Origin: Psychroflexus sp. ALD_RP9
GTDB taxonomy: Bacteria; Bacteroidota; Bacteroidia; Flavobacteriales; Flavobacteriaceae
Assembly (NCBI RefSeq): GCF_017311165.1
Contig: NZ_CP062973.1
Span: 1,984,001 to 2,048,000, forward strand
Reading direction: 5' to 3'
DNA: 64,000 bases
Below, piece by piece: positions 1 to 64,000 of the stretch (the stretch's first letter is position 1; each line of letters opens with the position of its first letter). Below the pieces are notes generated by a model. It worked only from the letters and a program-made list of their open reading frames with translations, was not told the DNA's origin and did no database searches. The position numbers and the translations under genes were made by a program.

Positions 1-733
1 TTCCGCCTAATTCTAATTCCTGGTTTTGATGCATACTTTTCCATAGGTTGAGGGTATTTTGCAAAAATGGGGAATTTCTTATTTGATCATAACCATCTTT
101 TCCAGCAGTTCTATCATACATTAACTCAATCAAACCGAATTTGCTTAGTCTTATAAAGCTTGCTGATACATCTGATTCTGAGTAATTTTCAATTTTCCAT
201 CCTGCGTACCATTCTGGTAAAGCATTTGAGAAAAACTTACCTTGTCCTTTGATCGCAATTCTGGGATTTAATATTTTCTGATAGTTACTACCACCTTGTG
301 CAACTTTATCAAACACTTTAGCATCTAAAGAATTCATTTGTTTAATTAATTCTACAAAAGATGGATGCACCATATTCTTTTTTCTGTCGTCCATTGAATT
401 GCCCAGCAAATTCAAATACATTTCTCTTAATGTTTCATTTTGCGCAGTATATCGCAAGGCTTCAATTGCTGGAACGGCAATTTCTGGTTCTGGTGATTTT
501 CTATTTTTTTCAGGTATATTTTCTAATCTTTTCTGAACTCCTTCTTCAATCATTTTCTCAATTTGTTCCCAACCCCATAACATACCTCTAATTGGTGAAA
601 GGAGAGCTTTAACGGTTCTTCCTGCTACACTTCCAACTTCTTGAGCTGCTGGTTTTGCTATGTCTTTATAAATTTCAGGAGTTATCGCTTTTGCTTCTGA
701 AATTATTTCTTTAGATGATTCCGGATCTATCAT
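1..733 (-). CDS. DUF4393 / Abi-alpha family protein (partial)
   Basis: The reading frame is open from ATG at 733 to the left edge (about 244 codons, no stop), so the C-terminus is missing. The N-terminal half has an alanine-rich helical segment with a short hydrophobic stretch around residues 38-52. It is followed by the pattern typical of Abi-alpha (DUF4393): EALRYTAQNETLREMYLNLL, then NSMD and VHPSFVELIKQM. Abi-alpha proteins are grouped with abortive-infection systems, so a phage-defence role is inferred by family only. It is the leftmost visible cassette body and shows that the array continues outside the window. The start is followed upstream by about 120 bp of non-coding sequence before the first attC-like site. 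Confidence 0.8.
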   Translation of the reverse strand, partial: MIDPESSKEIISEAKAITPEIYKDIAKPAAQEVGSVAGRTVKALLSPIRGMLWGWEQIEKMIEEGVQKRLENIPEKNRKSPEPEIAVPAIEALRYTAQNETLREMYLNLLGNSMDDRKKNMVHPSFVELIKQMNSLDAKVFDKVAQGGSNYQKILNPRIAIKGQGKFFSNALPEWYAGWKIENYSESDVSASFIRLSKFGLIELMYDRTAGKDGYDQIRNSPFLQNTLNLWKSMHQNQELELGG

Positions 734-856
734 TATATTATTATTTATGTGAGAATATAATTATCAAACTTTCGCAATTTATTAATATCTGATAATCTTT
801 AATTTAGAAGTTTATCAAAGTTAATAACAAGAAACTAACTTTGTCAAATAATTGCT

Positions 857-986
857 GCTAACGGTTTTGTGTATGGGCTCGTTGCGGAAAATCAGCTATG
901 ATTTTCCGCCGTAACCGAAAGATAGCAAATTGCAATGAATTCCGATTAGGAATTCAGCCGCAATGAACTATACACGTTGTTGTGCG
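857..986 (-). repeat. attC-like site 1
   Basis: Imperfect palindrome. Inner stem GTGTATGGGCTCGTTGCGG pairs with CCGCAATGAACTATACAC. Left outer arm is GCTAAC, right outer arm GTTGTGCG. The two outer arms do not match each other but match the far ends of the neighbouring bodies, as expected of integrated cassettes. Confidence 0.9.
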
Positions 987-1489
987 TTCGTTTTTATTTT
1001 TTTCATTTTTTTTTCAAACACCATATTGTCAATTCCTTTAATTTTTACTCTTAAGATTATATCATCACCTTTTTGTTCAAATTTGAAATTGTATCTGTGT
1101 TGATGTCTTCTGCTTGTCTTAAATTGTCGGAATGTTAAATAGTATTTGTTGTTATATGTAACAAGAAAATCATTTTCTCCATATTCATTAATAATGTCGC
1201 TTTGCTTTTTTCCGTTAAAGATTTCAGTGTAATTCTTTTTGTTAGCAAATATTTCAACTTCATTTGTTGTGAAGATTGATTTTGCGCTAATTCCGAATTC
1301 AATTTTCACTTTTTCTTTGGTCAGTGGACTTTCGGTTTCCACACTAACAATGTTAGAATTCCATAACATCAAAAAATCATTATTCAGTTTCAGAACTATT
1401 AAAAGTCCGATGATTAGAATTCCGATTATTATTAATGTCTTTTTGTTCAAAGTATTGAGGTTTTCGAAATGACGCACAACGGTCTGCAT
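968..1489 (-). CDS. small single-pass membrane protein, function unknown
   Basis: Up to 173 residues. The only ATG (1489) lies inside attC-like site 2, so the N-terminal residues encoded by the site are doubtful; an internal GTG or TTG may be used. One hydrophobic helix (about residues 19-37) is followed by a lysine-rich beta-looking domain. The last residues (AQQRV) and the stop codon come from attC site 1, so the C-terminal tail depends on the recombination site. I recognise no family. Body ends TTGTGCG and CGCACAA pair. Confidence 0.75.
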   Translation of the reverse strand: MQTVVRHFENLNTLNKKTLIIIGILIIGLLIVLKLNNDFLMLWNSNIVSVETESPLTKEKVKIEFGISAKSIFTTNEVEIFANKKNYTEIFNGKKQSDIINEYGENDFLVTYNNKYYLTFRQFKTSRRHQHRYNFKFEQKGDDIILRVKIKGIDNMVFEKKMKKIKTNAQQRV

Positions 1490-1603
1490 ATGGCTTGTGG
1501 CGGTTTCGAAGCACTTTCCTGTCCACCGAAACTAAACCTGGCTACGGAGCGAAAGCCTTGCTGGCAGCCGTTTACCCGCCATAAGCTATATGCGTTGTTG
1601 TGG
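1474..1603 (-). repeat. attC-like site 2
   Basis: Inner stem GCATATGGCTTGTGGCGG / CCGCCATAAGCTATATGC; outer arms GCACAAC and GTTGTGGTG. The ATG of the 968-1489 frame lies in its left arm. Confidence 0.9.
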
Positions 1604-2020
1604 TGTCGTTTTTTTATTTATTGCTTCAATTTCTATTGTTTCAATTCGTCCTAAAATTCCAATCCTTATTAAAAGTCCGATTATCAGAAAAATTGGAAAT
1701 AATATCAATGCTAAACATCCGTAATTCGAACTCCAATAGGTGAATTTATGTCCTTTGAGATTTGGTCGGTCGAAAACAATGGATTTATAATGTTTTCCAA
1801 ACAGATAAATATCCTTGCTTGACCAACCCGTTTCGAATACAGAGTCCAGAAATTTGTCAACTTTCTCTTTATTCTCATCGTTGAATTCAACGTCTCCAAA
1901 CTCGCCTGACCAACCTTCTGTCTTTTTATTCCAATATTGAATGTCGGATACTTTTTTCCATTCGTCATCTGGCCAAATAAAACTCACAATTGTTCCTGTC
2001 CGAATGTGTTTTAAGTCCAA
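1586..2020 (-). CDS. small membrane-anchored protein with doubtful start
   Basis: 144 residues from a TTG at 2020. The soluble N-terminal part is rich in W, D and E, and one membrane helix lies near residues 103-122. The same frame stays open and coding-like for about 30 codons upstream of the TTG until a TAA just after attC-like site 3, with no ATG. Either a rare start is used or the original start was lost. C-terminal QQRI and the stop are supplied by attC site 2. No family recognised. Confidence 0.6.
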   Translation of the reverse strand: MDLKHIRTGTIVSFIWPDDEWKKVSDIQYWNKKTEGWSGEFGDVEFNDENKEKVDKFLDSVFETGWSSKDIYLFGKHYKSIVFDRPNLKGHKFTYWSSNYGCLALILFPIFLIIGLLIRIGILGRIETIEIEAINKKTTPQQRI

Positions 2021-2122
2021 TGTCGGTGAGTCCTGTTGTCCTTTTATTTCAAAGTCTTCAGTAGGTTGAAATTTTTGGTCAATATATTCTTTCCAATTCT
2101 CGATTTCGGTTCTCTTTTAATG

Positions 2123-2259
2123 CACCACAACGGTCTTGGCTATGATGTCGTTGCGGAATCATCCGTTAGGATTATTCCGCTTGGAAACGAAATTACACTT
2201 TTAACTGGAATTTTCAACAGAAAATTCCAAACCGCAATGCATTATAGCCGTTGTTACCA
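2123..2259 (-). repeat. attC-like site 3 (GGCTATGATGTCG class)
   Basis: Inner stem GGCTATGATGTCGTTGCGG / CCGCAATGCATTATAGCC, with a second inner palindrome centred on CATCCG/GGATTATTCC. Eleven sites of this class occur in the window, most attached to ORF-less bodies. Confidence 0.92.
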
Positions 2260-2654
2260 ATAGGTTTTATATTGAGTTTGAGTAAATTTTTTCGTTCTGC
2301 TATTCAATTCCGTCGAGTAGAGCAGAAGTTATTCTATATTAATCTCGATTTAAAAATCTGTTTTCAAGAGTAAATTCATTTGTTTTCAAGCTTGCTATAA
2401 ATTCCGCTGTGTTGATTTTCCGCGTTTTGTTATTCCGCATTTTGGTTTTCAAATCCAGATAGCTGCTAAAGGCTCAACCAAAAATCAATTCCATTTGTTT
2501 TCAAACCAATTCAGTTTTCAGCGTCTGAGTGATAACATCTAATTTTTAAAGATTAATCAAATTTTTTCAATATTATCAGAGTCAATTCCGTTTCTTAGAA
2601 TTATCTAAATATGAATTTTATCTCTAAAAAATCTTTGAAATCAACTTATTGGTA
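2253..2654. other. ORF-less cassette body, family B copy 1
   Basis: About 400 bp without a credible ORF. It carries the family-B landmarks CGTCGAGTAGAGCAGAAG, repeated TGTTTTCAA motifs and GTCTGAGTGATAACATC. Ends TTACCAATA / TATTGGTAA are complementary. Closely related to the bodies at 21331-21728 and 21854-22237. Confidence 0.85.
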
Positions 2655-2780
2655 ACGTTCTTAATAAACGCAGGGCGGCTTCGTCCGTGGTGCTGTAAAG
2701 AAACGAAAGGTTTCTTTGTCCACCGTAAATGCCCAACCGGAGCGGGGTTAAAGCCGACTTGCGTTTATTTGTTGTTGGCC
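2647..2780 (-). repeat. attC-like site 4
   Basis: Divergent class: inner stem TAATAAACGCAGGGCGGCTT / AAGCCGACTTGCGTTTATT. Right arm GTTGTTGGCC is followed at once by the stop codon of the next gene. Confidence 0.85.
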
Positions 2781-3341
2781 TTAGTTTTTATTTTTGTATA
2801 AAATATGATCGTTCTCCTCTCGGTCTTTTTCCTTGTTTCCAATGAAAGATTTTACTTTGTGCAAATTCTTAAAGTCCTTGATGACCAACGCTTGAAGTTC
2901 TTGTCTAAACTGTTTTATTCTGTCACGATGTTGTAGGCCTAGATGTGCTAACTCTGCGTCTACGTTGTCTGATTCTGATAGTTTGTTTTCAATTTCGTTA
3001 ATTAAGTAAACATTAAGTTCGGTTACTTTATTTGAAGTTTCAGGAGAAAGCCAAATAGAATAGTTGATTACTTCAATTATTTCAAAATAGGTCTTGTAGA
3101 AATAATCTTTACCAAGACACATGAACATGGGAGCAAGTCCATCTTCTAGTTGCGACAGTCCTTGAATCCGGTTAATTAGAATCTCTAGTAGTTCGTAAGC
3201 AATCAGTCTTTTTTCAATTACTTTCTTGTAAAAGTCCGTTTTATATTTTTCTCTGTTCAACCAGCGATTTCCAAACAATGTCAATATCGCTGCTAACAAG
3301 GAGCTAGAAAAGAGAAGTGTTATTATTTGGGTCGTGTTCAT
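2781..3341 (-). CDS. N-terminally anchored cytoplasmic-facing protein, unknown
   Basis: 186 residues starting at ATG 3341, nine bases from attC-like site 5. One hydrophobic helix (about residues 6-24) precedes a long, mostly helical, charged domain that ends with a Lys/Glu-rich tail. The layout resembles many small bacterial proteins with an N-terminal anchor and helical bundle, but no named family is recognised. Body ends TTGGCCTTA / TAAGGCCAA pair. Confidence 0.8.
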   Translation of the reverse strand: MNTTQIITLLFSSSLLAAILTLFGNRWLNREKYKTDFYKKVIEKRLIAYELLEILINRIQGLSQLEDGLAPMFMCLGKDYFYKTYFEIIEVINYSIWLSPETSNKVTELNVYLINEIENKLSESDNVDAELAHLGLQHRDRIKQFRQELQALVIKDFKNLHKVKSFIGNKEKDREENDHILYKNKN

Positions 3342-3349
3342 TTCAAATT

Positions 3350-3488
3350 AAGGCCAACGGTTTAGCATATGATTTGTGGCGAAGTTAAAAACCGCTCGCT
3401 TATCGGCTAAACTTATTATTTTCTAAAAATACTAAAATGTTCTAGTTAACCATTTCAATCGCCATAAATTATATGCATTGTTACTTTT
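3350..3488 (-). repeat. attC-like site 5 (AGCATATGATTTG class)
   Basis: Inner stem AGCATATGATTTGTGGCG / CGCCATAAATTATATGC. This class always adjoins family-D ORF-less bodies (sites 5, 44, 52) or the related body after site 46. Confidence 0.9.
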
Positions 3489-3887
3489 CTTTTGCGCCAC
3501 GTCTGAGTAAAAACGAAACACTTTTCCAGTATTGATTTCAGTGTATTTTTTTCAAAAATTTGATTGATAAGATTTCATCTAATTTTAGTCAAATCATTTT
3601 ATTCAGTATCAAATTCAACGCCATGAATTTAATTCAGCTGAAATCTGGGATTGTAAAATGTATTAAAATTTAATCAAATGCTTTTTTCAAAATCCACTTT
3701 AAATTCATTGTGATTTTTTCTCAGTCAATAAAAATTTTGGATAGCTCAAATTTTCATTTAATCAACAGCTTTGGGCAAAAATGATTTCAGATTTTCAGCG
3801 TTTCGCATTTCATTCAGTTGATGCGATGCTAAAACTAAAATTTTTAAGCAAATCTATCAACGTAATTTTTTCGGCGCAATTGAAAGT
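3482..3887. other. ORF-less cassette body, family D copy 1
   Basis: About 400 bp with no credible ORF. Starts TTACTTTTCTTTTGCGCC and ends GGCGCAATTGAAAGTAA, a long complementary pair. Related bodies lie at 38840-39247 and 44686-45094; shared landmarks are CACGTCTGAGTA and TTTCATTCAGTTGA. Confidence 0.85.
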
Positions 3888-4018
3888 AACGGTCTCGTAT
3901 AACCGTCAGTTACGGGTTTATATGCGTTAATTTTCGGTTTAGCACAAGCCTTAGCAATTCCGAGTGGATTCGGACGTAGTCGAATCCGCCGTAATTGCGG
4001 TTATACATTGTTGGCAAC
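3883..4018 (-). repeat. attC-like site 6 (GTATAACCG class)
   Basis: Inner stem GTATAACCGTCAGTTACGG / CCGTAATTGCGGTTATAC with an internal GGATTCGGACGTAGTCGAATCC palindrome. Same class as sites 7, 22 and 64. Confidence 0.92.
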
Positions 4019-4705
4019 AGTTATTTTATTTATTCTTTCACTTTTTATTATTCCAGTCAGTCCGTTTTTTTCTATTTCTGTTAGTAATTTTTCCGAAACA
4101 AAGTAATTAGTATCAATCCGTGTTTTGAAAAAATCTAAACTAGAGTCAAAATTATCATTCAAAACTATGTCTTCGGTATTTACAAATAATTCGTTTTTGT
4201 AATCCATTGGGCTATTGAAACTGATATTTTCTTTGTCGTTAGTAAATGAGTGACCTTTATAAAACACACTATTCTTAAAATCAATCCAAGAGTTTAAAAT
4301 TAAATCCTGAAATAATAAATAATATCTTTCTCTTACAAGTTTTCCCTTATTATCAAAAATCCTTAAAGGAATAAATTTCGAGTATTCTCCAAAATTGAAT
4401 TTTTTAAAAATAGAACGAGTTTTTTCATCAAATACAAAGTGGCAACCAAATAGATGAGGGCTAAAACTTAAAATATTTGTTAAGTATGCTTTTTTTAAGA
4501 GCTGACAATATTCAATTTCAGAGATGTTGTCTATTTTTCTATTCTCTTTAGACTCAAACTCATAGTTATCGTAGAAATTAGAGAGATTGTTGTATTCAGT
4601 TAGATTTTTGAATTTTTTTGGTTTGATTTCACATTGATAAATTCCATTTTTAACACCAATAATTGATGGTTCGCAAGGTAAGGTTATGGGAATGTATCTT
4701 TTCAT
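4001..4705 (-). CDS. 234-residue soluble protein, unknown
   Basis: Starts at ATG 4705 shortly after attC-like site 7, and ends inside site 6 (tail VANNV and stop come from the site). No signal peptide or membrane helix. The protein is rich in F, N, Y and K and has no motif I can assign. Its lone-gene cassette and cytoplasmic nature would fit an immunity-like or accessory protein, but that is speculation. Body ends TTGGCAACA / TGTTGCCAA pair. Confidence 0.8.
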   Translation of the reverse strand: MKRYIPITLPCEPSIIGVKNGIYQCEIKPKKFKNLTEYNNLSNFYDNYEFESKENRKIDNISEIEYCQLLKKAYLTNILSFSPHLFGCHFVFDEKTRSIFKKFNFGEYSKFIPLRIFDNKGKLVRERYYLLFQDLILNSWIDFKNSVFYKGHSFTNDKENISFNSPMDYKNELFVNTEDIVLNDNFDSSLDFFKTRIDTNYFVSEKLLTEIEKNGLTGIIKSERINKITVANNV

Positions 4706-4714
4706 TTCTAATTG

Positions 4715-4848
4715 TTGCCAACGGTCTCGTATAACCGTCAGTTACGGATTTAAAGTTAATAATTTTCGGTTAAGCACTGGCGTTAGCAATTCCGAGTGGA
4801 TTCGGACGTAGTCGAATCCGCCGTAATTGCGGTTATACATTGTTGGCA
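4715..4848 (-). repeat. attC-like site 7 (GTATAACCG class)
   Basis: Near-identical to site 6, flanking the next cassette; left arm GTTGCCAAC, right arm TTGGCAATA. Confidence 0.92.
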
Positions 4849-4855
4849 ATAGTAT

Positions 4856-5404
4856 TTATTTTCCAGCGATTGGATTAATTTCGTTTCTTAATTTTTTTTC
4901 AATTTCACCAACTATTGCTTCGTAATTTTTTATATAATTAAAATCGATATATTTAATTCTAAATTTATGGTTATTTAAGTTTCCCCTTTCCATCAATTTT
5001 AAAGCGGAAGGAGGTTTTCCTAGTGTCGAATTTATATGTTTATCTATTCTATTTGCAATATTTTTAGATTTCCCAATGTATAAAGGAATCCATTCAGCTT
5101 TTTTTCCTAGATGCTTTTCGGTTCTTAAATTGACAATATTTGGAGTCCATTTTTGTAGATACTTATTTTCTATACCTCTAAATTTAAGAGTAAAATCTTT
5201 AATCCATTCATCAAATATGATAGAGTTCATATTGTAAATTTCGAATAAATAAATCCCTTTAATTTTTTTTAATTTTTCTGATTTCTCTTTTAGTTCATCA
5301 AGTTCATTTAGGTCAAATTCACAAAGTAATTCAAAGTTCTCTTTTGTTATTTTCTTTCGTATTAACTCTAATTGAACTGAAATAATATCATCGATTTTTT
5401 TCAT
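4856..5404 (-). CDS. GIY-YIG domain protein
   Basis: 182 residues. A helical N-terminal segment (1-45) precedes a GIY-YIG nuclease-like fold: GIY at residues 50-52, YIG at 109-111, the conserved Arg near 119 (IANRIDKHI), and a C-terminal Glu/Asn region (GEIEKKLRNEINPIAGK). The GIY-to-YIG distance is larger than in the minimal domain because of an insert of about 45 residues. GIY-YIG proteins cut or nick DNA; a role in defence or cassette biology is open. Single gene between attC sites 7 and 8. Confidence 0.8.
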   Translation of the reverse strand: MKKIDDIISVQLELIRKKITKENFELLCEFDLNELDELKEKSEKLKKIKGIYLFEIYNMNSIIFDEWIKDFTLKFRGIENKYLQKWTPNIVNLRTEKHLGKKAEWIPLYIGKSKNIANRIDKHINSTLGKPPSALKLMERGNLNNHKFRIKYIDFNYIKNYEAIVGEIEKKLRNEINPIAGK

Positions 5405-5414
5405 TTTTATATTA

Positions 5415-5552
5415 TTGCCAACGTCTCGCGCATATGGTTTGTGGCGAAGTTAAAAACTGCTCGCCTTTCGGTTTAACTCTTAGTTTCTAAAAATACTAAA
5501 ATTATCGTTCTAGCAAGATTTTCGCCATAAATTATATGCGCTGTTGTAACCA
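5415..5552 (-). repeat. attC-like site 8 (GCGCATATGG class)
   Basis: Inner stem GCATATGGTTTGTGGCGAA / TTCGCCATAAATTATATGC; outer arms TTGCCAAC and TTGTAACCAG. Relatives at sites 25 and 26. Confidence 0.9.
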
Positions 5553-5660
5553 GTTTTTTTCAGTTGATTTCTTAGTCATTTTCCATTAATATCTTTTTTT
5601 TGATGAAGTTCTTAAACATTCTTTTAAACCTATCATTAAATATATCATATTAGAACAGTT

Positions 5661-6164
5661 TTAATTAAAATATATAAGACTTGAAAAGAATAAAACAATT
5701 ACACTCAATATAAATGCGATGCTGGTTAATGTTTTTATTCTTTTTTCATTTGTATTCCAATTTTCAAATTCCTTAAAATATTTTAAATATTGGTCATTTT
5801 TAAATACTGAAAATTAACAAATCAAATATGAAATAATACCAGATGAAATAAAAAAATATTTACTCAAAACTAATTCAGGGAATAATATTTTAGTTATTGT
5901 AATTCCTAATCCAATAAAAATTAGAGAAGTAATTCCAATGAGCCAACCACCGATAAACCATAAACTAAATCCATTTTTTTTATCAGTCCAAAAACCATTA
6001 TACCATTCAGTCGGGTTTTCAATTCCTTCTTTGTCTTTCATTCGTTTTTTAACCGATGGTATTTTAAAGAGTAGTAATGCAGGATTAATTTTATTAAAAA
6101 GAGAATGTAATTTTTTTTCAATCAAATATAGGCTATAATGCAAAATGTTTAAACTTCTTATCAT
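5661..6164 (-). pseudogene. membrane protein gene interrupted by an in-frame stop
   Basis: From ATG 6164 a 116-residue frame with two membrane helices ends at TAA 5814-5816. The same frame then stays open without another stop for 50 more codons (FSVFKNDQYLKYFKEF ...), including a further hydrophobic helix, and closes at TAA 5661-5663. The simplest reading is a nonsense mutation in a longer three-to-four-helix membrane protein; the short form could still be made. A longer frame reaching into attC-like site 9 is an artefact of the site. No family recognised. Confidence 0.6.
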
Positions 6165-6190
6165 TTCAATTTCGAAATTTTTCTCAAATT

Positions 6191-6328
6191 GGTTACAACG
6201 GTTTTGGCTATGGTTTCGTTGCGTGAAAATCCGAGAGGATTTTCCGCCGTGACCCAAAGATAGCAAATTTGCGAGGACTTTCCGAGAGGAAAGTCAGAAG
6301 CAATGAACTATAGCCGATGTTGTGCGTT
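6191..6328 (-). repeat. attC-like site 9
   Basis: Inner stem GGCTATGGTTTCGTTGCGTG / AAGCAATGAACTATAGCC with inner hairpin around GAAAATCC. Relatives at sites 57 and 58. Confidence 0.9.
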
Positions 6329-6333
6329 CGTTT

Positions 6334-6747
6334 TTATTTTTCAACTGTTAGTTCAATTTCATCACAACCAATCCGAATTACTTTTCCATCTTCAAAAAAC
6401 ATTATTAAGTCATCATCTTTTTTCGGTTTCGATTGTGGAATAATTCCATCGTTCATTTCTCTCGAATTGGATGGGAAAAATGTGATTTCTCCAAGTCGTT
6501 CGCTATCTTCTTTCTGTGCTTTTGAGTCTCCTTCTTCATAGTATTCGTATGATATATTTTTAAATTCAAAGTTTATATTTTCAAACTCATCATTTTTCAC
6601 CCAATCACCTTTTGTCTTTTTGAAGTCAAGTGTAATGTTATTTCTATTTTTTGTAATTCCGATGAAGTCAAAATTATTGTGAAGGTCAATGTGTGTTCCG
6701 TTTAATTGAACTGCATAGTTTTCTTCTATTTCAAAATTTGTTTCCAT
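6334..6747 (-). CDS. 137-residue soluble acidic protein, unknown
   Basis: Starts at ATG 6747, 16 bases before attC-like site 10, and ends just after site 9. No signal peptide or membrane helix. It is acidic, with alternating beta-like strands and a central Glu/Lys/Asp-rich loop. No family recognised. Body ends TTGTGCG / CGCACAA pair, the same outer core as the 968-1489 cassette. Confidence 0.8.
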   Translation of the reverse strand: METNFEIEENYAVQLNGTHIDLHNNFDFIGITKNRNNITLDFKKTKGDWVKNDEFENINFEFKNISYEYYEEGDSKAQKEDSERLGEITFFPSNSREMNDGIIPQSKPKKDDDLIMFFEDGKVIRIGCDEIELTVEK

Positions 6748-6762
6748 TCAGGTTTTAAATGA

Positions 6763-6895
6763 CGCACAACGGTCTCGGCTATGAGTAGTTGCGTGGGTTA
6801 GCGCTAAACTTTGCAAGTACACACCAAACTGAAAATTCGCGAGGATTTTCAGAAGTAGGCGAGAACAAGCAATTACTTATAGCCATTGTTGGCAG
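6763..6895 (-). repeat. attC-like site 10 (GGCTATGAGTAG class)
   Basis: Inner stem GGCTATGAGTAGTTGCGTGG / CAAGCAATTACTTATAGCC. The left-arm spacer is GGTCTC against AAT on the right, which shows the strand asymmetry of the sites most clearly. Relatives: 13, 20, 39, 41, 66. Confidence 0.93.
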
Positions 6896-6901
6896 TAGTG
6901 T

Positions 6902-7585
6902 TTATATTTCCGAATTTATTTTCTCACAAAAGTCAAGGAAAAGTTTAAACGATTCTATGTGACTTGTTTCTTGATTTCTGATAATTAAACTTTCTAAATA
7001 ATCTTTATCAACAACACCATTAGGTCTATTTTTCGAATAACGAATATTTCTTTCTCTCAAAAATTCTGTACAATAATCTGCGTGAAATTGAGAATGAGTA
7101 TTAAAGTTTGGATAAACGCCCATTTCTTCTGGGTCACTTGTTTTTACATTATAAAATTGAATATACTTAACAAGATCAGAATTTTGAGGGTTCTGTTTAA
7201 AAACTTTCTGATTTCCCAAAAACCAACTTTCTATGCATCTGTTTTGGGGAATAATTACTAATTCCGTATTAGGATTTAATTCAAGGTTATTTTCTGCTAA
7301 AAACTCATTTACTTCGTTAATTCTGCCATCTACAGTTGATTCATCCACATCAAGAACAAGAACTAAATAATTGAATTTTTTTAATTCGTTTACTTCTTCA
7401 ATAGAATTTTTTAGATGATTGTGAAGTAAAGCAGGGAAACCGTTTCCATTAAATAAAAAATAATTATTATTATCTACTTGATAAGCCCAGTTTACAGGAC
7501 TTAATCTTGGAATAAGATGTGATAACCAAGCAGGATAAACTTTTTTTTCTGTCCTACGTCCTTCTACAATTATGTATAAATTCAT
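6902..7585 (-). CDS. TOPRIM-like / RloB-like protein, partner of the ATPase
   Basis: 227 residues, overlapping the upstream ATPase gene by 4 bp (ATGA), so translation is probably coupled. TOPRIM-like signs: an N-terminal strand with Glu8 (IIVEGRRTEKK), a second strand with Asp79 and Asp81 (LVLVLDVDES), and the segment NRCIESWFLG (115-124), which resembles the NPxFExW motif of RloB/DUF4276-type proteins. TOPRIM proteins paired with ABC/AAA-type ATPases form defence systems such as PARIS and OLD-like pairs. The exact system is not identified. Confidence 0.65.
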   Translation of the reverse strand: MNLYIIVEGRRTEKKVYPAWLSHLIPRLSPVNWAYQVDNNNYFLFNGNGFPALLHNHLKNSIEEVNELKKFNYLVLVLDVDESTVDGRINEVNEFLAENNLELNPNTELVIIPQNRCIESWFLGNQKVFKQNPQNSDLVKYIQFYNVKTSDPEEMGVYPNFNTHSQFHADYCTEFLRERNIRYSKNRPNGVVDKDYLESLIIRNQETSHIESFKLFLDFCEKINSEI

Positions 7586-8730
7586 ATTTCTAATCCAGTT
7601 TGATATTGGTCTAATTGGATTAATTGCATAAAGGCATCGTGTTTTGATTTTCCTATATTATATTCTTCTGGATTATGCGTATTAACAATTCCTTTGGTAC
7701 GAGTTACTAATTTCCAGTTTGAATAACCAATGTTATTTATTATGTATGGATGATGACTTGTTAATATGAATTGAATTTGTCTTTTAGATGAGAGAATATC
7801 ATTTGTTAATTCATTGATGCAATTTATTCCTAAACTATTCTCAAATTCATCAATTAAAAATATACTTCCCTCGCTACATAAATATATCTCACTAATGTGA
7901 ATTAAACTTCTAAACATTCCGGAAGAAATATTTTCTTGCTTTATCCATTTGTCAACTCCAATCTCTTTTATTTGAATAAAAGGATATTCTTTAAAGAAAA
8001 AAGGAATATCATCATCTGATTCATAATCTAATGGCTCAACTTTAACATCCTCAACTTGAGGAAAAATATCGATATATCGCTCTTTTATTGTATTGAACGT
8101 TTTTGGTGAATTTTTATAAGCTAAAAAGAGTTTTATCCTGATATCTTCTGTACTTTCTTGAATTGATTTTAAAGATTTATGAGTCTTTAATAATTTCTGA
8201 GTATCAGAGAATTTGATTCTAAAAGCTTCTCTAGTAGAATCTGTTTGATCGCTATAAATAATTTTACCAAAACCTTCAAAAGCAGGTTTAATAATTTCTT
8301 CTTCTTTTAGAAGATGGATAACACTTTGTTGATTAGGTAACTTTACTGTTTTAGCATTGTTAAAAATTATCGAATCTCTTGTCCTATCAACGATAAGTTT
8401 ATCATTAAACAAAAGTTTTTCTTTGATTATTGAAGGTTTATTTCTTTTTAATTCATCGTCATCATCATCAGTAAAATCAATATCGCCTTTGTTTTCAAAC
8501 TCTCCACTCCATTCGAATTTTAAATTATCAAGCGTTTCAAAAATAATATTCCATTTAATACCGCTTATCGATTTTCCGTTTGCTATAGATTTCAAACGCA
8601 TAATGGATTTTAAAATCTGAGTTTTTCCAACTCCAGAAGCTCCTACCAATAGTGTTAGATTGTCAAAGTCAGCACTTTTTAAACTCCATTTTAGAGCTTT
8701 ATCTTGATAGGTTAGATTTAATACTTTCAT
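7582..8730 (-). CDS. AAA-15/SMC-like ATPase of a two-gene defence candidate
   Basis: 382 residues. Walker A GASGVGKT (30-37), ABC-like signature region ENISSGMFRSL, Walker B IFLIDEFENS and H-loop LTSHHP are all present, with a variable helical insert between Walker A and the signature. This is the layout of single-chain OLD/RecF-like ATPases used as sensors in anti-phage systems. It is first in its cassette, followed by the TOPRIM-like gene. Upstream are about 66 AT-rich bases with a TAAATTTG -7-like match but no good -33 box. Confidence 0.8.
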   Translation of the reverse strand: MKVLNLTYQDKALKWSLKSADFDNLTLLVGASGVGKTQILKSIMRLKSIANGKSISGIKWNIIFETLDNLKFEWSGEFENKGDIDFTDDDDDELKRNKPSIIKEKLLFNDKLIVDRTRDSIIFNNAKTVKLPNQQSVIHLLKEEEIIKPAFEGFGKIIYSDQTDSTREAFRIKFSDTQKLLKTHKSLKSIQESTEDIRIKLFLAYKNSPKTFNTIKERYIDIFPQVEDVKVEPLDYESDDDIPFFFKEYPFIQIKEIGVDKWIKQENISSGMFRSLIHISEIYLCSEGSIFLIDEFENSLGINCINELTNDILSSKRQIQFILTSHHPYIINNIGYSNWKLVTRTKGIVNTHNPEEYNIGKSKHDAFMQLIQLDQYQTGLEI

Positions 8731-8799
8731 TAGTTTTTAAAAATTTAATCAAATTTAATCAAATTTTACTAAACTTGGTTTAATTGTTTTTTTACATTA

Positions 8800-8938
8800 C
8801 TGCCAACGGTCTTGGCTATGATGTCGTTGCGGAATCATCCGCAGGATTATTCCGCTTGAAAACGAAAATACACTTTAAACTGGAATTTTCCATAGAAAAT
8901 TCCAAACCGCAATGCATTATAGCCGTTGTTACATGCTG
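8800..8938 (-). repeat. attC-like site 11 (GGCTATGATGTCG class)
   Basis: Same inner stem as site 3; right arm GTTACATGC opens a family-A ORF-less body. Confidence 0.92.
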
Positions 8939-9337
8939 GCTTTATTCGATTTGCTATTAATTTTTCCGATGCCAATTTAGTCATTTTTTCAGCGCTAATG
9001 GTTTCCATTTGTTTTCAAGAAAGAGAAAATCCAGAGTCTGAGTGATAAATTTCAGAAAATTCCAATAAACCTATCATTTCCATTTATCGACTTCACGCTC
9101 AACCTAATTATTCAACGAATGAGTAAACCAGTTCAGATATTAGAGTTTCAAATCAAATATACAGAACACGAGTTTAGTCATTTTTAGATTTGGAGTAAAA
9201 TAATCGTTTGATTCTATTAAGATTTAAATTATCATTTTGATCTTAAAATTCCAATTTTCATATTTCACGTATTGCTGTTAAAATCATCAGAAACTACTTT
9301 ATGATTTAGCAATTTTCTTCGTTTTAGCTTGCATGTA
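8930..9337. other. ORF-less cassette body, family A copy 1
   Basis: About 410 bp, no credible ORF. Landmarks: CATGCTGGCTTTATTCGA at the left end, TTTCCATTTGTTTTCAAG, and TTTAGCAATTTT near the right end. Ends TTACATGC / GCATGTAA pair. Copies 2 and 3 are at 9462-9889 and 47892-48319. Confidence 0.85.
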
Positions 9338-9469
9338 ACGGTCTTGGCTATGATGTCGTTGCGGAATCATCCGTTAGGATTATTCCGCTTGAAAACGAAA
9401 TTACACTTTTAACTGGAATTTTCCATAGAAAATTTCAAACCGCAATGCATTATAGCCGTTGTTACATGC
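9331..9469 (-). repeat. attC-like site 12 (GGCTATGATGTCG class)
   Basis: Nearly identical to site 11. The two consecutive family-A cassettes therefore each carry the same site on their left. Confidence 0.92.
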
Positions 9470-9889
9470 TGGTTTTATTCGATTTGCTATTATTTTTTTC
9501 GATGTTAATTTAGTCATTTTTTCAGCGCTGATGGTTTCCATTTGTTTTCAAGAAAGAAAAAATTCCGAGTTTGAGTGATAAAATTCAGAAAATTCCAATA
9601 AACCTATCATTTCCATTTAGCGACTTCACGCTCAACCTAATTTATTCAACGAATGAGTAAAGCAGTTCAGATATTAGAGTTTCAAATCAAATATTCAGAA
9701 CACGATTTTAGTCATTTGTTTTCAAAGATTCATATTTAGATTTTGAGTAAAATAATCGTTTGATTCTATTAAGATTTAAATTATCATTTTGACCTTAAAA
9801 TTCCAATTTTCATATTTCACGTATTGCTGATAAAATCATCAGAAACTACTTTATGATTTAGCAATTTTTTTCGTCTTAGCTTGCATGTA
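9462..9889. other. ORF-less cassette body, family A copy 2
   Basis: About 430 bp, near-identical to copy 1 but with a slightly longer right half. Divergence from copy 1 is by scattered substitutions and small indels, so this is not a very recent duplication. Confidence 0.85.
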
Positions 9890-10017
9890 ACGGTTTCGGC
9901 TATGAGTAGTTGCGTGGGTTAGCACGAAACTTTGCAAGTACACACCAAACTGAAAATCCGCGAGGATTTTCAGAAGTATTCGAGGACAAGCAATTACTTA
10001 TAGCCATTGTTGGCAAC
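9882..10017 (-). repeat. attC-like site 13 (GGCTATGAGTAG class)
   Basis: Same inner stem as site 10; left arm GCATGTAAC is the end of the family-A body, right arm GTTGGCAACA opens the next cassette. Confidence 0.92.
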
Positions 10018-10024
10018 AGTGTTT

Positions 10025-10285
10025 TTATTTTAATCCGTTTAAAAATTCCATACACTCTTTACTTGTTTTTCTTTCTTCATTATCATCTTTAAAGAGCTCT
10101 TCCATAAAGTATTGTAATTTTTCTCCAATATCGCCAGTACTGTTTTTATCGTATTCTTTTATGCAAGCTGTAAAAAGTAATGCAGTTCTTTCATTTTTAT
10201 CGTTCCAATTATTAGCATAAGTTACGTAATCAGGTGTTCCGATGTATCTATTTATTAATTTCTCAAATTTGTATCCGTAATCCAT
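10025..10285 (-). CDS. 86-residue soluble protein, unknown
   Basis: Second gene of a two-gene cassette, starting 4 bases after the end of the lipoprotein gene. A small acidic helical protein with no signal peptide and no recognised family. The tight spacing suggests co-translation with the lipoprotein; a partner or immunity role would be guesswork. Confidence 0.75.
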   Translation of the reverse strand: MDYGYKFEKLINRYIGTPDYVTYANNWNDKNERTALLFTACIKEYDKNSTGDIGEKLQYFMEELFKDDNEERKTSKECMEFLNGLK

Positions 10286-10289
10286 AGTG

Positions 10290-10676
10290 TTATTTTATAG
10301 TTAGTTTATAGGGTGTGTTTAAATTACCAAAAAATGATTTAGCAAATAATTCCATTACTTGATTTTCATTTTTAGCGATAATTGTGTCTTGTGGTTTTAA
10401 AATTTTAAGTTCAGAAAAAGGTAAGTCATTTCTCAATCCACCGATTGTCATTCCACATTCAATTGATTGTTTTGGTTTTAAATTAAATTCAATCCAATTT
10501 TCATCTGAAAGTTCTTTTAATTTTATGCTATCATTCCAAAACCTCAAAGTTTTTTTCGCTTGAATAGTAACCTCAGAATCAGTTTGATTTGATATTGAAA
10601 CTGGATAAGTCGGGTCGCAAGATTTAAGCAAAAATCCGAACAAAACAATAATTACAATGTAAATTTTTTTATTCAT
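10290..10676 (-). CDS. small lipoprotein, unknown
   Basis: 128 residues with a Bacteroidota-type lipoprotein signal: hydrophobic helix then LLKSC, lipidated Cys20. The mature part is about 108 residues, beta-rich and with no known domain. First gene of its cassette; the start is 16 bases from attC-like site 14, leaving no room for a promoter. Confidence 0.8.
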   Translation of the reverse strand: MNKKIYIVIIVLFGFLLKSCDPTYPVSISNQTDSEVTIQAKKTLRFWNDSIKLKELSDENWIEFNLKPKQSIECGMTIGGLRNDLPFSELKILKPQDTIIAKNENQVMELFAKSFFGNLNTPYKLTIK

Positions 10677-10691
10677 TTCGGTTTCAATATT

Positions 10692-10827
10692 GTTGCCAAC
10701 GGTCTTGTATACCCGTCAGTTGCGGGATTTATAAAACTAAGATAGAAAAAAATCCTGACTTTTATGCTTGCGCGGTTGTGTCCACAGGACACATAGCCGC
10801 AATTGCTGGTATACGTTCTTGGCAATA
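10692..10827 (-). repeat. attC-like site 14
   Basis: Inner stem GTATACCCGTCAGTTGCGG / CCGCAATTGCTGGTATAC, with internal TGTCC/GGACA hairpin. Related to the GTATAACCG class. Confidence 0.92.
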
Positions 10828-10833
10828 GTATTT

Positions 10834-11037
10834 TTATTTTTGTGGAACGAGATAGGTAATTGAAATTATAATTAAAGCTAAAAATAACAATCCGATAATT
10901 CCATTTATATAAGAATCATCTTTTAAAAATTCTTTAAAGCTTTTCTTTGATTTCCACATTCTTGAAAATAGCCAACGTATTCCAGCTCCAGGATATCTGA
11001 AAATTAAAATTATTATTGTCTCAAAAATAATCTCCAT
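10834..11037 (-). CDS. 67-residue two-helix membrane protein
   Basis: Second gene of its cassette. Hydrophobic helices at about 3-22 and 46-63 flank a basic loop (FSRMWKSKKSFKEFLKDD). It is clearly paralogous to the 81-residue protein at 11973-12218 (FEIIF/FETII start, RW-F, W, FKE-L motif), which lies in the next cassette to the right. Function unknown. Confidence 0.75.
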   Translation of the reverse strand: MEIIFETIIILIFRYPGAGIRWLFSRMWKSKKSFKEFLKDDSYINGIIGLLFLALIIISITYLVPQK

Positions 11038-11063
11038 ATTTAAATTACCTTAAAAAAATTATT

Positions 11064-11549
11064 TTATTCTATTAATTCTGTTTTAAAGTCATAAGTATTA
11101 ATTAGAATATTAATCTTTTTAGGCTTTACTTCCCATATTTTTAAAACAGCATTAGGTTTTTCGACACTTACTATTCTTAAATTTTCATTTTTTAATTCTA
11201 ATAGTTTTCTGACTTTTTCATTAGGGACAATTACTCCATTTAAATTAAATAAAATATCTTCTCCTCTTAGAGCTTTTAGTATATAATCATTTAATTTTTT
11301 CAGTCTTTTTTGCTGTAATTTTTGTTCGTATTTTTTCGTGATTACTATTGTAAGTTTATCGCTTTTAAACTTTTTATATTTTGGAGGAGGATAATTATAA
11401 TATTCATTGATTCTATAAATATCAGTTGAGTCTAATTTTTTTAAATTATCTAAAGTTGAAATTTTGTCATCAATCAAAATATTATGATTTCTATTACAAG
11501 AAACTAATATTAAAATAAATAAAAGTAATAGATATCTGCTGATTTTCAT
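11064..11549 (-). CDS. lipoprotein, unknown
   Basis: Start set at ATG 11549 because it gives a clean lipoprotein signal (MKISRYLLLLFILILVSC, Cys18). A longer frame to 11600 would be translated out of attC-like site 15. The mature domain of about 144 residues is lysine-rich with no recognised family. First gene of a two-gene cassette with the small membrane protein. Confidence 0.75.
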   Translation of the reverse strand: MKISRYLLLLFILILVSCNRNHNILIDDKISTLDNLKKLDSTDIYRINEYYNYPPPKYKKFKSDKLTIVITKKYEQKLQQKRLKKLNDYILKALRGEDILFNLNGVIVPNEKVRKLLELKNENLRIVSVEKPNAVLKIWEVKPKKINILINTYDFKTELIE

Positions 11550-11552
11550 ATT

Positions 11553-11690
11553 ATTGCCAACGGTTCGTGCATAACATAAGTGGCGACTTAAAATGTGCAA
11601 GTTTTTCGGTTAAGATTCTACGTTTATAAAAATACACAAAACTTTCGTTTCAGCACAAATCTCGCCATTTTTGTTATGCGCTGTTGGCAT
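11553..11690 (-). repeat. attC-like site 15 (GCATAAC class)
   Basis: Inner stem GCATAACATAAGTGGCGA / TCGCCATTTTTGTTATGC. Relatives: 19, 29, 32, 43. Confidence 0.9.
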
Positions 11691-11952
11691 TTCGTTTTTT
11701 GTTTTCAGTGTCATTATTCAATTCAGGTTTCTTATTTTCCACTCCATTATTTTCTTTATTCAGTTTATTTCTAAAGGTTGGTCTAAAAACTAAACCCATA
11801 AAAAATCCAAAAAACACTAGATTAAAAATGAATTTCCAAATATTGAAATCATCTTGTCCAAAATAATCAAATAAAGCCATTCCAATTGCAAAGAAAATTC
11901 CATTATAAAAACTGTATTTCAATGTCTGTCTATTCAATTCGCTCATTTTCAT
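11674..11952 (-). CDS. small membrane protein with charged tail
   Basis: About 92 residues from ATG 11952. Two membrane helices (about 10-27 and 38-56) are followed by a hydrophilic Asn/Lys/Glu tail whose last residues (KRNANSA) and stop lie in attC site 15. Second gene of its cassette. No family recognised. Confidence 0.7.
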   Translation of the reverse strand: MKMSELNRQTLKYSFYNGIFFAIGMALFDYFGQDDFNIWKFIFNLVFFGFFMGLVFRPTFRNKLNKENNGVENKKPELNNDTENKKRNANSA

Positions 11953-11972
11953 AAAAATCAATCAAATTCAAT

Positions 11973-12218
11973 TTATAACATTATTACCATTAAGATAATT
12001 AGAAGAGTAACAACAACTCCAACTATAACATTACTAGTTCCGTGTAGTAATTTATCGTAATATTCTGTTGATTTTTTTGCACCATTTAAATATTCTTTGA
12101 AAGCATATTTAGGCTTATTTGTCATAGTTCTCCATAGATTTCCAAAAATCCATCGGAAACTGGCTCCAATAAAATTAAAAATGATTTCAAATATAGTCAG
12201 AACAGCTATTTCATCCAT
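11973..12218 (-). CDS. 81-residue membrane protein, paralog of 10834-11037
   Basis: N-terminal amphipathic/hydrophobic segment, basic middle and a C-terminal membrane helix (about 61-80). Shares the FE-I, FRW-F, W and FKEYL pattern with the small protein in the neighbouring cassette, which suggests a common family in two cassettes. The partners differ: a lipoprotein in one, a two-helix protein in the other. Confidence 0.75.
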   Translation of the reverse strand: MDEIAVLTIFEIIFNFIGASFRWIFGNLWRTMTNKPKYAFKEYLNGAKKSTEYYDKLLHGTSNVIVGVVVTLLIILMVIML

Positions 12219-12258
12219 ATTTTGTTTCGCTATTAAAAATCTGAGTCAGTTTTAAATG

Positions 12259-12390
12259 AATGCCAACGGTTTTGTATATGAAAAGTAGCGGGTTTTAAGC
12301 ACTAATTTTTCGGTTAAAATTGACTACTAATTTATTCATTTTCTTTCGATTAAACACTTAAGCCGCTATTTTTTATATACGTTGTTACCT
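12259..12390 (-). repeat. attC-like site 16
   Basis: Inner stem GTATATGAAAAGTAGCGGG / GCCGCTATTTTTTATATAC; right arm GTTACCTGC. Confidence 0.9.
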
Positions 12391-12503
12391 GCTGGCTTTT
12401 ATTCCGCAAACTTGCTAGCGTTGGCAAAGACATACTCTTTTGCAATTTTTGGCTTGTGTATCGGCTGTAGCGAATTGCAAATGTGTATGACTTTTAGCGG
12501 TGG
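12391..12503. other. non-coding 3' segment shared by the two R-M cassettes
   Basis: Holds GCGTTGGCAAAGACATACTC, TTTTGCAATTTTT and GCGAATTGCAAATGTGTATG. The HaeIII-like cassette has the same stretch in the same place at 30620-30735, although the enzymes are unrelated. Confidence 0.8.
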
Positions 12504-13583
12504 CTATTTCGTAAATCTAATTTGCAAATTCAGTTTGAAATATAATTCTTCGTTTTCCTCGTAAATTTCTCCAAATCCGTGTCGTGAAGAACTTGCGGTG
12601 TCGAGTTTGGTATTATTTAATAAATAATCTTCAAATTCATTCCTGTTGTAAATGTGATAACATAACACGTCTCCATTTTCTTTTACAATTAAATATCCAC
12701 CTGTAGCATCATATTTTCCTGTCCAAACTTTTGAAGGCATCATCCCTAATGCAACATCTGTCAAGAAGCGTTTTATTTTATATTCGTAAAATTTATGTTC
12801 GTTTTCAATGTCAAAGTTCAATGGGTTTTTTTCAGCCGTTTTGTTTACTAAATCAGTCAAGTGAGAAAACTCACTTGAATAAAAGTCAAAAACTATTTGC
12901 GATAAAATCTCTGGAAGTAAACTGTCTATTAGAACAAGGTTATTTGAAAATATTTGTCGTTCTGTTTTTATAAAATCAAATTGTCCGCCATTTTTATGAA
13001 CTTCAACAATTCTATCCATTATTTTACTTCTGGATGCGATTGAATTGATTTCCTGAATTTTATCTTCTGTAAGTTTCGCTCCGTTTATTTTATAAATAAA
13101 GTTTGTTGTTTTACCTGCATTTAAAAGAGTAGAAGGGCTTCCAAGTTGAGATTTTATGCTAAATCCCAATGTTGGTTGTTGATTCGTTCTTTGGTCGTGA
13201 ACAACAATCGTAATGTCAGTTTTTGCTGTAGAACTTGCTTTTAAGGAAATACAATTTATCGATTGCATAAATTCCTCAATTTCTGGAACAGAAAAAGTTC
13301 TTTCTTTGTTTTTCTTGATTGTATTTAAGAGAAAAAGAGCTTTGTCTTTAAATTCTGAAATTGGAATTTTCAAAATTCCCTCACCACCTGAAATTAAAAT
13401 AATCTCATCTTGAATTGAGTATTCAAAATTACCGTTGTTTTCGGTGCGAAGTATTTTGATAATTGGATAAACTAAACCTTCTAACTTTTCAATGTCTTTG
13501 TTTCCAAGAAATAATTGTTTGTCGCCTAATAATTTAAAAAGGGCATAAATTTCGCTCCATTCTCCTTTATTTCCTGTTATCAT
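12504..13583 (-). CDS. HpaII-family type II restriction endonuclease
   Basis: 359 residues. The N-terminal TGNKGEWSEIYALFKLL and the central block TDITIVVHD ... LGFSIKSQLGSPSTLLNA match the HpaII restriction family as I know it, including the catalytic-looking Asp and SIKSQ segment. The expected target is CCGG by family; this is not shown by the sequence. It overlaps the methyltransferase gene by 4 bp (13580-13583), so methylase is translated first. No controller gene is present in this cassette. Confidence 0.85.
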   Translation of the reverse strand: MITGNKGEWSEIYALFKLLGDKQLFLGNKDIEKLEGLVYPIIKILRTENNGNFEYSIQDEIILISGGEGILKIPISEFKDKALFLLNTIKKNKERTFSVPEIEEFMQSINCISLKASSTAKTDITIVVHDQRTNQQPTLGFSIKSQLGSPSTLLNAGKTTNFIYKINGAKLTEDKIQEINSIASRSKIMDRIVEVHKNGGQFDFIKTERQIFSNNLVLIDSLLPEILSQIVFDFYSSEFSHLTDLVNKTAEKNPLNFDIENEHKFYEYKIKRFLTDVALGMMPSKVWTGKYDATGGYLIVKENGDVLCYHIYNRNEFEDYLLNNTKLDTASSSRHGFGEIYEENEELYFKLNLQIRFTK

Positions 13584-14845
13584 TTGTAGTTAAGTTTTTC
13601 CATTATTTTTTCGGCAGTTGCTTGAATTGCTGGAACTGCAACTGAATTTCCGAATTGTTTGTATGCTTGTGCATCTGAAACTACTATTTTAAAATTGTCC
13701 GGAAATCCCTGTAATCTTGCCCACTCTCGAGGTGTCATTTTTCTAATTCCCTCTCGGTTTACTTCTCCAGAAATATTAGTTATAGGTTTGAAATTTGTTA
13801 ATCTATCATCAAACACTAAATTTCTTTCTCTTCCCATTCCACCACAAACAACAGCATTTGCAGTTCCATCTTTTGGTATTATTTCATAGCCGAATCCGTT
13901 TCCTTTACTTTCGTGTCTTGCTTTGTGTTTTCTTAATGTATCTATGTAAGTTGTTGAAAGATAATACTTAACTGAAACTTCATTTTGTTCTAAAACATCT
14001 TCTAAAACAGTTTCCTTATTGGTTGGTTTTGGGTATTCAAAATCTGTAATACCAGTGTCTTTATGAAACCCAACAATAAAAATTCGCTCTCGATTTTGAG
14101 GAACTCCAAATTCTTTTGCATTAATAATTTGAGGTTCTGGAACATAATACCCTAAATCTTCTCGAAGTACATTTAAGATAGTTGACAAAGTTTTTCCTTT
14201 GTCGTGATTTCTTAAACCTTTTACATTTTCAAGGAAAATTGCTTTTGGTTGTTTTTCCTTGATGATTTCTGCTACGTCAAAAAATAGTGTTCCTCTTGTG
14301 TCTTCAAATCCGCCACGTCTTCCTGCAATCGAAAACGCTTGACAAGGGAAACCCGCACAAAGCACATCAAAATTGTCAGGTATATAATTTTTTGTTTCAG
14401 GTTTTGTTATATCTCCAAAAGGAATTTCTCCAAAATTGGCTTTATAAGTTTGTTTTGAGTATTTATCCCATTCACTAGTGAAAACACATTTTCCTTTTAG
14501 ATTTTGAAGAGCTAAACGGAATCCACCAATTCCTGCAAAAAGGTCAATAAATTTAAATTTCGGTTTTTCTGGTGCTGGAAAAGGAACAGATTTATTGAGG
14601 TCAAAAATCAAATATTGAAGCGCTTCTTCAGCAACTTTATTTGTGATTTTTTCTTTGGGATATTCTTTTTCAAGAATTTCTTTTACGTAAGAAAGTGCAT
14701 CTTTTTTATAAAATTGAGAAACTCCATTTTGATGATTATGCAAATAATGTGTAAATGAAGCTGGTTTAGAATTATCTGGGTCTACTATTTTTATTTCAAA
14801 TAGCTGTCCACCAATATTTTCTATTTCAATCCTTTCTTTAAGCAT
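13580..14845 (-). CDS. C5-cytosine DNA methyltransferase (HpaII-type system)
   Basis: 421 residues. After an N-terminal extension of about 95 residues come the C5-methyltransferase motifs: I FIDLFAGIGGF (99-109), IV GFPCQAFS with catalytic Cys168, VI ENVKGL, VIII QNRERIFIVGF, IX region MTPREWARLQGFPD and X FGNSVAVP. It protects the host from the adjoining endonuclease. The long extension is unusual for a minimal M.HpaII-like enzyme and could help regulation or target recognition. About 190 bp upstream is non-coding and could hold a promoter; I see no strong -33/-7 pair. Confidence 0.92.
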   Translation of the reverse strand: MLKERIEIENIGGQLFEIKIVDPDNSKPASFTHYLHNHQNGVSQFYKKDALSYVKEILEKEYPKEKITNKVAEEALQYLIFDLNKSVPFPAPEKPKFKFIDLFAGIGGFRLALQNLKGKCVFTSEWDKYSKQTYKANFGEIPFGDITKPETKNYIPDNFDVLCAGFPCQAFSIAGRRGGFEDTRGTLFFDVAEIIKEKQPKAIFLENVKGLRNHDKGKTLSTILNVLREDLGYYVPEPQIINAKEFGVPQNRERIFIVGFHKDTGITDFEYPKPTNKETVLEDVLEQNEVSVKYYLSTTYIDTLRKHKARHESKGNGFGYEIIPKDGTANAVVCGGMGRERNLVFDDRLTNFKPITNISGEVNREGIRKMTPREWARLQGFPDNFKIVVSDAQAYKQFGNSVAVPAIQATAEKIMEKLNYK

Positions 14846-15040
14846 TTTGAATTATTAATCAGCACAAGATAATAAAGTTTACTGTTTTGGATTGAATGGT
14901 TTCTATGTTTTTATTCACAATTTTTTTCATTCAGTGTTTTTTCAAGCGCAAAGGCAAGAAACAGCTCTTTTGGTTTTTTAGCGTTGGATTATGTGTCGGG
15001 AAAAACCAAATGTGCTGTTTGTGCGGTTGGGTTCAGCTTG
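14846..15040. other. non-coding 5' segment shared by the two R-M cassettes
   Basis: Contains AGCTCTTTTGGTTTTTTAGC and AAAAACCAAATGTGCTG followed by TTCAGCTTGCAGGTAAC. A close counterpart sits at 33115-33213, upstream of the HaeIII-like system. The two halves form an inverted pair (CTTTTGGTTTTT / AAAAACCAAA), so a hairpin is possible. Confidence 0.75.
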
Positions 15041-15180
15041 CAGGTAACGTTTTTGTATAACCGCAGTTTTTACGGACTTAACAGTAATGAATTTCAATTA
15101 CAAAACCCAAGTGAGCAAATACGAGTTGATTCGGCTTATAGTCGAATCAGCCGTAATTGCGGTTATGCGATGTTGGGCAT
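15040..15180 (-). repeat. attC-like site 17
   Basis: Inner stem GTATAACCGCAGTTTTTACG / CCGTAATTGCGGTTATGC with internal TTCGGCTTATAGTCGAA palindrome. Same class as site 27. Confidence 0.9.
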
Positions 15181-15186
15181 AGTATT

Positions 15187-15795
15187 TTATTCAGAGTTCC
15201 ACTTCTCATTTCGTTTTTCTTGGTCATTAAAGGTCAAATAATGAATTGAAAGTATTAGTTGAATATCAGGATTATTCAAGTCAAAATTCTTTTCATCAGA
15301 AAACACTTGATAATGAATATTTCCACTACTCCAATCTCCAGCCGAAAGTAATCTTTCAGCATATTTTTTAATTTTTGGATTCTTTTTTCCAAGTTCAGTC
15401 AAATATTTTTGATACTTACCATTGCTAGAACAAACTGATTTGGTGACTTTTCCAGTTTCTAAATAAGTCGTTTTACAAAATTCCCAGATTTCATTAAAAG
15501 TTGATTCTGAAATATTCTCATATAAGTCTTTTTGTTTTCCGAAGTCAATCTGCTTCCAAAAAGGATCTCCATATGCGTAAAGGGAATCGTGTGGTATTTT
15601 TCTAAAACATTCGCCAAAATCAATTTTGTTTTTATCACAAATTTGTTTTTCAAAGAAATCTCTTATTTCCTTAAGGTCACTAATTTGCTCAGAAGTGAAA
15701 TTATTTTCCATTTCAGTTGTCGCAAACTTTTCAGAACAAGAAGAATTCAGTTGCATTATTAATATACTAATAAATAAAACTTTAAATCTAATCAT
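15187..15795 (-). CDS. lipoprotein, unknown
   Basis: Start at ATG 15795 chosen because MIRFK begins a clean lipoprotein signal ending LNSSC (Cys20). The mature domain of about 180 residues contains three further Cys (in CDK, CFRK and CKTTY-like contexts) and is helical. No family recognised. Single gene between sites 17 and 18. Confidence 0.78.
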   Translation of the reverse strand: MIRFKVLFISILIMQLNSSCSEKFATTEMENNFTSEQISDLKEIRDFFEKQICDKNKIDFGECFRKIPHDSLYAYGDPFWKQIDFGKQKDLYENISESTFNEIWEFCKTTYLETGKVTKSVCSSNGKYQKYLTELGKKNPKIKKYAERLLSAGDWSSGNIHYQVFSDEKNFDLNNPDIQLILSIHYLTFNDQEKRNEKWNSE

Positions 15796-15817
15796 TTGTT
15801 GAATTCGTCTCAATATT

Positions 15818-16017
15818 ATGCCCAACGGTTTTGTATATGGCTCGTAGCGTGTAAATTAGCGATTATTTTCGGATTAAGCACAAGCCAGATTTTTAAATTT
15901 TACTATTTATCTTTTTTATTGGAAATCGTCAAATTTAAAAATTTGGCGACTTTCCAAATACGCCTTAACTTCGATTAATCAACTTTTTAGCTATGAGCTA
16001 TATACGTTGTTAGCACC
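15818..16017 (-). repeat. attC-like site 18 (long variant)
   Basis: About 200 bp. Outer stem GTATATGGCTCGTAGCGTG / TAGCTATGAGCTATATAC, plus a second inner palindrome around CCAGATTTTTAAATTT / AAATTTAAAAATTTGG. Same architecture as site 21. Confidence 0.88.
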
Positions 16018-17455
16018 AGTTTTTTACTATTTTTATAAAGTCAGATTTACTATGCTTTCTTAAAGTATTATTGCTTAATATTTCAAATATAGCATTTTCA
16101 AAATCTAAATAAATTTTCTTTTCTGAATAGTCCCAACTTTTCCTTTTGTATTTCCAATAATAGTTATACAGACCTTTATATCTTTTCATCACTTTAAACC
16201 TTTCTTTTTCGTGGCTTTCTGTAATTGAGTTATATTCCCTTGCTCTATTTTGAGAATCAATATTTTTAATTGACTCAATGTCTTCTTCCTTTAATGATAA
16301 TGCAGTTTTTATCTTTGCTTTTTTCGTTTCTTTTAATTTTAGCTTGTGCTTGATTTTCTTCCTTTTCTTTTTTAGGAAAGACTTTAGTTGTTTTTTTATT
16401 TTCTTTTTAGTCTCTGCTTTTTTTTCCTTTAATTTTTCAATTTTGTTTTCTAAGTCAGCAATTTCTTCGTTGGTTTTTTCAATTTTACTTATTGGATTTA
16501 CTATCAATCGATATTTTTGATTTTTAGCTGTTCTCTCGAATTCAATTTTTGATTTGAATTTTATTATAGTTGGAAACAAAGATGTTTCTGTTTCCTTTTC
16601 TATTAAAGCACATTTTTCAAATGAGGATGAACTTATTTGATTAGGCTCAATGAATTTATAATTTAAGTAATTGTCTATTTTACAACTTTCTAAACTGTCT
16701 ATAATACGAAGTAATTTTTTTTTAGCTTCAAGCTCATCTTTAAGTTGTGCTCTAATGTTATTGATTTCTTTAAGTTCTTTTTGCTCCAATATTTCAAGGT
16801 CATACATTATACGCGAATTGTAATAATTAGAGCTAATAAATTTTTCAGATGTTTCCTTAAAGTCTCCTAAAAATTCATCTAAATCATTAAGTTTATTTTT
16901 GAGATTAGAAATTTTATAATCAATATTATATAATTTGTTTTCAAAATCTTCTAACTCTTCTTTAGCTGTCGTAAGTTCATAACTTTCACTCGGTTCATAA
17001 TTTAAAAAGTCTCTATAATTGTCATCCAAATGTCTCAATTGAGTTTTAACTACACTACTAATACTAAAATTATCTTTGAACTTGTTAGCATTAATTAGCC
17101 AAATCATTTTACCATAAAATTTTTCTCTGATTTTTATAGTAGTACTCGAAATAGAAGAATTTTGTAATTCAAGAACTAAATTGCTGGAAGTTAGTATGTC
17201 GGCAATGTGTATTTCAGAATCTTTTTCTATAATTACTTCTTGCCAATCATCTGGAAATTCTTTTTTCCATTCACGATGCCATTCTGTTTCTCCTTCGCTC
17301 CAGGAATCACAATTCTGAATTTTAATGTGACGCCAATGGTCTATAATTATTTCTCCACAGTAAGCACGAACTTTTTTCTTACATAATTGACAAAATCCAA
17401 TTCTTCCTTTTTCTGGCGAAATACGTTTATTATTTTCATCTATTGCTTTTAACAA
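16010..17455 (-). CDS. CoiA-like nuclease-domain protein with long coiled coil
   Basis: 481 residues. The N-terminus resembles competence protein CoiA-like proteins: a C-x2-C pair (FCQLCKKK), Cys33, an HWRH segment (40-43), then a PD-(D/E)XK-like core with Asp86 (HIADI) and the E-x-Q motif LELQNS (95-100). From about 160 to 400 there is lysine/glutamate-rich coiled coil. CoiA proteins act in DNA uptake or recombination; whether this one is active on DNA is inferred. Single gene in its cassette; it ends inside attC site 18. Confidence 0.7.
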   Translation of the reverse strand: MLKAIDENNKRISPEKGRIGFCQLCKKKVRAYCGEIIIDHWRHIKIQNCDSWSEGETEWHREWKKEFPDDWQEVIIEKDSEIHIADILTSSNLVLELQNSSISSTTIKIREKFYGKMIWLINANKFKDNFSISSVVKTQLRHLDDNYRDFLNYEPSESYELTTAKEELEDFENKLYNIDYKISNLKNKLNDLDEFLGDFKETSEKFISSNYYNSRIMYDLEILEQKELKEINNIRAQLKDELEAKKKLLRIIDSLESCKIDNYLNYKFIEPNQISSSSFEKCALIEKETETSLFPTIIKFKSKIEFERTAKNQKYRLIVNPISKIEKTNEEIADLENKIEKLKEKKAETKKKIKKQLKSFLKKKRKKIKHKLKLKETKKAKIKTALSLKEEDIESIKNIDSQNRAREYNSITESHEKERFKVMKRYKGLYNYYWKYKRKSWDYSEKKIYLDFENAIFEILSNNTLRKHSKSDFIKIVKNWC

Positions 17456-17475
17456 AGTTCAGTTTTTTTTCAAAT

Positions 17476-17618
17476 TGGTGCTAACGTCTCGCGCATAACG
17501 AAAGTGGCGACTTAAAATGCGCAAGTTTTTCGGTTAAACTTTTACTTTTATAAAAATATACAAAACTCTCATTCAAGCAATAAATTCGCCATTTTTGTTA
17601 TGCGCTGTTGTAGCCAGT
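17476..17618 (-). repeat. attC-like site 19 (GCATAAC class)
   Basis: Inner stem GCATAACGAAAGTGGCGA / TTCGCCATTTTTGTTATGC; outer arms GGTGCTAAC and GTTGTAGCCAG. Confidence 0.9.
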
Positions 17619-17624
17619 TTTTTT

Positions 17625-18602
17625 TCACAAGAAGCTAATTAATGAAACAATAATTATCAGAATCAAAATAGATGTACCACAACCAGTTTTTCCCTTATTA
17701 TTAAGAGATTTCGTTTTATTAGTTTTGTTTCTTTTTGATTCAAATATTTGATTTAATTTACTTCTTAGTTCAGGAACATAACCAATAGGCTTGTCATTAT
17801 ATGAAAATCTTTTTTCAAGTTTATTATAACCATAAACTTTATACTTACCGTTTTCGTTAGGAAAGAAAATATTAACCCAATCGTATAAATTGCTATAACT
17901 TACGTAAACAGGAAATTCTAATTCTCCTATACTGAAATACTCAAGATATCGCTTTAATGAAATATCGTTTGATATTAAAAATAAGGTGAAATAATTTAAA
18001 TTAATTGGTTTAAAACTGTTTTTATACTCGTACAATAAGTGTTTACAAAGTCTTCTTAAATCGCCTTTTTCGTAATCTGAGTTTTCTTTAAACTCTTTAC
18101 ACTCACATTGTTGTTTATAAAGGTTATACTTATAGGTTTTATCACTTTCGGCTGAGTAGCTTTCTGTTTCAATTTCATAATTAAAATTACTTAGTGGTAT
18201 TGGTATTCTAATTTCTGAAATTTCTTTTTTTGGGAAAAAATCAGTGTTTTCTAATAAATTATATTCTCTGTTCTTAAAAATAAATTCAAACTCACTCAAA
18301 TCCAAAACAATACTATTGCCTTTTTTTGCTTTTGCTAATTTAGCATCGTCGTTAAAATCCTTATTTACACAGATGAAAGTTATATTTTCAGAATACCTTT
18401 TCTTGATATCCAAAGCTGAACTAATAGCGATTTCATTTAATCTTTGAACTTCTTTTTTATCAAAACCCCAAAAAAGTATTGAAGATTTTCCATACTCTTT
18501 TTTGTGATGAAATTTTAAATATGTTGAAAGAAAGTCTAAATCAAAATTTTCGACATCATTTTTGGTAATGTTAAACTTCTTTAATATTTCTTCTTTATTC
18601 AT
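17625..18602 (-). CDS. SWIM-type zinc-binding protein with C-terminal membrane anchor
   Basis: Start at ATG 18602 (MNKEEIL); an upstream in-frame ATG lies in attC-like site 20. 326 residues. The central C-x-C...C-x-H pattern (Cys166, Cys168, Cys186, His188) fits a SWIM zinc finger, a nucleic-acid or protein binding module. The N-terminal 110 residues have an alternating alpha/beta look, and the C-terminus ends in one membrane helix after a basic linker. This combination is not one I recognise. Confidence 0.7.
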   Translation of the reverse strand: MNKEEILKKFNITKNDVENFDLDFLSTYLKFHHKKEYGKSSILFWGFDKKEVQRLNEIAISSALDIKKRYSENITFICVNKDFNDDAKLAKAKKGNSIVLDLSEFEFIFKNREYNLLENTDFFPKKEISEIRIPIPLSNFNYEIETESYSAESDKTYKYNLYKQQCECKEFKENSDYEKGDLRRLCKHLLYEYKNSFKPINLNYFTLFLISNDISLKRYLEYFSIGELEFPVYVSYSNLYDWVNIFFPNENGKYKVYGYNKLEKRFSYNDKPIGYVPELRSKLNQIFESKRNKTNKTKSLNNKGKTGCGTSILILIIIVSLISFL

Positions 18603-18624
18603 TTTGGAAAGTGGTTGTTTAAAT

Positions 18625-18759
18625 TGGCTACAACGGTCTCGGCTATGAGTAGTTGCGTGATTTAGCACTTAATTTTGCAAGTATACACCAAACTGAAAAT
18701 CCGCGAGGATTTTCAAAAGTAGATGAGAACAAGCTATTACTTATAGCCATTGTTGGCAT
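18625..18759 (-). repeat. attC-like site 20 (GGCTATGAGTAG class)
   Basis: Inner stem as site 10; outer arms TGGCTACAAC and GTTGGCATT. Confidence 0.92.
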
Positions 18760-18766
18760 TTCGTTT

Positions 18767-19711
18767 TTATTCGTCTGTTTTATTGGTTAATATATAAAGT
18801 CCATCTTCTGCTTTTTTTCCATAAATCGCTATCGCAAATTTTGAATCAAAATACATAAAGTCTTTATTTTCCAGACTACAACTACTTTTTTCACCCATTT
18901 GAGCCTTAACAAATTCACGATACTTAATTTCAACTCCATTACTTAAAACAATTGGTTTTCTTTTCTCAGAGTAGGCTCCAATTCCTCCAAGATATAATAC
19001 TTCAGGCTCGGCTTTTATTGAAAAGTTTGTTTTTAATTCCTCTTTAGTCAATATGTAATCTTTTGTTTCATATCCAAAAAATGTTTCGTTTTCTCTTTTT
19101 TCCTCGACGTCATAGTATGAAACTCTAATTACATTATCATTATCAATTAAGCTTGCAGGTATTTCAATTGAAAACGTTCCGTCTGTTGATGTATAAGCGT
19201 TCAATATTTTTTGTGAAGTTACAAGTGTTATTTTTGCATTTTTAACAGGTTTTTTTAGATCCTTGGAAGTTATTTGCCCATTAAATATAATTGTATCTTC
19301 TAATTTGGGTTCATTTGGTTTTGTATTAGATTTTAGTTCTTTTGTTTCCAATTTTGAGTTTGAATTTTGAACAAATTCTGTTTTTACCATTGAATTTTCA
19401 GCGTGTGAAGTTTGTCCAATAGTTAATGAAGTTGCAAGTATCAATCCTGCAGCTACTTTAGATTTTGGAAAATTTAAATCAAAATTATTCTGTGAATTTA
19501 ATAATGGCGAATTCAATTGAGAATGTGTTAGTCTTGCACAAATTCTATTTCCCGATTTTTTTATAATCTCCGAAATCTCAACTTGATTTAGTTGAGTAAA
19601 GTCAATAACATTTTTTGAACACAAATCACAATAATTTCCTTTTTCATTGGGTTTCATATTTTCCCACTTTTCATTACAAGGATTGTCTAATTTTAAAAAT
19701 TTGTTCTTCAT
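18767..19711 (-). CDS. envelope protein with Cys-rich N-terminus and CarboxypepD-like domain
   Basis: 314 residues. The N-terminal 45 residues carry C-x2-C (YCDLCSKNVIDFT) plus Cys12, a pattern common in Bacteroidota proteins of unknown role. A hydrophobic helix follows near 84-102. A carboxypeptidase-regulatory-like beta domain (about 140-215: FNGQITSKDLKKPVKNAKI, TSTDGTFSIEIP) comes next, then a C-terminal YGKKAEDGLYIL hairpin that resembles the GVIII element of TonB plug domains. Possibly inner-membrane anchored with a periplasmic domain. Confidence 0.7.
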   Translation of the reverse strand: MKNKFLKLDNPCNEKWENMKPNEKGNYCDLCSKNVIDFTQLNQVEISEIIKKSGNRICARLTHSQLNSPLLNSQNNFDLNFPKSKVAAGLILATSLTIGQTSHAENSMVKTEFVQNSNSKLETKELKSNTKPNEPKLEDTIIFNGQITSKDLKKPVKNAKITLVTSQKILNAYTSTDGTFSIEIPASLIDNDNVIRVSYYDVEEKRENETFFGYETKDYILTKEELKTNFSIKAEPEVLYLGGIGAYSEKRKPIVLSNGVEIKYREFVKAQMGEKSSCSLENKDFMYFDSKFAIAIYGKKAEDGLYILTNKTDE

Positions 19712-19729
19712 TGTATTGTGTTTTAAATG

Positions 19730-19930
19730 AATGCCAACGGATTTGTATATGACAAGTAGCGTGTAAATTAGCGATTATTTTTCGGTTGAACCACAAGCCA
19801 AATCTTTTGTATTTTGTTTTTATCTTTTATTTTCAAAATGCCAAATCAAAAGATTTGGCGACTTTGTAAATATACCAAAATTTGTAGTTTATAAAAGGTG
19901 CAGCTATTTGTTATATACGTTGTTAGGCAA
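19730..19930 (-). repeat. attC-like site 21 (long variant)
   Basis: About 200 bp; outer stem GTATATGACAAGTAGCGTG / CAGCTATTTGTTATATAC, inner palindrome AGCCAAATCTTTTG / CAAAAGATTTGGCG. Confidence 0.88.
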
Positions 19931-20458
19931 AGTTTTTTTATTCAACATTGCTTTAATTTTTCTTTTTTCTCGTTTTGATATAAAATAAATGTGTTTTTCT
20001 TTCATCTTTTTATCGTAATAGTCAATTGTATCTGCTGAAGCACTTCTTAAAATAGGAAATGAAAAAAATAATAAAAAAGAATAAAAATTTCTCTCTATAG
20101 ATTTTAAAAGATTCAAATGTTCGCATTTGTCATTAACAACTTCAATCCAAAGAATTAATTTTCCGATAGATGAACCTAAAATTGTTTCTAAAACTGAATT
20201 TAAAAAAATTAAAAAAACTGGCAGGAAATAAATTGTAGGAGTTAATTTGATAATATCGTTTTTTACTAAAAAATACAGTATAATAATTCCGATTAAAATG
20301 TCTAAAATTTTAGCAAATAACCTATAACTATCATTTTTAATATTTGGGTCATACTTTAATTCAAATTCAATTTTTTCATAGACTCGTTTTCCATCTATTA
20401 TTTTTTTAGTTGGTCTGTTTACTTTTCGAAATTCTGTAAGTTCAGATATTTTCAACAA
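19904..20458 (-). CDS. RDD-family membrane protein
   Basis: 184 residues. The YRLFAKILDILIG segment, with Arg and Asp in the first membrane helix, and further helices near 73-95 and 118-140 fit the RDD family of small membrane proteins with uncertain transport roles. The LLKSIERN segment before the last helix also matches the family. The C-terminal tail and stop run into attC-like site 21. Single-gene cassette. Confidence 0.7.
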   Translation of the reverse strand: MLKISELTEFRKVNRPTKKIIDGKRVYEKIEFELKYDPNIKNDSYRLFAKILDILIGIIILYFLVKNDIIKLTPTIYFLPVFLIFLNSVLETILGSSIGKLILWIEVVNDKCEHLNLLKSIERNFYSFLLFFSFPILRSASADTIDYYDKKMKEKHIYFISKREKRKIKAMLNKKTLPNNVYNK

Positions 20459-20466
20459 ATTTAAAT

Positions 20467-20607
20467 TTTGCCTAACGGTCTCGTATAACCGTCATTTACG
20501 GGTTAAAGTACGCAAATTTTTCGGTTTAGCACAGACGTTAGCAATTCCGAGTGGATTCGGACGTAGTCGAATCCGACGTAATTGCGGTTATACATTGTTG
20601 CCAACAG
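20467..20607 (-). repeat. attC-like site 22 (GTATAACCG class)
   Basis: Inner stem GTATAACCGTCATTTACGG / CGTAATTGCGGTTATAC, relative of sites 6, 7 and 64. Confidence 0.92.
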
Positions 20608-20611
20608 TATT

Positions 20612-21193
20612 TTATTTTTTCCGATTATGAAATTCATTCAGGATTCTTTGCTTTTCCATTTCAGAAAGTCCAAAATCAGTTATTAATTCAGGTCTAAAAG
20701 GTGGAATTCGGTCGTCAATTATTAAAACATTTTTAACCAAATATTCTCCAATTTCTAATTCATTTCCTAAACAACCTGATTGATAGTAAACAGAATAAAT
20801 TGTGTCATTAATCGCATTAGAAATCAGTTCAGCTTTGTTTTTGAAATTCTTTTTTCTTAATAATCCCTCGTAAGCAATTGCCTTGATATTTCCGTTTGGA
20901 AATTCCGTTAGTTTTAGAAGTTCAGATTCAGTTGCGTTTTCCATAATCCATTTTCGGCTTTCAATTTCTTCAGTTATTGCTCTTCCATTTCCTCCAATTC
21001 CGCTCGAAATGGATTGATATTTATAAACACTAATTGAATCTTTAATAGTACTTTCAATTCCGTTCCAATTAAACGTCCAGCTTTTTTCATAACCAGAAGT
21101 TAACACAGCAATAATTCCAATTCCGAGTATTGTCAGGATTGGAAATAAAATCGAAAATCGACTTTTTTTGTTGTTATTTCTGCGTTTTCTCAT
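20612..21193 (-). CDS. N-terminally anchored extracytoplasmic protein, unknown
   Basis: 193 residues beginning MRKRRNNNKK, then one membrane helix (about 12-31). The following domain contains a GGNGRA loop and helical repeats (RKWIMENATESELLKL ... AIAYEGLLRKKNF) that look like HEAT-type or scaffold helices. Charge distribution suggests the C-terminal domain is outside the membrane. No named family. Confidence 0.75.
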   Translation of the reverse strand: MRKRRNNNKKSRFSILFPILTILGIGIIAVLTSGYEKSWTFNWNGIESTIKDSISVYKYQSISSGIGGNGRAITEEIESRKWIMENATESELLKLTEFPNGNIKAIAYEGLLRKKNFKNKAELISNAINDTIYSVYYQSGCLGNELEIGEYLVKNVLIIDDRIPPFRPELITDFGLSEMEKQRILNEFHNRKK

Positions 21194-21194
21194 A

Positions 21195-21337
21195 TTGTTG
21201 GCAACGGTCTTGGCTATGATGTCGTTGCGGAATCATCCGTTAGGATTATTCCGCTTGGAAACGAAATTACACTTTTAACTGGAATTTTCCATAGAAAATT
21301 CCAAACCGCAATGCATTATAGCCGTTGTTACCAATAG
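21195..21337 (-). repeat. attC-like site 23 (GGCTATGATGTCG class)
   Basis: Inner stem as site 3; right arm GTTACCAATAGG opens a family-B body. Confidence 0.92.
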
Positions 21338-21728
21338 GTTTTATATTGAGTTTGAGTTCATTTTTTTCGTTCTGCTATTCCATTCCGTCGAGTAGAGCTG
21401 AAGTTTTGCTATATTAATCTCGATTTAAAAATCTGTTTTCAAGAGTAAATTCATCTGTTTTCAAACGTGCTAAAATTCCGCTGTGTTGATTTTCCGTGTT
21501 TTGTTATTCAGCGTTTAGATTTTCAAATTCAGATAGCTACTCAATGCTCAACCAAAAAATCGATTCCATTTGTTTTCAAATCAATTCAGTTTTCAGAGTT
21601 TTAGTGATAACATCTAATTTTTAAAGATTAATCAAATTTTTTCAATATTTTCAGAGTCAATTCCGTTTATTAGAATTATCGAAATATGAATTTTATCTCT
21701 AAAAAATCTTTGAAATCAACTTATTGGT
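21331..21728. other. ORF-less cassette body, family B copy 2
   Basis: About 400 bp without credible ORF, closely similar to copy 1 (2253-2654). TTACCAATA / TATTGGTAA ends pair. Stops interrupt every long frame on both strands. Confidence 0.85.
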
Positions 21729-21860
21729 AACGGTCTTGGCTATGATGTCGTTGCGGAATCATCCGTTAGGATTATTCCGCTTGAAAACGAAATTACACTT
21801 TTAACTGGAATTTTCCATAGAAAATTCCAAACCGCATTGCATTATAGCCGTTGTTACCAA
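21722..21860 (-). repeat. attC-like site 24 (GGCTATGATGTCG class)
   Basis: Nearly identical to site 23, again immediately left of a family-B body. Confidence 0.92.
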
Positions 21861-22237
21861 TAGGTTTTATATTGAGTTTGAGTTCATTTTTTTTCACTTT
21901 GCTATTCAATTCCGTCGAGTAGAGCAGAAGATTTGCTATATAAATCTATAATCAAAAAATCTGTTTTCAAGAGTGAATTCATCTGTTTTCAAGCTTGCTA
22001 AAATTCCGCTGTGTTGATTTTCCACGTTTTGATTTTCAAATTCAGATTGTTGCTTAAAGCTCAACCAAAAATCAATTCCATTTGTTTTCAAATCAATTCA
22101 GTTTTCAGCGTCTGAGTGATAACATCAAATTTTAAAGCTCATTCTACTTTTTAATTTTATCAGAGTCAATTCTGTTTTTTAGAATTATCTAAATATGAAT
22201 TTTATCTCTAAAAATCTTTGAAATCAACTTATTGGTA
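21854..22237. other. ORF-less cassette body, family B copy 3
   Basis: About 385 bp; same landmarks as copies 1 and 2 with small deletions in the second half. Confidence 0.85.
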
Positions 22238-22370
22238 ACGGTTTGCGCATATGGTTTGTGGCGAAGTTAAAAACCGCTCGCCTATCGGTTAAACTCTTAA
22301 TTTTCTAAAAAATACTAAAATTATCTTTCTAGCAAGAATTTCGCCATAAATTATATGCGCTGTTGGGCAA
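22231..22370 (-). repeat. attC-like site 25 (GCGCATATGG class)
   Basis: Inner stem GCATATGGTTTGTGGCGAA / TTCGCCATAAATTATATGC; right arm GTTGGGCAAAG. Confidence 0.9.
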
Positions 22371-22375
22371 AGTAT

Positions 22376-22828
22376 TTATTCACGGCATATTATTCCATTC
22401 TGCGAAATTTTTTGTCCGTCATTCGTTGTTAATATCGCTTCGTACATTAAACAATTATCGACAATTTTAGTTTTCGAAACTACAATTCCATTATTGTCAT
22501 TTACCCATTTTTTTTCAGCGTCTAATTCATATTTTGAATCATCGTAAGTCAACCGATATGTGCAGTCATCAATCCATTCAATTATTTCGTAGTCAGGTTT
22601 TCCATTTCCAATTCCATTCGTCCATTCGGTCTGAGTATTTCCTTTTCGTATGACGATATATTTTTCAATCTCAGCATCATTGTCGTCATTCTCGATTTCA
22701 GTTGTATTTTCAGATTCTGTTTCTGTTTCAGGAATATAAAACCGTCCTTCTTTAAAATCAGCACAAGTCAATTCTTGAGCATTTGAATTTATTCCAATCA
22801 ATATGATTATAGTTAGTATTATTTTCAT
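22376..22828 (-). CDS. secreted protein, unknown
   Basis: Start at ATG 22828, which begins a signal peptide (MKIILTIIILIGINSNAQ, cleavage after NAQ or near it); the longer frame comes from attC-like site 26. The mature part of about 130 residues starts with LTCADF and has a Glu/Asp-rich loop, then beta strands with conserved-looking Cys residues (CTYRLTY, CLMYEA, ICRE). It resembles small exported beta proteins common in Bacteroidota, without a family name. Confidence 0.78.
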   Translation of the reverse strand: MKIILTIIILIGINSNAQELTCADFKEGRFYIPETETESENTTEIENDDNDAEIEKYIVIRKGNTQTEWTNGIGNGKPDYEIIEWIDDCTYRLTYDDSKYELDAEKKWVNDNNGIVVSKTKIVDNCLMYEAILTTNDGQKISQNGIICRE

Positions 22829-22840
22829 TTCGTTTATATT

Positions 22841-22979
22841 TTGCCCAACGTCTCGCGCATATGGTTTGTGGCGAGCAAAAATGCGCAAATTTTTCGGTTA
22901 AGGTTTTACGTTTTTAAAAATACAAAAACTTTGGTTTTGGCACTAATTCCGCCATAAACTATATGCGCTGTTGTACCTA
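22841..22979 (-). repeat. attC-like site 26 (GCGCATATGG class)
   Basis: Inner stem GCATATGGTTTGTGGCGA / CCGCCATAAACTATATGC; right arm GTTGTACCTAG. Confidence 0.9.
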
Positions 22980-22986
22980 GTTTTTT

Positions 22987-23484
22987 TCAGATCCACGAGT
23001 AGGCAAATTCTAATTCGGTTGCTTTATTCTTTTCTATTATTCTAAAAGTCCATACTTTTTCATAATATTTTTCAGGTCTATATTCAGTATTATTTTCATA
23101 CCAATCGTAATCATCAGTTTCAAATAATTGTTCAACTATTTTTTTTACAGCATCTTTTTGGAAGTTTTTAAAACGTACAGTTACGATTTCTCCCCATTCA
23201 TTACATTCTTGTTCGTGAGTGAAAGTATGTTCTTCTTTAAAAATAATTTTAAATCCGCAAAATTCATTTTTATCATTCGATTCTGAAGTCATCCATTTTG
23301 GTTTTTTTACTTTGATAGTGTCCACAGCAGTAAATTTGGATTTAAGATAATCAAGCATAATACTATCTGGCGAATTCACTTGTTCAATTCTAGAAATATT
23401 TTTTACAGAATCAATTTTTTCATTATTTATGTTTAATATCAAAAATTGAAAAATTAGAATAAAAATTACTAGTGTGAATTTCAT
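22987..23484 (-). CDS. exported protein, unknown
   Basis: 165 residues. N-terminal hydrophobic signal or anchor (residues 4-18). The mature region contains a CGFKIIFKEEHTFTHEQECNEWGE stretch with two Cys (given here only as positions about 75-98) and a W/Y-rich C-terminus. No family recognised. Single-gene cassette; the start is about 20 bp from attC-like site 27. Confidence 0.75.
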   Translation of the reverse strand: MKFTLVIFILIFQFLILNINNEKIDSVKNISRIEQVNSPDSIMLDYLKSKFTAVDTIKVKKPKWMTSESNDKNEFCGFKIIFKEEHTFTHEQECNEWGEIVTVRFKNFQKDAVKKIVEQLFETDDYDWYENNTEYRPEKYYEKVWTFRIIEKNKATELEFAYSWI

Positions 23485-23504
23485 TAAGACTTCAGTTTCA
23501 AAAT

Positions 23505-23649
23505 TAGGTACAACGTTTTTGTATAACCGCAGTTATTACGGAATTAAAATTAGTGATTTTCAATTACAAAACCCAAGTGAGCAAATACGAGTTGATTCGG
23601 CTTATAGTCGAATCAGCCGTAATTGCGGTTATGCGGTGTTGCAAGTAGG
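23505..23649 (-). repeat. attC-like site 27
   Basis: Inner stem GTATAACCGCAGTTATTACG / CCGTAATTGCGGTTATGC, class of site 17. Here it carries a family-B-like body instead of the usual GGCTATGATGTCG site. Confidence 0.9.
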
Positions 23650-24041
23650 TTTTTTTATAGAGCGCAATTAATTCGTTTTTTTCGTTCAGCTATTCAATTT
23701 CGTCGAGTAGAGCAGAAGTTATGCTATATTAATCTCGATTTAAAAATCTGTTTTCAAGAGTGAATTCATTTGTTTTCAAGCTAGCTAAAATTCCGCTGTG
23801 TTGATTTTTCGCGTTTTGTTATTCAGCGTTTTGATATTCAAATTCAGATAGCTGCTCAAAGCTCAACCAAAAATCAATTCTATTTGTTTTCAAACCAATT
23901 CAGTTTTAGAGTTTGAGTGACAACATCCAATTTTCAAAGATTAATCAAATTTTTTAAATATTATCAGAGTCAATTCCAATTCTTAGAATTATCGAAATAT
24001 GAATTTTATCTCTAAAAATTCATTGAAATCAACTTACTTGC
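23639..24041. other. ORF-less cassette body, family B variant (copy 4)
   Basis: About 400 bp. The interior matches family B (CGTCGAGTAGAGCAGAAG, TGTTTTCAAG), but its ends are TTGCAAGTAGG / TACTTGCAA and its attC is of another class. The interior and the recombination ends have therefore been re-paired. Confidence 0.8.
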
Positions 24042-24174
24042 AACGGTCTTGGCTATGATGTCGTTGCGGAATCATCCGCAGGATTATTCCGCTGGTAAAC
24101 GAAATTACACTTTTAACTGGAATTTTCCATAGAAAATTCCAAACCGCAATGCATTATAGCCGTTGTTATGGGGT
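24035..24174 (-). repeat. attC-like site 28 (GGCTATGATGTCG class)
   Basis: Inner stem as site 3; right arm GTTATGGGGTG. One of the few coding cassettes with this class. Confidence 0.92.
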
Positions 24175-24774
24175 GTTTTTTATTTCCACACTTTTACCTG
24201 CCCAATCAATAAAAATTTTTATTTCTAATATTCCATATTTTGATGAAACTATCAAATCTGTAATTCTAGTCAAGTCATTATTTATTGAAGGATGAACAGG
24301 TTTTGATAATTCACTTTTTCTAACATCTAGTGTCTGAATTATTTCATCATTCTTATTATCAATATCAGTTATTTTCAAAAGGTCATTGATTAATAAGCCA
24401 CAATTTTCAATTTTATATTCAGCTCCAATTTTTTTATTAAAATCGAATAGTATTTGTCTTTCAGTATTTGCTTTAGATTCAAAATAAACAATCTTATCGG
24501 AAAATGATAGATATCCAATTGTATCAAATTTATCAATTGAGAAGATCAAGGAATTATTTTCATCTAAAATATCAAAGTGAAATTCAAAAGTCTGCTCTGG
24601 ACAGATTGAAATGATCTCATCGTCTAATTCAATATATTCATTCGGGTGATGTTTACAGTTTTGAAGCGTTCTCGATTGTTGAATTGACTTAAAATCATGA
24701 AATATTCTTTGTTTTTCACATGACATAATCAAAAAAGTCAAAATCAAAAATGTTATTAAAATATTTTGTTTCAA
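24166..24774 (-). CDS. lipoprotein, unknown
   Basis: Start set at TTG 24774 (then KQNILITFLILTFLIMSC, lipid Cys19), since the only upstream ATG (24822) is inside attC-like site 29. The mature domain of about 180 residues contains a second Cys pair region (LQNCKHHP, ISICPEQ) and beta-rich sequence. The C-terminus runs to the edge of site 28. No family recognised. Confidence 0.7.
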   Translation of the reverse strand: MKQNILITFLILTFLIMSCEKQRIFHDFKSIQQSRTLQNCKHHPNEYIELDDEIISICPEQTFEFHFDILDENNSLIFSIDKFDTIGYLSFSDKIVYFESKANTERQILFDFNKKIGAEYKIENCGLLINDLLKITDIDNKNDEIIQTLDVRKSELSKPVHPSINNDLTRITDLIVSSKYGILEIKIFIDWAGKSVEIKNTP

Positions 24775-24796
24775 TTTTCTGTTTTCGTTTTTAAAT

Positions 24797-24936
24797 ACCC
24801 CATAACGTCTCGCGCATAACATAAGTGGCGACTTAAAGTGCGCAAATTTTTCGGTTAAGTTTTACTTTTTTAAAATTACACAAACTTCTCGTTTCAGCAC
24901 TAATCTCGCCATTTTTGTTATACGCTGTTAGCATTA
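24797..24936 (-). repeat. attC-like site 29 (GCATAAC class)
   Basis: Inner stem GCATAACATAAGTGGCGA / TCGCCATTTTTGTTATAC; outer arms CCCCATAAC and GTTAGCATTAG. Confidence 0.9.
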
Positions 24937-25557
24937 GTACTTTTCCAAGTGAGTTTCATTTTTTTCATTTTGTATTGGCTCAACAGTATTAATCCTAAGT
25001 CTGTCAATTGCATTTGTAATTTCAAATTCATCTAAGCTTCCCCACATCGAATGAGGATAAAAAAGCCTTCCTATTGTATTATTTTTCTTAGTGAATTTGA
25101 TACCTTTTTTCTTTTTTTTACTCAAACCGTCAAAGGCATTGATTTTAATGCAAGCTATGCTTTTAAATGAATATTCCTTTAATGTTATTTTTGAGTCTTG
25201 GTAGTTTCTTAATGCAAAAGAAATTTTTCTCTCATCGTCATTAATATCAAATGCTACAATTATTTTTTTTCGAAGAAAACTAAGTCTAAAGATCAAATAA
25301 AAAAAAACCATTATCAAAAAAGCGGAAATTGTTATTTTAATTAACTCTTCTCCATTCACTTCCTTTATTCCATCAATAAATCTATTGAAAACTCGAAAAT
25401 AAAAATCTGAATCGTAGTATTTTCCTTTTGAATAATAACTTATGATAATGACAAATGATAAAAATCCAATAGTCAAAGATAGTAAAGCCTTATATAAAGT
25501 ATGCTTAGCATCGAATGGCTTATCATAGTAGTTGGATTTATATTTTAATTCGTTCAT
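24934..25557 (-). CDS. two-helix membrane protein, unknown
   Basis: 207 residues with membrane helices at about 27-44 and 73-91, separated by an extracytoplasmic loop. A cytoplasmic-looking domain follows (FDINDDERKISFALRNY...) with a KKKKKGIKFTKK basic stretch. PH-like or YdbS-like topology is possible but not demonstrated. Single-gene cassette. Confidence 0.75.
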   Translation of the reverse strand: MNELKYKSNYYDKPFDAKHTLYKALLSLTIGFLSFVIIISYYSKGKYYDSDFYFRVFNRFIDGIKEVNGEELIKITISAFLIMVFFYLIFRLSFLRKKIIVAFDINDDERKISFALRNYQDSKITLKEYSFKSIACIKINAFDGLSKKKKKGIKFTKKNNTIGRLFYPHSMWGSLDEFEITNAIDRLRINTVEPIQNEKNETHLEKY

Positions 25558-25584
25558 TAAATTTTTACCAGTATTTTTCAGTAT

Positions 25585-25720
25585 TAATGCTAACGGTTTT
25601 GTGTATGATTAGTGGCGTGTTTCAAGCACCTAATTTAGCAAATAAATACCGAATAGAAAATCCGCGAGGATTTTCGTAAGTAGGCGAGAACCAGCCATTA
25701 ATTATACACGGTGTTGGCAA
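25585..25720 (-). repeat. attC-like site 30 (GTGTATGATTAG class)
   Basis: Inner stem GTGTATGATTAGTGGCGTG / CAGCCATTAATTATACAC; relative of sites 31 and 37. Confidence 0.92.
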
Positions 25721-25735
25721 ATCGTTTTTTTTTTT

Positions 25736-26329
25736 TTAGTCAATTCCTAAATCGTTTGTTATTGAGTGTTCCAATTTTATTTCACTAATTGGTATTCCCA
25801 TATTTTTGTTTATAATTCCAATTATAATTCGCTCAACTTCATATTTGTTTGTGATTTTTTCAATGTCAATGAGTTTTTCTTCATTCAATGCGATTGTCCA
25901 ATCAATCAATTCACGGATAGTTCCGCTTGAAACTGGCGTTGTTCGTTTTATGGTTTTAATCCCAAAAATTTTAACGTGAGAGCCTAATTCTGGATTGAAA
26001 TCAAGTGCTACCAATTCAGGCAATTCAAGTCCGATTTCTGTTTTCAAAAGGTGCCATTTTTCTTTTAATTCCGTTTGAGAGAGCAACTCCGTTATTTTTG
26101 TTCCGGGTTTAATTTCTTTATCGGTCAATTTTAAATTCCGAACCGCTTTTCTGATTCGGTAAAACACTATTTGGGTTAAGCATTTTTCATTCGGATTTGT
26201 AATGATTTTGCTGTAAACGGAATCCACAAAATTTTGAACGGTATATATTTTTTCAGCTTCAGAATCCTCAATTCGTATTCCAAATTTGTCCTCAACTGAC
26301 ATCAATAATTCTACTGAATCTAATCCCAT
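25736..26329 (-). CDS. atypical acyl-carrier-like protein with split ACP halves
   Basis: 197 residues. The N-terminus [18 protein letters not shown] is the 4'-phosphopantetheine attachment end of an acyl carrier protein, with Ser5 as the likely attachment residue, but helix I is absent. The last 45 residues ([20 protein letters not shown] ... TNDLGID) look like helix I and loop of an ACP and stop one residue before the Ser position. A helical linker of about 100 residues lies between. Proteins starting MGLD-VEL are known; the C-terminal half-domain is odd. Reaction partner unknown. Confidence 0.65.
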
Positions 26330-26348
26330 TATCGGTTCGTTTTAAATG

Positions 26349-26484
26349 TTTGCCAACGGTTTTGTGTATGATTAGTGGCGTGTTTATGCACCTAATTTAG
26401 CAAATAAATACCAAATAGAAAATCTGCGAGGATTTTCGTAAGTAGGCGAGAACAAGCCATTAATTATACACGTTGTTGCCAGTA
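26349..26484 (-). repeat. attC-like site 31 (GTGTATGATTAG class)
   Basis: Inner stem GTGTATGATTAGTGGCGTG / CAAGCCATTAATTATACAC. Confidence 0.92.
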
Positions 26485-26488
26485 GTTT

Positions 26489-27301
26489 TTATATTTCCAT
26501 TTCTACCATTTCCGCTCTTGCTCCAAATCGGATTGGTAAAATACTTGTTCCTATTCCTTTTGATATGTACATTTTCGGTTCGGATTCATTATACCAACCT
26601 TTTAAATATTTTCCACTTCCTTGCGGTTTGAAAGGAACAATTCCTAAAAATGTAATTTGTCCTCCGTGAGTATGTCCTGAAAGCACTAAATCAATATTTA
26701 GATTTCCTTTTTGTTTTGTAATTATATCTCTGTGTTTAGGACAATGTGATAAAACAATATTGGTTTCAGTTTCTTTTAGATTTTCAACTGCTTTTCCAAA
26801 GTCAGCGTTTCCGCCAACAAAATCGTCAATTCCGATTATTGAGATTTCTCTATTTTTAATTGAAATTGTTCTATTCTCGTTTATCAATAATTCGCAATTA
26901 TTTTTAGAATAAATACTTTTAAGTTCTGTCAGATTTATATTTCCCCAATATTCCCAATTTCCAGTTATCGCATACTTTTTAATCGAACTGTCAATTAATT
27001 CAAGGAATTCATTTAGAGATTTAATTTTTTCTGTTTTATCAACAGAATCTCCAGTTATGAATATTAAATCAGGTTTTATTGAATTTATTTTTTTCGCAAT
27101 AGATTTGTGAAAGTACCTTAATTGGTCAAAATGTAAATCTGAAATTTGAATGATTTTTATTTTATCTTTTTCCGATTTTGAGATGTCAAAGTAATTCCAG
27201 TCAATTACATATTTCTCAAACCAAAGTGAATCCAAAAGAACTAATCCAATTGAGGCTAAAATTCCTCTTTTTATAAATTTTCTTCTGGTTAAGTTCGTCA
27301 T
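26489..27301 (-). CDS. membrane-associated metallophosphoesterase
   Basis: 270 residues. A twin-arginine-like TRRKFIKRG start and hydrophobic helix (about 12-26) suggest export or membrane anchoring. Calcineurin-like metal-binding motifs follow in order: SDLHF (Asp55, His57), FITGDSVD, the GN of AITGNWEYWG, LSHCPKH, and GHTHGGQ near residue 210. Related to YkuE/LpxH-like phosphodiesterases; substrate unknown. Single-gene cassette. Confidence 0.85.
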   Translation of the reverse strand: MTNLTRRKFIKRGILASIGLVLLDSLWFEKYVIDWNYFDISKSEKDKIKIIQISDLHFDQLRYFHKSIAKKINSIKPDLIFITGDSVDKTEKIKSLNEFLELIDSSIKKYAITGNWEYWGNINLTELKSIYSKNNCELLINENRTISIKNREISIIGIDDFVGGNADFGKAVENLKETETNIVLSHCPKHRDIITKQKGNLNIDLVLSGHTHGGQITFLGIVPFKPQGSGKYLKGWYNESEPKMYISKGIGTSILPIRFGARAEMVEMEI

Positions 27302-27310
27302 TTCTTAAAT

Positions 27311-27450
27311 TACTGGCAACGTCTCGCGCATAACGAAAGTGGCGACTTAAAATGCGCAAGTTTTTCGGTTAAATTTTTACTTTTCTAAAATACACAAATC
27401 GCTCGTTTCAGCAATAAATTCGCCATTTTTGTTATGCGCTGTTGCCCACC
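27311..27450 (-). repeat. attC-like site 32 (GCATAAC class)
   Basis: Inner stem GCATAACGAAAGTGGCGA / TTCGCCATTTTTGTTATGC, close to site 19. Confidence 0.9.
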
Positions 27451-27455
27451 GTTTT

Positions 27456-28091
27456 TTATTCAACCCAAACATCAAATTCATATTTTACTCTCCAAATTCC
27501 ATTTTTCTTTTCATAAATTCTCGTCATACCACCTGAGCCAGATCTAATTCGCACATATGCTAAATTCAGATTTTTATTAAATATTGGCTTTGTTATATGA
27601 AAAAATGAATAGAAATCAATCATTTTATTTTCTTCATAATATTTTTCGGCAATTTTATCAATTGAATCCCATTCGATTTGATTTTCTTTAAGTCCCTTTA
27701 CATCAATTACTTTAAAACCATTTTTTTCTAAATTTAAAAAATCGAAATCTTGATTTTCTTTAAATTGTTTTCTAACAAAATCAACATCATTAATTTTTAA
27801 AGTGTCAGAAATAAATTCAGCATGAGATATTGTTTTTGAATAATTTTTAGGGTCAATTGGTAATATTGGTGGAGTCATTTCAGGCCAATTTGTAATCAAT
27901 TCTCTTTTATCAAATAACAATCTTGAATCCGAACTATCAGATAAGATTTGATTATAGAATTCAAGTTTGAATTCATCAGTGATTTCAATTTGAGTTAATT
28001 CAATAGCTTGTGATTCCGATTTGTTGTTTTGTCTACAACTAATCAAAAATATCGTTAAAATTAATATTTTAAGTAGATTTTTCGTTTTCAA
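27456..28091 (-). CDS. lipoprotein, unknown
   Basis: 211 residues with lipoprotein signal MKTKNLLKILILTIFLISC (Cys19). The mature domain of about 190 residues ends in a beta-hairpin region rich in G, R and W (RIRSGSGGMTRIYEKKNG), typical of small periplasmic or surface domains in Bacteroidota. No family recognised. Confidence 0.8.
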   Translation of the reverse strand: MKTKNLLKILILTIFLISCRQNNKSESQAIELTQIEITDEFKLEFYNQILSDSSDSRLLFDKRELITNWPEMTPPILPIDPKNYSKTISHAEFISDTLKINDVDFVRKQFKENQDFDFLNLEKNGFKVIDVKGLKENQIEWDSIDKIAEKYYEENKMIDFYSFFHITKPIFNKNLNLAYVRIRSGSGGMTRIYEKKNGIWRVKYEFDVWVE

Positions 28092-28093
28092 AT

Positions 28094-28233
28094 GGTGGGC
28101 AACGATTCTCTAGTATGGCCAGTAGCGTCCAAATACTAGCTTGATTTTCAGTTTATCTTTTAACTTTCTAAATATACAGAAACTTTCGGTTTAGCACATA
28201 GTAGCTATTGGCTATACTAGGTGTTGTAAACAG
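28094..28233 (-). repeat. attC-like site 33
   Basis: Inner stem CTAGTATGGCCAGTAGCG / TAGCTATTGGCTATACTAG; outer arms TGGGCAAC and GTTGTAAACAG. Confidence 0.9.
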
Positions 28234-28237
28234 TTTT

Positions 28238-28651
28238 TTATTCAGTTTTTTTCATTTCAAGAGTTATTTCGCTTTCATCAAGATGAAATATCTTCTTGCC
28301 ATTATTTTCTCTAATTGAAATTCCCATTATTGAATATCCGTCTTCTTGGTTTCCAATTTTAACATACTTTTTGTTTTTTTCTACTTTCCATTTAGTCCCG
28401 TTGGTCATTTCGGTTATCATTCCGAACAATTCAGATTTCGAAGTAGTGGTCAGTTTAAAATTCCCATTTTCGTTAAAAAAGAAGGTAGAATTTTCAAATC
28501 CATCAATTAGGGGGACGAATTGAGGGTTTGTCGGTTTTTTAATAATTTTTTCCACCTTCCATTTTCCATAAATTTCCTTTTCGGTTAGTGTTTGTCCAAA
28601 TACGGTTGAACTTATGGTCATTAGAAATATCAGTGTAAATATCTTTTTCAT
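28238..28651 (-). CDS. secreted lipocalin-like protein
   Basis: 137 residues. Signal peptide MKKIFTLIFLMTISSTVFGQ, then the IYGKWKVEKI strand at the start of a small beta-barrel, with FNENGNFKLTT and TKWKVEKNKKYVKI later. The GxW and FxxNG pattern fits lipocalin-like Bacteroidota proteins. Likely periplasmic; ligand unknown. Confidence 0.75.
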   Translation of the reverse strand: MKKIFTLIFLMTISSTVFGQTLTEKEIYGKWKVEKIIKKPTNPQFVPLIDGFENSTFFFNENGNFKLTTTSKSELFGMITEMTNGTKWKVEKNKKYVKIGNQEDGYSIMGISIRENNGKKIFHLDESEITLEMKKTE

Positions 28652-28679
28652 TTTTTGTGTGTTTCTCGGTTTTCTTAAA

Positions 28680-28819
28680 TTGTTTACAACGGTTTTGTGT
28701 ATGGAAAGTTGCGGTTTTGTGTGCGAGGATTTTCCGAAGGAAAATCAGATGTAACAAAAATGCAACTACCTTTGTTTAAGCACTAATGTAGCAATTTTTT
28801 ATACACGTTGTTGCCACAC
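28680..28819 (-). repeat. attC-like site 34
   Basis: Inner stem GTGTATGGAAAGTTGCGG / TAGCAATTTTTTATACAC, with internal GAGGATTTTCC/GGAAAATC hairpin. Confidence 0.88.
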
Positions 28820-28829
28820 GTTTTTATTC

Positions 28830-29219
28830 TTAATTTTTTTCAATCAGTTTTATATTCCGAATTTTACTATTTCCGACTTCGCTCATTTTCCAATTCATTT
28901 CCAAGTTCATTCTATACAATTCAGGAATAGAATCTAAATCAATTTCGTAATATTTATTTTCACTAACTTCTAAAATCACTCCAGAAAGTTTAGCAGGCGG
29001 TTCGTCAGTCCAAATAATTTCCGTTATTTTTTTCTCAAAATCTTTGTAAAATATTGACAATTCAGCGTTTTGATATTTAGAAAGTTCGGTTTTTTTAATT
29101 CCGATTTGTTTTTGAGAATCTTCTTTAACTCCTTTTGCAAAGCCATACATTTCAATTCCGAAATAAGTAATTCCGACAATTATAATTCCAATTATTGTTA
29201 TAAAAATTCCTTTTTTCAT
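28830..29219 (-). CDS. N-anchored protein, shares its membrane segment with 55062-55688
   Basis: Start at ATG 29219 (MKKGIF); the upstream frame comes from attC-like site 35. 130 residues: one membrane helix followed by FGIEMYGFAKGVKED. This N-terminal 35-residue block is almost the same as in the protein at 55062-55688, while the C-terminal domains differ. The periplasmic domain is a short beta-rich fold. Function unknown. Confidence 0.78.
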   Translation of the reverse strand: MKKGIFITIIGIIIVGITYFGIEMYGFAKGVKEDSQKQIGIKKTELSKYQNAELSIFYKDFEKKITEIIWTDEPPAKLSGVILEVSENKYYEIDLDSIPELYRMNLEMNWKMSEVGNSKIRNIKLIEKN

Positions 29220-29233
29220 TGGTTCGCTCAAAT

Positions 29234-29374
29234 GTGTGGCAACGATCTTGGCTATGGTTTCGTTACGGAATGGTACGCGAGTATCATTCCGCCGTAACCA
29301 TAAAATTAGCAAAAAGGCTTGAAATTCCGATTAGGAATTTCAGCCGTAATGAACTATAGCCGTTGTTGTAAGTA
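29234..29374 (-). repeat. attC-like site 35 (GGCTATGGTTTCG class)
   Basis: Inner stem GGCTATGGTTTCGTTACGG / CCGTAATGAACTATAGCC. Same class as sites 45 and 47. Confidence 0.92.
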
Positions 29375-29391
29375 GTATTTTTTAATAATAT

Positions 29392-29940
29392 TCATTTATA
29401 ATTCGAAATCTCATCGTATTTCCAATTCGTTAGATTTAGCTTTTTGAAAGCTCTAAATACTTTCCGCTTTTTTAATTCCAATATAATCACACCGCAATCT
29501 GCGCTCGTTCCGTACAATGCTTGTCTATTGTCATCAGTCCATATTTCTACATTGCGAATATTACTTTCCGAAATTAGTTCTGTGACAGAATCAGTAAGTT
29601 CAGAATCAATTGGGTTTTCAATTCGGAATGCTATTACATTATTCTTGTATTTTATCAAGTAAAGCGGTTTACAGAAACCTTTCTTTCTTATCTTGCTAAG
29701 ACTGTCCAATTTTGGAAATCTCGAAACAGTTATTCCGTCCGAAAAACTCCATTTAATATATACGTTCACATCATTAGTCAGCCGATTATTTATCAAATCA
29801 ATTTTTTCCGCAAGTAATTCGGTTTTTTTGAGTGATTCAAACCATAATTTGTTCTCATTTTCAGTCAAAATCAATTTTTCACTTTGAGCTAAACTGCAAA
29901 TTGATTTTAGAATTAAAAATGTTAGCAAAAAGTGTTTCAT
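29392..29940 (-). CDS. secreted protein with TonB-plug-like C-terminal hairpin
   Basis: 182 residues. Signal peptide MKHFLLTFLILKSICSLAQ. The segment IRNVEIWTDDNRQALYGTSA followed by DCGVIILELKKRK resembles the end of a TonB-dependent receptor plug (AIYG-x-GVIII), which in Bacteroidota also occurs in small periplasmic proteins. A similar hairpin ends the protein at 18767-19711. Not a receptor: no barrel is present. Confidence 0.7.
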   Translation of the reverse strand: MKHFLLTFLILKSICSLAQSEKLILTENENKLWFESLKKTELLAEKIDLINNRLTNDVNVYIKWSFSDGITVSRFPKLDSLSKIRKKGFCKPLYLIKYKNNVIAFRIENPIDSELTDSVTELISESNIRNVEIWTDDNRQALYGTSADCGVIILELKKRKVFRAFKKLNLTNWKYDEISNYK

Positions 29941-29944
29941 AATA

Positions 29945-30088
29945 TTACTTACAACGGTCTTGGCTATGATGTCGTTGCGGAATCATTCGTAGAATTATTC
30001 CGCTGGTAAACGAAAATACTATTTTAACTGGAATTTTCAATAGAAAATTCCAAACCGCAATGCATTATAGCCGTTGTTGCATACAGGT
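29945..30088 (-). repeat. attC-like site 36 (GGCTATGATGTCG class)
   Basis: Inner stem as site 3 with a few substitutions; right arm GTTGCATACAGG opens a family-C body. Confidence 0.9.
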
Positions 30089-30486
30089 ACGACACGCACT
30101 GATTGGAACGAAGCGATTTTCACGTTTCAGAATTTTTTTCACATAGCTATTTAATTCTGTTGAGTAGAGCAGAAGTTAATCTATATAAATCTAAATTTTC
30201 AAATTCTGTTTTCAAGAGTGAATTCATCTGTTTTCAAACTTGCTAAAATTCAGCTGCGTTGATTTTCCGAGTTTTACATTTCAAGTTCAGATAGTTGCTC
30301 AATGCTCAACATTTGTCAAAAGTCAAATTTAGAATTTTTTTTTATTCAGATTAGAGAACCAACTTTCGCTAGAATCAAAATTTTGACTTTAAAAACAGTT
30401 TTCAGTTCGTTTCAGGTAATGCTTGGTAAATTCAGATTTTCAACTTTCATTTATCCGACCCGAGTTTTTTCCGAGTACTTGTGTGC
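30080..30486. other. ORF-less cassette body, family C copy 1
   Basis: About 405 bp. Starts TTGCATACAGGTACGACACG, ends CGAGTTTTTTCCGAGTACTT then GTGTGCAA. Contains the family B/C landmark GAGTAGAGCAGAAG. No ORF is conserved among the four copies. Confidence 0.85.
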
Positions 30487-30620
30487 AACGGATTGGTGTA
30501 TGGTTAGTGGCGACTAAAAATACACGAACCTTTCTTATTCAATCGTAAAATTACCAAAAAAATTCGGACTTTGCGATTTAGCCCAAATCTCGCCATTAAC
30601 TATACACCGTGTTACCCACA
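30480..30620 (-). repeat. attC-like site 37
   Basis: Inner stem GTGTATGGTTAGTGGCGA / TCGCCATTAACTATACAC; left arm GTGTGCAAC. Confidence 0.9.
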
Positions 30621-30735
30621 GGCTTTCCTGCGTCCTGCTTGGTTTTCAGCGTTGGCAAAGACATACTCTTTTGCAATTTTTAAATAGAGCATTGGCTGGT
30701 GCGAATTGCAAATGTGTATGGCTTTTAGTATTGGC
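30620..30735. other. shared non-coding 3' segment of the HaeIII-like cassette
   Basis: Counterpart of 12391-12503: GCGTTGGCAAAGACATACTC, TTTTGCAATTTTT, GCGAATTGCAAATGTGTATG. Confidence 0.8.
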
Positions 30736-31698
30736 TTATCCATTCACAAATATGTGGTTTGTAAATAAAGTATGAGGTGCGCTCACTAAATTTATGTCAA
30801 ATTTCAATGATGGTTCAACCCTAGAACTAGCATTATGAATTCTAAATGATATTTGCCAACCTTCGTTTAAAGAAACCAATAATGTTGTGGTTGAGTTCTC
30901 TTGATAGACAATTTCGATTAATCTTGTCGGTAATTTTAATTTAGGAATCTTTGCTTTTGGTTTGACTTTTTCAAATGGCAGATTCAGAGTTCCGTGTAAA
31001 TTATATGCTTGAATTTCAACTTTCTTTTTTCCTTTAATGACTTTGTAAAAATCCTGATTACCAATTAAGTATTGCACTAAATTTTCTGCTACAACATTTG
31101 GATTTTCTTTGTCAAGACGAAGCAGTTCTTTTCGAAAAGCATTCAATATTGGAATATATACAACTTCGTGCATATTCTCAATAGAAGTCCATTTTGTTGA
31201 TTTATCTTCAGCTCTTAAATCTGTAAGCATATCGAAAATTGGTTTAATTTCCTGAAAATAATCTTGAGAACAACTAACGCCAAGCCATTTTTCTCCAAAA
31301 TTTATTTTTTGTGATAATCTTGAATGTTTTACTGCTCTATGATTATTTTTAGCCGAAATACCGATTTCCCATTTTTGTATCGAGCGAATTATCAAAACAT
31401 CTCGAACGTCTCCAGTTTGACCAGCTTTATCGCTTACTAATTCTAAAACTAAAATATCATCTTTGTTAATACCGTTTGATAATCTTGGTTCTATATCTAT
31501 TAGGAAATTAATTGAAGCACTCGCTGTAATCCTAAATGTATCTTGCTCGTTTTCACTAAAACCATCAAAAAAGCCTTTTGCTGTATTGTAAGGCTCATTC
31601 ATTGTTATTGAAACACTTGTAATTTTATTTAAGCGTTCGTGAAATTCTATAAGTAAAGCATATTCGAAGGCTTTACCATTTACTGTTTGACTTGCCAT
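30736..31698 (-). CDS. HaeIII-family type II restriction endonuclease
   Basis: 320 residues. NGKAFEYALL near the N-terminus and the core GQTGDVRDVLIIR ... WEIGISAKNNHRAVKHSRL match the HaeIII restriction family as I know it; the core carries the Asp and E-x-(S)AK residues of a PD-(D/E)XK site. The expected target is GGCC by family. It lies 3 bases after the methyltransferase stop in a three-gene operon: controller, methylase, endonuclease. Confidence 0.88.
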   Translation of the reverse strand: MASQTVNGKAFEYALLIEFHERLNKITSVSITMNEPYNTAKGFFDGFSENEQDTFRITASASINFLIDIEPRLSNGINKDDILVLELVSDKAGQTGDVRDVLIIRSIQKWEIGISAKNNHRAVKHSRLSQKINFGEKWLGVSCSQDYFQEIKPIFDMLTDLRAEDKSTKWTSIENMHEVVYIPILNAFRKELLRLDKENPNVVAENLVQYLIGNQDFYKVIKGKKKVEIQAYNLHGTLNLPFEKVKPKAKIPKLKLPTRLIEIVYQENSTTTLLVSLNEGWQISFRIHNASSRVEPSLKFDINLVSAPHTLFTNHIFVNG

Positions 31699-31701
31699 AA
31701 A

Positions 31702-32745
31702 TTATGATAAAGTATTTTCTAGTTCCATTTTTCTTTTTGAAACTGGTTTTTGTTTCTTTTCTGCATTTTCAATTTGCGACTTTATGCCTATTGCAATATG
31801 CTTTGCAAGATTAACAGGGACTGCATTACCTATCATTTTATAACCAGCTGCTATATGATTATAATAAAAAATAAAATCATCAGGAAAAGTTTGAATTCTA
31901 GCACATTCTCTTACGCTTAGTCTTCTATATAAATTTTCTTTACCTGGAACAAAAATGCGTTTGTTCTGTTCGATAAATTTCATTTTAGGTGCTTGAGGAT
32001 GTAATGGTGCGTGTCTGCCACCTGCTTGAATTGTATATGATTGCTCGTTCCAACTTCGCACTCTGTTCCTTGACATGAACATTGATGAAAAACCGCCAAT
32101 CATATATTCGTGATTTGGAATTTTACAATTTTCCATATTGGTTTTATTTCCTTCTTTAGCAGGAACAACTGAATTTTGCAAATCAGCTATTTTTTGTTCA
32201 AGAGTTACTTTTTCTTTAAGTGGCTTAGGAAACTTAAATTTAAAATCAAGGTCTTCCCGAATACCAACAAAAAAAACTCGTTTTCGGTCTTGTGGAACAT
32301 CAAAATTAGATGCGTTTAGCAATTTGAAAGATAAGTTATATCCAGCATCTTTAAAAAGTTGCTTAATATTTTTTAAAGCTTCACTATGTCTATTTAAGAG
32401 CATTCCGCTAACATTTTCTGCTAAGAAAAATTTAGGTTGTTTAGCTTCTAATATTCTTATAAAATCAAAAAATAACTGCCCTCGCTTATCATTTATACCA
32501 CGTTTTGACCCTGCTTCACTCCAACTCTGACAAGGTGGTCCACCAATAATGCCATCACATTCAGGAACTTCATTCGATTTTATGTTAACAATACTTCGTC
32601 TGTCGAGCGTAGTATTTTTATGATTTTTCTCGTAAGTTTCCCAAATATCTTTGTCATATTCATTTGCCCAAACAACATTAAATCCTGCTTTTTGAAATCC
32701 TAAATCAAGTCCGCCTGCTCCTGCAAAAAATGATACTATTCTCAT
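31702..32745 (-). CDS. HaeIII-like C5-cytosine DNA methyltransferase
   Basis: Start at ATG 32745, overlapping the controller stop (ATGA), in preference to a frame beginning at 32817 inside the controller gene. 347 residues. Motif I MRIVSFFAGAGGLDLGF, motif IV GGPPCQSWSEAGS with catalytic Cys72, ENVSGM, VIII QDRKRVFFVGI, the target-recognition region MSRNRVRSWNE, YRRLSVRECARIQTFPDDF and GNAVPVNLA all closely resemble M.HaeIII. Methylation of GGCC is expected by family. Confidence 0.93.
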   Translation of the reverse strand: MRIVSFFAGAGGLDLGFQKAGFNVVWANEYDKDIWETYEKNHKNTTLDRRSIVNIKSNEVPECDGIIGGPPCQSWSEAGSKRGINDKRGQLFFDFIRILEAKQPKFFLAENVSGMLLNRHSEALKNIKQLFKDAGYNLSFKLLNASNFDVPQDRKRVFFVGIREDLDFKFKFPKPLKEKVTLEQKIADLQNSVVPAKEGNKTNMENCKIPNHEYMIGGFSSMFMSRNRVRSWNEQSYTIQAGGRHAPLHPQAPKMKFIEQNKRIFVPGKENLYRRLSVRECARIQTFPDDFIFYYNHIAAGYKMIGNAVPVNLAKHIAIGIKSQIENAEKKQKPVSKRKMELENTLS

Positions 32746-33056
32746 ACTATTTTTTCTTTTAATGTTCTTCTGTATTCTGCTTTTTCTTCCGCAACTTGTA
32801 AAAGTTGTTTGGTGCAATTTGTTTCATAAATCTGTTTCCCGATTTGGTCAGTGATATATTCATTTCTTAATTCTGTGAGATTGATTTTGAAGATTTTAGC
32901 AAGTTTTGGTAATCTCTTTTCGTCAAAATCACGTTTCCCGTTCTCAATTTTGCTCAAGTTTGCAGAGTCTAAGTTCAATTTGGCCGCAAGTTGAGTTAAG
33001 GTCAATTCGTTTTCGTTTCGTAAAAGTCGGATGTATTCTCCAAAAGTGGTTTTCAT
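32742..33056 (-). CDS. XRE-family controller protein of the HaeIII-like R-M system
   Basis: About 104 residues from ATG 33056; an ATG four codons upstream (33068) overlaps a putative operator, so the shorter start is preferred. Helix-turn-helix at about 14-55 (LTLTQLAAKLNLDSANLSKI, then ENGKRDF). Controller proteins time methylase and nuclease expression after entry into a new host, which fits a mobile cassette. Translationally coupled to the methylase by an ATGA overlap. Confidence 0.85.
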   Translation of the reverse strand: MKTTFGEYIRLLRNENELTLTQLAAKLNLDSANLSKIENGKRDFDEKRLPKLAKIFKINLTELRNEYITDQIGKQIYETNCTKQLLQVAEEKAEYRRTLKEKIV

Positions 33057-33061
33057 AAGAC

Positions 33062-33106
33062 TTGTCATTTTTTGACAAATTTATAAATTCTATTTGAAAT
33101 ATTCAA
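33062..33106 (-). promoter_or_regulatory. promoter and operator of the HaeIII-like R-M operon
   Basis: On the minus strand a -33 TTG (33104-33106) and a -7 TAAATTTG (33076-33083) are spaced 20 bp, the Bacteroidota pattern. An inverted repeat TTGTCA-N5-TGACAA (33062-33078) overlaps the -7 box and the start region, a good site for autoregulation by the controller. Confidence 0.7.
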
Positions 33107-33114
33107 TTCGAGCG

Positions 33115-33213
33115 TAGGGAAATTTTAGCTCTTTTGGTTTTTAAGGATTGGGTTTTAGCGTTGGCAAAAACCAAATGTGCTAAAATGTGCGGCTGGTTTC
33201 AGCTTGTGGGTAA
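33115..33213. other. shared non-coding 5' segment of the HaeIII-like cassette
   Basis: AGCTCTTTTGGTTTTTAAGG, GCGTTGGCAAAAACCAAATG and TTTCAGCTTGTGGGTAAC match 14960-15048 in the HpaII-like cassette. Confidence 0.8.
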
Positions 33214-33346
33214 CGTTCTGCGTATATGCTTTGTGGCGATGCAAAAAGGCTTTCTCGATTCAGCATAAACTTTTGATTTTAAAAGTACAAAAACTTTTAG
33301 TTTAAGCCTTAATTTAGCCATAAAGTATATACGTTGTTGTGCAAAG
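33205..33346 (-). repeat. attC-like site 38
   Basis: Inner stem GCGTATATGCTTTGTGGCG / AGCCATAAAGTATATACG; outer arms TGTGGGTAAC and GTTGTGCAAAG. Confidence 0.9.
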
Positions 33347-33384
33347 TATTTAACTTTACATCTTTAATAAGTGCTTATTTAAAA

Positions 33385-33429
33385 TTAAAAAAAAGGCTCT
33401 CATGTAATTCTTTGAGAGCCCTTTTTTTA
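33385..33429 (-). terminator. intrinsic terminator inside a cassette
   Basis: Stem GGCTCTCA / TGAGAGCC (33395-33420) flanked by A-runs and T-runs on both sides, so it can work in both directions. It lies just after the last gene of its cassette and is the only strong intrinsic terminator I see inside the array. Confidence 0.85.
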
Positions 33430-33432
33430 ACC

Positions 33433-33603
33433 TTATAAATCGATAATTTTTTGATATAAAAAATAAGTCATCAAACAAATTAAGATAACATACTCATAAT
33501 TAAAGTATGTCTTATGTTTTTTGTTGGATTTTAAAATATTTATTGCAACAACAATAGAAATCACAGCAAAAAATACAATGTAAGAGATATCTAAAAATTT
33601 CAT
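33433..33603 (-). CDS. 57-residue two-helix membrane protein
   Basis: Start at ATG 33603 (MKFLDISYIVFF), 11 bases after the lipoprotein stop. Helices at about 6-22 and 36-52 with a basic, tyrosine-containing loop. Small membrane proteins paired with a lipoprotein recur in this array. Its size would suit an immunity or accessory protein, but nothing proves it. Confidence 0.7.
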   Translation of the reverse strand: MKFLDISYIVFFAVISIVVAINILKSNKKHKTYFNYEYVILICLMTYFLYQKIIDL

Positions 33604-33613
33604 AATGATTGAT

Positions 33614-34195
33614 TTAAATCCAACCCATACAATCTGTAAAGTCGTAAACAACTAATGCCGCTCCAACCCAGCCTAAGGTTCTTGTAGCTAGTTTACCTAC
33701 TGCTCTAAGCAGAACCCTTCGATTAGTAAAGTTGCTCCAAAATCCTTCATGTAATTTTATACCAACAAAGGCTCTGGCAACACAGTCTAGCACACTAGGA
33801 CTATCTGATTCAGAAATTTGTTGATTTTGTGTTTCTATAATAGCAATTCCTACTAACGCAAGTTCAGGAGAATCAAGAGAACCAAATTCATCTATTATTT
33901 CTTGTTCGCTTATTCCTTCACTAATAAGCAAATCTTTTGTTTTGTTAACAAAAGGCATAAGAACACTTTTTGCCTTTTGTTCATCAAAAACAGAGCTAGG
34001 TGTACCATCAGAATTTACGAATTTAGTCATTTCATTCATTTGGTTTTTTAAGCTTAACTCTAAATTGTTAGAATTTTTTTGTCTAAATTCAGTAATTTCT
34101 GAATTAATATCTTCATTGTTCAATACTTCTGAACAAGAAATTGTTAACAATGAAATTAAAATAAAAAAAATACAATTTTTAAAATTGAATATCAT
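33614..34195 (-). CDS. lipoprotein with Gly/Trp-rich hydrophobic C-terminus
   Basis: 194 residues. Lipoprotein signal ends LLTISC (Cys21). A helical, polar middle is followed by a C-terminal block with two Cys (VLDCVARAFVG and YDFTDCMGWI) around a glycine-rich hydrophobic helix (LGWVGAALVVY). Flavobacteria have similar lipoproteins of unknown role; the tail resembles hydrophobic bacteriocin-like peptides only loosely. First gene of a cassette with its own terminator and about 290 bp of upstream non-coding sequence. Confidence 0.75.
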   Translation of the reverse strand: MIFNFKNCIFFILISLLTISCSEVLNNEDINSEITEFRQKNSNNLELSLKNQMNEMTKFVNSDGTPSSVFDEQKAKSVLMPFVNKTKDLLISEGISEQEIIDEFGSLDSPELALVGIAIIETQNQQISESDSPSVLDCVARAFVGIKLHEGFWSNFTNRRVLLRAVGKLATRTLGWVGAALVVYDFTDCMGWI

Positions 34196-34484
34196 AATAT
34201 AAAAATTTAATTGTTAATAGAATACTACTCTTTCGATTTTCGCAACTCGCCCACAATATTTTTAATGTCTTTTTTGTAGAATTTCACATATTTTGACGTT
34301 GGATTGTCAGTCCTCTGTGACAAGATTATGGCAATAGTTTTTTGGAATGTTTAATTATATTGCAAATTAGAAAAAATGAGAATCACTTTAATTAATCTAA
34401 ATATTGTATTAATATATTTTTAAAAAATGTTCTATTTAAATAATAACCTAGTGTTGGCGCATAGTGTGTTCAGAGTTCATATTT
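34196..34484. other. long non-coding leader of the lipoprotein cassette
   Basis: About 290 AT-rich bases between the lipoprotein start and attC-like site 39. Probably holds the cassette's own promoter, but no strong TTTG/TAnnTTTG pair is seen. A fragment GTTGGCGCATAGTGTG (34453-34468) looks like a decayed attC arm. Confidence 0.5.
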
Positions 34485-34618
34485 TGCACAACGGTCTCGG
34501 CTATGAGTAGTTGCGTGAGTTAGCACTTAACTTTGCAAGTACACACCAAGTTGGAAATTCCGAAGGAATTTCCAAAGTAGGCGGGAACAAGCAATTACTT
34601 ATAGCCATTGTTGGGTGT
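34484..34618 (-). repeat. attC-like site 39 (GGCTATGAGTAG class)
   Basis: Inner stem as site 10; outer arms TTTGCACAAC and GTTGGGTGTAG. Confidence 0.92.
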
Positions 34619-34626
34619 AGTTTTTT

Positions 34627-34926
34627 TTATTCTTTTATTCTGTTTTTCAAATCCATTTGACCGTGTAAAATTCTTGTTATTTCAATCTGATGGTCAATTC
34701 TTTTTCGATAAAATATTATGTGTCGATTTGCTTTTAATCCGAAAAGGTCAGATTTGATTCCATCATAGGTTTTTCCTAATTCTGGATTGTCAGCTATATC
34801 TTGGCAAATATCAAGAAGCATATCGTAATATCTGTCAGCTTGATTTTCAGACCAATTCTCAACTGTATACTCCCAAATTCCATTTAAGTCAGCTACAGCC
34901 TTATTGGTCAATTCGTATTTAGCCAT
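34627..34926 (-). CDS. ParE/RelE-superfamily toxin
   Basis: 99 residues. The sequence order AVADLNGIWEYTVENW, QADRYYDML, NPELGKTYDG, LFGLKANRHIIFYRK, ITRILHGQMD is that of ParE toxins. ParE-type proteins poison gyrase; RelE-type cut mRNA; the Gly/Arg/His pattern favours ParE. Its start overlaps the antitoxin gene by 8 bp. Typical array-stabilising cassette. Confidence 0.88.
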   Translation of the reverse strand: MAKYELTNKAVADLNGIWEYTVENWSENQADRYYDMLLDICQDIADNPELGKTYDGIKSDLFGLKANRHIIFYRKRIDHQIEITRILHGQMDLKNRIKE

Positions 34927-35167
34927 TCTTTTTGCGTTTAGCTTTTAAATCCTCAAGATTTTTTTTTGGGTCGAAATCGTGAGCAATTCCGCTATCAATT
35001 CCTTCTTGAATAGCATTTCTTAACGCAATTACTTTACTTTCCTCATTTTCTAAAAGTCGAAGTCCAGCTCTGATTACTTCGCTTACATTTTTGTATCGTC
35101 CAGCAGAAACTTGGGTTTGTACAAACTGGTCAAAATAATTTCCGAGCGATATGGATGTATTTTTCAT
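34919..35167 (-). CDS. ParD-family antitoxin
   Basis: About 82 residues from ATG 35167 (MKNTSISLG), chosen because upstream residues would overlap the promoter. Ribbon-helix-helix N-terminus (NTSISLGNYFDQFV, SAGRYKNVSEVIRAGLRLLE) and a flexible acidic/basic tail that would wrap the toxin. Represses its own promoter by family analogy. Confidence 0.88.
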   Translation of the reverse strand: MKNTSISLGNYFDQFVQTQVSAGRYKNVSEVIRAGLRLLENEESKVIALRNAIQEGIDSGIAHDFDPKKNLEDLKAKRKKNG

Positions 35168-35182
35168 TTTATTCATTTTTAT

Positions 35183-35213
35183 CAAATATACCAATTTTTG
35201 GTAAAAAATCAAA
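35183..35213 (-). promoter_or_regulatory. promoter with operator of the ParDE-like cassette
   Basis: Perfect Bacteroidota consensus on the minus strand: TTTG (35210-35213), 19-bp spacer, TATATTTG (35183-35190). The spacer holds the inverted repeat ACCAA-AAA-TTGGT, a likely ParD operator. Confidence 0.8.
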
Positions 35214-35236
35214 TTTTGTAGATTTTCGCTCAAATT

Positions 35237-35373
35237 ACACCCAACGGTCCTGGCTATGGCAAGTGCGGGATTTTGAAACCGCTTTCTTGTCCGCCTACCG
35301 TGATTTTATTTAGTTGTAATATCTTCATTTTCAATCAGTCAGCCCGCATTTGCTATAGCCGATGTTGTGTGCA
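35237..35373 (-). repeat. attC-like site 40 (GGCTATGGCAAG class)
   Basis: Inner stem GGCTATGGCAAGTGCGGG / CCCGCATTTGCTATAGCC, same class as site 51. Confidence 0.92.
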
Positions 35374-35381
35374 GTTTTTAT

Positions 35382-36191
35382 TTAATTTCTTTTTCCCGTA
35401 AATCTCTTTCCTTCAGAGTCGTACTTTATTGTTCCAACCGATTTACTATCTCCGTAATCCATTCGCACTTCATACTCCTTAAGGGGTTCTAGGTCTTCAA
35501 TTTCTTGGTTGAACTTATTGAAGATGAAATTTTGGAGGAGGGCAGATTTCAGGAAAATTTTTGTCCACTCGTCAAATGGAAGTCTCTCAATAGGGCTGTT
35601 TGGTGGATCATAATTTTCTAACACTATATCTGTCTCATTAAGTCCAAAGTGATATACTGAATGAGCAAAAGCATTTCTTAGTTGCGACCTGTAGGCATAT
35701 TTAATAATGTCGTAAATTTTAAGTTGATGTTTTTCAAAAACATTCCGAATATTATTTACTACAAAGTCGTATTTACCACGGCTAGGTACTTTCACATTAA
35801 AATCATAAGGTTTCGAGTCGCAAAGGTCTGCGAGCTTTTTAAACATTGCCAAGTTTCGCTTAGATTCCCAAAGGTGAGTGTAAATCATTAATTCCATAGT
35901 CAGGGAAAACTTGGAATCAGATGTGTTTATCGCTCTGAAATTATATTGAGAATTCAAATGCTCTAAAAGAAAGTCTACTCTATCTCTGTCCAATATTTCA
36001 TCGAGGGCATGATCCAATAACCAAGGAGTTACTCTATCATTGTTTTCGTATTTGGGCTCATATTTTGAACGAGATAGAAATAAAATGTAGTCATTTTGAT
36101 TTTTCTCGTGGTTTTTTGCAAACTCGAAAACTTCATTTACGGCTTGTTCCACTTCTATTCTTAGTCTAGTGAACTCCTGTTTTCTTATCAT
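35382..36191 (-). CDS. HEPN-motif protein, candidate defence RNase
   Basis: 269 residues, no signal peptide. A helical body contains the R-x4-H motif RNAFAH (Arg172, His177) in YRSQLRNAFAHSVYHF, the hallmark of HEPN ribonucleases, with a polar residue after Arg as usual. A beta-rich C-terminal stretch (YEVRMDYGDSKSVGTIKYD) follows. HEPN RNases act in toxin-antitoxin and abortive-infection systems; no partner gene is in this cassette. Confidence 0.65.
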   Translation of the reverse strand: MIRKQEFTRLRIEVEQAVNEVFEFAKNHEKNQNDYILFLSRSKYEPKYENNDRVTPWLLDHALDEILDRDRVDFLLEHLNSQYNFRAINTSDSKFSLTMELMIYTHLWESKRNLAMFKKLADLCDSKPYDFNVKVPSRGKYDFVVNNIRNVFEKHQLKIYDIIKYAYRSQLRNAFAHSVYHFGLNETDIVLENYDPPNSPIERLPFDEWTKIFLKSALLQNFIFNKFNQEIEDLEPLKEYEVRMDYGDSKSVGTIKYDSEGKRFTGKRN

Positions 36192-36212
36192 TTTATGGTT
36201 GTCGTTTCAAAT

Positions 36213-36348
36213 TGCACACAACGGTCTCGGCTATGAGTAGTTGCGTGGGTTAGACTTAACTTTGCAAGTACACACCAAACTGAAAATCTTCGCGGATTTT
36301 CAGAAGTAGGCGAGAATAAGCAATTACTTATAGCCATTGTTGTGTGTA
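36213..36348 (-). repeat. attC-like site 41 (GGCTATGAGTAG class)
   Basis: Inner stem as site 10; outer arms TGCACACAAC and GTTGTGTGTAG. Confidence 0.92.
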
Positions 36349-36356
36349 GTGCTTTT

Positions 36357-36674
36357 TTATTCAGTTGCTAAATTCATTTTCTGATTCAGTAACTCTACGT
36401 TGAAATTGATTTTCGCGTTTAAAGCTCTAAACACTTTTAAAATTGTTTCAAATCGGGCATCAGTCAAATTGTTTTCGATTTTCGATATTTGTGCTTTTTT
36501 CACGCCAATCAATTCTCCAAGTTGCGTTTGGGTCAATTTTCTTTCTTTTCGAGCTTGTTTGATTGCTTCTCCGATTAAGTCAAGTCGCAATTCGTTCTCA
36601 TAAGCATCTCTTTCCGTTGTTCCTTTTTTTCCAAGGTATTTATCTTTTACTTCGTCAAGTGTGTATGTTTTCAT
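36357..36674 (-). CDS. XRE-family antitoxin (HigA-like)
   Basis: 105 residues. Helix-turn-helix at about 40-92 (RKLTQTQLGELIGVKKAQIS, then KIENNLTDARFETILKVF). It follows the toxin gene with a one-base overlap, in toxin-first order as in HigBA pairs. Confidence 0.87.
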   Translation of the reverse strand: MKTYTLDEVKDKYLGKKGTTERDAYENELRLDLIGEAIKQARKERKLTQTQLGELIGVKKAQISKIENNLTDARFETILKVFRALNAKINFNVELLNQKMNLATE

Positions 36675-37018
36675 TACTTCTTGTTTTTATTTTCAAAATA
36701 TTTGTTCATCAATTCGGTCGCTTTGTCAATTTCTTTTTTGGGTGTTTTCTGTGTTTTTTTAACAATTCCGTGAGTCGCAATTACAATGGTCAATTTATTA
36801 TCTGTTTTGTCCCAAAATGCAAAAAGTCGATATTGCTTTTTGTTGTACAAAGTCCGAAATTCCCAAATATCCGAAGTCAATTTTTTAAAGAGAGTATTGT
36901 CGGTTTTAACTTTAGCTCTGTCTATATTAAAAAGGATTTTATTTCGAGCCTTTTTGTCAATTCCATCAAGAAATTCAAAAACTTCTTTTAAAAACTCCAC
37001 TTTAAATTTTTCCGTCAT
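36674..37018 (-). CDS. HigB/RelE-like toxin (phage Gp49-like family)
   Basis: 114 residues: EVFEFLDGIDKKARNKILFN, LTSDIWEFRTLYNKKQYRLF, then FWDKTDNKLTIVIATHGIVKK match the RelE/HigB-type toxin fold (DUF891/Gp49-like), expected to cleave mRNA on the ribosome. Pairs with the XRE antitoxin. Confidence 0.87.
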   Translation of the reverse strand: MTEKFKVEFLKEVFEFLDGIDKKARNKILFNIDRAKVKTDNTLFKKLTSDIWEFRTLYNKKQYRLFAFWDKTDNKLTIVIATHGIVKKTQKTPKKEIDKATELMNKYFENKNKK

Positions 37019-37036
37019 TCAGATATTAGTTTGTTA

Positions 37037-37068
37037 CAAAGATAGAAGTTTCCTTTTTAGTAAACAAA
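37037..37068 (-). promoter_or_regulatory. promoter of the HigBA-like cassette
   Basis: Minus-strand TTTG (37065-37068), 20-bp spacer, TATCTTTG (37037-37044), about 20 bp upstream of the toxin start. Confidence 0.75.
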
Positions 37069-37096
37069 ATTAATTTTGAAAACGAATTTCTCGCAT

Positions 37097-37234
37097 TACA
37101 CACAACGTGATTGTGTATGGCTTGTTGCGGGCTAAAATCCGAGGTTTTTCGGATAAGCAGTAAAGTTAGCAAAAAAACACAAACTTTGGTTTAAGAACTT
37201 CAGCCGCAATGAGCTATACACGTTGTTAGCTACC
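37097..37234 (-). repeat. attC-like site 42
   Basis: Inner stem GTGTATGGCTTGTTGCGGG / CCGCAATGAGCTATACAC; right arm GTTAGCTACC. Confidence 0.9.
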
Positions 37235-37235
37235 G

Positions 37236-37844
37236 TTATTTTTCGCTCACTTCAATAATTCCGAATACATATTCATATCCAAATTTTTCGAAGGCTTGGT
37301 ATCCTTTATAGACTTGGGCTTTTATATTTGTTGTATCCTTATTACGCATAATTCGAGCAAGTTTTCGATTTTTCTTTCCGTCTTTTTTGATTATTCCGTT
37401 AGACGTTTTTGGTGAATCCAACCAGTAAATTTCGTTTTCAAAACTTACTGCAACATCTGGAAATTCGTCATAGAATTCTCTCAAAACATAAACCATTCCT
37501 AAATCAGCATTTTCAAAAAACCTTTCATTTGTCATTCTGAAATCAACGCTACTCGAGTTTTGAAAATCATATATTCTTATCGTATCGTTTTGTTTGGTAT
37601 ATCGATAGTCTTTATAAATTTCCGTATCGGCTTTAGTAGATTGTAGGTTGGCAAGTCCGCAACCATTGCGACAATAGTATGGTTTTCGTGTCACAATAGA
37701 ATCGCTTTTAAATTCCAAGTATTCCGTTCTGTTATCAATTTTTGAGAACAACATATAATCTTCATTCAATTCCTGTCCACTTGTATTTTGGAATCCAAGT
37801 ACAAATAAAATGATGAAGATGATATTTTGCGTGTTGTTTGTCAT
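37236..37844 (-). CDS. secreted protein, unknown
   Basis: Start at ATG 37844 (MTNNTQ) with signal peptide ending FQNTSGQ; the longer frame is attC-derived. About 200 residues; a CRNGCG Cys pair near residue 60 and beta-rich sequence. No family recognised. Its stop touches the edge of attC-like site 42. Confidence 0.75.
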   Translation of the reverse strand: MTNNTQNIIFIILFVLGFQNTSGQELNEDYMLFSKIDNRTEYLEFKSDSIVTRKPYYCRNGCGLANLQSTKADTEIYKDYRYTKQNDTIRIYDFQNSSSVDFRMTNERFFENADLGMVYVLREFYDEFPDVAVSFENEIYWLDSPKTSNGIIKKDGKKNRKLARIMRNKDTTNIKAQVYKGYQAFEKFGYEYVFGIIEVSEK

Positions 37845-37847
37845 AAT

Positions 37848-37987
37848 GGTAGCTAACGGTCTTGCATAACATAAGTGGCGACTTAAAAAACGCAAGTTTT
37901 TCGGTTTAAATTTTAGTTTCTAAAAATAGACAAAACTCTCGTTTTAGCTATAAATTCGCCATTTTTGTTATGCATTGTTAGCTTTAG
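37848..37987 (-). repeat. attC-like site 43 (GCATAAC class)
   Basis: Inner stem GCATAACATAAGTGGCGA / TTCGCCATTTTTGTTATGC; right arm GTTAGCTTTAG. Confidence 0.9.
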
Positions 37988-37993
37988 TGTTTT

Positions 37994-38308
37994 TCATTCA
38001 CCATTTTTTTCAATCAGGTGTCTTTTAAGTTTTAATTCACGTATTTTTTTCTCTAATTTATCTTTTTTGAATAAATAACCTATCAAATAAGCAACGATAA
38101 AAATTATAGCACTAAATATTACTGCATTTTGATATTCCCAAGTTTCTATCATTGGTCTTCTTCCACGTCTTCCTGGCAAATATGGGAACAGTAAAGAGAA
38201 TACAATTCCGATTAAAATTCCGAGTGGAATCATTTTTTTTATTCGAACAAGTTTATTCTGACATCTTTGTATTTCATAGTCCACATTTTCGATTTGATTA
38301 TTTTTCAT
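37994..38308 (-). CDS. two-helix membrane protein with flanking coiled coils
   Basis: 104 residues. N-terminal short coiled coil (QIENVDYEIQRCQNKLVRIK), helices about 28-46 and 64-82, and a basic coiled C-terminus. Second gene of its cassette, 10 bp after the preceding one. Unknown function. Confidence 0.75.
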   Translation of the reverse strand: MKNNQIENVDYEIQRCQNKLVRIKKMIPLGILIGIVFSLLFPYLPGRRGRRPMIETWEYQNAVIFSAIIFIVAYLIGYLFKKDKLEKKIRELKLKRHLIEKNGE

Positions 38309-38318
38309 TCAATCTTTT

Positions 38319-38648
38319 TTATTCTGCACGATATTTTCTTACCACTATATAAAATATTAATACTGTAAAAATCGGAAAACCTAACGTGAAAAAGTTGATG
38401 AGTAAAATATTTTCGGAATATGGCAAATCAAATGTTATTAATAGAGGTAATATATTAGAAATTATAAAAGTCAATGTTAAAAATATTTTTGCTTTTTTAT
38501 TCATCTTTATTATAAACAAAAAAATCACAAAAGAAATAATTAATAAAAATTCTAAATCAAAAAAAGGAATTATATCATTTCCACTCGCAAAACAGAAATA
38601 AGGACTACAAATAAATAGAAGTAGAAATATAAGATGCTTAAAATTCAT
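38319..38648 (-). CDS. 109-residue three-helix membrane protein
   Basis: Signal-like first helix (MNFKHLIFLLLFICSPYFCF), then helices near 31-49, 54-71 and 80-100. First gene of a two-gene membrane-protein cassette. No family recognised. Confidence 0.72.
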   Translation of the reverse strand: MNFKHLIFLLLFICSPYFCFASGNDIIPFFDLEFLLIISFVIFLFIIKMNKKAKIFLTLTFIISNILPLLITFDLPYSENILLINFFTLGFPIFTVLIFYIVVRKYRAE

Positions 38649-38708
38649 ATAATTTTGCTTTTCAAATAACCTTTTTCGGTTTATTCTTTAAAGTAGTTTT
38701 TTTTACAT

Positions 38709-38848
38709 TAAAGCTAACGGTTTAGCATATGATTTGTGGCGACTTAAAAACCGCTCGCCTTTCGACTAAACTTTAAGTTTTTTAAAAATACTAAAAGTTC
38801 TGGTTAAAACTTTCAATCGCCATAAATTATATGCATTGTTACTTTTCT
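38709..38848 (-). repeat. attC-like site 44 (AGCATATGATTTG class)
   Basis: Inner stem AGCATATGATTTGTGGCG / CGCCATAAATTATATGC; left neighbour of a family-D body. Confidence 0.92.
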
Positions 38849-39247
38849 TTTGCGCCACGTCTGAGTATGAACGAAACACTTTTCCACTTTCATTTTCAGC
38901 GGTCGAGTTTTCAGAAATTTTGTTTTTTTATCAGTTTTTAATTGAATTTCAAGATGTTAATCACTAAATTTTTCGAAATACTTATAATTCAGCCGTAATT
39001 TTGATTTCGAAATAACATCAGATTTAATCAACTACTTAAGTCAAATCAGAAAATCAAATTCATTCAGCGTGTTGTTTTTCATTCAGCCAAAATTTTGGAA
39101 AACTCACAAATTCATTTAATCAAATACCGTTGGCAAGCTAAAATTCAGTCATTTTCAACGTGTCGCATTTCATTCAGTTGAAGCGAAACTAAAAATATGA
39201 TTTTAAAGAATTCTATTCTACGCAAGTTTATCGGCGCAATTGAAAGT
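38840..39247. other. ORF-less cassette body, family D copy 2
   Basis: About 405 bp without ORF; TTACTTTTC ... GAAAGTAA ends. Very close to copy 3 (44686-45094), more distant from copy 1. Confidence 0.85.
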
Positions 39248-39382
39248 AACGGTTTTGGCTATGGTTTCGTTACGGAATGGTACGCGAGTATCATTCCGCA
39301 GTAACCATAAATTTAGCAAAAAGGCTCGAAATTCCGATTAGGAATTTCAGCCGTAATGAACTATAGCCGTTGTTACCTGTAG
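39241..39382 (-). repeat. attC-like site 45 (GGCTATGGTTTCG class)
   Basis: Inner stem GGCTATGGTTTCGTTACGG / CCGTAATGAACTATAGCC; right arm GTTACCTGTAG. Confidence 0.92.
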
Positions 39383-39943
39383 TTATTTTTTCTTATAAAC
39401 TTTTAAATTATATTTCAATTCCGTTCCATCACTTTCTAAAAACTCAAAAACTTTCAATTCCCTTTGAGTGATTTCCGCTATTTCTATTTCGTTTTTAGTA
39501 AACTCAATTAAAGAACCAGATTTTTTTAACTGTTCCAAAAGTCCAGGTGCAAGTTTGTCAATCGGCACGTTGTATTTTGGTTTATGAAAAGTCATTCTAA
39601 AAATTTTTGCTTCTGAGTCGTATTCCCAAGTTCCGCTTTCACAGTTTTCCGCATTCTCGCAACCAAATAATTCATACGTTTTGTCCTTTTCAATTCGCAT
39701 ATTTGGTCGAGAAACAAATTCAGTAGCCGTGATTGAGTCATTTACGTAATGTTTCACTTCCGCAATTGTTTTACCGTTCTTATCTGTCAATTTTTGAAAT
39801 TCCCACGTTCCAATAATCAACTTTTCAATTTGTTCCGCACTTTTCTTCGTTTTAGCTCCATCAACTAATTCCAAATATGTTTTAGATGACTGGCAATAAG
39901 TCAAAAATGGAATTAGTAACAATGTTAGCAGGATGTTTTTCAT
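39383..39943 (-). CDS. lipoprotein, lipocalin-like
   Basis: Start at ATG 39943 with signal ending PFLTYC (Cys17). About 187 residues. IIGTWEFQKL near residue 45, CENAENCESGTWEYDSEAKI and a final beta strand with ESDGTELKY suggest a lipocalin-like barrel. Outer-membrane or periplasmic location is expected; ligand unknown. Confidence 0.75.
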   Translation of the reverse strand: MKNILLTLLLIPFLTYCQSSKTYLELVDGAKTKKSAEQIEKLIIGTWEFQKLTDKNGKTIAEVKHYVNDSITATEFVSRPNMRIEKDKTYELFGCENAENCESGTWEYDSEAKIFRMTFHKPKYNVPIDKLAPGLLEQLKKSGSLIEFTKNEIEIAEITQRELKVFEFLESDGTELKYNLKVYKKK

Positions 39944-39947
39944 AATT

Positions 39948-40087
39948 ACAGGTAACGGTTTAGCATATGATTTGTGGCGACTTAAAAACCGCACGCCTAT
40001 CGGCTAAACTGTATATTTTCTAAAAATACTAAAATGTTCTGGTTAAATCTTTCATTCGCCATGAATTATATGCATTGTTAGCAACTG
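39948..40087 (-). repeat. attC-like site 46 (AGCATATGATTTG class)
   Basis: Inner stem AGCATATGATTTGTGGCG / CGCCATGAATTATATGC; right arm GTTAGCAACTGG. Confidence 0.92.
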
Positions 40088-40525
40088 GATTTTTGCGCTA
40101 TGCTATTCACAATCGTTTCAATCCCTATTTCAGCAAGTTTTAATTTATAAACTCGTAATTCAGTCGTAAAAATTGCATTTCTAAATTCATTTTTTCAATT
40201 CGTTTTCAGAGTATCAAATTCACGTTTCGTTTATCGGCTAACTTGCTAAGCCAAAAGTTGAAGTGAAGACAAATTTTCCCTTTATTATCAATTTCGGGAT
40301 GTTCAATTCAACGCAATCCACTTCCGCAACGTTTGTCTGTTTTCATATTCAACCGAAAGTTGAATTTTAACCAAATTTTCGATTGTTAGCCAAAATTTTG
40401 GGCTAGATGAAATTTGTATTCAATTTCCACGCAATTTTTTCATCAGTTATTTTTTCATTTTTCAGTTGATTGAAACTCTAACTTTGATTTTATCTAAAAT
40501 GTTTCTTTGAACTAATCTTGTTGCT
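40080..40525. other. ORF-less cassette body, family E (single copy)
   Basis: About 445 bp, no ORF. Shares TTTTGCGC and CATTCAG/CAGTTGATTGAAAC phrases with family D but cannot be aligned end to end. Ends TTAGCAAC / GTTGCTAA pair. Confidence 0.75.
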
Positions 40526-40660
40526 AACGGTTTTGGCTATGGTTTCGTTACGGAATGGTACGCGAGTATCATTCCGCCGTAACCATAAATTTAGTAAAAA
40601 GGCTTGAAATTCCGATTTGGAATTTCATCCGTAATGAACTATAGCCGTTGTTATGTGCTG
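40519..40660 (-). repeat. attC-like site 47 (GGCTATGGTTTCG class)
   Basis: Inner stem as site 45; right arm GTTATGTGCTGG. Confidence 0.92.
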
Positions 40661-40663
40661 GCT

Positions 40664-41305
40664 TTATTTTTCTTTCAGTTTTTCTTTTCCTTTAAAAACG
40701 TAACTAATTTCAAAATAGTAGACTTTCGTTTCTCCGTTTTCATCCTCGACTTCCATTCGGTCACAAATTCCGCCATCTATACTTTGAGTTTTTAATTCAA
40801 CTCCTAGCATATCTAAAATAAAATACTCTTCAGATATTTGGATTACAGGCCAACCATTTTCACAAGATTTTCCGTCTCCATTATTGACTATTGACTTTAG
40901 AAGTCCGAATTGAATTGTTTTATATTTTTCTGCATTTTTTGAGTCTCCAACTATTTTATAAGTCTGTCTCAATATTTTATGTGCAGTCATACTCGTGTAG
41001 TCGATACTCAACATTTTTTTCGTGGTAGCAATAATACTGTCGTATTTTGATTCAGACATTTGGCGATACATCTGTTTTTTCAAATCCCTAAATTCAGAAC
41101 TTTTTTCAGACGCAATTTTGAATTGTTTACTTTCTATAAAACTTTCCCTAAATGATTTATAGTCAATGTCAGTTTCTGCGTTTTCAAGCATTTGCACTGT
41201 TTTACTATAATCATCATCAAATTCAGGAACCTTAATTCCCGTTTGTCCAATTACAATCGTAAAATTGAAGAGTAGTATTATGGTTATAAACCAATGTTTA
41301 ATCAT
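40664..41305 (-). CDS. secreted DUF4919-family protein
   Basis: Start at ATG 41305 with signal peptide ending IVIGQ. About 213 residues. IDYKSFRESFIESKQF, DYTSMTAHKILRQTYKIVGD, NNGDGKSCENGWPVIQISEEY and the final strand KVYYFEISYVF follow the DUF4919 order: TPR-like helices then a small alpha/beta part. Biochemical role unknown; periplasmic location expected. Confidence 0.8.
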   Translation of the reverse strand: MIKHWFITIILLFNFTIVIGQTGIKVPEFDDDYSKTVQMLENAETDIDYKSFRESFIESKQFKIASEKSSEFRDLKKQMYRQMSESKYDSIIATTKKMLSIDYTSMTAHKILRQTYKIVGDSKNAEKYKTIQFGLLKSIVNNGDGKSCENGWPVIQISEEYFILDMLGVELKTQSIDGGICDRMEVEDENGETKVYYFEISYVFKGKEKLKEK

Positions 41306-41325
41306 AGTTCGGATTTTTTTTAGCT

Positions 41326-41527
41326 TGCACATAACGTTCTGTGTATGGACAGTAGGGCAGATTAGAAGCAATTCACTTTCATTTTACCACTAAGCCAAAA
41401 CAAACGTTTTTACTTTTAATTTTCTTTTTGTTAAACGTCAAAACTTTGTTTTGGCGTTGCCCGCTCAAAGAACAGGACTTTCAATCTATCTTCAATCGCC
41501 CTATTGGCTATACACCTTGTTAGGCAC
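41326..41527 (-). repeat. attC-like site 48 (long variant)
   Basis: About 200 bp. Outer stem GTGTATGGACAGTAGGGC / GCCCTATTGGCTATACAC, inner palindrome CCAAAACAAACG / CGTCAAAACTTTGTTTTGG. Confidence 0.85.
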
Positions 41528-41535
41528 TGGTTTTT

Positions 41536-42159
41536 TTATCTTATTGTTATCCAATCTGCTTTTATATCTAAGTTTTTCAAGTCAGACGGAACTTCTAATT
41601 CAGGATAGTCTCCAACTGTTTTTTCTTCAGTCATAAATACAAAACCCCAATTATTAGTTGTATCAGAAATATACTCCCACCCATTCATTAAGTCTTGATT
41701 GACTTTTATATTGGGATACTTATCTGAAATATTTTTTATAGTTGAATTTGGATTGAGTTCATTTGTTGTTTTTAATTTAGGTGAAGCTGCAATTATGATT
41801 AAAAGGGTGTCTGTACCAAGTGTCGGTATCAGACCAAATGCTAAGTCATCCTTGTCATAATACAAATAAGCGGGACTTCCACCACCAAATCCATAACTTG
41901 TAGCTTGACCAACTTCTTTTCTAAGTCCTTCGAATCTTTGTTCTGCTTCTGATATCGTCATTCCAACTTTAATTTCCCCAAGTTGTCCGTTTTTTATCTC
42001 AAACTTCTGGTAGTCGAAGTCCAACGCTTCTGAACTTTCATTATCTGTTGATTCAGATTTTGTTTGTACAGGTTGCTCTACTTTTTCCTTTTTATCTGCT
42101 GATTGACTACAAGACCAAGTTACTGTCAGCAATATTATGCAAGTTAATTTTCGTATCAT
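41536..42159 (-). CDS. lipoprotein, unknown
   Basis: 207 residues, lipoprotein signal MIRKLTCIILLTVTWSC (Cys17) followed by a Lys/Glu/Ser-rich linker. The mature domain contains LGEIKVGMTISEAEQRFEG, a pattern seen in SmpA/BamE-like or related periplasmic folds (VGMT-xEA), and a GFGGGSPAYLYYD loop. Family assignment tentative. Confidence 0.75.
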   Translation of the reverse strand: MIRKLTCIILLTVTWSCSQSADKKEKVEQPVQTKSESTDNESSEALDFDYQKFEIKNGQLGEIKVGMTISEAEQRFEGLRKEVGQATSYGFGGGSPAYLYYDKDDLAFGLIPTLGTDTLLIIIAASPKLKTTNELNPNSTIKNISDKYPNIKVNQDLMNGWEYISDTTNNWGFVFMTEEKTVGDYPELEVPSDLKNLDIKADWITIR

Positions 42160-42168
42160 TTTTTACTT

Positions 42169-42304
42169 GTGCCTAACGGTTTGGCTATGCGTAGTGCGGG
42201 ATTAAAGAGCACTTCACTGTCCGCCTACCGATATGTTTGTTAATATTCATTTACTTTAAATTTAGCACTAAAACCCGCATTACGTATAGCTGTTGTTGTG
42301 CGGT
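42169..42304 (-). repeat. attC-like site 49
   Basis: Inner stem GGCTATGCGTAGTGCGGG / CCCGCATTACGTATAGC; related to site 65. Confidence 0.92.
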
Positions 42305-42318
42305 CGGCTTTTTCTTTT

Positions 42319-42852
42319 TCATTCTATCAGCTTCCATTTTCCTTTTTCGAAAAATACGTTGTAAAATTTTGGCGACTTAAAAACTATATAGAAGTCCCAC
42401 GCACTTCTGTATGTTGTCGGATTACTTGTCATAATATGGTGTGTCGGTTGATCCATTTCAATTATCAATCGAGCAGAACTGTAAGGTGTAGTTGTTTTAA
42501 TCGTCCCACGATAAGTTTTCAATATTTTCTCTTTGTCAGTCACATAGAAGAAAATTGAGTCTTCGTCAGTTATTTCAAAACGAAAATGGTTGTATTGCCA
42601 ATCAGTCTGTTCGCCTTTGAAATAGTCCCGATTAATAACATATTCGCCATAGTAATCTTCCTTGTCCAATTCTGTCTTTGAAGTCAACCATTGAACGATT
42701 CCTGAGAGTAGTGCAAGTCCCAAAATTCCAAACCAAATAAATCCTAGTATTTTTCCAATCCAAAGTTTTCTCGATAGAAGCCAAGCTATCAATAGAATTC
42801 CTGTCAATGGGACTAGAATGAATATGATGAATAAATTAAATCCGAATCCCAT
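42319..42852 (-). CDS. membrane protein with extracytoplasmic domain, unknown
   Basis: 177 residues. Two N-terminal helices (about 5-24 and 33-54), then a beta-rich domain of about 120 residues (YGEYVINRDYFKGEQTDWQY, then HFRFEI). The pattern suggests an outside-facing small barrel or lipocalin-like domain. No family recognised. Confidence 0.75.
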   Translation of the reverse strand: MGFGFNLFIIFILVPLTGILLIAWLLSRKLWIGKILGFIWFGILGLALLSGIVQWLTSKTELDKEDYYGEYVINRDYFKGEQTDWQYNHFRFEITDEDSIFFYVTDKEKILKTYRGTIKTTTPYSSARLIIEMDQPTHHIMTSNPTTYRSAWDFYIVFKSPKFYNVFFEKGKWKLIE

Positions 42853-42883
42853 TATTAATTCTCAAGTGTCTGTTTTTTTAGCT

Positions 42884-43020
42884 GCCGCACAACGGTCTCG
42901 GCTATGATTTCGTTGCGGAAAAATTCGCAGGATTCTTTCCGCCGTAGCCGAAAGATAGCAAAATTGCGATGAATTCCGATTAGGAATTCAGCCGCAATGA
43001 ATTATAGCCATTGTTACCTG
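42884..43020 (-). repeat. attC-like site 50
   Basis: Inner stem GGCTATGATTTCGTTGCGG / CCGCAATGAATTATAGCC; close to site 62. Confidence 0.92.
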
Positions 43021-43038
43021 CTGGCTTTTATTTCCGTT

Positions 43039-43575
43039 CTAATTTTCTATTCCAATTTGGACAGTTAAATATGAACCATCATATTCAATTTCCGCAATAT
43101 GTGATGTAAACGCATTTTTGATAATTCCGTGAACTTCTTCTACGTCCGATTCCGAAATATATCCAATTTTCTTTCCATCGTGTTTCACTTCGATTGCTCT
43201 GTCCGAAAATTTATTATTTTTTTCGTATTTTAATTCCAACTCGTCATATTCCGCACAATAATTTAGGATGTAATTTTTTCTGCTTGCGATGTGAACTCCT
43301 GTTATTTCGTATTCTTCATAAATTCCAGTTTCCGATTCCAATTCCGATTCTGTATTTTCAAGTACTGTTTCGTTTCCTTCATTCGCTCGAATTTCCGCAA
43401 GTAGCGCTTTTGAAGAGGCAATTCGTTCTTCAGTTCTTCTTATCAGTTCTGAAGTTGGAACGTAGTCATCTGGTTTTCTATTAAGTTCAGATTTTGGTTT
43501 CGGATTCGGTCTGTTAGACTTTATTAAAAAAATCAAACCCAAAATCCCAATTCCAATTATAATGTATGTTAGCAT
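43039..43575 (-). CDS. membrane-anchored HIRAN-like domain protein
   Basis: 178 residues. One N-terminal membrane helix (2-19), an acidic coiled-coil linker (about 44-85), then a HIRAN-like domain (about 90-165): ITGVHIASRKNYIL, the N-x5-D-AIEV stretch NNKFSDRAIEV, and KKIGYISESD. HIRAN domains bind DNA ends or replication intermediates, so a membrane-anchored version is unusual. Assignment by pattern. Confidence 0.65.
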   Translation of the reverse strand: MLTYIIIGIGILGLIFLIKSNRPNPKPKSELNRKPDDYVPTSELIRRTEERIASSKALLAEIRANEGNETVLENTESELESETGIYEEYEITGVHIASRKNYILNYCAEYDELELKYEKNNKFSDRAIEVKHDGKKIGYISESDVEEVHGIIKNAFTSHIAEIEYDGSYLTVQIGIEN

Positions 43576-43588
43576 TGTTTTTCAGCTT

Positions 43589-43726
43589 GCAGGTAACGGT
43601 TCTCGGCTATGGCAAGTGCGGGATTTCAAGGCACTTACTTGTCCGTTTTGCAGTTAGTTTATTTTGTGTAATTACTTTCATATTAGCACTTTAGCCCGCA
43701 TTTGCTATAGCCGATGTTGGCGTGTC
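43589..43726 (-). repeat. attC-like site 51 (GGCTATGGCAAG class)
   Basis: Inner stem GGCTATGGCAAGTGCGGG / CCCGCATTTGCTATAGCC; right arm GTTGGCGTG. Confidence 0.92.
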
Positions 43727-44539
43727 GTGCTTTTTTCTATTTAATTCTCCAATCAGTTTCGGTAAATAATAAAGGTTCAGTCCGTAGTGGAAAACCTGAA
43801 AATAAATTGCGATAATGAAAACCAATGGAAGTAACCATTCTTGTTTTAAAAGATAAATTGGATAAAACAAAAGTGAAATTCCAAGCTCAATCAATATCTT
43901 TTGCTTGATGTTCCTTTTAATGTCAGATATCTCAGGTAAGTCTTCATATTCTTTCAAGTAGCTCGTAACTCGATATTGATACCACCAAGTCTCATAAAGT
44001 TCAAATAGGATTATGAAAATTGTCGTTGAGATTAGGAATTCTACTGTTTTAATGGCTATCACCATATAGGCAACCATAATCGAAAATCTTCCGATTGCTG
44101 GAAGTACATCTGTTTTTATCCAAATTCTGTCTCTTGTACTTGCAAAAGCTGTTTGATTCCACCATCCGTCAATTCTACTCGTTTCAAAGTCCGTAGATGC
44201 TAATTCATTAAACAGTCGCTTAGAGTAGTCATATTTTCTATTGTGATGAAGTCCACGACCAAGTTCAAATTTAACTTCATTTAAGTTGTCCGATTGATTG
44301 AGCTTTTTTTCTATCGGCTGAAATCCTGCTTTGTACAAGTAATAAACAGCAGAATACTTTTCTCTGTCATTGAGTGATTTTGCAAGTCTGTGAATGATAT
44401 TGATTGCCGTTTCAAAATTCGAGTCAGCAGTTTTAAGGATTTCCAAAATTCTTATTTGTCGGTTATCCCAATAGCTTAAAACTTGAGCGTCTGTTGTCAA
44501 GTCTTTCAAGTCTGTCCATATTTTGTCAACTCTGTTCAT
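43691..44539 (-). CDS. membrane protein with TPR-like N-terminus, unknown
   Basis: Start at ATG 44539 (MNRVDKI). About 282 residues. The N-terminal 140 residues are helical and TPR-like (FETAINIIHRLAKSLNDREK, FELGRGLHHNRKYDYSKRLF), followed by four membrane helices. The tail (SAIANAG) and stop come from attC-like site 51. No family recognised. Confidence 0.72.
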   Translation of the reverse strand: MNRVDKIWTDLKDLTTDAQVLSYWDNRQIRILEILKTADSNFETAINIIHRLAKSLNDREKYSAVYYLYKAGFQPIEKKLNQSDNLNEVKFELGRGLHHNRKYDYSKRLFNELASTDFETSRIDGWWNQTAFASTRDRIWIKTDVLPAIGRFSIMVAYMVIAIKTVEFLISTTIFIILFELYETWWYQYRVTSYLKEYEDLPEISDIKRNIKQKILIELGISLLFYPIYLLKQEWLLPLVFIIAIYFQVFHYGLNLYYLPKLIGELNRKKHDTPTSAIANAG

Positions 44540-44552
44540 TATTTGTTTGCAT

Positions 44553-44690
44553 GCACGCCAACGGTCTAGCATATGATTTGTGGCGACTTAAAATCCGCTC
44601 GCCTTTCGGTTAAATATTTAAGTTCCTAAAAATACTAAAATGTTCTGGTTATATCTTTCAATCGCCATGAATTATATGCATTGTTACTTT
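44553..44690 (-). repeat. attC-like site 52 (AGCATATGATTTG class)
   Basis: Inner stem AGCATATGATTTGTGGCG / CGCCATGAATTATATGC; left neighbour of a family-D body. Confidence 0.92.
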
Positions 44691-45094
44691 TCTTTTGCGC
44701 CACGTCTGAGTAAGAACGAAATACTTTTCCACTTTCATTTACAGCGGTCGAGTTTTCAGTGATTTCGTTTTTCATCAGTTTTGATTTTATTTTCATGATT
44801 TTAATCCACCCAAGTTTTTCCGTAATATTTATAATTCAGCCGTAATTTTGATTTTGAAATAACATTAGATTAAATCAACTACTTAAGTCAAATCAGAAAA
44901 TCAAATTCATTCAGCGTGTTGTTTTTCATTCAGCTAAAATTTTGGAAAACTCACAAATTCATATAATCAAATACCTTTGGCAAGCTAAAATTCAGTCATT
45001 TTCAACGTGTCGCGTTTCATTCAGTTGAAGCGAAACTAAAAATATGATTTTAAAGAATTCTATTCTACGCAAGTTTATCGGCGCAATTGAAAGT
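44686..45094. other. ORF-less cassette body, family D copy 3
   Basis: About 405 bp without ORF; nearly the same as copy 2, including the right end TTTATCGGCGCAATTGAAAG. Confidence 0.85.
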
Positions 45095-45225
45095 AACGGT
45101 TAGTATATGAAAAGTAGGCGATTTCGAAGCACGGATCTTTCAGTTAAATACAAACTTTAATACGAGCCAAAAGCATTGAATTTATTACTATTTCGCCTAT
45201 TTTTTATATACATTGTTGTAGCACG
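45088..45225 (-). repeat. attC-like site 53
   Basis: Inner stem AGTATATGAAAAGTAGGCGA / TTCGCCTATTTTTTATATAC; right arm GTTGTAGCACG. Confidence 0.9.
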
Positions 45226-45239
45226 TTTTTTCTTATTCA

Positions 45240-45992
45240 TTATGGTAAGACCCTTGGTCCGATTATATTCATCCATAATATAAATCCTGATATTCCGCCA
45301 ATCAGTCCGCTTAGTATAAAAGTCAAACGTAAGTTCTTTGGGACAATTTTAAATACAATGTAAATTGATACTAGTAATCCCGTAACGCCTAAAATTATTG
45401 GGATTGTTCCTGACCAAAGGTTCAAGCCTTTTGATATGTAATATTCATCGCCACCGAACCATCTACCATTTGGTGATATTATCTCACTACCTAATGAATG
45501 AACAAGGTTAAATATTTCTCTCAGCCAAAAAAGACCAAGGAAAACAGCGAGCCAATCGATTAACTTGAAACCTTTATTTTGAATATTTTTCCTACGTACA
45601 AACAATATTATTAGTCCAAGAATCCCTGTTAGAATTGTTTGTAAAGGACCACCAATGCTTACGTAAAGACTTTTATTTGATTTTTCATCCCAATATCTTT
45701 TTTGTAAAATATTCTGATATTCTACTGCTTTCTCTTTTACGTCATCAGGCCACGATTCGTATTCTGAGTTCCAATATTCTCTAGTTAGTTTCTTATAAGC
45801 TTCTAAATCTTCGTCTTGTAAATAACCCTTTGGATAATAGTTCATACTTCCGTAATGTAAGCTGGTTTCATAACCAAAATATTTTGCAACAGCAATGTGT
45901 CCATATTCGTGACTTACTGTTCCAATTACTGTAAATAATATGAACATTATGGTCAGTATGAGTAATGATTTTATGTTTATCGTAAAGTTCAT
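45240..45992 (-). CDS. M50-like membrane zinc metalloprotease
   Basis: 250 residues. The first membrane helix leads straight into HEYGH (28-32), the zinc-binding HExxH motif of site-2-protease-like (M50) enzymes. Three or more further helices follow (about 112-128, 145-165, 193-215, 220-240). The usual third-ligand NxxPxxxLDG motif is not clear; D/N residues around 170 could serve. Such proteases cleave membrane substrates; the target is unknown. Confidence 0.7.
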   Translation of the reverse strand: MNFTINIKSLLILTIMFILFTVIGTVSHEYGHIAVAKYFGYETSLHYGSMNYYPKGYLQDEDLEAYKKLTREYWNSEYESWPDDVKEKAVEYQNILQKRYWDEKSNKSLYVSIGGPLQTILTGILGLIILFVRRKNIQNKGFKLIDWLAVFLGLFWLREIFNLVHSLGSEIISPNGRWFGGDEYYISKGLNLWSGTIPIILGVTGLLVSIYIVFKIVPKNLRLTFILSGLIGGISGFILWMNIIGPRVLP

Positions 45993-45998
45993 TCAAAT

Positions 45999-46073
45999 GT
46001 GCTACAACGGTTAGGCTAAAAAGCGTTGCTGTCCCGAAGGGCAGCTATGATTTTTTAGCCATTGTTGGCAGCA
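45999..46073 (-). repeat. attC-like site 54 (minimal, about 75 bp)
   Basis: One of the shortest sites. Stem AGGCTAAAAAGCGTTGCTG / CAGCTATGATTTTTTAGCC with a short loop containing CCCGAAGGG. Outer arms GCTACAAC and GTTGGCAGC. It shows the minimum a site needs. Confidence 0.9.
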
Positions 46074-46085
46074 GTTTTTTATTTT

Positions 46086-47102
46086 TCAATTCATTATATA
46101 AAAATTCAATTTGCCTTTGTCAATGACCAAAACTCCTTTGTCTTCGGATTCAGGAATATTCAAACTCAGTATCTGTCGACCATTATTGTCTTGTTGATTG
46201 AAATGAGCATAAAACGTAAAATCAAACTTGTAAATCGGAATGACTCTGCCATTTTCTATTTTCCCAATGTATGTTCCATTTTCGTCTGAATAGAGGTGGC
46301 GTAAATTTCCATTCGCAACAAAAGAAGTTGGCATATAAAATTCCATTGTATCCAAAAGCGTTTCCACTCCATCATGATATTGACTTCCCTGCTGGGTGTC
46401 AAAATTGAGTTCCGATTTATGAAGTTTTCTTGGGTCAGTTATTTTCAAAACACTTGCAAATCCCATCATGTGTCCCATATAGTTCGTTACATAATAGTCG
46501 CCATCTATTTTATTTAGCACAATCGGACATGTTGAGGAAGCTTCATAAACTTCCTTTGTTTGCAAGTCTTTAAAGAAAATGGTTCCTCCCCATTCACCAT
46601 TACAAGTTGCGAAAACTTTGTAGGAATTGTCTTGATACATACTAAAATTCCTTCTTTCGATTTGTTTGAAGTCTGCAACGTACTTTCCTAAAAGGAAGGT
46701 TTCTTCATCAAACTGTGTTCTTTTTAAGAAAAGGCTGTCATTTTCAATCACAATATCATAGTAGTTCATGTCTTGAATACCTTCTGGAATGAAGACGTCT
46801 TCGATAAAGTCACCTTCCTTATCAACCACAATCATTTTCTTAAAAGACTTTGAAGTGTTCTCTCTACCTGATTCAAACATGCAGTAAAAATTGTCTTTGA
46901 ACAGTGCAACTTTTCTTAATCGGCCGTTCATTGAAATCTTTAAAGTATCTATGCTTATTTCAATTTCGTCAGGAAGAACATGTTCAGTTAAAGTGTCAGT
47001 GGGATTTAACTCGGTCGACTTTTCAGTTTGGTTTGATTCACCTGATCCGCAAGACAACATAATTGTCAAGGAAAGAATTGCTGTGATAAAAATCTGTCTC
47101 AT
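46086..47102 (-). CDS. lipoprotein, probable beta-propeller (DUF4221-like)
   Basis: Start at ATG 47102 with lipoprotein signal ending LTIMLSC (Cys18). About 338 residues. Repeated strands with the pattern of six-bladed propeller proteins in Bacteroidota (KMIVVDKEGDFIEDVFIPEG, KVFATCNGEW, NGTYIGKIENGRVIPIYKFD). Likely surface or periplasmic; function unknown. Confidence 0.72.
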   Translation of the reverse strand: MRQIFITAILSLTIMLSCGSGESNQTEKSTELNPTDTLTEHVLPDEIEISIDTLKISMNGRLRKVALFKDNFYCMFESGRENTSKSFKKMIVVDKEGDFIEDVFIPEGIQDMNYYDIVIENDSLFLKRTQFDEETFLLGKYVADFKQIERRNFSMYQDNSYKVFATCNGEWGGTIFFKDLQTKEVYEASSTCPIVLNKIDGDYYVTNYMGHMMGFASVLKITDPRKLHKSELNFDTQQGSQYHDGVETLLDTMEFYMPTSFVANGNLRHLYSDENGTYIGKIENGRVIPIYKFDFTFYAHFNQQDNNGRQILSLNIPESEDKGVLVIDKGKLNFYIMN

Positions 47103-47118
47103 CAGGTTGTTTTCAAAT

Positions 47119-47262
47119 TGCTGCCAACGTTTCCGCATAACGCTTCGTTGCGGGAAAATTAGCGATTATTTTTTTAATTATAGATTTTAATACCCAGAAA
47201 AACCCAAACCTTCGACTTCAGCCACAAAATCCGCAATGAGCGATATGCAGTGTTGTAAAACG
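47119..47262 (-). repeat. attC-like site 55
   Basis: Inner stem GCATAACGCTTCGTTGCGGG / CCGCAATGAGCGATATGC; close to site 63. Confidence 0.9.
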
Positions 47263-47267
47263 TTATT

Positions 47268-47756
47268 CTAATCCACTAGTTTTCCGTTTTCGTATCTTTC
47301 TGTTTTTTCTAAGTTACCATTCTCATCAAAATATTTCCATTCACCAATTTTTCTCATTCTGTCATAATTTCCGACTTGCTTTTTGTTTCCGTTGTCATGA
47401 AATTTTTGAAAAAAACCAGTCACGATTCCATTATCATAATTTGCAATCAAAATAACGTTACCACTTGAGTTATATTTAGTCAGAGTTTTAAATTTAAGAT
47501 TTTCAAGAGGGAAATCCGTTGATTTATAAATATTACCATTTTCGTTATATTCTTTTACAGTGAATGTATTTTCATTTCGGAATTTCTTCTTTTTTAGTGT
47601 TTGGTTATCAGAATAATATTCGTTAATAGTATCTCCAATTTTAGGTATGATTTCTTTTTCCGCTCCGACAATTACTTCGACAGCTTCTTTTTTTACTTGA
47701 CTAAATGATATTGTTGAACACAAAATCATTAATAATATTACGTATTTTTTTTTCAT
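47268..47756 (-). CDS. secreted MORN-like repeat protein
   Basis: 162 residues. Signal peptide MKKKYVILLMILCSTISFSQ. At least four YN/YDENG-type repeats (VKEYNENGNIYKSTDF, LTKYNSSGNVILIANYDNG, FFQKFHDNGNKKQVGNYD, EWKYFDENGNLEKTERYENG) are typical of the toxin-antitoxin YwqK-like/MORN family of Bacteroidota. Exported; possibly an envelope-protein interaction module. Confidence 0.85.
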   Translation of the reverse strand: MKKKYVILLMILCSTISFSQVKKEAVEVIVGAEKEIIPKIGDTINEYYSDNQTLKKKKFRNENTFTVKEYNENGNIYKSTDFPLENLKFKTLTKYNSSGNVILIANYDNGIVTGFFQKFHDNGNKKQVGNYDRMRKIGEWKYFDENGNLEKTERYENGKLVD

Positions 47757-47759
47757 AAT

Positions 47760-47900
47760 GTTTTACAACGGTCTTGGCTATGATGTCGTTGCGGAATCAT
47801 CCGTTAGGATTATTCCGCTTGAAAACGAAATTACACTTTTAACTGGAATTTTCCATAGAAAATTCCAAACCGCAATGCATTATAGCCGTTGTTACATGCT
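47760..47900 (-). repeat. attC-like site 56 (GGCTATGATGTCG class)
   Basis: Inner stem as site 3; right arm GTTACATGCTGG opens a family-A body. Confidence 0.92.
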
Positions 47901-48319
47901 GGCTTTATTCGATTTGCTATTATTTTTTCCGATGTTAATTTAGTCATTTTTTCAGCGCTGATGGTTTCCATTTGTTTTCAAGAAAGAGAAAATTCAGAGT
48001 TTGAGTGATAAAATTCAGAAAATTCCAATAAACCTATCATTTCCATTTAGCAACTTAACGCTCAACCTAATTTATTCAACAAATGAGTAAAGCAGTGCAG
48101 ATATTAGAGTTTCAAATCAAATATTCAGAACACGATTTTAGTCATTTGTTTTCAAAGATTCATATTTAGATTTTGAGTAAAATAATCGTTTGATTCTATT
48201 AAGATTTAAATTATCATTTTGACATTAAAAATCCAATTTTCATATTTCACGTATTGCTGGTAAAATCATCAGAAACTACTTTATGATTTAGCAATTTTTT
48301 TCGTCTTAGCTTGCATGTA
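47892..48319. other. ORF-less cassette body, family A copy 3
   Basis: About 430 bp, nearly the same as copy 2 (9462-9889) including the longer right half, although 38 kb away. Confidence 0.85.
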
Positions 48320-48448
48320 ACGGTTCGGCTATGGTTTCGTTGCGTGAAAATCCGCGAGGATTTTCCGCCGTAAAACGAAGATAGTAAAAATGTTTGGATT
48401 TTCGGAAGAAAATCCGAAGCAATGAACCATAGCCATTGTTGTGTATAG
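48312..48448 (-). repeat. attC-like site 57
   Basis: Inner stem GGCTATGGTTTCGTTGCGTG / AAGCAATGAACCATAGCC. From AACGG onward it is base-for-base the same as site 58. Confidence 0.93.
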
Positions 48449-48453
48449 TTTTG

Positions 48454-49449
48454 CTATTCAAATTTCAGATATTTTTGATTCTGTATGTTTTTTAATTCTG
48501 GTTTATTTAGATTTAATTTTTCACCATTTAAAACTACACTATATTTTTCTAAATATTTTTTGGCCATATTTTTACTATTAAAATTTTCTAATGCGTATTC
48601 ATGACAATATTTATTATTGAACAGCCCTGTATCCTTGATTCTATTTTTAATTTCTTTTTTCTTAGTACTTAAGAATCCTACCTCGTTATTTATTAATTCG
48701 GGTAAAGATCCATAAGGCGTTCCGAATACTGGGCAACCATAAAATAGACTTTCAATTATAGCTAATCCAAATGGTTCATGCCATAATACGGGAAATATTA
48801 AACCTTTGGACATATTTAGATAATTCTCTTTTTCCTTTCCACCAACCATTCCTTTAAAATCTACTTTGGTAGATAAAAAATATGCTGGACCCATTTTAAG
48901 AACCCTTTCACTAAAACGTTTACCACCCAAAACAAGTAATTTATTATTTTCTAGTCCCTTTATAATTTGAATTGATCCTTTTAAGTTTTTAACACCCCAT
49001 GAAGCTTTTCCTAAAAAATGATAACAGTTTTTTTTATTAAAATTAGGTTTTGAGTAATCATTCCAGTCTAATCCATTATAAACAAATGAGTTAGAATTGT
49101 ATCTTTCAGCATGATTCTTAGATACAAAAACAGTATTGTAATCTAAACTGTTATTATTGTTTAAATTACCATGCATAGTAATAATATACGGTTTATCTAT
49201 TTTATATAAATCGGCGGGTTGGTTATTAAAATGCACAATATCAATATAATTTGGTATTTGTTCGTATAATTCTTTGTCATTATTTATAAAAATAATTTTT
49301 CCGAAATCACATTTTGAACCTTTTTTAACTAAATATGTCACTTTATGACCTAATTTATACAATTCCTTTCCTAAATACCAAATAACTCTTTGAGTTCCAC
49401 CGTAATGTTTAAAAGGTATTATTGAGTTTTCAACTATTAGAATGTTCAT
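48454..49449 (-). CDS. GT4-type glycosyltransferase, copy 1
   Basis: 331 residues. N-terminal Rossmann half with a GGTQRVIWYLGKEL helix near residue 17, and a C-terminal half carrying the GT-B E-x7-E motif HEPFGLAIIE (about 222-231) and YGCPVFGTPYGSLPEL. Uses a nucleotide sugar to modify an unknown acceptor, probably a surface glycan. DNA and protein are identical to 49626-50621, offset 1172 bp. Confidence 0.88.
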   Translation of the reverse strand: MNILIVENSIIPFKHYGGTQRVIWYLGKELYKLGHKVTYLVKKGSKCDFGKIIFINNDKELYEQIPNYIDIVHFNNQPADLYKIDKPYIITMHGNLNNNNSLDYNTVFVSKNHAERYNSNSFVYNGLDWNDYSKPNFNKKNCYHFLGKASWGVKNLKGSIQIIKGLENNKLLVLGGKRFSERVLKMGPAYFLSTKVDFKGMVGGKEKENYLNMSKGLIFPVLWHEPFGLAIIESLFYGCPVFGTPYGSLPELINNEVGFLSTKKKEIKNRIKDTGLFNNKYCHEYALENFNSKNMAKKYLEKYSVVLNGEKLNLNKPELKNIQNQKYLKFE

Positions 49450-49483
49450 TTTTTTGTTAGTCTTTTTTATGCCATTATTAAAT

Positions 49484-49620
49484 TATACACAACGGTTCGG
49501 CTATGGTTTCGTTGCGTGAAAATCCGCGAGGATTTTCCGCCGTAAAACGAAGATAGTAAAAATGTTTGGATTTTCGGAAGAAAATCCGAAGCAATGAACC
49601 ATAGCCATTGTTGTGTATAG
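49484..49620 (-). repeat. attC-like site 58
   Basis: Duplicate of site 57, except that the left arm (TTATACACAAC) is the end of the preceding glycosyltransferase body. Confidence 0.93.
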
Positions 49621-49625
49621 TTTTG

Positions 49626-50621
49626 CTATTCAAATTTCAGATATTTTTGATTCTGTATGTTTTTTAATTCTGGTTTATTTAGATTTAATTTTTCACCATT
49701 TAAAACTACACTATATTTTTCTAAATATTTTTTGGCCATATTTTTACTATTAAAATTTTCTAATGCGTATTCATGACAATATTTATTATTGAACAGCCCT
49801 GTATCCTTGATTCTATTTTTAATTTCTTTTTTCTTAGTACTTAAGAATCCTACCTCGTTATTTATTAATTCGGGTAAAGATCCATAAGGCGTTCCGAATA
49901 CTGGGCAACCATAAAATAGACTTTCAATTATAGCTAATCCAAATGGTTCATGCCATAATACGGGAAATATTAAACCTTTGGACATATTTAGATAATTCTC
50001 TTTTTCCTTTCCACCAACCATTCCTTTAAAATCTACTTTGGTAGATAAAAAATATGCTGGACCCATTTTAAGAACCCTTTCACTAAAACGTTTACCACCC
50101 AAAACAAGTAATTTATTATTTTCTAGTCCCTTTATAATTTGAATTGATCCTTTTAAGTTTTTAACACCCCATGAAGCTTTTCCTAAAAAATGATAACAGT
50201 TTTTTTTATTAAAATTAGGTTTTGAGTAATCATTCCAGTCTAATCCATTATAAACAAATGAGTTAGAATTGTATCTTTCAGCATGATTCTTAGATACAAA
50301 AACAGTATTGTAATCTAAACTGTTATTATTGTTTAAATTACCATGCATAGTAATAATATACGGTTTATCTATTTTATATAAATCGGCGGGTTGGTTATTA
50401 AAATGCACAATATCAATATAATTTGGTATTTGTTCGTATAATTCTTTGTCATTATTTATAAAAATAATTTTTCCGAAATCACATTTTGAACCTTTTTTAA
50501 CTAAATATGTCACTTTATGACCTAATTTATACAATTCCTTTCCTAAATACCAAATAACTCTTTGAGTTCCACCGTAATGTTTAAAAGGTATTATTGAGTT
50601 TTCAACTATTAGAATGTTCAT
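49626..50621 (-). CDS. GT4-type glycosyltransferase, copy 2
   Basis: Identical to the 48454-49449 gene. The duplicated unit runs from the AACGG of its left attC to the TATACAC that ends the body, exactly one cassette. This suggests a recent cassette-level duplication or re-insertion (or an assembly repeat). Confidence 0.88.
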   Translation of the reverse strand: MNILIVENSIIPFKHYGGTQRVIWYLGKELYKLGHKVTYLVKKGSKCDFGKIIFINNDKELYEQIPNYIDIVHFNNQPADLYKIDKPYIITMHGNLNNNNSLDYNTVFVSKNHAERYNSNSFVYNGLDWNDYSKPNFNKKNCYHFLGKASWGVKNLKGSIQIIKGLENNKLLVLGGKRFSERVLKMGPAYFLSTKVDFKGMVGGKEKENYLNMSKGLIFPVLWHEPFGLAIIESLFYGCPVFGTPYGSLPELINNEVGFLSTKKKEIKNRIKDTGLFNNKYCHEYALENFNSKNMAKKYLEKYSVVLNGEKLNLNKPELKNIQNQKYLKFE

Positions 50622-50655
50622 TTTTTTGTTAGTCTTTTTTATGCCATTATTAAAT

Positions 50656-50791
50656 TATACACAACGGTCAAGTATAAGCGAAGTGCGGGATTAGAAGCAC
50701 TTTACTTTCGGTTTATTTTTATGTTTGTTAATATTCAAATCGCTCAGCTTTAGCACTTTATTCCGCATTACGCTTATACAGTGTTGTGCAA
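50656..50791 (-). repeat. attC-like site 59
   Basis: Inner stem AGTATAAGCGAAGTGCGGG / CCGCATTACGCTTATAC; right arm GTTGTGCAACG. It differs from sites 57 and 58, so the duplicated unit does not include its right-hand site. Confidence 0.92.
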
Positions 50792-52176
50792 CGTTTTATT
50801 TTATCTTTCAACAATTCGTTTGCTGGATTCAGCTCTAAGGCCTTTTCGTAAGCTATAATTGCATTCTTGAAGTCTTCCAACTGTTCAAGGTTTTGCCCTT
50901 TTATGTCGTATACTTCCCAATCTTCTGGTAATTCTTGTACCATAATGTCACTTAACTGAGTACTAATTTTATAATTACCCTTCCCAAAATGGAAACGCTC
51001 TAACCAGTAAGTGTCTAAGATATTATTTGGATATTCTTCACTTTTTAGCTTTTGATATTTGCCAGCTAAACTATCAATATTTCCCGCATCTATCTCTCCT
51101 GCCAATTCGTAAGCTATAGTGCGTTCAGGATGATTTAATTTGAATGCTGGATAAAGGATGTTAATTCCAATATCATCCACAACATTTACAGCGTTAGAAA
51201 GCACCACAACTCCAATACCTGTATTTTTATTGAAACCGATAAATGATATAAAACCACCCGTACCACCGTTATGTAATAGAATATTGGTGGTACTATCGGG
51301 TTGTAGAACAAACCATCCGCCCTGATAGAAAAGTTTATCCTTTCCAAGGTTTGGAACGCCTGTTTGAATAAGGTTTTGTAAAGAATCTGAGGAGAATAGT
51401 ACGTTGTTTTGCTTTTGGTATTTTAAATAGTCTAAAAGGTCTTTAGTGTTACTAACTAAACCACCTGCATACCTGCTAGGTCCTGTAAAATGCCAATTAC
51501 TGTTCGAAGTTCCGATATTGGTAGGCTTTGCAATATTCTGGTTTTTATCATTAGGTGCCGAAAGGAATGTGTTGTCCATCCCTATGTCTTCCAAAAGACC
51601 ACCCATTAAGTTTTCATAAGATTTTCCAGAAGCCTTTTCAATAACTCGACCAAGTATTCCATATCCAAAATTAGAATAGCTCCAAATGTTGGAAGTATCA
51701 GGATTCAAATCTTGCAATTCTTCTTGTAAAATATCGTTAGAGTAACCGTTGAAAGGGTCTGACCAATTCTGTGGTGAAAATTGATTGGATAAACGAGGTA
51801 CGCCAGCAATATGATTTTGTAACTCGTAAGGTGTAAGACTATCTAGTTTTAGGTTCTCAATTTCACCAAAAAAGACTGATAAAGGCTTATTCAAAGAGTC
51901 GTTCAAGTAGATATTTGCAAGCGTGGCAGTGAAGGTCTTTGTAACGGAGCCAATTTCATAAAGGGTTAAGCTATCTGGTTGCTTTTTACTGTTATTAAAG
52001 TGGCCGAAACCATAAAATTTGGTATTTCCATTAGGAAACAAAACACCAATGGAAATGCTCGGATTAATTTCAAGCTCTACGCGTCTCTTAATTTCATTTT
52101 CTAACTCTTCGGTGATTGTTTGCCCGAAAAGACTATTAGAAATTATAAGTAGCAAAAGGCAGTAAAGATATTTCAT
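50758..52176 (-). CDS. secreted class C beta-lactamase-fold serine hydrolase with TPR
   Basis: Start at ATG 52176 (MKYLYCLLLL) with signal peptide ending SNSLFGQ. About 472 residues. Serine-beta-lactamase/DD-peptidase motifs: S-x-x-K as SVTK (77-80), YSN in WSYSNFGYG, and HNGGTGG near residue 305. A TPR-like C-terminus (KNAIIAYEKALELNP) follows. Such proteins hydrolyse peptides or esters; resistance is not implied. The C-terminal residues run into attC-like site 59. Confidence 0.87.
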   Translation of the reverse strand: MKYLYCLLLLIISNSLFGQTITEELENEIKRRVELEINPSISIGVLFPNGNTKFYGFGHFNNSKKQPDSLTLYEIGSVTKTFTATLANIYLNDSLNKPLSVFFGEIENLKLDSLTPYELQNHIAGVPRLSNQFSPQNWSDPFNGYSNDILQEELQDLNPDTSNIWSYSNFGYGILGRVIEKASGKSYENLMGGLLEDIGMDNTFLSAPNDKNQNIAKPTNIGTSNSNWHFTGPSRYAGGLVSNTKDLLDYLKYQKQNNVLFSSDSLQNLIQTGVPNLGKDKLFYQGGWFVLQPDSTTNILLHNGGTGGFISFIGFNKNTGIGVVVLSNAVNVVDDIGINILYPAFKLNHPERTIAYELAGEIDAGNIDSLAGKYQKLKSEEYPNNILDTYWLERFHFGKGNYKISTQLSDIMVQELPEDWEVYDIKGQNLEQLEDFKNAIIAYEKALELNPANELLKDKIKRCTTLYKRNAE

Positions 52177-52191
52177 TGTTATTTCTCTAAT

Positions 52192-52270
52192 GTTGCACAA
52201 CTGGTGGCGTATAAAATAAGCCAGCGTAACATTGGTAAATTCGGCTTGTTTTATGCGCTGTTATATGCCG
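52192..52270 (-). repeat. attC-like site 60 (mini, plus-gene class)
   Basis: About 75 bp: AACTGGTG then stem GCGTATAAAATAAGCC / GGCTTGTTTTATGCGC, and right arm GTTATATGCCGAC. The only other copy of this class is site 67, which also precedes a plus-strand gene. Confidence 0.9.
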
Positions 52271-52307
52271 ACTTAATTCAAATAAATATTAATCAAATTT
52301 AAATATT

Positions 52308-52550
52308 ATGAAATACATAAAATCTGCAATTTCAGAAAGCGAAAATAAAATATTAGTAGAACTATCATTTGAAGAATTAAGAAAAATCAAAATAAGTAGT
52401 TTAGAAAAATCAAAACAATTTAAGCACCCTAAACTATCAACAGGATATTTAAGGCTTTCAGATGATTCAGAAAGCGTGATGAAAATTATGAGAAATAAAT
52501 TCGATGATTACGCAAAAATGCAAGATTATGATAACGCAATCATTCCATAG
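52308..52550 (+). CDS. 80-residue protein encoded against the array direction
   Basis: The body between sites 60 and 61 holds no minus-strand gene, and this plus-strand frame fills it (ATG 52308, stop 52550, 7 bp from the next site). A small charged helical protein with no signal. The AT-rich leader resembles that of the other plus-strand gene at 57806. Unknown function; it would need its own promoter. Confidence 0.65.
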   Translation: MKYIKSAISESENKILVELSFEELRKIKISSLEKSKQFKHPKLSTGYLRLSDDSESVMKIMRNKFDDYAKMQDYDNAIIP

Positions 52551-52556
52551 CAGTTT

Positions 52557-52698
52557 GCATATAACGGTCTTGGCTATGATGTCGTTGCGGAATCATCCGT
52601 TAGGATTATTCCGCTTGAAAACGAAAATACACTTTTAACTGGAATTTTCCATAGAAAATTCCAAACCGCAATGCATTATAGCCGTTGTTGCATACTGG
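52557..52698 (-). repeat. attC-like site 61 (GGCTATGATGTCG class)
   Basis: Inner stem as site 3; right arm GTTGCATACTGG opens a family-C body. Confidence 0.92.
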
Positions 52699-53083
52699 TA
52701 CGACACGCACTGATTAGAACGAAACAATTTTCACGTATCAGATTTTTTTCGCTTTGCTATTTAATTCCGTCGAGTAGAGCAGAAGTTTTGCTATATAAAT
52801 CTAAATCAAAAAAATTTGTTTTCAAGCTTGCTAAAATTCCACTGCGTTGCTTTTCCGCGTTTTGCTGTTCAATTTCAGATGGCTGCTCAATGCTCAACAT
52901 TCGATAAAAGTCAAATTTTTTAGAATTTTGTTTATTCGTTCAGATTCAAAAACTAATTTTCGATCTAAACGTAAATTTCGAATTTTAAAAAGCAACTTTC
53001 AATTCATTTGAGATGATGCTAGATAAATTCAGATTCTCAACTGTCATTTATCCGACCCGAGTTTTTTCCGAGTACTTGTATGC
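52690..53083. other. ORF-less cassette body, family C copy 2
   Basis: About 395 bp, landmarks as copy 1 (TGGTACGACACGCACTGATT, CGAGTTTTTTCCGAGTACTT). A plus-strand frame seen in copy 3 is broken by stops here. Confidence 0.85.
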
Positions 53084-53216
53084 AACGTTCTTGGCTATGA
53101 TGTCGTTGCGGAAAAATCCGCAGGATTCTTTCCGCCGTAGCCGAAAGATAACAAAATTGCGTTGAATTCCGATAAGGAATTCAGCCGCAATGAATTATAG
53201 CCGGTGTTGTGGTGCG
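53077..53216 (-). repeat. attC-like site 62
   Basis: Inner stem GGCTATGATGTCGTTGCGG / CCGCAATGAATTATAGCC, a hybrid-looking site between classes 3 and 50. Confidence 0.9.
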
Positions 53217-53272
53217 TTTTCACTTCCAATTTTATTTTAATATTCACTTAAATATAATTTCTAGTTAAAAAC

Positions 53273-53881
53273 TTATTGAAGAGTTTCTTCTTCTGTATGT
53301 TCTTGAGGAAGTGGAGGAATAGGCATGACATTCCCGAATAGAATATTAAAGTTTGATTCCGTTTCAAGCTTGTCAAATTCATCTGTTAGTTTCATTAGAA
53401 ATTCTTGAATACCGTCCAAGCCTTCATTTCGCTGAGATTCAATAATCACATAATATACGTTTGGATCATTAGTTTTATTAGATCTTTCGTAGTATGCGAG
53501 TTCATTTTTTAATAGATGATCCAGAGAGTCAGTTTTAATTTTTTTGTTAGAATGAAATTTGTTTGGCTTACCTTTTCTAAATGTTATGTAATGTTTCCTT
53601 TCTGTTTGATATGAGGCAGGATTACAGTTTTCAACTGGGTATATATTTTTTACAATTCTTTTCTTTTGTATAACAATTTTCGGGATACTATCATTACAAA
53701 CTATTTCATTTATCCTGTCAACAAAGTTTCCGAAGTTATTAAATTCTGATAGCTTCAAACTTACATTTAGATTATAAGGTTCAGTTTTTAAATACCCATA
53801 ATTTTTCACAGTCTTATTTTCTTTCTTACAACCTGTTAGAAGAAGGACTAATATTAAGTATTTGAAGATATTTAGTTTCAT
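53273..53881 (-). CDS. lipoprotein, unknown
   Basis: Start at ATG 53881 with lipoprotein signal MKLNIFKYLILVLLLTGC (Cys18). About 202 residues. Lys/Asn-rich, helical ends, no recognised domain; the C-terminal tail PIPPLPQEHTEEETLQ is proline- and acid-rich. Single-gene cassette with about 55 bp of 3' non-coding sequence before site 62. Confidence 0.78.
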   Translation of the reverse strand: MKLNIFKYLILVLLLTGCKKENKTVKNYGYLKTEPYNLNVSLKLSEFNNFGNFVDRINEIVCNDSIPKIVIQKKRIVKNIYPVENCNPASYQTERKHYITFRKGKPNKFHSNKKIKTDSLDHLLKNELAYYERSNKTNDPNVYYVIIESQRNEGLDGIQEFLMKLTDEFDKLETESNFNILFGNVMPIPPLPQEHTEEETLQ

Positions 53882-53893
53882 CGCAATTTTAAT

Positions 53894-54035
53894 GCACCAC
53901 AACGGTCTCGTATATCGCTTCGTTGCGGGCAAATTAGCGATTATTTTTCAATTTTGGTTTTTAACTTCTAGAAAATCCCAAAACTCCGATTTCAGCCGAA
54001 AATCCGCAATGAGCGATATGCAGTGTTGCCACCAG
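53894..54035 (-). repeat. attC-like site 63
   Basis: Inner stem GTATATCGCTTCGTTGCGGG / CCGCAATGAGCGATATGC; outer arms GCACCACAAC and GTTGCCACCAG. Confidence 0.9.
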
Positions 54036-54042
54036 TTTTTAA

Positions 54043-54288
54043 TTATGTATCTTTTTTACTTTTAATTCCAAATAAATACCCAATTATGGTACCTAAAATC
54101 CCAAAAGCTGCGGTTAAACTCGTTTGGGGAATATCACTCAAAACAAGAATAGATGCTAGACTTGCAACTAAAGTTATTCCAAAAATTTTGAGATTGTATA
54201 CTCCTATTCCTTTATTCATTTTAGTAAATAAAAGAATGAATGAAATTAATATGATACCAGCTAATATGTAAATAGTTATATTTTTCAT
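54043..54288 (-). CDS. 81-residue membrane protein
   Basis: Two or three membrane helices (about 4-21, 30-48, 55-73) with short loops. Its start overlaps the preceding gene by 4 bp (ATGA), so it is made together with the GYF-domain protein. No family recognised. Confidence 0.78.
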   Translation of the reverse strand: MKNITIYILAGIILISFILLFTKMNKGIGVYNLKIFGITLVASLASILVLSDIPQTSLTAAFGILGTIIGYLFGIKSKKDT

Positions 54289-54887
54289 TTGTTTGCATGT
54301 TTTCTAGTCCATTTTATTAAATAAATCAAATAGTGTATAAATAAAATTACACCAAAAGCTATCGGTAAAACAATTATTGCTTCTTCAAATGCTTCTGAAA
54401 ATAACTCGATAACGACTTCTTTTTTCACATCACCGTAATCCTTGTCAGAAACCGAATAAGAACCATATCCGTTACCATGTCTTGTATATTTAAATTCAGA
54501 AGGAATATAACCTAAAGCTTCTCTAGCATCTGACCAATAAATTTTATCAATTTCAAACATATAGGAAAAGCCTTTGTTATAAATTGAAAAAAATAAAAAT
54601 GCTATCAAAGCAATTATTAATGAGTATTTCAAAAGTCCAAAAATCTTAACAAATTCTGTAGCTATTATAGCTTTTGATAATGATTTAACTTCCGATTTAT
54701 TATTTACAATTTTGTTTTCATAATTAGGTGGTTCAGTTTTAAATTCCTTTAAATCTTCATAAGCTTTCCAATCACTCATACCTTCACACCATATTGGTGT
54801 TTTGTTGTTCAATTCCATTTCATTAATCTCTTTTTTTGATAATGGACCTTTCTTTTTGTCATTCAAAATAATGAAGTATTCTTTCAT
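54285..54887 (-). CDS. GYF_2 (DUF4339)-domain membrane protein
   Basis: 200 residues. The N-terminal 55 residues, YFIILNDKKKGPLSKKEINE with IWCEGMSDWKAYEDL, are a GYF_2/DUF4339 domain, a peptide-binding module. Membrane helices at about 84-105 and 170-190 enclose an extracytoplasmic loop. First gene of a two-gene membrane cassette. Confidence 0.8.
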   Translation of the reverse strand: MKEYFIILNDKKKGPLSKKEINEMELNNKTPIWCEGMSDWKAYEDLKEFKTEPPNYENKIVNNKSEVKSLSKAIIATEFVKIFGLLKYSLIIALIAFLFFSIYNKGFSYMFEIDKIYWSDAREALGYIPSEFKYTRHGNGYGSYSVSDKDYGDVKKEVVIELFSEAFEEAIIVLPIAFGVILFIHYLIYLIKWTRKHANK

Positions 54888-54914
54888 TCTAAGCTGTTTT
54901 ATTTGGGTTTTAAA

Positions 54915-55056
54915 TTGGTGGCAACGTTCTAGTATAACCGTCAGTTACGGGTTAAAGTACGCAAATTTTTCGGTTTAGCACTAACGTTAGCAATTCCGAG
55001 TGGATTCGGACGTAGTCGAATCCGCCGTAATTGCGGTTATACATTGTTACCACACG
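54915..55056 (-). repeat. attC-like site 64 (GTATAACCG class)
   Basis: Stem GTATAACCGTCAGTTACGG / CCGTAATTGCGGTTATAC; relative of sites 6, 7 and 22. Confidence 0.92.
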
Positions 55057-55061
55057 TTTTT

Positions 55062-55688
55062 TTAACATTGATAAAATCCGATTTCAATTGATATTAGATT
55101 TTGGTCAGTCAGATTTTCAACGACCAAAGTCATATCGCAATAAAGTTCGCTTTTAAAATTCAAATAGTATTGATTTTCAGATTTTTCAATTTCATAATCT
55201 TTGTCATTCAATGTCTTTTTTATTAATTCATAGTCCGATTTATGAAACAATTTTTCGGCTATCCATAATGCTTTTTTAAATATTCCATTTTCGTCATTAA
55301 AATTCAGTTCCGATTTGTTTAGAAGCAAATTTCCATAAAATGAAAAGTGGACACAACCACCACGAGTTACGATTAATGTATTTCCGTTGTCAAGTTTTAT
55401 TGTAGCCTTTTTTTTCTCATTATCCCAAACGTAATTTGAAAATTCAGGGATTTCTTTGAGAAAATCATCCGTTTGAGTATTTAAGTCAAAAACACAATCA
55501 TCTTCGCTAAATTCAGATTCAGATTCAGATTCAGATTCAGTTTCTTTTTCTGTTAGATCTGCATTTTCTTGTTTAGGAATCTTTATGTCATTTTTCACTC
55601 CTTTTGCAAAGTCAAACATTTCAATTCCGAAATAAGTAATTCCGATAATTAAAACTGTAATTATTGTTATTATAACTCCTTTTTTCAT
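55062..55688 (-). CDS. N-anchored protein with acidic linker; shares membrane segment with 28830-29219
   Basis: Start at ATG 55688 (MKKGVI). About 208 residues. The membrane helix and following FGIEMFDFAKGVKND match the protein at 28830-29219. Then a Ser/Glu repeat (ESESESESEFSEDD) and a beta-rich domain with CVHFSFYGNLLL. The common start with different domains suggests exchange of gene 5' ends between cassettes. Confidence 0.78.
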   Translation of the reverse strand: MKKGVIITIITVLIIGITYFGIEMFDFAKGVKNDIKIPKQENADLTEKETESESESESEFSEDDCVFDLNTQTDDFLKEIPEFSNYVWDNEKKKATIKLDNGNTLIVTRGGCVHFSFYGNLLLNKSELNFNDENGIFKKALWIAEKLFHKSDYELIKKTLNDKDYEIEKSENQYYLNFKSELYCDMTLVVENLTDQNLISIEIGFYQC

Positions 55689-55703
55689 TGTTTGACTCAA
55701 ATG

Positions 55704-55840
55704 TGTGGTAACGGTCTCGGGTATGCGTAGTGCGGATTTCGATGCACTTATCTTTCAGTTTTCCGTTGGTTTTGTTTTATGTTCATAATTTCGATTTAGT
55801 ACTTCAGCCCGCATTACGTATACCCATTGTTGTGTGCTGC
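55704..55840 (-). repeat. attC-like site 65
   Basis: Inner stem GGGTATGCGTAGTGCGG / CCCGCATTACGTATACCC; outer arms TGTGGTAAC and GTTGTGTGCTGC. Confidence 0.92.
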
Positions 55841-56908
55841 CTTCATTCTTCTGAAATTAGCATCTTCAGGAAAAAAATCATAAAATTCTGTATTCTCTAT
55901 TTTTTGTTCAGATTCATTAAACTCCATTCCAAAATGGAAAAGTATCCAATCGTCAAATATTGGTCGCCCGTCCTTGTCAAATGAATTAGGATAAAAGTCT
56001 TTCTTTTCGTCTACATTACTCAGATACTTGCTTAATCTATCTAAATCTTTCTCCGGTTCAAAAACCATTTTTACTTTGACGTTTACGTGAACGATTACTT
56101 TTATAATTCCGCTTTCATTTTCTTTATGGGCGTAATATTCTTCAATTTCTAAATTTTGGACTTCAAATTCTTCTAGTTTGAAATTTCTTCTTGAATGATA
56201 ATAATATCTGCTTATATGACTCGGAATTGAGTTCTTCTCTCTTTTTAATTCTTTTTTTATAGTTGAAATGGGAATAGATTTGAGTATTAATTCCTTATTT
56301 AAGTTCTCTGACTTGAAGCCATAAACACTTAGAAAACTTGCAATTGAATCGAAAATCTTTAAATTTTCAATTTTTCTTTTAATTCTAATTTTTTCAAAAA
56401 ACTTGTTTTCCTTAAAGATTTTGTCATTTGAAATAAGTACAACTTGTTCATCAGAGTATTTTTCACCGATTTCCAATGTATTTGTCCATATGATAAAATC
56501 TCTTGTGTTGTCTTTTTTAATCTCCTGTTTGTTTTCTATCAGAAAGTCCAACAATTCGTTTTCAGGTAAGAATGGTGTCAAGAAAGGTTTTAGTCGGTTT
56601 TCAGTTAATTTGTTTTTAATAAACTCTATTTGGTCTTCAGCGTATTTTTTCAAGTTTGGCTTTTTCGCTTTACCAAACTTTTCAAGTTTTAATAATTTTG
56701 AATATGCTTGTTCGACTTCATTGATATTTTTTTGAATAATTTCTCTTTCATAATAATCTAAATATTCAAGTAAAACTGCATTAGGTACAATTATTTCTGA
56801 GGCAGAGGAATAGCAATAATCTTGTAAACTGATGTAATCAATCTTATCAAAAAAATTGGGTCCTAATCCACGAAGGATATTTGTATCTAAAATTATTACG
56901 TTAATCAT
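55814..56908 (-). CDS. PIN-domain (DUF4935-like) protein
   Basis: 364 residues, no signal peptide. N-terminal PIN nuclease domain: LDTNI with Asp8, LLEYLDYYE with a conserved Glu, RDFIIWTNTLE and LISNDKIF with later acidic residues near 140-165. A C-terminal domain of about 190 residues with beta strands follows. PIN domains cut RNA; DUF4935-type proteins are often linked to stress or defence. The tail (NNGYT) and stop lie in attC site 65. No antitoxin partner in the cassette. Confidence 0.78.
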   Translation of the reverse strand: MINVIILDTNILRGLGPNFFDKIDYISLQDYCYSSASEIIVPNAVLLEYLDYYEREIIQKNINEVEQAYSKLLKLEKFGKAKKPNLKKYAEDQIEFIKNKLTENRLKPFLTPFLPENELLDFLIENKQEIKKDNTRDFIIWTNTLEIGEKYSDEQVVLISNDKIFKENKFFEKIRIKRKIENLKIFDSIASFLSVYGFKSENLNKELILKSIPISTIKKELKREKNSIPSHISRYYYHSRRNFKLEEFEVQNLEIEEYYAHKENESGIIKVIVHVNVKVKMVFEPEKDLDRLSKYLSNVDEKKDFYPNSFDKDGRPIFDDWILFHFGMEFNESEQKIENTEFYDFFPEDANFRRMKAAHNNGYT

Positions 56909-56916
56909 TTTTCAGG

Positions 56917-57054
56917 TTGCACACAACGGTCTCGGCTATGAACAGTTGCGTGGGTTAGCACGGACTTTTGCAAGTACACGAAAAGCTGAAAATTCAGCAG
57001 GAATTTTCAGGATAAGCCTGTAATAGCAATTGTTTATAGCCATTGTTGTGCAAC
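56917..57054 (-). repeat. attC-like site 66
   Basis: Inner stem GGCTATGAACAGTTGCGTGG / TAGCAATTGTTTATAGCC, a variant of the site-10 class. Confidence 0.92.
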
Positions 57055-57060
57055 GTTTTT

Positions 57061-57672
57061 TTATTTTCTGTTATCTATTACAACTCTAAATTTAGTTGCT
57101 CGTTCTATTTCATTACCATTCGGTTCAATCTGCAAAATATATGTTCCAGCCAAATAATCAACTCCATTTTCTGGAATGTCTTTAATTTCGAGTTTGTCGG
57201 TTTTAATTACATTATCAATTTCATTTCTGTCCAAACTTATTGATTGCCCGTTGATTTTATATTTTCCATAGATGTATTCACTAAATCCGATTGCGTGATT
57301 ATCGAAAATATAAGTTCCGTCTGTTTTAAAGTCGATACTCGTTCCGTTAAAATCTCCGTCATAATATGCCCGAACCAAAGTCGGTTTTTTAAATTCAGAG
57401 TTGTTTTTCCAATTCAGTCCGATAATCAGTCCGATGAATAAAATTCCTATTATTGGTCCAATTAGGAATTGGTTGTTTTTGGTCAACTTATATTTTTTAA
57501 TGTCTTTTGTGGTAGACCAAATCCAATATGTAATTCCAATGAGTGCAATTCCGCCAAATATTATGCCGTCAAACATAAAACTCGAAAATTTGAATTGATA
57601 AATTCGATAAGTTAGGAATAGTCCAATTCCTAAAATTACAATCAATCGTATTATCTGTTTTTTGTCTTTCAC
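57061..57672 (-). CDS. multi-helix membrane protein with C-terminal beta domain
   Basis: Start proposed at GTG 57672 (VKDKKQIIRL); the ATG at 57729 lies in attC-like site 67. About 203 residues. Three helices (about 8-26, 33-53, 68-86) are followed by a small lipocalin-like beta domain (YYDGDFNGTSIDFKTDGTYI, then YGKYKINGQSISLDR). No named family. Confidence 0.7.
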   Translation of the reverse strand: MKDKKQIIRLIVILGIGLFLTYRIYQFKFSSFMFDGIIFGGIALIGITYWIWSTTKDIKKYKLTKNNQFLIGPIIGILFIGLIIGLNWKNNSEFKKPTLVRAYYDGDFNGTSIDFKTDGTYIFDNHAIGFSEYIYGKYKINGQSISLDRNEIDNVIKTDKLEIKDIPENGVDYLAGTYILQIEPNGNEIERATKFRVVIDNRK

Positions 57673-57689
57673 GCGATTTTTCTCAAATG

Positions 57690-57767
57690 TTGCACAACTG
57701 GTGGCGTATAAAATAAGCCAGCGCAACACTGGTTAATTCGGCTTGTTTTATGCGCTGTTGGCTAACG
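57690..57767 (-). repeat. attC-like site 67 (mini, plus-gene class)
   Basis: About 75 bp; nearly identical to site 60 (TGTTGCACAACTGGTGGCG start) but with right arm GTTGGCTAACG. Confidence 0.9.
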
Positions 57768-57805
57768 TTTTTTCAATTCAAATAATAAATCTTAAATTAA
57801 ATTTT

Positions 57806-58126
57806 ATGTGCAAATCAAATAAATATGAATTTTATAAATTCAAAAAAAGATTAAATCAAATTAATTCAGATGACGAAAACTTAATTATATGTTTTCCTGA
57901 AATTCAAATAAACAAAGATCAAATAGAAATTCTTTTGTCTAAGTTTTATGATTGGAATAAAAAAGATATGATTGAATATTTTAAAGGTAAAATTCATAAA
58001 TCAATTTTAATTAGCAGTTCAATTTGCACCAGTAGCGAAGATCAACCAGATTTTCAATATTTATTCGATTTAGGAATACAAGCATTAAACGAAGGGCATT
58101 TATTAAAAAAAAATAATTCAGACTAA
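57806..58126 (+). CDS. 106-residue protein encoded against the array direction
   Basis: Start at ATG 57806 (MCKSNKYEF), chosen over an ATG in site 67. Small cytoplasmic protein with a Cys-containing middle (FPEIQINKDQIEILLSKFYD, ISSSICTSSED). Fills a body with no minus-strand gene and ends 5 bp before site 68. Its leader and attC class are shared with the 52308 gene, not its protein sequence. Confidence 0.7.
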   Translation: MCKSNKYEFYKFKKRLNQINSDDENLIICFPEIQINKDQIEILLSKFYDWNKKDMIEYFKGKIHKSILISSSICTSSEDQPDFQYLFDLGIQALNEGHLLKKNNSD

Positions 58127-58130
58127 ATGT

Positions 58131-58269
58131 TTGCCAACGGTCTTGGCTATGATGTCGTTGCGGAATCATCCGCTAGGATTATTCCGCTTGGAAACGAAAA
58201 TACACTTTAAACTGGAATTTTCCATAGAAAATTCCAAACCGCAATGCATTATAGCCGTTGTTGCATACT
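58131..58269 (-). repeat. attC-like site 68 (GGCTATGATGTCG class)
   Basis: Inner stem as site 3; opens family-C copy 3. Confidence 0.92.
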
Positions 58270-58673
58270 GGTACGACACGCACTGATTGGAACGAAACAA
58301 TTTTCACTTTTCCGTTTTTTTCGCTCTGCTATTAAATTCCGTCGAGTAGAGTAGAAGTTTTGCTATATAAATCTATATAAAAAATGTTTTCAAGAGTGAA
58401 TTCATCTGTTTTCAAGCTTGCTAAAATTCCGCTGCTTTACTTTTCCGCGTTTTGCTATTCAAATACAGATAACTGCTCAGTGCTCAACAATTCGATTAAA
58501 GTCAAATTTTTCAGAATTCTGTTTTATTCGTTCAGATTCAAAAACCAATTTTCGTTTGAAACAGAAATTTCGATTTTAAAAACAGTTTTCAATTCATCTG
58601 AAGTGATGCTTGGTAAATTCAGATTTCCAACTGTCATTTATCCGACCCGAGTTTTTTCCGAGTACTTGTATGC
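58261..58673. other. ORF-less cassette body, family C copy 3
   Basis: About 410 bp; second cassette from the recombinase. Plus-strand frames of up to about 100 codons here are interrupted in the other family copies, so I do not call them genes. Confidence 0.85.
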
Positions 58674-58806
58674 AACGGTCTTGGCTATGATGTCGTTGCG
58701 GAATCATCCGTTAGGATTATTCCGCTTGGAAACGAAATTACACTTTTAACTGGAATTTTCAACAGAAAATTCCAAACCGCAATGCATTATAGCTGTTGTT
58801 GCATAC
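58668..58806 (-). repeat. attC-like site 69 (GGCTATGATGTCG class)
   Basis: The site nearest the recombinase; inner stem as site 3 with one change in the right arm (TATAGCTGTTGTT). Confidence 0.92.
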
Positions 58807-59216
58807 TGGTACGACACGCACTGATTAGAACGAAACAATTTTCACGTTTCCTTTTTTTTCGCTCTGCTATTAAATTCCGTCGAGTAGAGCAGAAGTTATT
58901 TTATATTAATCTGGATTTAAAAAACTGTTTTCAAGAGTGAATTCATCTGTTTTCAAGCTTGCTAAAATTTCACTGCGTTGCTTTTCCGCGTTTTGCTGTT
59001 CAATTTTAGATGGCTGCTCAATGCTAAACATTCGATAAAAGTCAAATTTTTTAGAATTTTGTTTATTAGTTCAGATTCAAAAACTAATTTTCGTTTGAAA
59101 CGGAATTTTCGAATTTTAAAAAGCAGTTTTCGATTCATTTGAGATGATGCTAGATAAATTCAGATTCTCAACTATCATTTATCCGACCCGAGTTTTTTCC
59201 GAGTACTTGTATGCAA
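58800..59216. other. ORF-less cassette body, family C copy 4 (first in array)
   Basis: About 415 bp, adjacent to the presumed attI. By integron logic it would be among the latest insertions. Body ends TTGCATAC / GTATGCAA pair. Confidence 0.85.
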
Positions 59217-59244
59217 CTCGTTATATAAATTCAAATATACACTT
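59208..59244 (-). other. presumed attI (array insertion point)
   Basis: The last cassette body ends TGTATGCAA at 59216. It is followed not by an attC but by a short AT-rich stretch (CTCGTTATATAAATTC) before the recombinase stop. On the minus strand the junction reads TATAACGAGTTGCATAC, keeping the G/TT crossover. No palindrome of attC size is present. Confidence 0.7.
59232..59239 (-). promoter_or_regulatory. -7-like box between recombinase and attI (possible cassette promoter)
   Basis: TATATTTG on the minus strand fits TAnnTTTG and would start transcription about 8 bp before attI, toward the cassettes. No TTG is present at the right -33 distance, so this is tentative. Confidence 0.35.
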
Positions 59245-60423
59245 TTATTTGTTCTTGTTCCGGGATAACAGCGTATGCGTGTCACGTTTATCAAGTTGAT
59301 TGTATTTATGAATGGCTTGATCTAAAGGATTGGTAATTTCACTTAACTTACGCTCACTTACATGGGTGTAAATCATCGTCGTTTCTGGCCTTGAATGTCC
59401 TAATAATTCTTGTATGTATCTAACATCTACGCCGTTTTCTAGTAAGTGCGTGGCAAAACTGTGTCTTAGCGTATGAGGCGTTACTCGTTTTTTTATGCCT
59501 GCCGCCTTGCAACTTCGTCGCAAAAATTGCCTTATAGAACTAGCACTGTATGCCTTACCCGACTCATCTCCTTCAAATAAATATAATTTAGGTTTATAAG
59601 TTTGTGCATAATTAATTAACATCGGCTTTATGCGTTCTCCTAAATCACACACTCGATCTTTTCGGCCTTTACCACTTCTAATATGTATGGTGTTTCGCTC
59701 TAAATCTAAATCACTAATGTGTAAATTAATTAATTCGCCTATGCGTAAGCCTGAAGAATAAATTAAACCAATAATAGCACGATGTTTTAAGTTTCGTGTA
59801 ACTCTAATTAGTTCAACCACTTCAGTAGCCGATAGTACAACTGGTAATTTTTTGTCTTTTTTAGGTAAATGTAATTCAGAAGCGTCAAAAGTCATCCCTA
59901 AATTAAGCTGACTAAAATGCTTAAAGGCACTTATGCATTGCCGATGAGAGCTGACACTATAGCCACCTTTAGCAATTACTTCTTCCATAAAAACTTCAAT
60001 AGATCTTCTATTGATACGGTCTAAACTTTTACTGGCATAATAACTTAAAAAACGCTGAATAAAATTAGTGTACGTATGCACGGTCGATTCACTCTTACGA
60101 TGACCAATTAAGTAATTTTTAAAAGCAGTATAAGCGGCTTGATGTGATTGAGGTAAAGTTTCAAACTTCAATAAAGCATGCTTTACAGGCACTTTTTTGG
60201 GCATAGCCGAATAGTCTACATAACACTTTATTGAGCGTAATTGTAAATATAATTGCTGTTTGGCTTTGGTTGTATTTTGAATATAAAAACACCGATGGGT
60301 TTGCGTCCAACGGGCACCAACTTTTTTTATAGTCGCCTTAATTAATTCGTCAAATGTAAAATGAATAGCTACACAATCTTTACCGCGATGTCTTAAAGGT
60401 TTTAATATCACTTGTTTATCCAT
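59245..60423 (-). CDS. Xer-like tyrosine recombinase of the cassette array
   Basis: 392 residues. An N-terminal extension of about 75 residues (RHRGKDCVAIHFTFDELIKA) of a type seen in Bacteroidota integrases, a SAM-like core-binding domain (about 90-175) and a catalytic domain follow. Catalytic residues: Arg227 (SSGLRIGE), Lys252 (GKGRKDR), His317 and Arg320 (PHTLRHSFATHLLE), His343 (LGHS), Tyr352 (MIYTH). The region between LYLFEG and SASSIRQF is short, so the extra helix segment that marks integron IntI is absent. Transcribed toward the array. It probably moves cassettes, but that is inferred from position. Confidence 0.9.
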   Translation of the reverse strand: MDKQVILKPLRHRGKDCVAIHFTFDELIKATIKKVGARWTQTHRCFYIQNTTKAKQQLYLQLRSIKCYVDYSAMPKKVPVKHALLKFETLPQSHQAAYTAFKNYLIGHRKSESTVHTYTNFIQRFLSYYASKSLDRINRRSIEVFMEEVIAKGGYSVSSHRQCISAFKHFSQLNLGMTFDASELHLPKKDKKLPVVLSATEVVELIRVTRNLKHRAIIGLIYSSGLRIGELINLHISDLDLERNTIHIRSGKGRKDRVCDLGERIKPMLINYAQTYKPKLYLFEGDESGKAYSASSIRQFLRRSCKAAGIKKRVTPHTLRHSFATHLLENGVDVRYIQELLGHSRPETTMIYTHVSERKLSEITNPLDQAIHKYNQLDKRDTHTLLSRNKNK

Positions 60424-60737
60424 GCCACAACAGTTTATTTTTTTGTTTTAATAAGTGGGGAAAAACTTAAGCTTAGTTAAAATTAATCACGGCTTCGCCA
60501 TGGTGAGTCCCATTTTTGAAAACCGAAAATAAGAATCATTTAAATATATGACTAATTTATAAATAAATAACAATTATACAAGTTTTATTTTGTAAAAATT
60601 GAAGCAGATTATAGGCTAAAGCAATTTAAATGTTCTCTGTTTTAAAAATAATCATATCAAATAAAAAATGTGAATTAGCATAATTTTGCGTTCACTTAGC
60701 ATAAATATTTTGTTTGATAGCCAATGTCTAGTAATTT
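60424..60737. other. AT-rich upstream region of the recombinase
   Basis: About 310 bp without an ORF. It contains an imperfect hairpin around ATCACGGCTTCGCCATGG (about 60486-60504) and no clear -33/-7 pair. It joins the iteron array to the recombinase start. Confidence 0.6.
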
Positions 60738-60891
60738 AATGTACATTAAAAGTATAAATAATGTACATTAAATAAAAAAATAATGTACATAAAACTAAAA
60801 AGTTATGTACATTAAATGCAAAAATAATGTACATTAAATTATATATTAAAGTACATTATATTAAAAAGTATTGTACACTAAAATATAAAAT
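60738..60891. repeat. seven 22-bp iterons centred on TGTACA
   Basis: Units start at 60738, 60760, 60782, 60804, 60826, 60848 and 60870, exactly 22 bp apart. Each begins with AATGTACATT or a one-to-three-base variant of this palindrome, then 12 A/T-rich bases. Two helical turns of spacing put all copies on one DNA face, which suits cooperative binding of a dimeric regulator or architectural protein. Confidence 0.92.
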
Positions 60892-61169
60892 GACTATTAT
60901 AAAATGATAAATTAATCATAAGTATCAAAATATTTAGTAATGATCTTATGTGAATTTAATAAAATTGAAAATCATTAAATCTTAATTAACCTTAAATAAG
61001 TTGATGTTTTGGAAGTTGTTGATGAACTGAATTAACTTCTTATTTCAGATAAATAATTTTAGATCATAGTTGAAGTTTTATTCGAAGCTGTAATTGATAG
61101 GTTATAGTAGTTTTTTATCAACTATTATATTAATGGTTAATGATGGTAACAGATTACTCAAGAGTGTAT
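60892..61169. other. intergenic region between iterons and tRNA terminator
   Basis: AT-rich, no ORF, no repeat or promoter that I can defend. Confidence 0.6.
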
Positions 61170-61203
61170 AAAAAAAAGCCCTACATTTCTGCAAGGCTTT
61201 GAT
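61170..61203 (-). terminator. intrinsic terminator of the tRNA transcript
   Basis: Minus strand: AAAGCCTTGCAGAAATGTAG then GGCTTTTTTTT, a stem with T-run just after the tRNA. Confidence 0.8.
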
Positions 61204-61210
61204 TTACAAG

Positions 61211-61284
61211 TGATCGCGACAGGATTCGAACCTGTGACCGTCTGCTTAGAAGGCAGATGCTCTATCCAGCTGAGCTACGCGACC
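61211..61284 (-). tRNA. tRNA-Arg (TCT)
   Basis: Cloverleaf on the minus strand: acceptor GGTCGCG / CGCGATC, D-arm AGCTCAGCTGGATAGAGC, anticodon stem-loop CTGCCTTCTAAGCAG (anticodon TCT), T-arm CACAGGTTCGAATCCTGT. CCA is not encoded. Confidence 0.95.
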
Positions 61285-61347
61285 TTATTTCTGGCCAGAC
61301 TAGGATTTTTATTCCTATCTACTGGTATTTAGTTTTCAATATGTCAT

Positions 61348-61398
61348 GGTCTGCTTAGAAGGTATCCCGAAATTTCGGGACAGCTGAACTACGCGACC
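61348..61398 (-). pseudogene. tRNA-Arg remnant with inserted hairpin
   Basis: The acceptor 5' half (GGTCGCGTAGTTCAGCTG) and part of the anticodon arm (CTTCTAAGCAGACC) are kept, but the D-arm remainder is replaced by the palindrome TCCCGAAATTTCGGGA. The sequences beside it (CTTATTTTTGACCAGGCTAG) also duplicate the sequence beside the intact tRNA. It is a decayed tandem copy. Confidence 0.8.
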
Positions 61399-61512
61399 TT
61401 ATTTTTGACCAGGCTAGGGTTTTATCCCTACTTACTGGTGTTTTGTTTTGCGGATGCAAATATAAAACATTTATCAGCTCTCACAACTTTTTAAACTAAT
61501 AAACGCATAAAA

Positions 61513-61538
61513 AAAAGCGCTCGGTTAAGAGCGCTTTA
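61513..61538 (-). terminator. intrinsic terminator after the OmpA-family gene
   Basis: AAAGCGCTC / GAGCGCTTT stem with a 6-nt loop and a T-run on the minus strand. Confidence 0.85.
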
Positions 61539-61557
61539 AAAATACAACTAATTAATT

Positions 61558-62406
61558 TTAGTCTAAGTTTTTCATACCTTCTTCAATCATACCAAAAAAC
61601 TGGTCTAATTTCGGTAAAACAACAATACGAGTTCTACGGTTTTTAGCACGGCCAGACTTTGTATCGTTATCAGCCACTGGTATGTATTCACTGCGTCCAG
61701 CAGCTATCATTCTTGATGGGTCTACATTATATTCATTTTGTAAAACACGCACAACGGCAGTTGCTCGTTTTGTACTTAAATCCCAATTATCTTCAAAACA
61801 CTCTCTAGAAATTGGTACATTATCGGTATGTCCTTCAACCATAAATTCAAAGTCTTTTTTATCATTAACGACTTTGGCAACCTTACCTAAAACACGTTTA
61901 GCCTCTTCAGTTATCTTGTAACTACCGCTGCCAAATAATAATTTATCTGAAATGGAAACAAATACAACACCTTTTTCTACACTAATTTCAATATCATTAT
62001 CGTTTACATCATCTAAAGCACCTTTTAAACTTGTAACAAGTGCTAGTGTAACACTATCTTTTTTGTTAATAGCATCGCGCATAGTTTTAATTTGTAGATC
62101 TTTTTCTTGAAGGCTTTCTAAAGAACGTTCAAGATTTTCAGCGCCTTTTTTAGAAATAGTTGCTAAATCGCCTTGGCTATTTAGTAGTGCAGCATTGGTA
62201 TTTTTTAAAGTCTCTATTTGAGATTTATAATTTGCTACCAAATCACGATTTTTATCTTCGCAAGCACTTAAAGCCATTTCGGCAGATTTTAAATCATTTT
62301 CTACTTTAGAATAATCTTCTTCTAAGGCTGCAAATTTCTTTTTAGATACGCATGAGCTGGTTAATAGCAACACGCCTAATCCCAATCCAATTACTTTTTT
62401 CATCAC
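61558..62406 (-). CDS. OmpA-family lipoprotein
   Basis: 282 residues. Lipoprotein signal ends LLLTSSC (Cys19). A coiled coil (about 25-120) leads to a C-terminal OmpA-like peptidoglycan-binding domain: FGSGSYKITEEAKRVLGKVA, VEGHTDNVPIS, WDLSTKRATAVVRVL, AAGRSEYIPVADN, NRRTRIVVLP. It links the outer membrane to peptidoglycan. Ordinary chromosomal gene outside the array. Confidence 0.93.
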   Translation of the reverse strand: MMKKVIGLGLGVLLLTSSCVSKKKFAALEEDYSKVENDLKSAEMALSACEDKNRDLVANYKSQIETLKNTNAALLNSQGDLATISKKGAENLERSLESLQEKDLQIKTMRDAINKKDSVTLALVTSLKGALDDVNDNDIEISVEKGVVFVSISDKLLFGSGSYKITEEAKRVLGKVAKVVNDKKDFEFMVEGHTDNVPISRECFEDNWDLSTKRATAVVRVLQNEYNVDPSRMIAAGRSEYIPVADNDTKSGRAKNRRTRIVVLPKLDQFFGMIEEGMKNLD

Positions 62407-62461
62407 GTTTTCAATTTAATTTTAAACAAAAATAAGTTTTATCTAATGCTAATAATAAGTC

Positions 62462-63481
62462 TTAACACTTTTTTGAAGTCAATTCTTCAAAGTTTGAAAT
62501 TTTACAGAAAAATTTATGCCAAACTATACTTTTAACTTTAAAATATTGTTCTGAAGAAAAAACTTCACGTCGTTTGTGCTTTATGTTAGAATATAGTTTA
62601 AAAAAGCTGATATAAGCCTCTACAACTGCAAAGGCGTGTTTTAGTTGAAGTTTAAAGAGAAAATAGATTACAGCTAAACTATCAATTAAAATCCTTAAAA
62701 TAATAAGTCTTGTTATCCTTTTAGGGGTGTTTTTAATGATATTAAATAAAGAGTTTCTAAAGTTTAAAAATGTTTTTTTGGGGTTTTGTGCGTTTAAACT
62801 ACCGCCACCTAAATGATAAACCTGGCTATTAGCAGTATACATAATTTTGTAGCCAAAATTTTTAAATCGCCAACAAAGGTCTATTTCTTCTTGGTGGGCA
62901 AAATAGTCTTCATCAAAACCGCCAAGATTCATAAAAATTTCGCGCTTTACAGCAAAACAAGCGCCACTAGCCCAAAAAATCTCAATTGTGTCATTATATT
63001 GGCCTTTATCTTTTTCAAGTTCGTTAAATAACCTGCCTCGACAAAATGGGTAGCCTAATTGGTCTATAAAACCGCCTGCTGCGCCTGCATATTCAAAATA
63101 ATCAGGTTTGTTTAAATCTTTTAACTTGGGCTGTACCGCGGCAACCTTAGCCTGTGTTTGTAATAATTTAATTAATGGTGGTATCCAGTTTTTGGTAACT
63201 TCTACATCATTGTTTAATAAAATAAGGTAGTCTTCTTTTATTAATTTTAGTCCTTCATTATAGCCACCCGCAAAACCAAAGTTATGTTTGTTTTTAATAA
63301 TATTTACTTCAGGGTAATTTTCTTTTAAAAATAATATAGAATCATCGGTAGAGGCATTATCAATGACATATATAGAAGCTTCTTTACTATATTTAGTAAG
63401 GCTTGGCAAAAAACGTTGTAGCAAATTCTTACCATTCCAATTTAAAATAGCAACTGCAGTTTGTGGCAAATTAGCGTTCAT
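62462..63481 (-). CDS. GT2-family glycosyltransferase (rhamnosyltransferase-like)
   Basis: 339 residues. GT-A fold: AILNWNGKNLL, YVIDNASTDDS, NFGFAGGYNEGL, DXD-like LLNNDVEV, then GGFDEDYFAHQEEIDLCWRF. A C-terminal hydrophobic helix is present (about 262-280). Adds sugars to a surface polysaccharide or lipid. Overlaps the next gene by about 11 bp. Confidence 0.9.
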   Translation of the reverse strand: MNANLPQTAVAILNWNGKNLLQRFLPSLTKYSKEASIYVIDNASTDDSILFLKENYPEVNIIKNKHNFGFAGGYNEGLKLIKEDYLILLNNDVEVTKNWIPPLIKLLQTQAKVAAVQPKLKDLNKPDYFEYAGAAGGFIDQLGYPFCRGRLFNELEKDKGQYNDTIEIFWASGACFAVKREIFMNLGGFDEDYFAHQEEIDLCWRFKNFGYKIMYTANSQVYHLGGGSLNAQNPKKTFLNFRNSLFNIIKNTPKRITRLIILRILIDSLAVIYFLFKLQLKHAFAVVEAYISFFKLYSNIKHKRREVFSSEQYFKVKSIVWHKFFCKISNFEELTSKKC

Positions 63482-63917
63482 AAGCCGGTAAGTCTTTTAA
63501 AAAAATATAAGCTTGATTTTGGTAATCTATTTGGCAATAATAATGAGAAATTCCGTTGGTTACCCATAAATAGGTAGCATTTAATTTTAAGTTGTACTGC
63601 GCAATTTGGTCAAAGGTTTGTTGGGTAATTTTAACATTTGGGGCTTTACACTCAACAAGTAATTCAATCGAGCCTGATTTGTTAAAGCCAACTACATCAT
63701 AACGTTTTTTAATGTCATTAAGTTTCACCAGCTTTTCTTCGTTTAATAGGTGAGGTGAGTAGTGTTTTTCATTCACTAAATACTCAACACAATGTTGCCT
63801 TACCCATTCTTCGGGCGTTAATAGAAGATATTTTTTACGTAGTCTAGAAAAAATAAACGTTTTATTTTCACTACTTTTGAGCTTAAATTGAAACTTATTG
63901 AAGTTGAGTTTTTGCAT
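63471..63917 (-). CDS. type I restriction HsdR N-terminal-like protein
   Basis: 148 residues; PD-(D/E)XK-like core: YDVVGFNKSG, then ELLVECKAP (Glu-x-Lys). Stand-alone HsdR-N-like proteins next to holA are common in flavobacteria as I recall. Not a complete restriction system. Confidence 0.8.
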   Translation of the reverse strand: MQKLNFNKFQFKLKSSENKTFIFSRLRKKYLLLTPEEWVRQHCVEYLVNEKHYSPHLLNEEKLVKLNDIKKRYDVVGFNKSGSIELLVECKAPNVKITQQTFDQIAQYNLKLNATYLWVTNGISHYYCQIDYQNQAYIFLKDLPAYER

Positions 63918-63954
63918 AGCACCAAAAGTACTAAAATATACTTAAGCAACCCGA

Positions 63955-64000
63955 ATGAAGCAAGCACAAGCCTTGATAAATAGCATTAAAAAGCGCGAAT
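63955..64000 (+). CDS. start of a divergent gene, possibly holA (partial)
   Basis: ATG 63955 opens a frame MKQAQALINSIKKRE to the right edge. Divergent from the HsdR-N gene. DNA polymerase III delta subunit is suggested only by usual flavobacterial gene order; 15 codons cannot prove it. Confidence 0.35.
   Translation, partial: MKQAQALINSIKKRE

Follow-up and report, generated by a model that had tools for sequence, protein, structure and literature searches.

The stretch of DNA analysed here (the window; 64,000 nt of Psychroflexus sp. ALD_RP9, contig NZ_CP062973.1, positions 1,984,001-2,048,000 of the forward strand) carries 68 folded sites between positions 860 and 58800, which share a single orientation and close 68 cassette bodies of 300-2659 nt. 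The array terminates at a tyrosine recombinase gene (59245-60423), as the initial annotation had proposed, and 27 nt separate the stop codon of this gene from the start of the first body. The initial annotation had also described 69 structured sites in one orientation; the orientation was confirmed and the count was one too high. Six chance pairs of the first site scan, whose flanks did not match, were removed manually. Twenty further folded sites were detected to the left of the window, so that the array extends to genome position 1965998 and comprises at least 88 sites in total. Its cargo includes toxin-antitoxin-like and defence genes. The features of the window are as follows.

59245..60423 (-), tyrosine recombinase, 392 aa, with an N-terminal beta-alpha domain (residues ~1-90), core-binding and catalytic domains
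59215..59250 (-), putative attI-like first junction; GTT of the first cassette 27 nt past the stop codon
860..59217 (-), cassette array within the window, 68 bodies and 68 sites, continuing left to the genome position given above
58674..58800 (-), folded site 1
58136..58262 (-), folded site 2
57696..57759 (-), folded site 3 (short)
56925..57047 (-), folded site 4
55710..55831 (-), folded site 5
54923..55048 (-), folded site 6
53901..54027 (-), folded site 7
53084..53208 (-), folded site 8
52563..52689 (-), folded site 9
52199..52262 (-), folded site 10 (short)
50663..50785 (-), folded site 11
49613..50665 (-), cassette body c11, glycosyltransferase, tandem copy
49491..49612 (-), folded site 12
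48441..49493 (-), cassette body c12, 100% identical to c11
48319..48440 (-), folded site 13
47767..47893 (-), folded site 14
47126..47254 (-), folded site 15
46006..46066 (-), folded site 16 (short)
45095..45217 (-), folded site 17
44560..44685 (-), folded site 18
43595..43718 (-), folded site 19
42891..43015 (-), folded site 20
42175..42297 (-), folded site 21
41333..41521 (-), folded site 22 (long)
40526..40652 (-), folded site 23
39954..40079 (-), folded site 24
39248..39374 (-), folded site 25
38716..38840 (-), folded site 26
37855..37979 (-), folded site 27
37104..37227 (-), folded site 28
36220..36341 (-), folded site 29
35243..35366 (-), folded site 30
34613..35245 (-), cassette body c30, ParE-type family gene and neighbour
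34490..34612 (-), folded site 31
33212..33338 (-), folded site 32
30487..30613 (-), folded site 33
29953..30078 (-), folded site 34
29241..29367 (-), folded site 35
28688..28812 (-), folded site 36
28101..28225 (-), folded site 37
27318..27443 (-), folded site 38
26478..27320 (-), cassette body c38, metallophosphoesterase
26355..26477 (-), folded site 39
25592..25715 (-), folded site 40
24804..24929 (-), folded site 41
24042..24167 (-), folded site 42
23512..23640 (-), folded site 43
22847..22972 (-), folded site 44
22237..22364 (-), folded site 45
21729..21855 (-), folded site 46
21203..21329 (-), folded site 47
20474..20599 (-), folded site 48
19736..19924 (-), folded site 49 (long)
18632..18754 (-), folded site 50
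17483..17609 (-), folded site 51
15824..16011 (-), folded site 52 (long)
15046..15174 (-), folded site 53
12265..12386 (-), folded site 54
11559..11685 (-), folded site 55
9889..10011 (-), folded site 56
9337..9463 (-), folded site 57
8805..8930 (-), folded site 58
6768..6890 (-), folded site 59
6197..6321 (-), folded site 60
5420..5545 (-), folded site 61
4720..4844 (-), folded site 62
3888..4012 (-), folded site 63
3356..3482 (-), folded site 64
2654..2776 (-), folded site 65
2129..2255 (-), folded site 66
1478..1599 (-), folded site 67
860..981 (-), folded site 68

Most of the sites (62) are 122-129 nt long, three are shorter (61-64 nt) and three longer (188-189 nt). On the minus strand they are laid out as AACA-nnG-stem...stem-spacer-GTT, with CC preceding the GTT in 50 of the 68. 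The frame AACGG...GTTGTT of the initial annotation, searched with 30-60 bases between its halves, gave one match against 0.67 expected and was thus a wrong description. The stem comprises 14 pairs, with 95.7% of the cells paired compared to 67.0% in shuffles and a covariation of 0.648 compared to 0.133. A covariance model was derived from 60 of the sites; in a whole-genome search it recovered 63 of the 68, without any other match in the window; the five missed were the three short sites, one long site and that at 2654-2776. The own genome yielded 84 matches, two of which lie outside the array. The attC cores RYYYAAC and GTTRRRY, whose absence had been noted initially, did not occur together in any of the 68 window sites, while each by itself was found in five.

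The repeating unit has the structure GTT-N6...body...N6'-AAC followed by the hairpin site, N6 and N6' being complementary within the unit. The complementarity of the two ends of each body, likewise noted initially, was borne out: the first and last six bases pair perfectly in 62 of the 68 window bodies and at five of six positions in the other six, compared to at most six perfect bodies in 2000 permutations. Between neighbouring bodies, across a site, pairing is close to chance level (2.33 vs 2.07 of 6). At other loci the ends are perfectly complementary in 99 of 123 and 117 of 135 bodies (216 of 258), and 19 of 326 bodies from the window and these loci match at four or fewer of the six positions. 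In 83 pairs of homologous cassettes, which derive from 16 clusters and are hence non-independent, a change at the start end was mirrored at the other end in 85 of 89 positions (4 unmirrored); 8 further positions were altered at the end only. Since the ends of four bodies of a true integron, used as control, also match at four to six of six positions, complementary ends alone are no distinguishing mark of the present system, and a control of four bodies gives no ground for calling the six-base arm longer than that of standard cassettes.

Single cassettes are shared with other genomes. The body c38 has a counterpart on a Chryseobacterium plasmid, a cassette with 85.2% identity over the whole of c38, and homologues covering all of c30 occur in two further Psychroflexus genomes. 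In both cases the interspecies homology runs from the GTT to the AAC of the body, and the flanks are unrelated.

In the recombinase the residues R227, K252, H317, R320, H343 and Y352, which we take to be catalytic, are invariant across 40 aligned homologues. With the integron-integrase profile TIGR02249 (NCBIfam; cut-off 265 bits) the enzyme scored 208.1 bits, the match being split in two stretches, and the best-scoring family was XerA (NF040815; 230 bits against a cut-off of 220). Around patch III, where IntI has its insert (I2 helix), the alignment of the window enzyme leaves about 31 columns empty, and so do the nine further array-type enzymes of the comparison; the five IntI included in it all fill these columns. 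These results agree with the initial view of an Xer-like rather than IntI-type enzyme. The own genome contains no IntI above the integron-integrase cut-off, and further XerC/D-like genes are located elsewhere in it. In a quick tree, which carried long-branch warnings, 15 IntI rows (13 different) formed one clade (100) with 33 array-labelled homologues outside (86), not all of which have a site shown alongside. A loss of the insert from within IntI is therefore not favoured. The array enzymes and IntI were neighbours in this tree, and their kinship may be closer than mere resemblance. The segment before the first GTT is common to two other Psychroflexus genomes and partly to arrays with a second form of the recombinase; its position and partial conservation would fit an attI-like function.

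Folding predictions point to the bottom strand. For whole sites it was favoured in 56 of 68 (equal in 2), and for the outer stems in 59 of 65, compared to 105 of 300 random windows. For the circle form of the bottom strand, the predicted stability exceeded that of the array form at 61 of 65 sites, by a mean of 7.4 kcal/mol, and that of the top strand at 64 of them. Stem mismatches in 60 aligned sites comprised 117 that are A.C on the top and G.T on the bottom strand, one of the reverse type and 23 others, and the A.C/G.T positions are conserved in the stems. Bottom strands are thus predicted to fold better by means of G.T wobbles.

Other Bacteroidota have such sites and recombinases together as well. 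Among 395 genomes of the host's class the site model matched 269 and the recombinase query 161, with both present in 148. Among the matches listed, 22 genomes, the own one included, have both on one contig, which gives 36 site-recombinase pairs; all 36 share the strand, and in 35 the site lies 3' of the gene. A motif scan over 20 loci placed 74 units on the recombinase strand, 73 of them 3', and none on the opposite one. The initial annotation would have been contradicted by widespread sites with no linked recombinase: the sites are indeed widespread, but they often lie beside the recombinase. No recombinase was detected at E 1e-55 in 121 of the 269 site-bearing genomes, in which the sites may move in trans or via diverged enzymes, or may be relics. 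The site model had no match at E 1 in the surroundings of 30 true IntI genes (31 stretches, 559 kb), a set that excludes L108, the sole IntI locus for which sites were known beforehand. In the genome G064, four sites (two strong, two weak) lie 3.7-6.4 kb before a true IntI, with no XerA-like enzyme near.

Taken together, it is likely that the array of at least 88 sites with its cassettes is run in an integron-like manner by the adjoining recombinase, whose predicted substrates are the folded sites in single-stranded form even though it lacks the insert. The best reading is an integron-like, single-strand cassette system with a XerA-like recombinase that lacks the I2 insert. The recombinase would cut at GTT/AAC and free the unit as a circle, in which N6 would pair with N6' and complete the binding arm adjoining the crossover. 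The bottom strand would presumably be the one used because its G.T wobbles preserve the pairing at positions that are A.C mismatches on the top strand. The attI-like point just past the recombinase gene would be the place of entry for new units. With a unit in the array its arm is interrupted once more, which would tip the balance towards insertion and away from loss. The N-terminal domain of the array enzymes may partly take over the role of the I2 insert.

An action of the complementary ends within the array, N6 and N6' pairing across the body and joining the flanking sites for excision rather than closing a circle, predicts the same covariation and fits the near-random pairing across sites, yet it would require a long loop to be closed over bodies of 300-2659 nt and seems unlikely. 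A true integron whose IntI has degenerated and lost its insert, with divergent attC as its sites, is quite improbable considering the IntI clade in the tree, despite its long-branch warnings, the XerA match, the lack of attC core pairs and the site-free stretches around IntI genes.

Dispersed hairpin repeats (REP- or MITE-like) that insert between genes next to an unrelated recombinase could account for the spread of sites over 269 of the 395 genomes, 121 of them without a detected enzyme, and for the two matches outside the own array. However, such repeats would not render the body ends complementary or change both together, and the nearly fixed placement with respect to the recombinase, in strand as in side, as well as the GTT-to-AAC homology of c38 and c30 with differing flanks make this explanation very improbable. 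Modules hitch-hiking on XerC/D via dif-type sites would fit the Xer-like recombinase. Sites of the dif type are short palindromes, whereas those of the array are hairpins of 61-189 nt in one orientation, and the genome encodes further XerC/D-like proteins elsewhere; this possibility is extremely remote.

Returning to the integron-like system with a XerA-like recombinase, on balance we lean towards regarding it as a second kind of integron in Bacteroidota, phylum-wide and also on plasmids, which would recombine single-stranded cassettes without the I2 helix. Every cassette would carry a six-base lock of its own, its two ends completing the binding arm of the recombinase only outside the array and thereby favouring capture over loss, and G.T wobbles in place of extrahelical bases would mark the strand. 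An enzyme family without the I2 insert is found beside folded cassette arrays; if it is active, the requirements of single-strand cassette recombination become directly testable, and the arrays would open up a large unexamined reservoir of mobile genes, including restriction-modification and toxin-antitoxin-like cargo. Integrons are held to have shifted from double- to single-strand recombination through the gain of the I2 helix, according to passages of PMC7790495, and a complete-genome survey, in the part available (PMC9024848), gives one complete integron within Bacteroidetes proper, in Salinibacter. No description of such a system appeared among the results listed by searches of an open-access library without preprints.

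The separate, integron-resembling system postulated initially is supported by the missing insert, the sub-threshold TIGR02249 score and the lack of attC core pairs. In sedentary chromosomal integrons, too, a tyrosine recombinase adjoins short cassettes that all point the same way; every cassette closes with a folded site, the unit boundaries are at AAC/GTT, the bottom strand is predicted to fold better, and the cargo is toxin-antitoxin-like and defence genes. They differ in the IntI insert, absent from the present enzyme, and in the RYYYAAC/GTTRRRY pair, absent from the 68 sites; moreover, attC is described with extrahelical bases in sections of PMC2727003, whereas G.T wobbles are predicted in the present sites. 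In the Treponema chromosomal integron, as far as the accessible text of PMC3607928 describes it, intI is also read toward attI in the same direction as the cassettes, but the recombinase is intI. Archaeal integrons, in excerpts of PMC9668308, share the array, the folded sites and a putative attI directly downstream of the integrase gene, whereas their IntI have the additional domain. Compared to the XerA family (NF040815; PDB 5hxy, 4a8e), the present enzymes add an N-terminal domain of about 90 residues and are linked to cassette arrays.

The genome holding the window (bases 1984001-2048000), taken to belong to the genus Psychroflexus (Flavobacteriaceae), consists of a single contig of 2.56 Mb. 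Within the window 68 hairpin sites were identified at positions 860-58800, all in the same orientation, so that the uniform orientation described in the initial annotation was reproduced but its number of 69 sites was not. Most of the sites are 122-129 nt long (n=62), three being shorter (61-64 nt) and three longer (188-189 nt). On the minus strand AACA-nnG is followed by a stem whose two halves flank a variable middle, then by a longer spacer and GTT, the spacer having CC at its end in 50 of the 68 sites. The literal motif AACGG...GTTGTT by which the sites had originally been recognised was found not to be diagnostic in a motif scan. An alignment of 60 sites contains 14 stem pairs, 11 of which have changed on both sides; 95.7% of the stem cells are paired (shuffles: 67.0%), with a covariation score of 0.648 vs 0.133. 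The sites matched no Rfam family, neither at the gathering threshold nor at E 0.1.

A covariance model built from 60 window sites (R1) gave 84 matches genome-wide at a threshold of E 0.01, 82 of them within a single array (1965998-2042800). Each of the 63 matches inside the window lies at one of the 68 sites, and 20 further sites are located to the left of the window, which brings the array to a total of at least 88 sites. The 4.3-Mb genome of a member of the same genus (G025) carries 60 sites in small groups distributed over the whole chromosome, not in one array.

The sites separate cassette bodies that run between GTT and AAC. The six bases that follow the opening GTT (N6) are reverse-complementary to the six before the closing AAC (N6') at all positions in 62 of the 68 bodies in the window and at five of six positions in the other six, confirming the complementary ends that had been noticed from the sequence; in 2000 permutations the number of perfect bodies never rose above six. 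Adjacent bodies match across one site at 2.33 of six positions, random pairs at 2.07. The first base of N6 is a purine in every body of the window, where 50 distinct six-mers were counted. All 68 body starts have A at position 8, which is complementary in none, and positions 9-11 are complementary again (87-94%). Of 123 bodies from 12 other genomes or records, 99 have fully complementary ends, 15 a single mismatch and nine more than one; position 8 is A in all 123 and its partner G in 116. A third set of fetched DNA stretches (L009, L191-L210) includes 117 perfect bodies among 135, eight with one mismatch and ten with more. Among 83 pairs of homologous cassettes, which stem from 16 clusters (six having more than one N6) and are thus not independent, 89 positions are changed at the start, of which 85 have a compensating change at the far end and four do not; eight further positions are changed at the end only.

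Cassette c38 (26478-27320), predicted to encode a metallophosphoesterase, shares 85.2% identity over 842 of 843 bases with a cassette on a Chryseobacterium plasmid, the flanks being unrelated; of the changes in N6 between both copies one is compensated and one is not. Matches over the whole length of c30 were detected in two other genomes (G011, 86.3%; G005, 74.1%). Furthermore, c11 and c12 are tandem copies of identical sequence, and c13 and c56 are 97.4% alike despite lying far apart. A scan of the cargo covered 25 proteins, 20 against Pfam and ten against PADLOC, and revealed two restriction-modification pairs, an AbiEii-type AAA ATPase, a ParE-type gene and a pair of HTH and Gp49 proteins, as well as a glycosyltransferase, a beta-lactamase-fold protein with TPR, the metallophosphoesterase and a PIN-domain protein; at E 0.001, Pfam gave no match for 11 of the 20 proteins. 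Two recurrent families of approximately 400-nt cassettes (c00, c01, c08, c33 and c42, c45, c46, c65) do not contain a clear same-strand gene and may carry promoters or RNAs.

Based on DNA folding energies, the strand opposite to the reading direction of the array folds better in 56 of the 68 whole sites (equal in two), and the outer stems behave likewise in 59 of 65 cases, as compared to 105 of 300 random windows. Mismatches in the aligned stems are A.C on the top strand and hence G.T on the bottom strand in 117 cases, the reverse in one and of other kinds in 23, and position 8 of the arm obeys the same rule. When a site is folded with the ends of its own cassette around it, the bottom strand of this circle form is predicted to exceed the array form in stability in 61 of 65 cases (mean difference 7.4 kcal/mol) and the top strand in 64 of 65. 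The hairpins presumably form in the cell with the bottom strand as the substrate.

A cassette would leave the array in circular form, its bottom strand folding at the site. Pairing of N6 with N6' in the circle would complete the arm next to the crossover at GTT/AAC, and the recombinase would then join the folded site to an attI-like point behind its own gene. The first cassette begins 27 nt after the recombinase stop codon, and a short segment at this point is common to two relatives and partly to a second recombinase form. Within the array the arm would be formed by N6' of one cassette against N6 of the next; since these do not match, the inserted product would probably be a poor substrate.

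The array adjoins the XerA-like recombinase gene (59245-60423, minus strand). R1 sites are present in 44 of 60 relatives, including all 27 genomes of the genus with our own counted. In ten of 23 recombinase loci (including our own) a site follows immediately 3' of the gene and on its strand, whilst the other 13 show no site at E 0.1; in eight of these 13 the contig ends less than 700 nt 3' of the gene. In a class sample of 395 genomes the broader model R2 matched 269 and the recombinase query (E 1e-55) 161, with both in 148, the recombinase only in 13 and neither in 113 (odds ratio 10.6, not corrected for kinship). In the remaining 121 of the 269 genomes the sites occur with no recombinase match at this threshold, which speaks against the linkage; the arrangement speaks for it: among the matches listed, 36 site-recombinase pairs lie at most 100 kb apart on one contig (22 genomes; five pairs in the own genome), site and gene sharing a strand in all 36 and the site lying 3' in 35. 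Twenty loci surrounding listed recombinases were fetched, roughly half of them picked for a site already listed on the contig; here R2 gave 100 matches, all on the recombinase strand and 99 of them 3'. A scan for the end rule, which ignores hairpins altogether, detected 74 units on the recombinase strand of these loci (73 of them 3') and none on the other; shuffles gave about one unit in all, and two of the 20 loci had none.

The same layout is seen on plasmids from Chryseobacterium, Pontibacter and Rufibacter, with four clear, one weak and no R1 sites and one, one and three end-rule units, respectively. The stretches behind the plasmid recombinases (L120, L121, L122) also include IS110-family transposases and, in Chryseobacterium, a group II intron gene. 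IS110-family transposases and group II introns target attC in integrons. Of the 296 genomes of a phylum sample, R2 matched 144 at E 1e-6, including 91 that do not belong to the class; the sites are therefore not confined to Bacteroidia.

In two genomes (G010:C1:1034873-1035751, G011:C1:413745-414590) sites of this kind follow a longer recombinase form of approximately 600 residues. The N-terminal domain of the recombinase, modelled alone, was predicted poorly (mean pLDDT 38.5). Upstream of the gene (~60745-60882) six TGTACA palindromes were observed, five spaced by 22 nt; this density is not common to nine relatives, in which 700 nt contain at most one copy. Before the intact tRNA-Arg gene (61210-61284) lies a degenerate second copy of its start and upstream leader (~61340-61440), as if some element had once used this gene.

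In the phylum sample IntI exceeded the cut-off in 84 of 296 genomes; one of them belongs to the class of our genome, and its order, its family and the genome itself have none. R2 sites also occur in 33 of the 84. Around 30 IntI genes (31 stretches, 559 kb; 28 sample genomes and two plasmids) R2 had no match at E 1, and 11 of those 28 genomes have R2 sites elsewhere. In G064, a genome of another class and a known exception outside that set, four sites (E 6e-11, 1e-9, 0.003 and 0.07) are located 3.7-6.4 kb before a true IntI (L108:3840-6503 and 10232-11332), with no XerA-like enzyme nearby. The tree of these enzymes and IntI was a quick one with long-branch warnings.

Integrons have been covered in Bacteroidetes (PMC9024848), are co-directional in Treponema (PMC3607928) and have been described in archaea (PMC9668308); recombinase classes and integron distribution are treated in PMC8138268 and PMC8618304. 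Among the open-access papers listed in our searches, which covered no preprints, and in the passages of the papers cited here, no description of the present arrays was found. The I2 segment is regarded as an innovation for single-strand recombination absent from Xer (PMC7790495), and an extrahelical base sets strand choice in attC (PMC2727003). As three defining features of integrons were tested and not found, we class the system as integron-like in its mode of operation but not as an integron.

As a control, strict scans for attC beside IntI genes found few sites (three in L136, two in L106 and some singles reading identically on either strand). Five attC and four bodies were obtained from a Thiodictyon plasmid; in these bodies the first six positions after GTT match at 5, 6, 4 and 5, one continuing to position 12. 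Complementary ends as a unique property of the system were therefore rejected. This four-body control marginally lowered our confidence in an integron-like single-strand cassette system with a XerA-like recombinase, which still appears very probable, and a little further that in a second kind of Bacteroidota integron with a six-base lock and G.T strand marks, which we now favour only slightly. Given that the control ends match too, the cassettes of the system appear to be distinguished from those of true integrons less by this matching than by the missing RYYY/RRRY core and the mismatch across the site.
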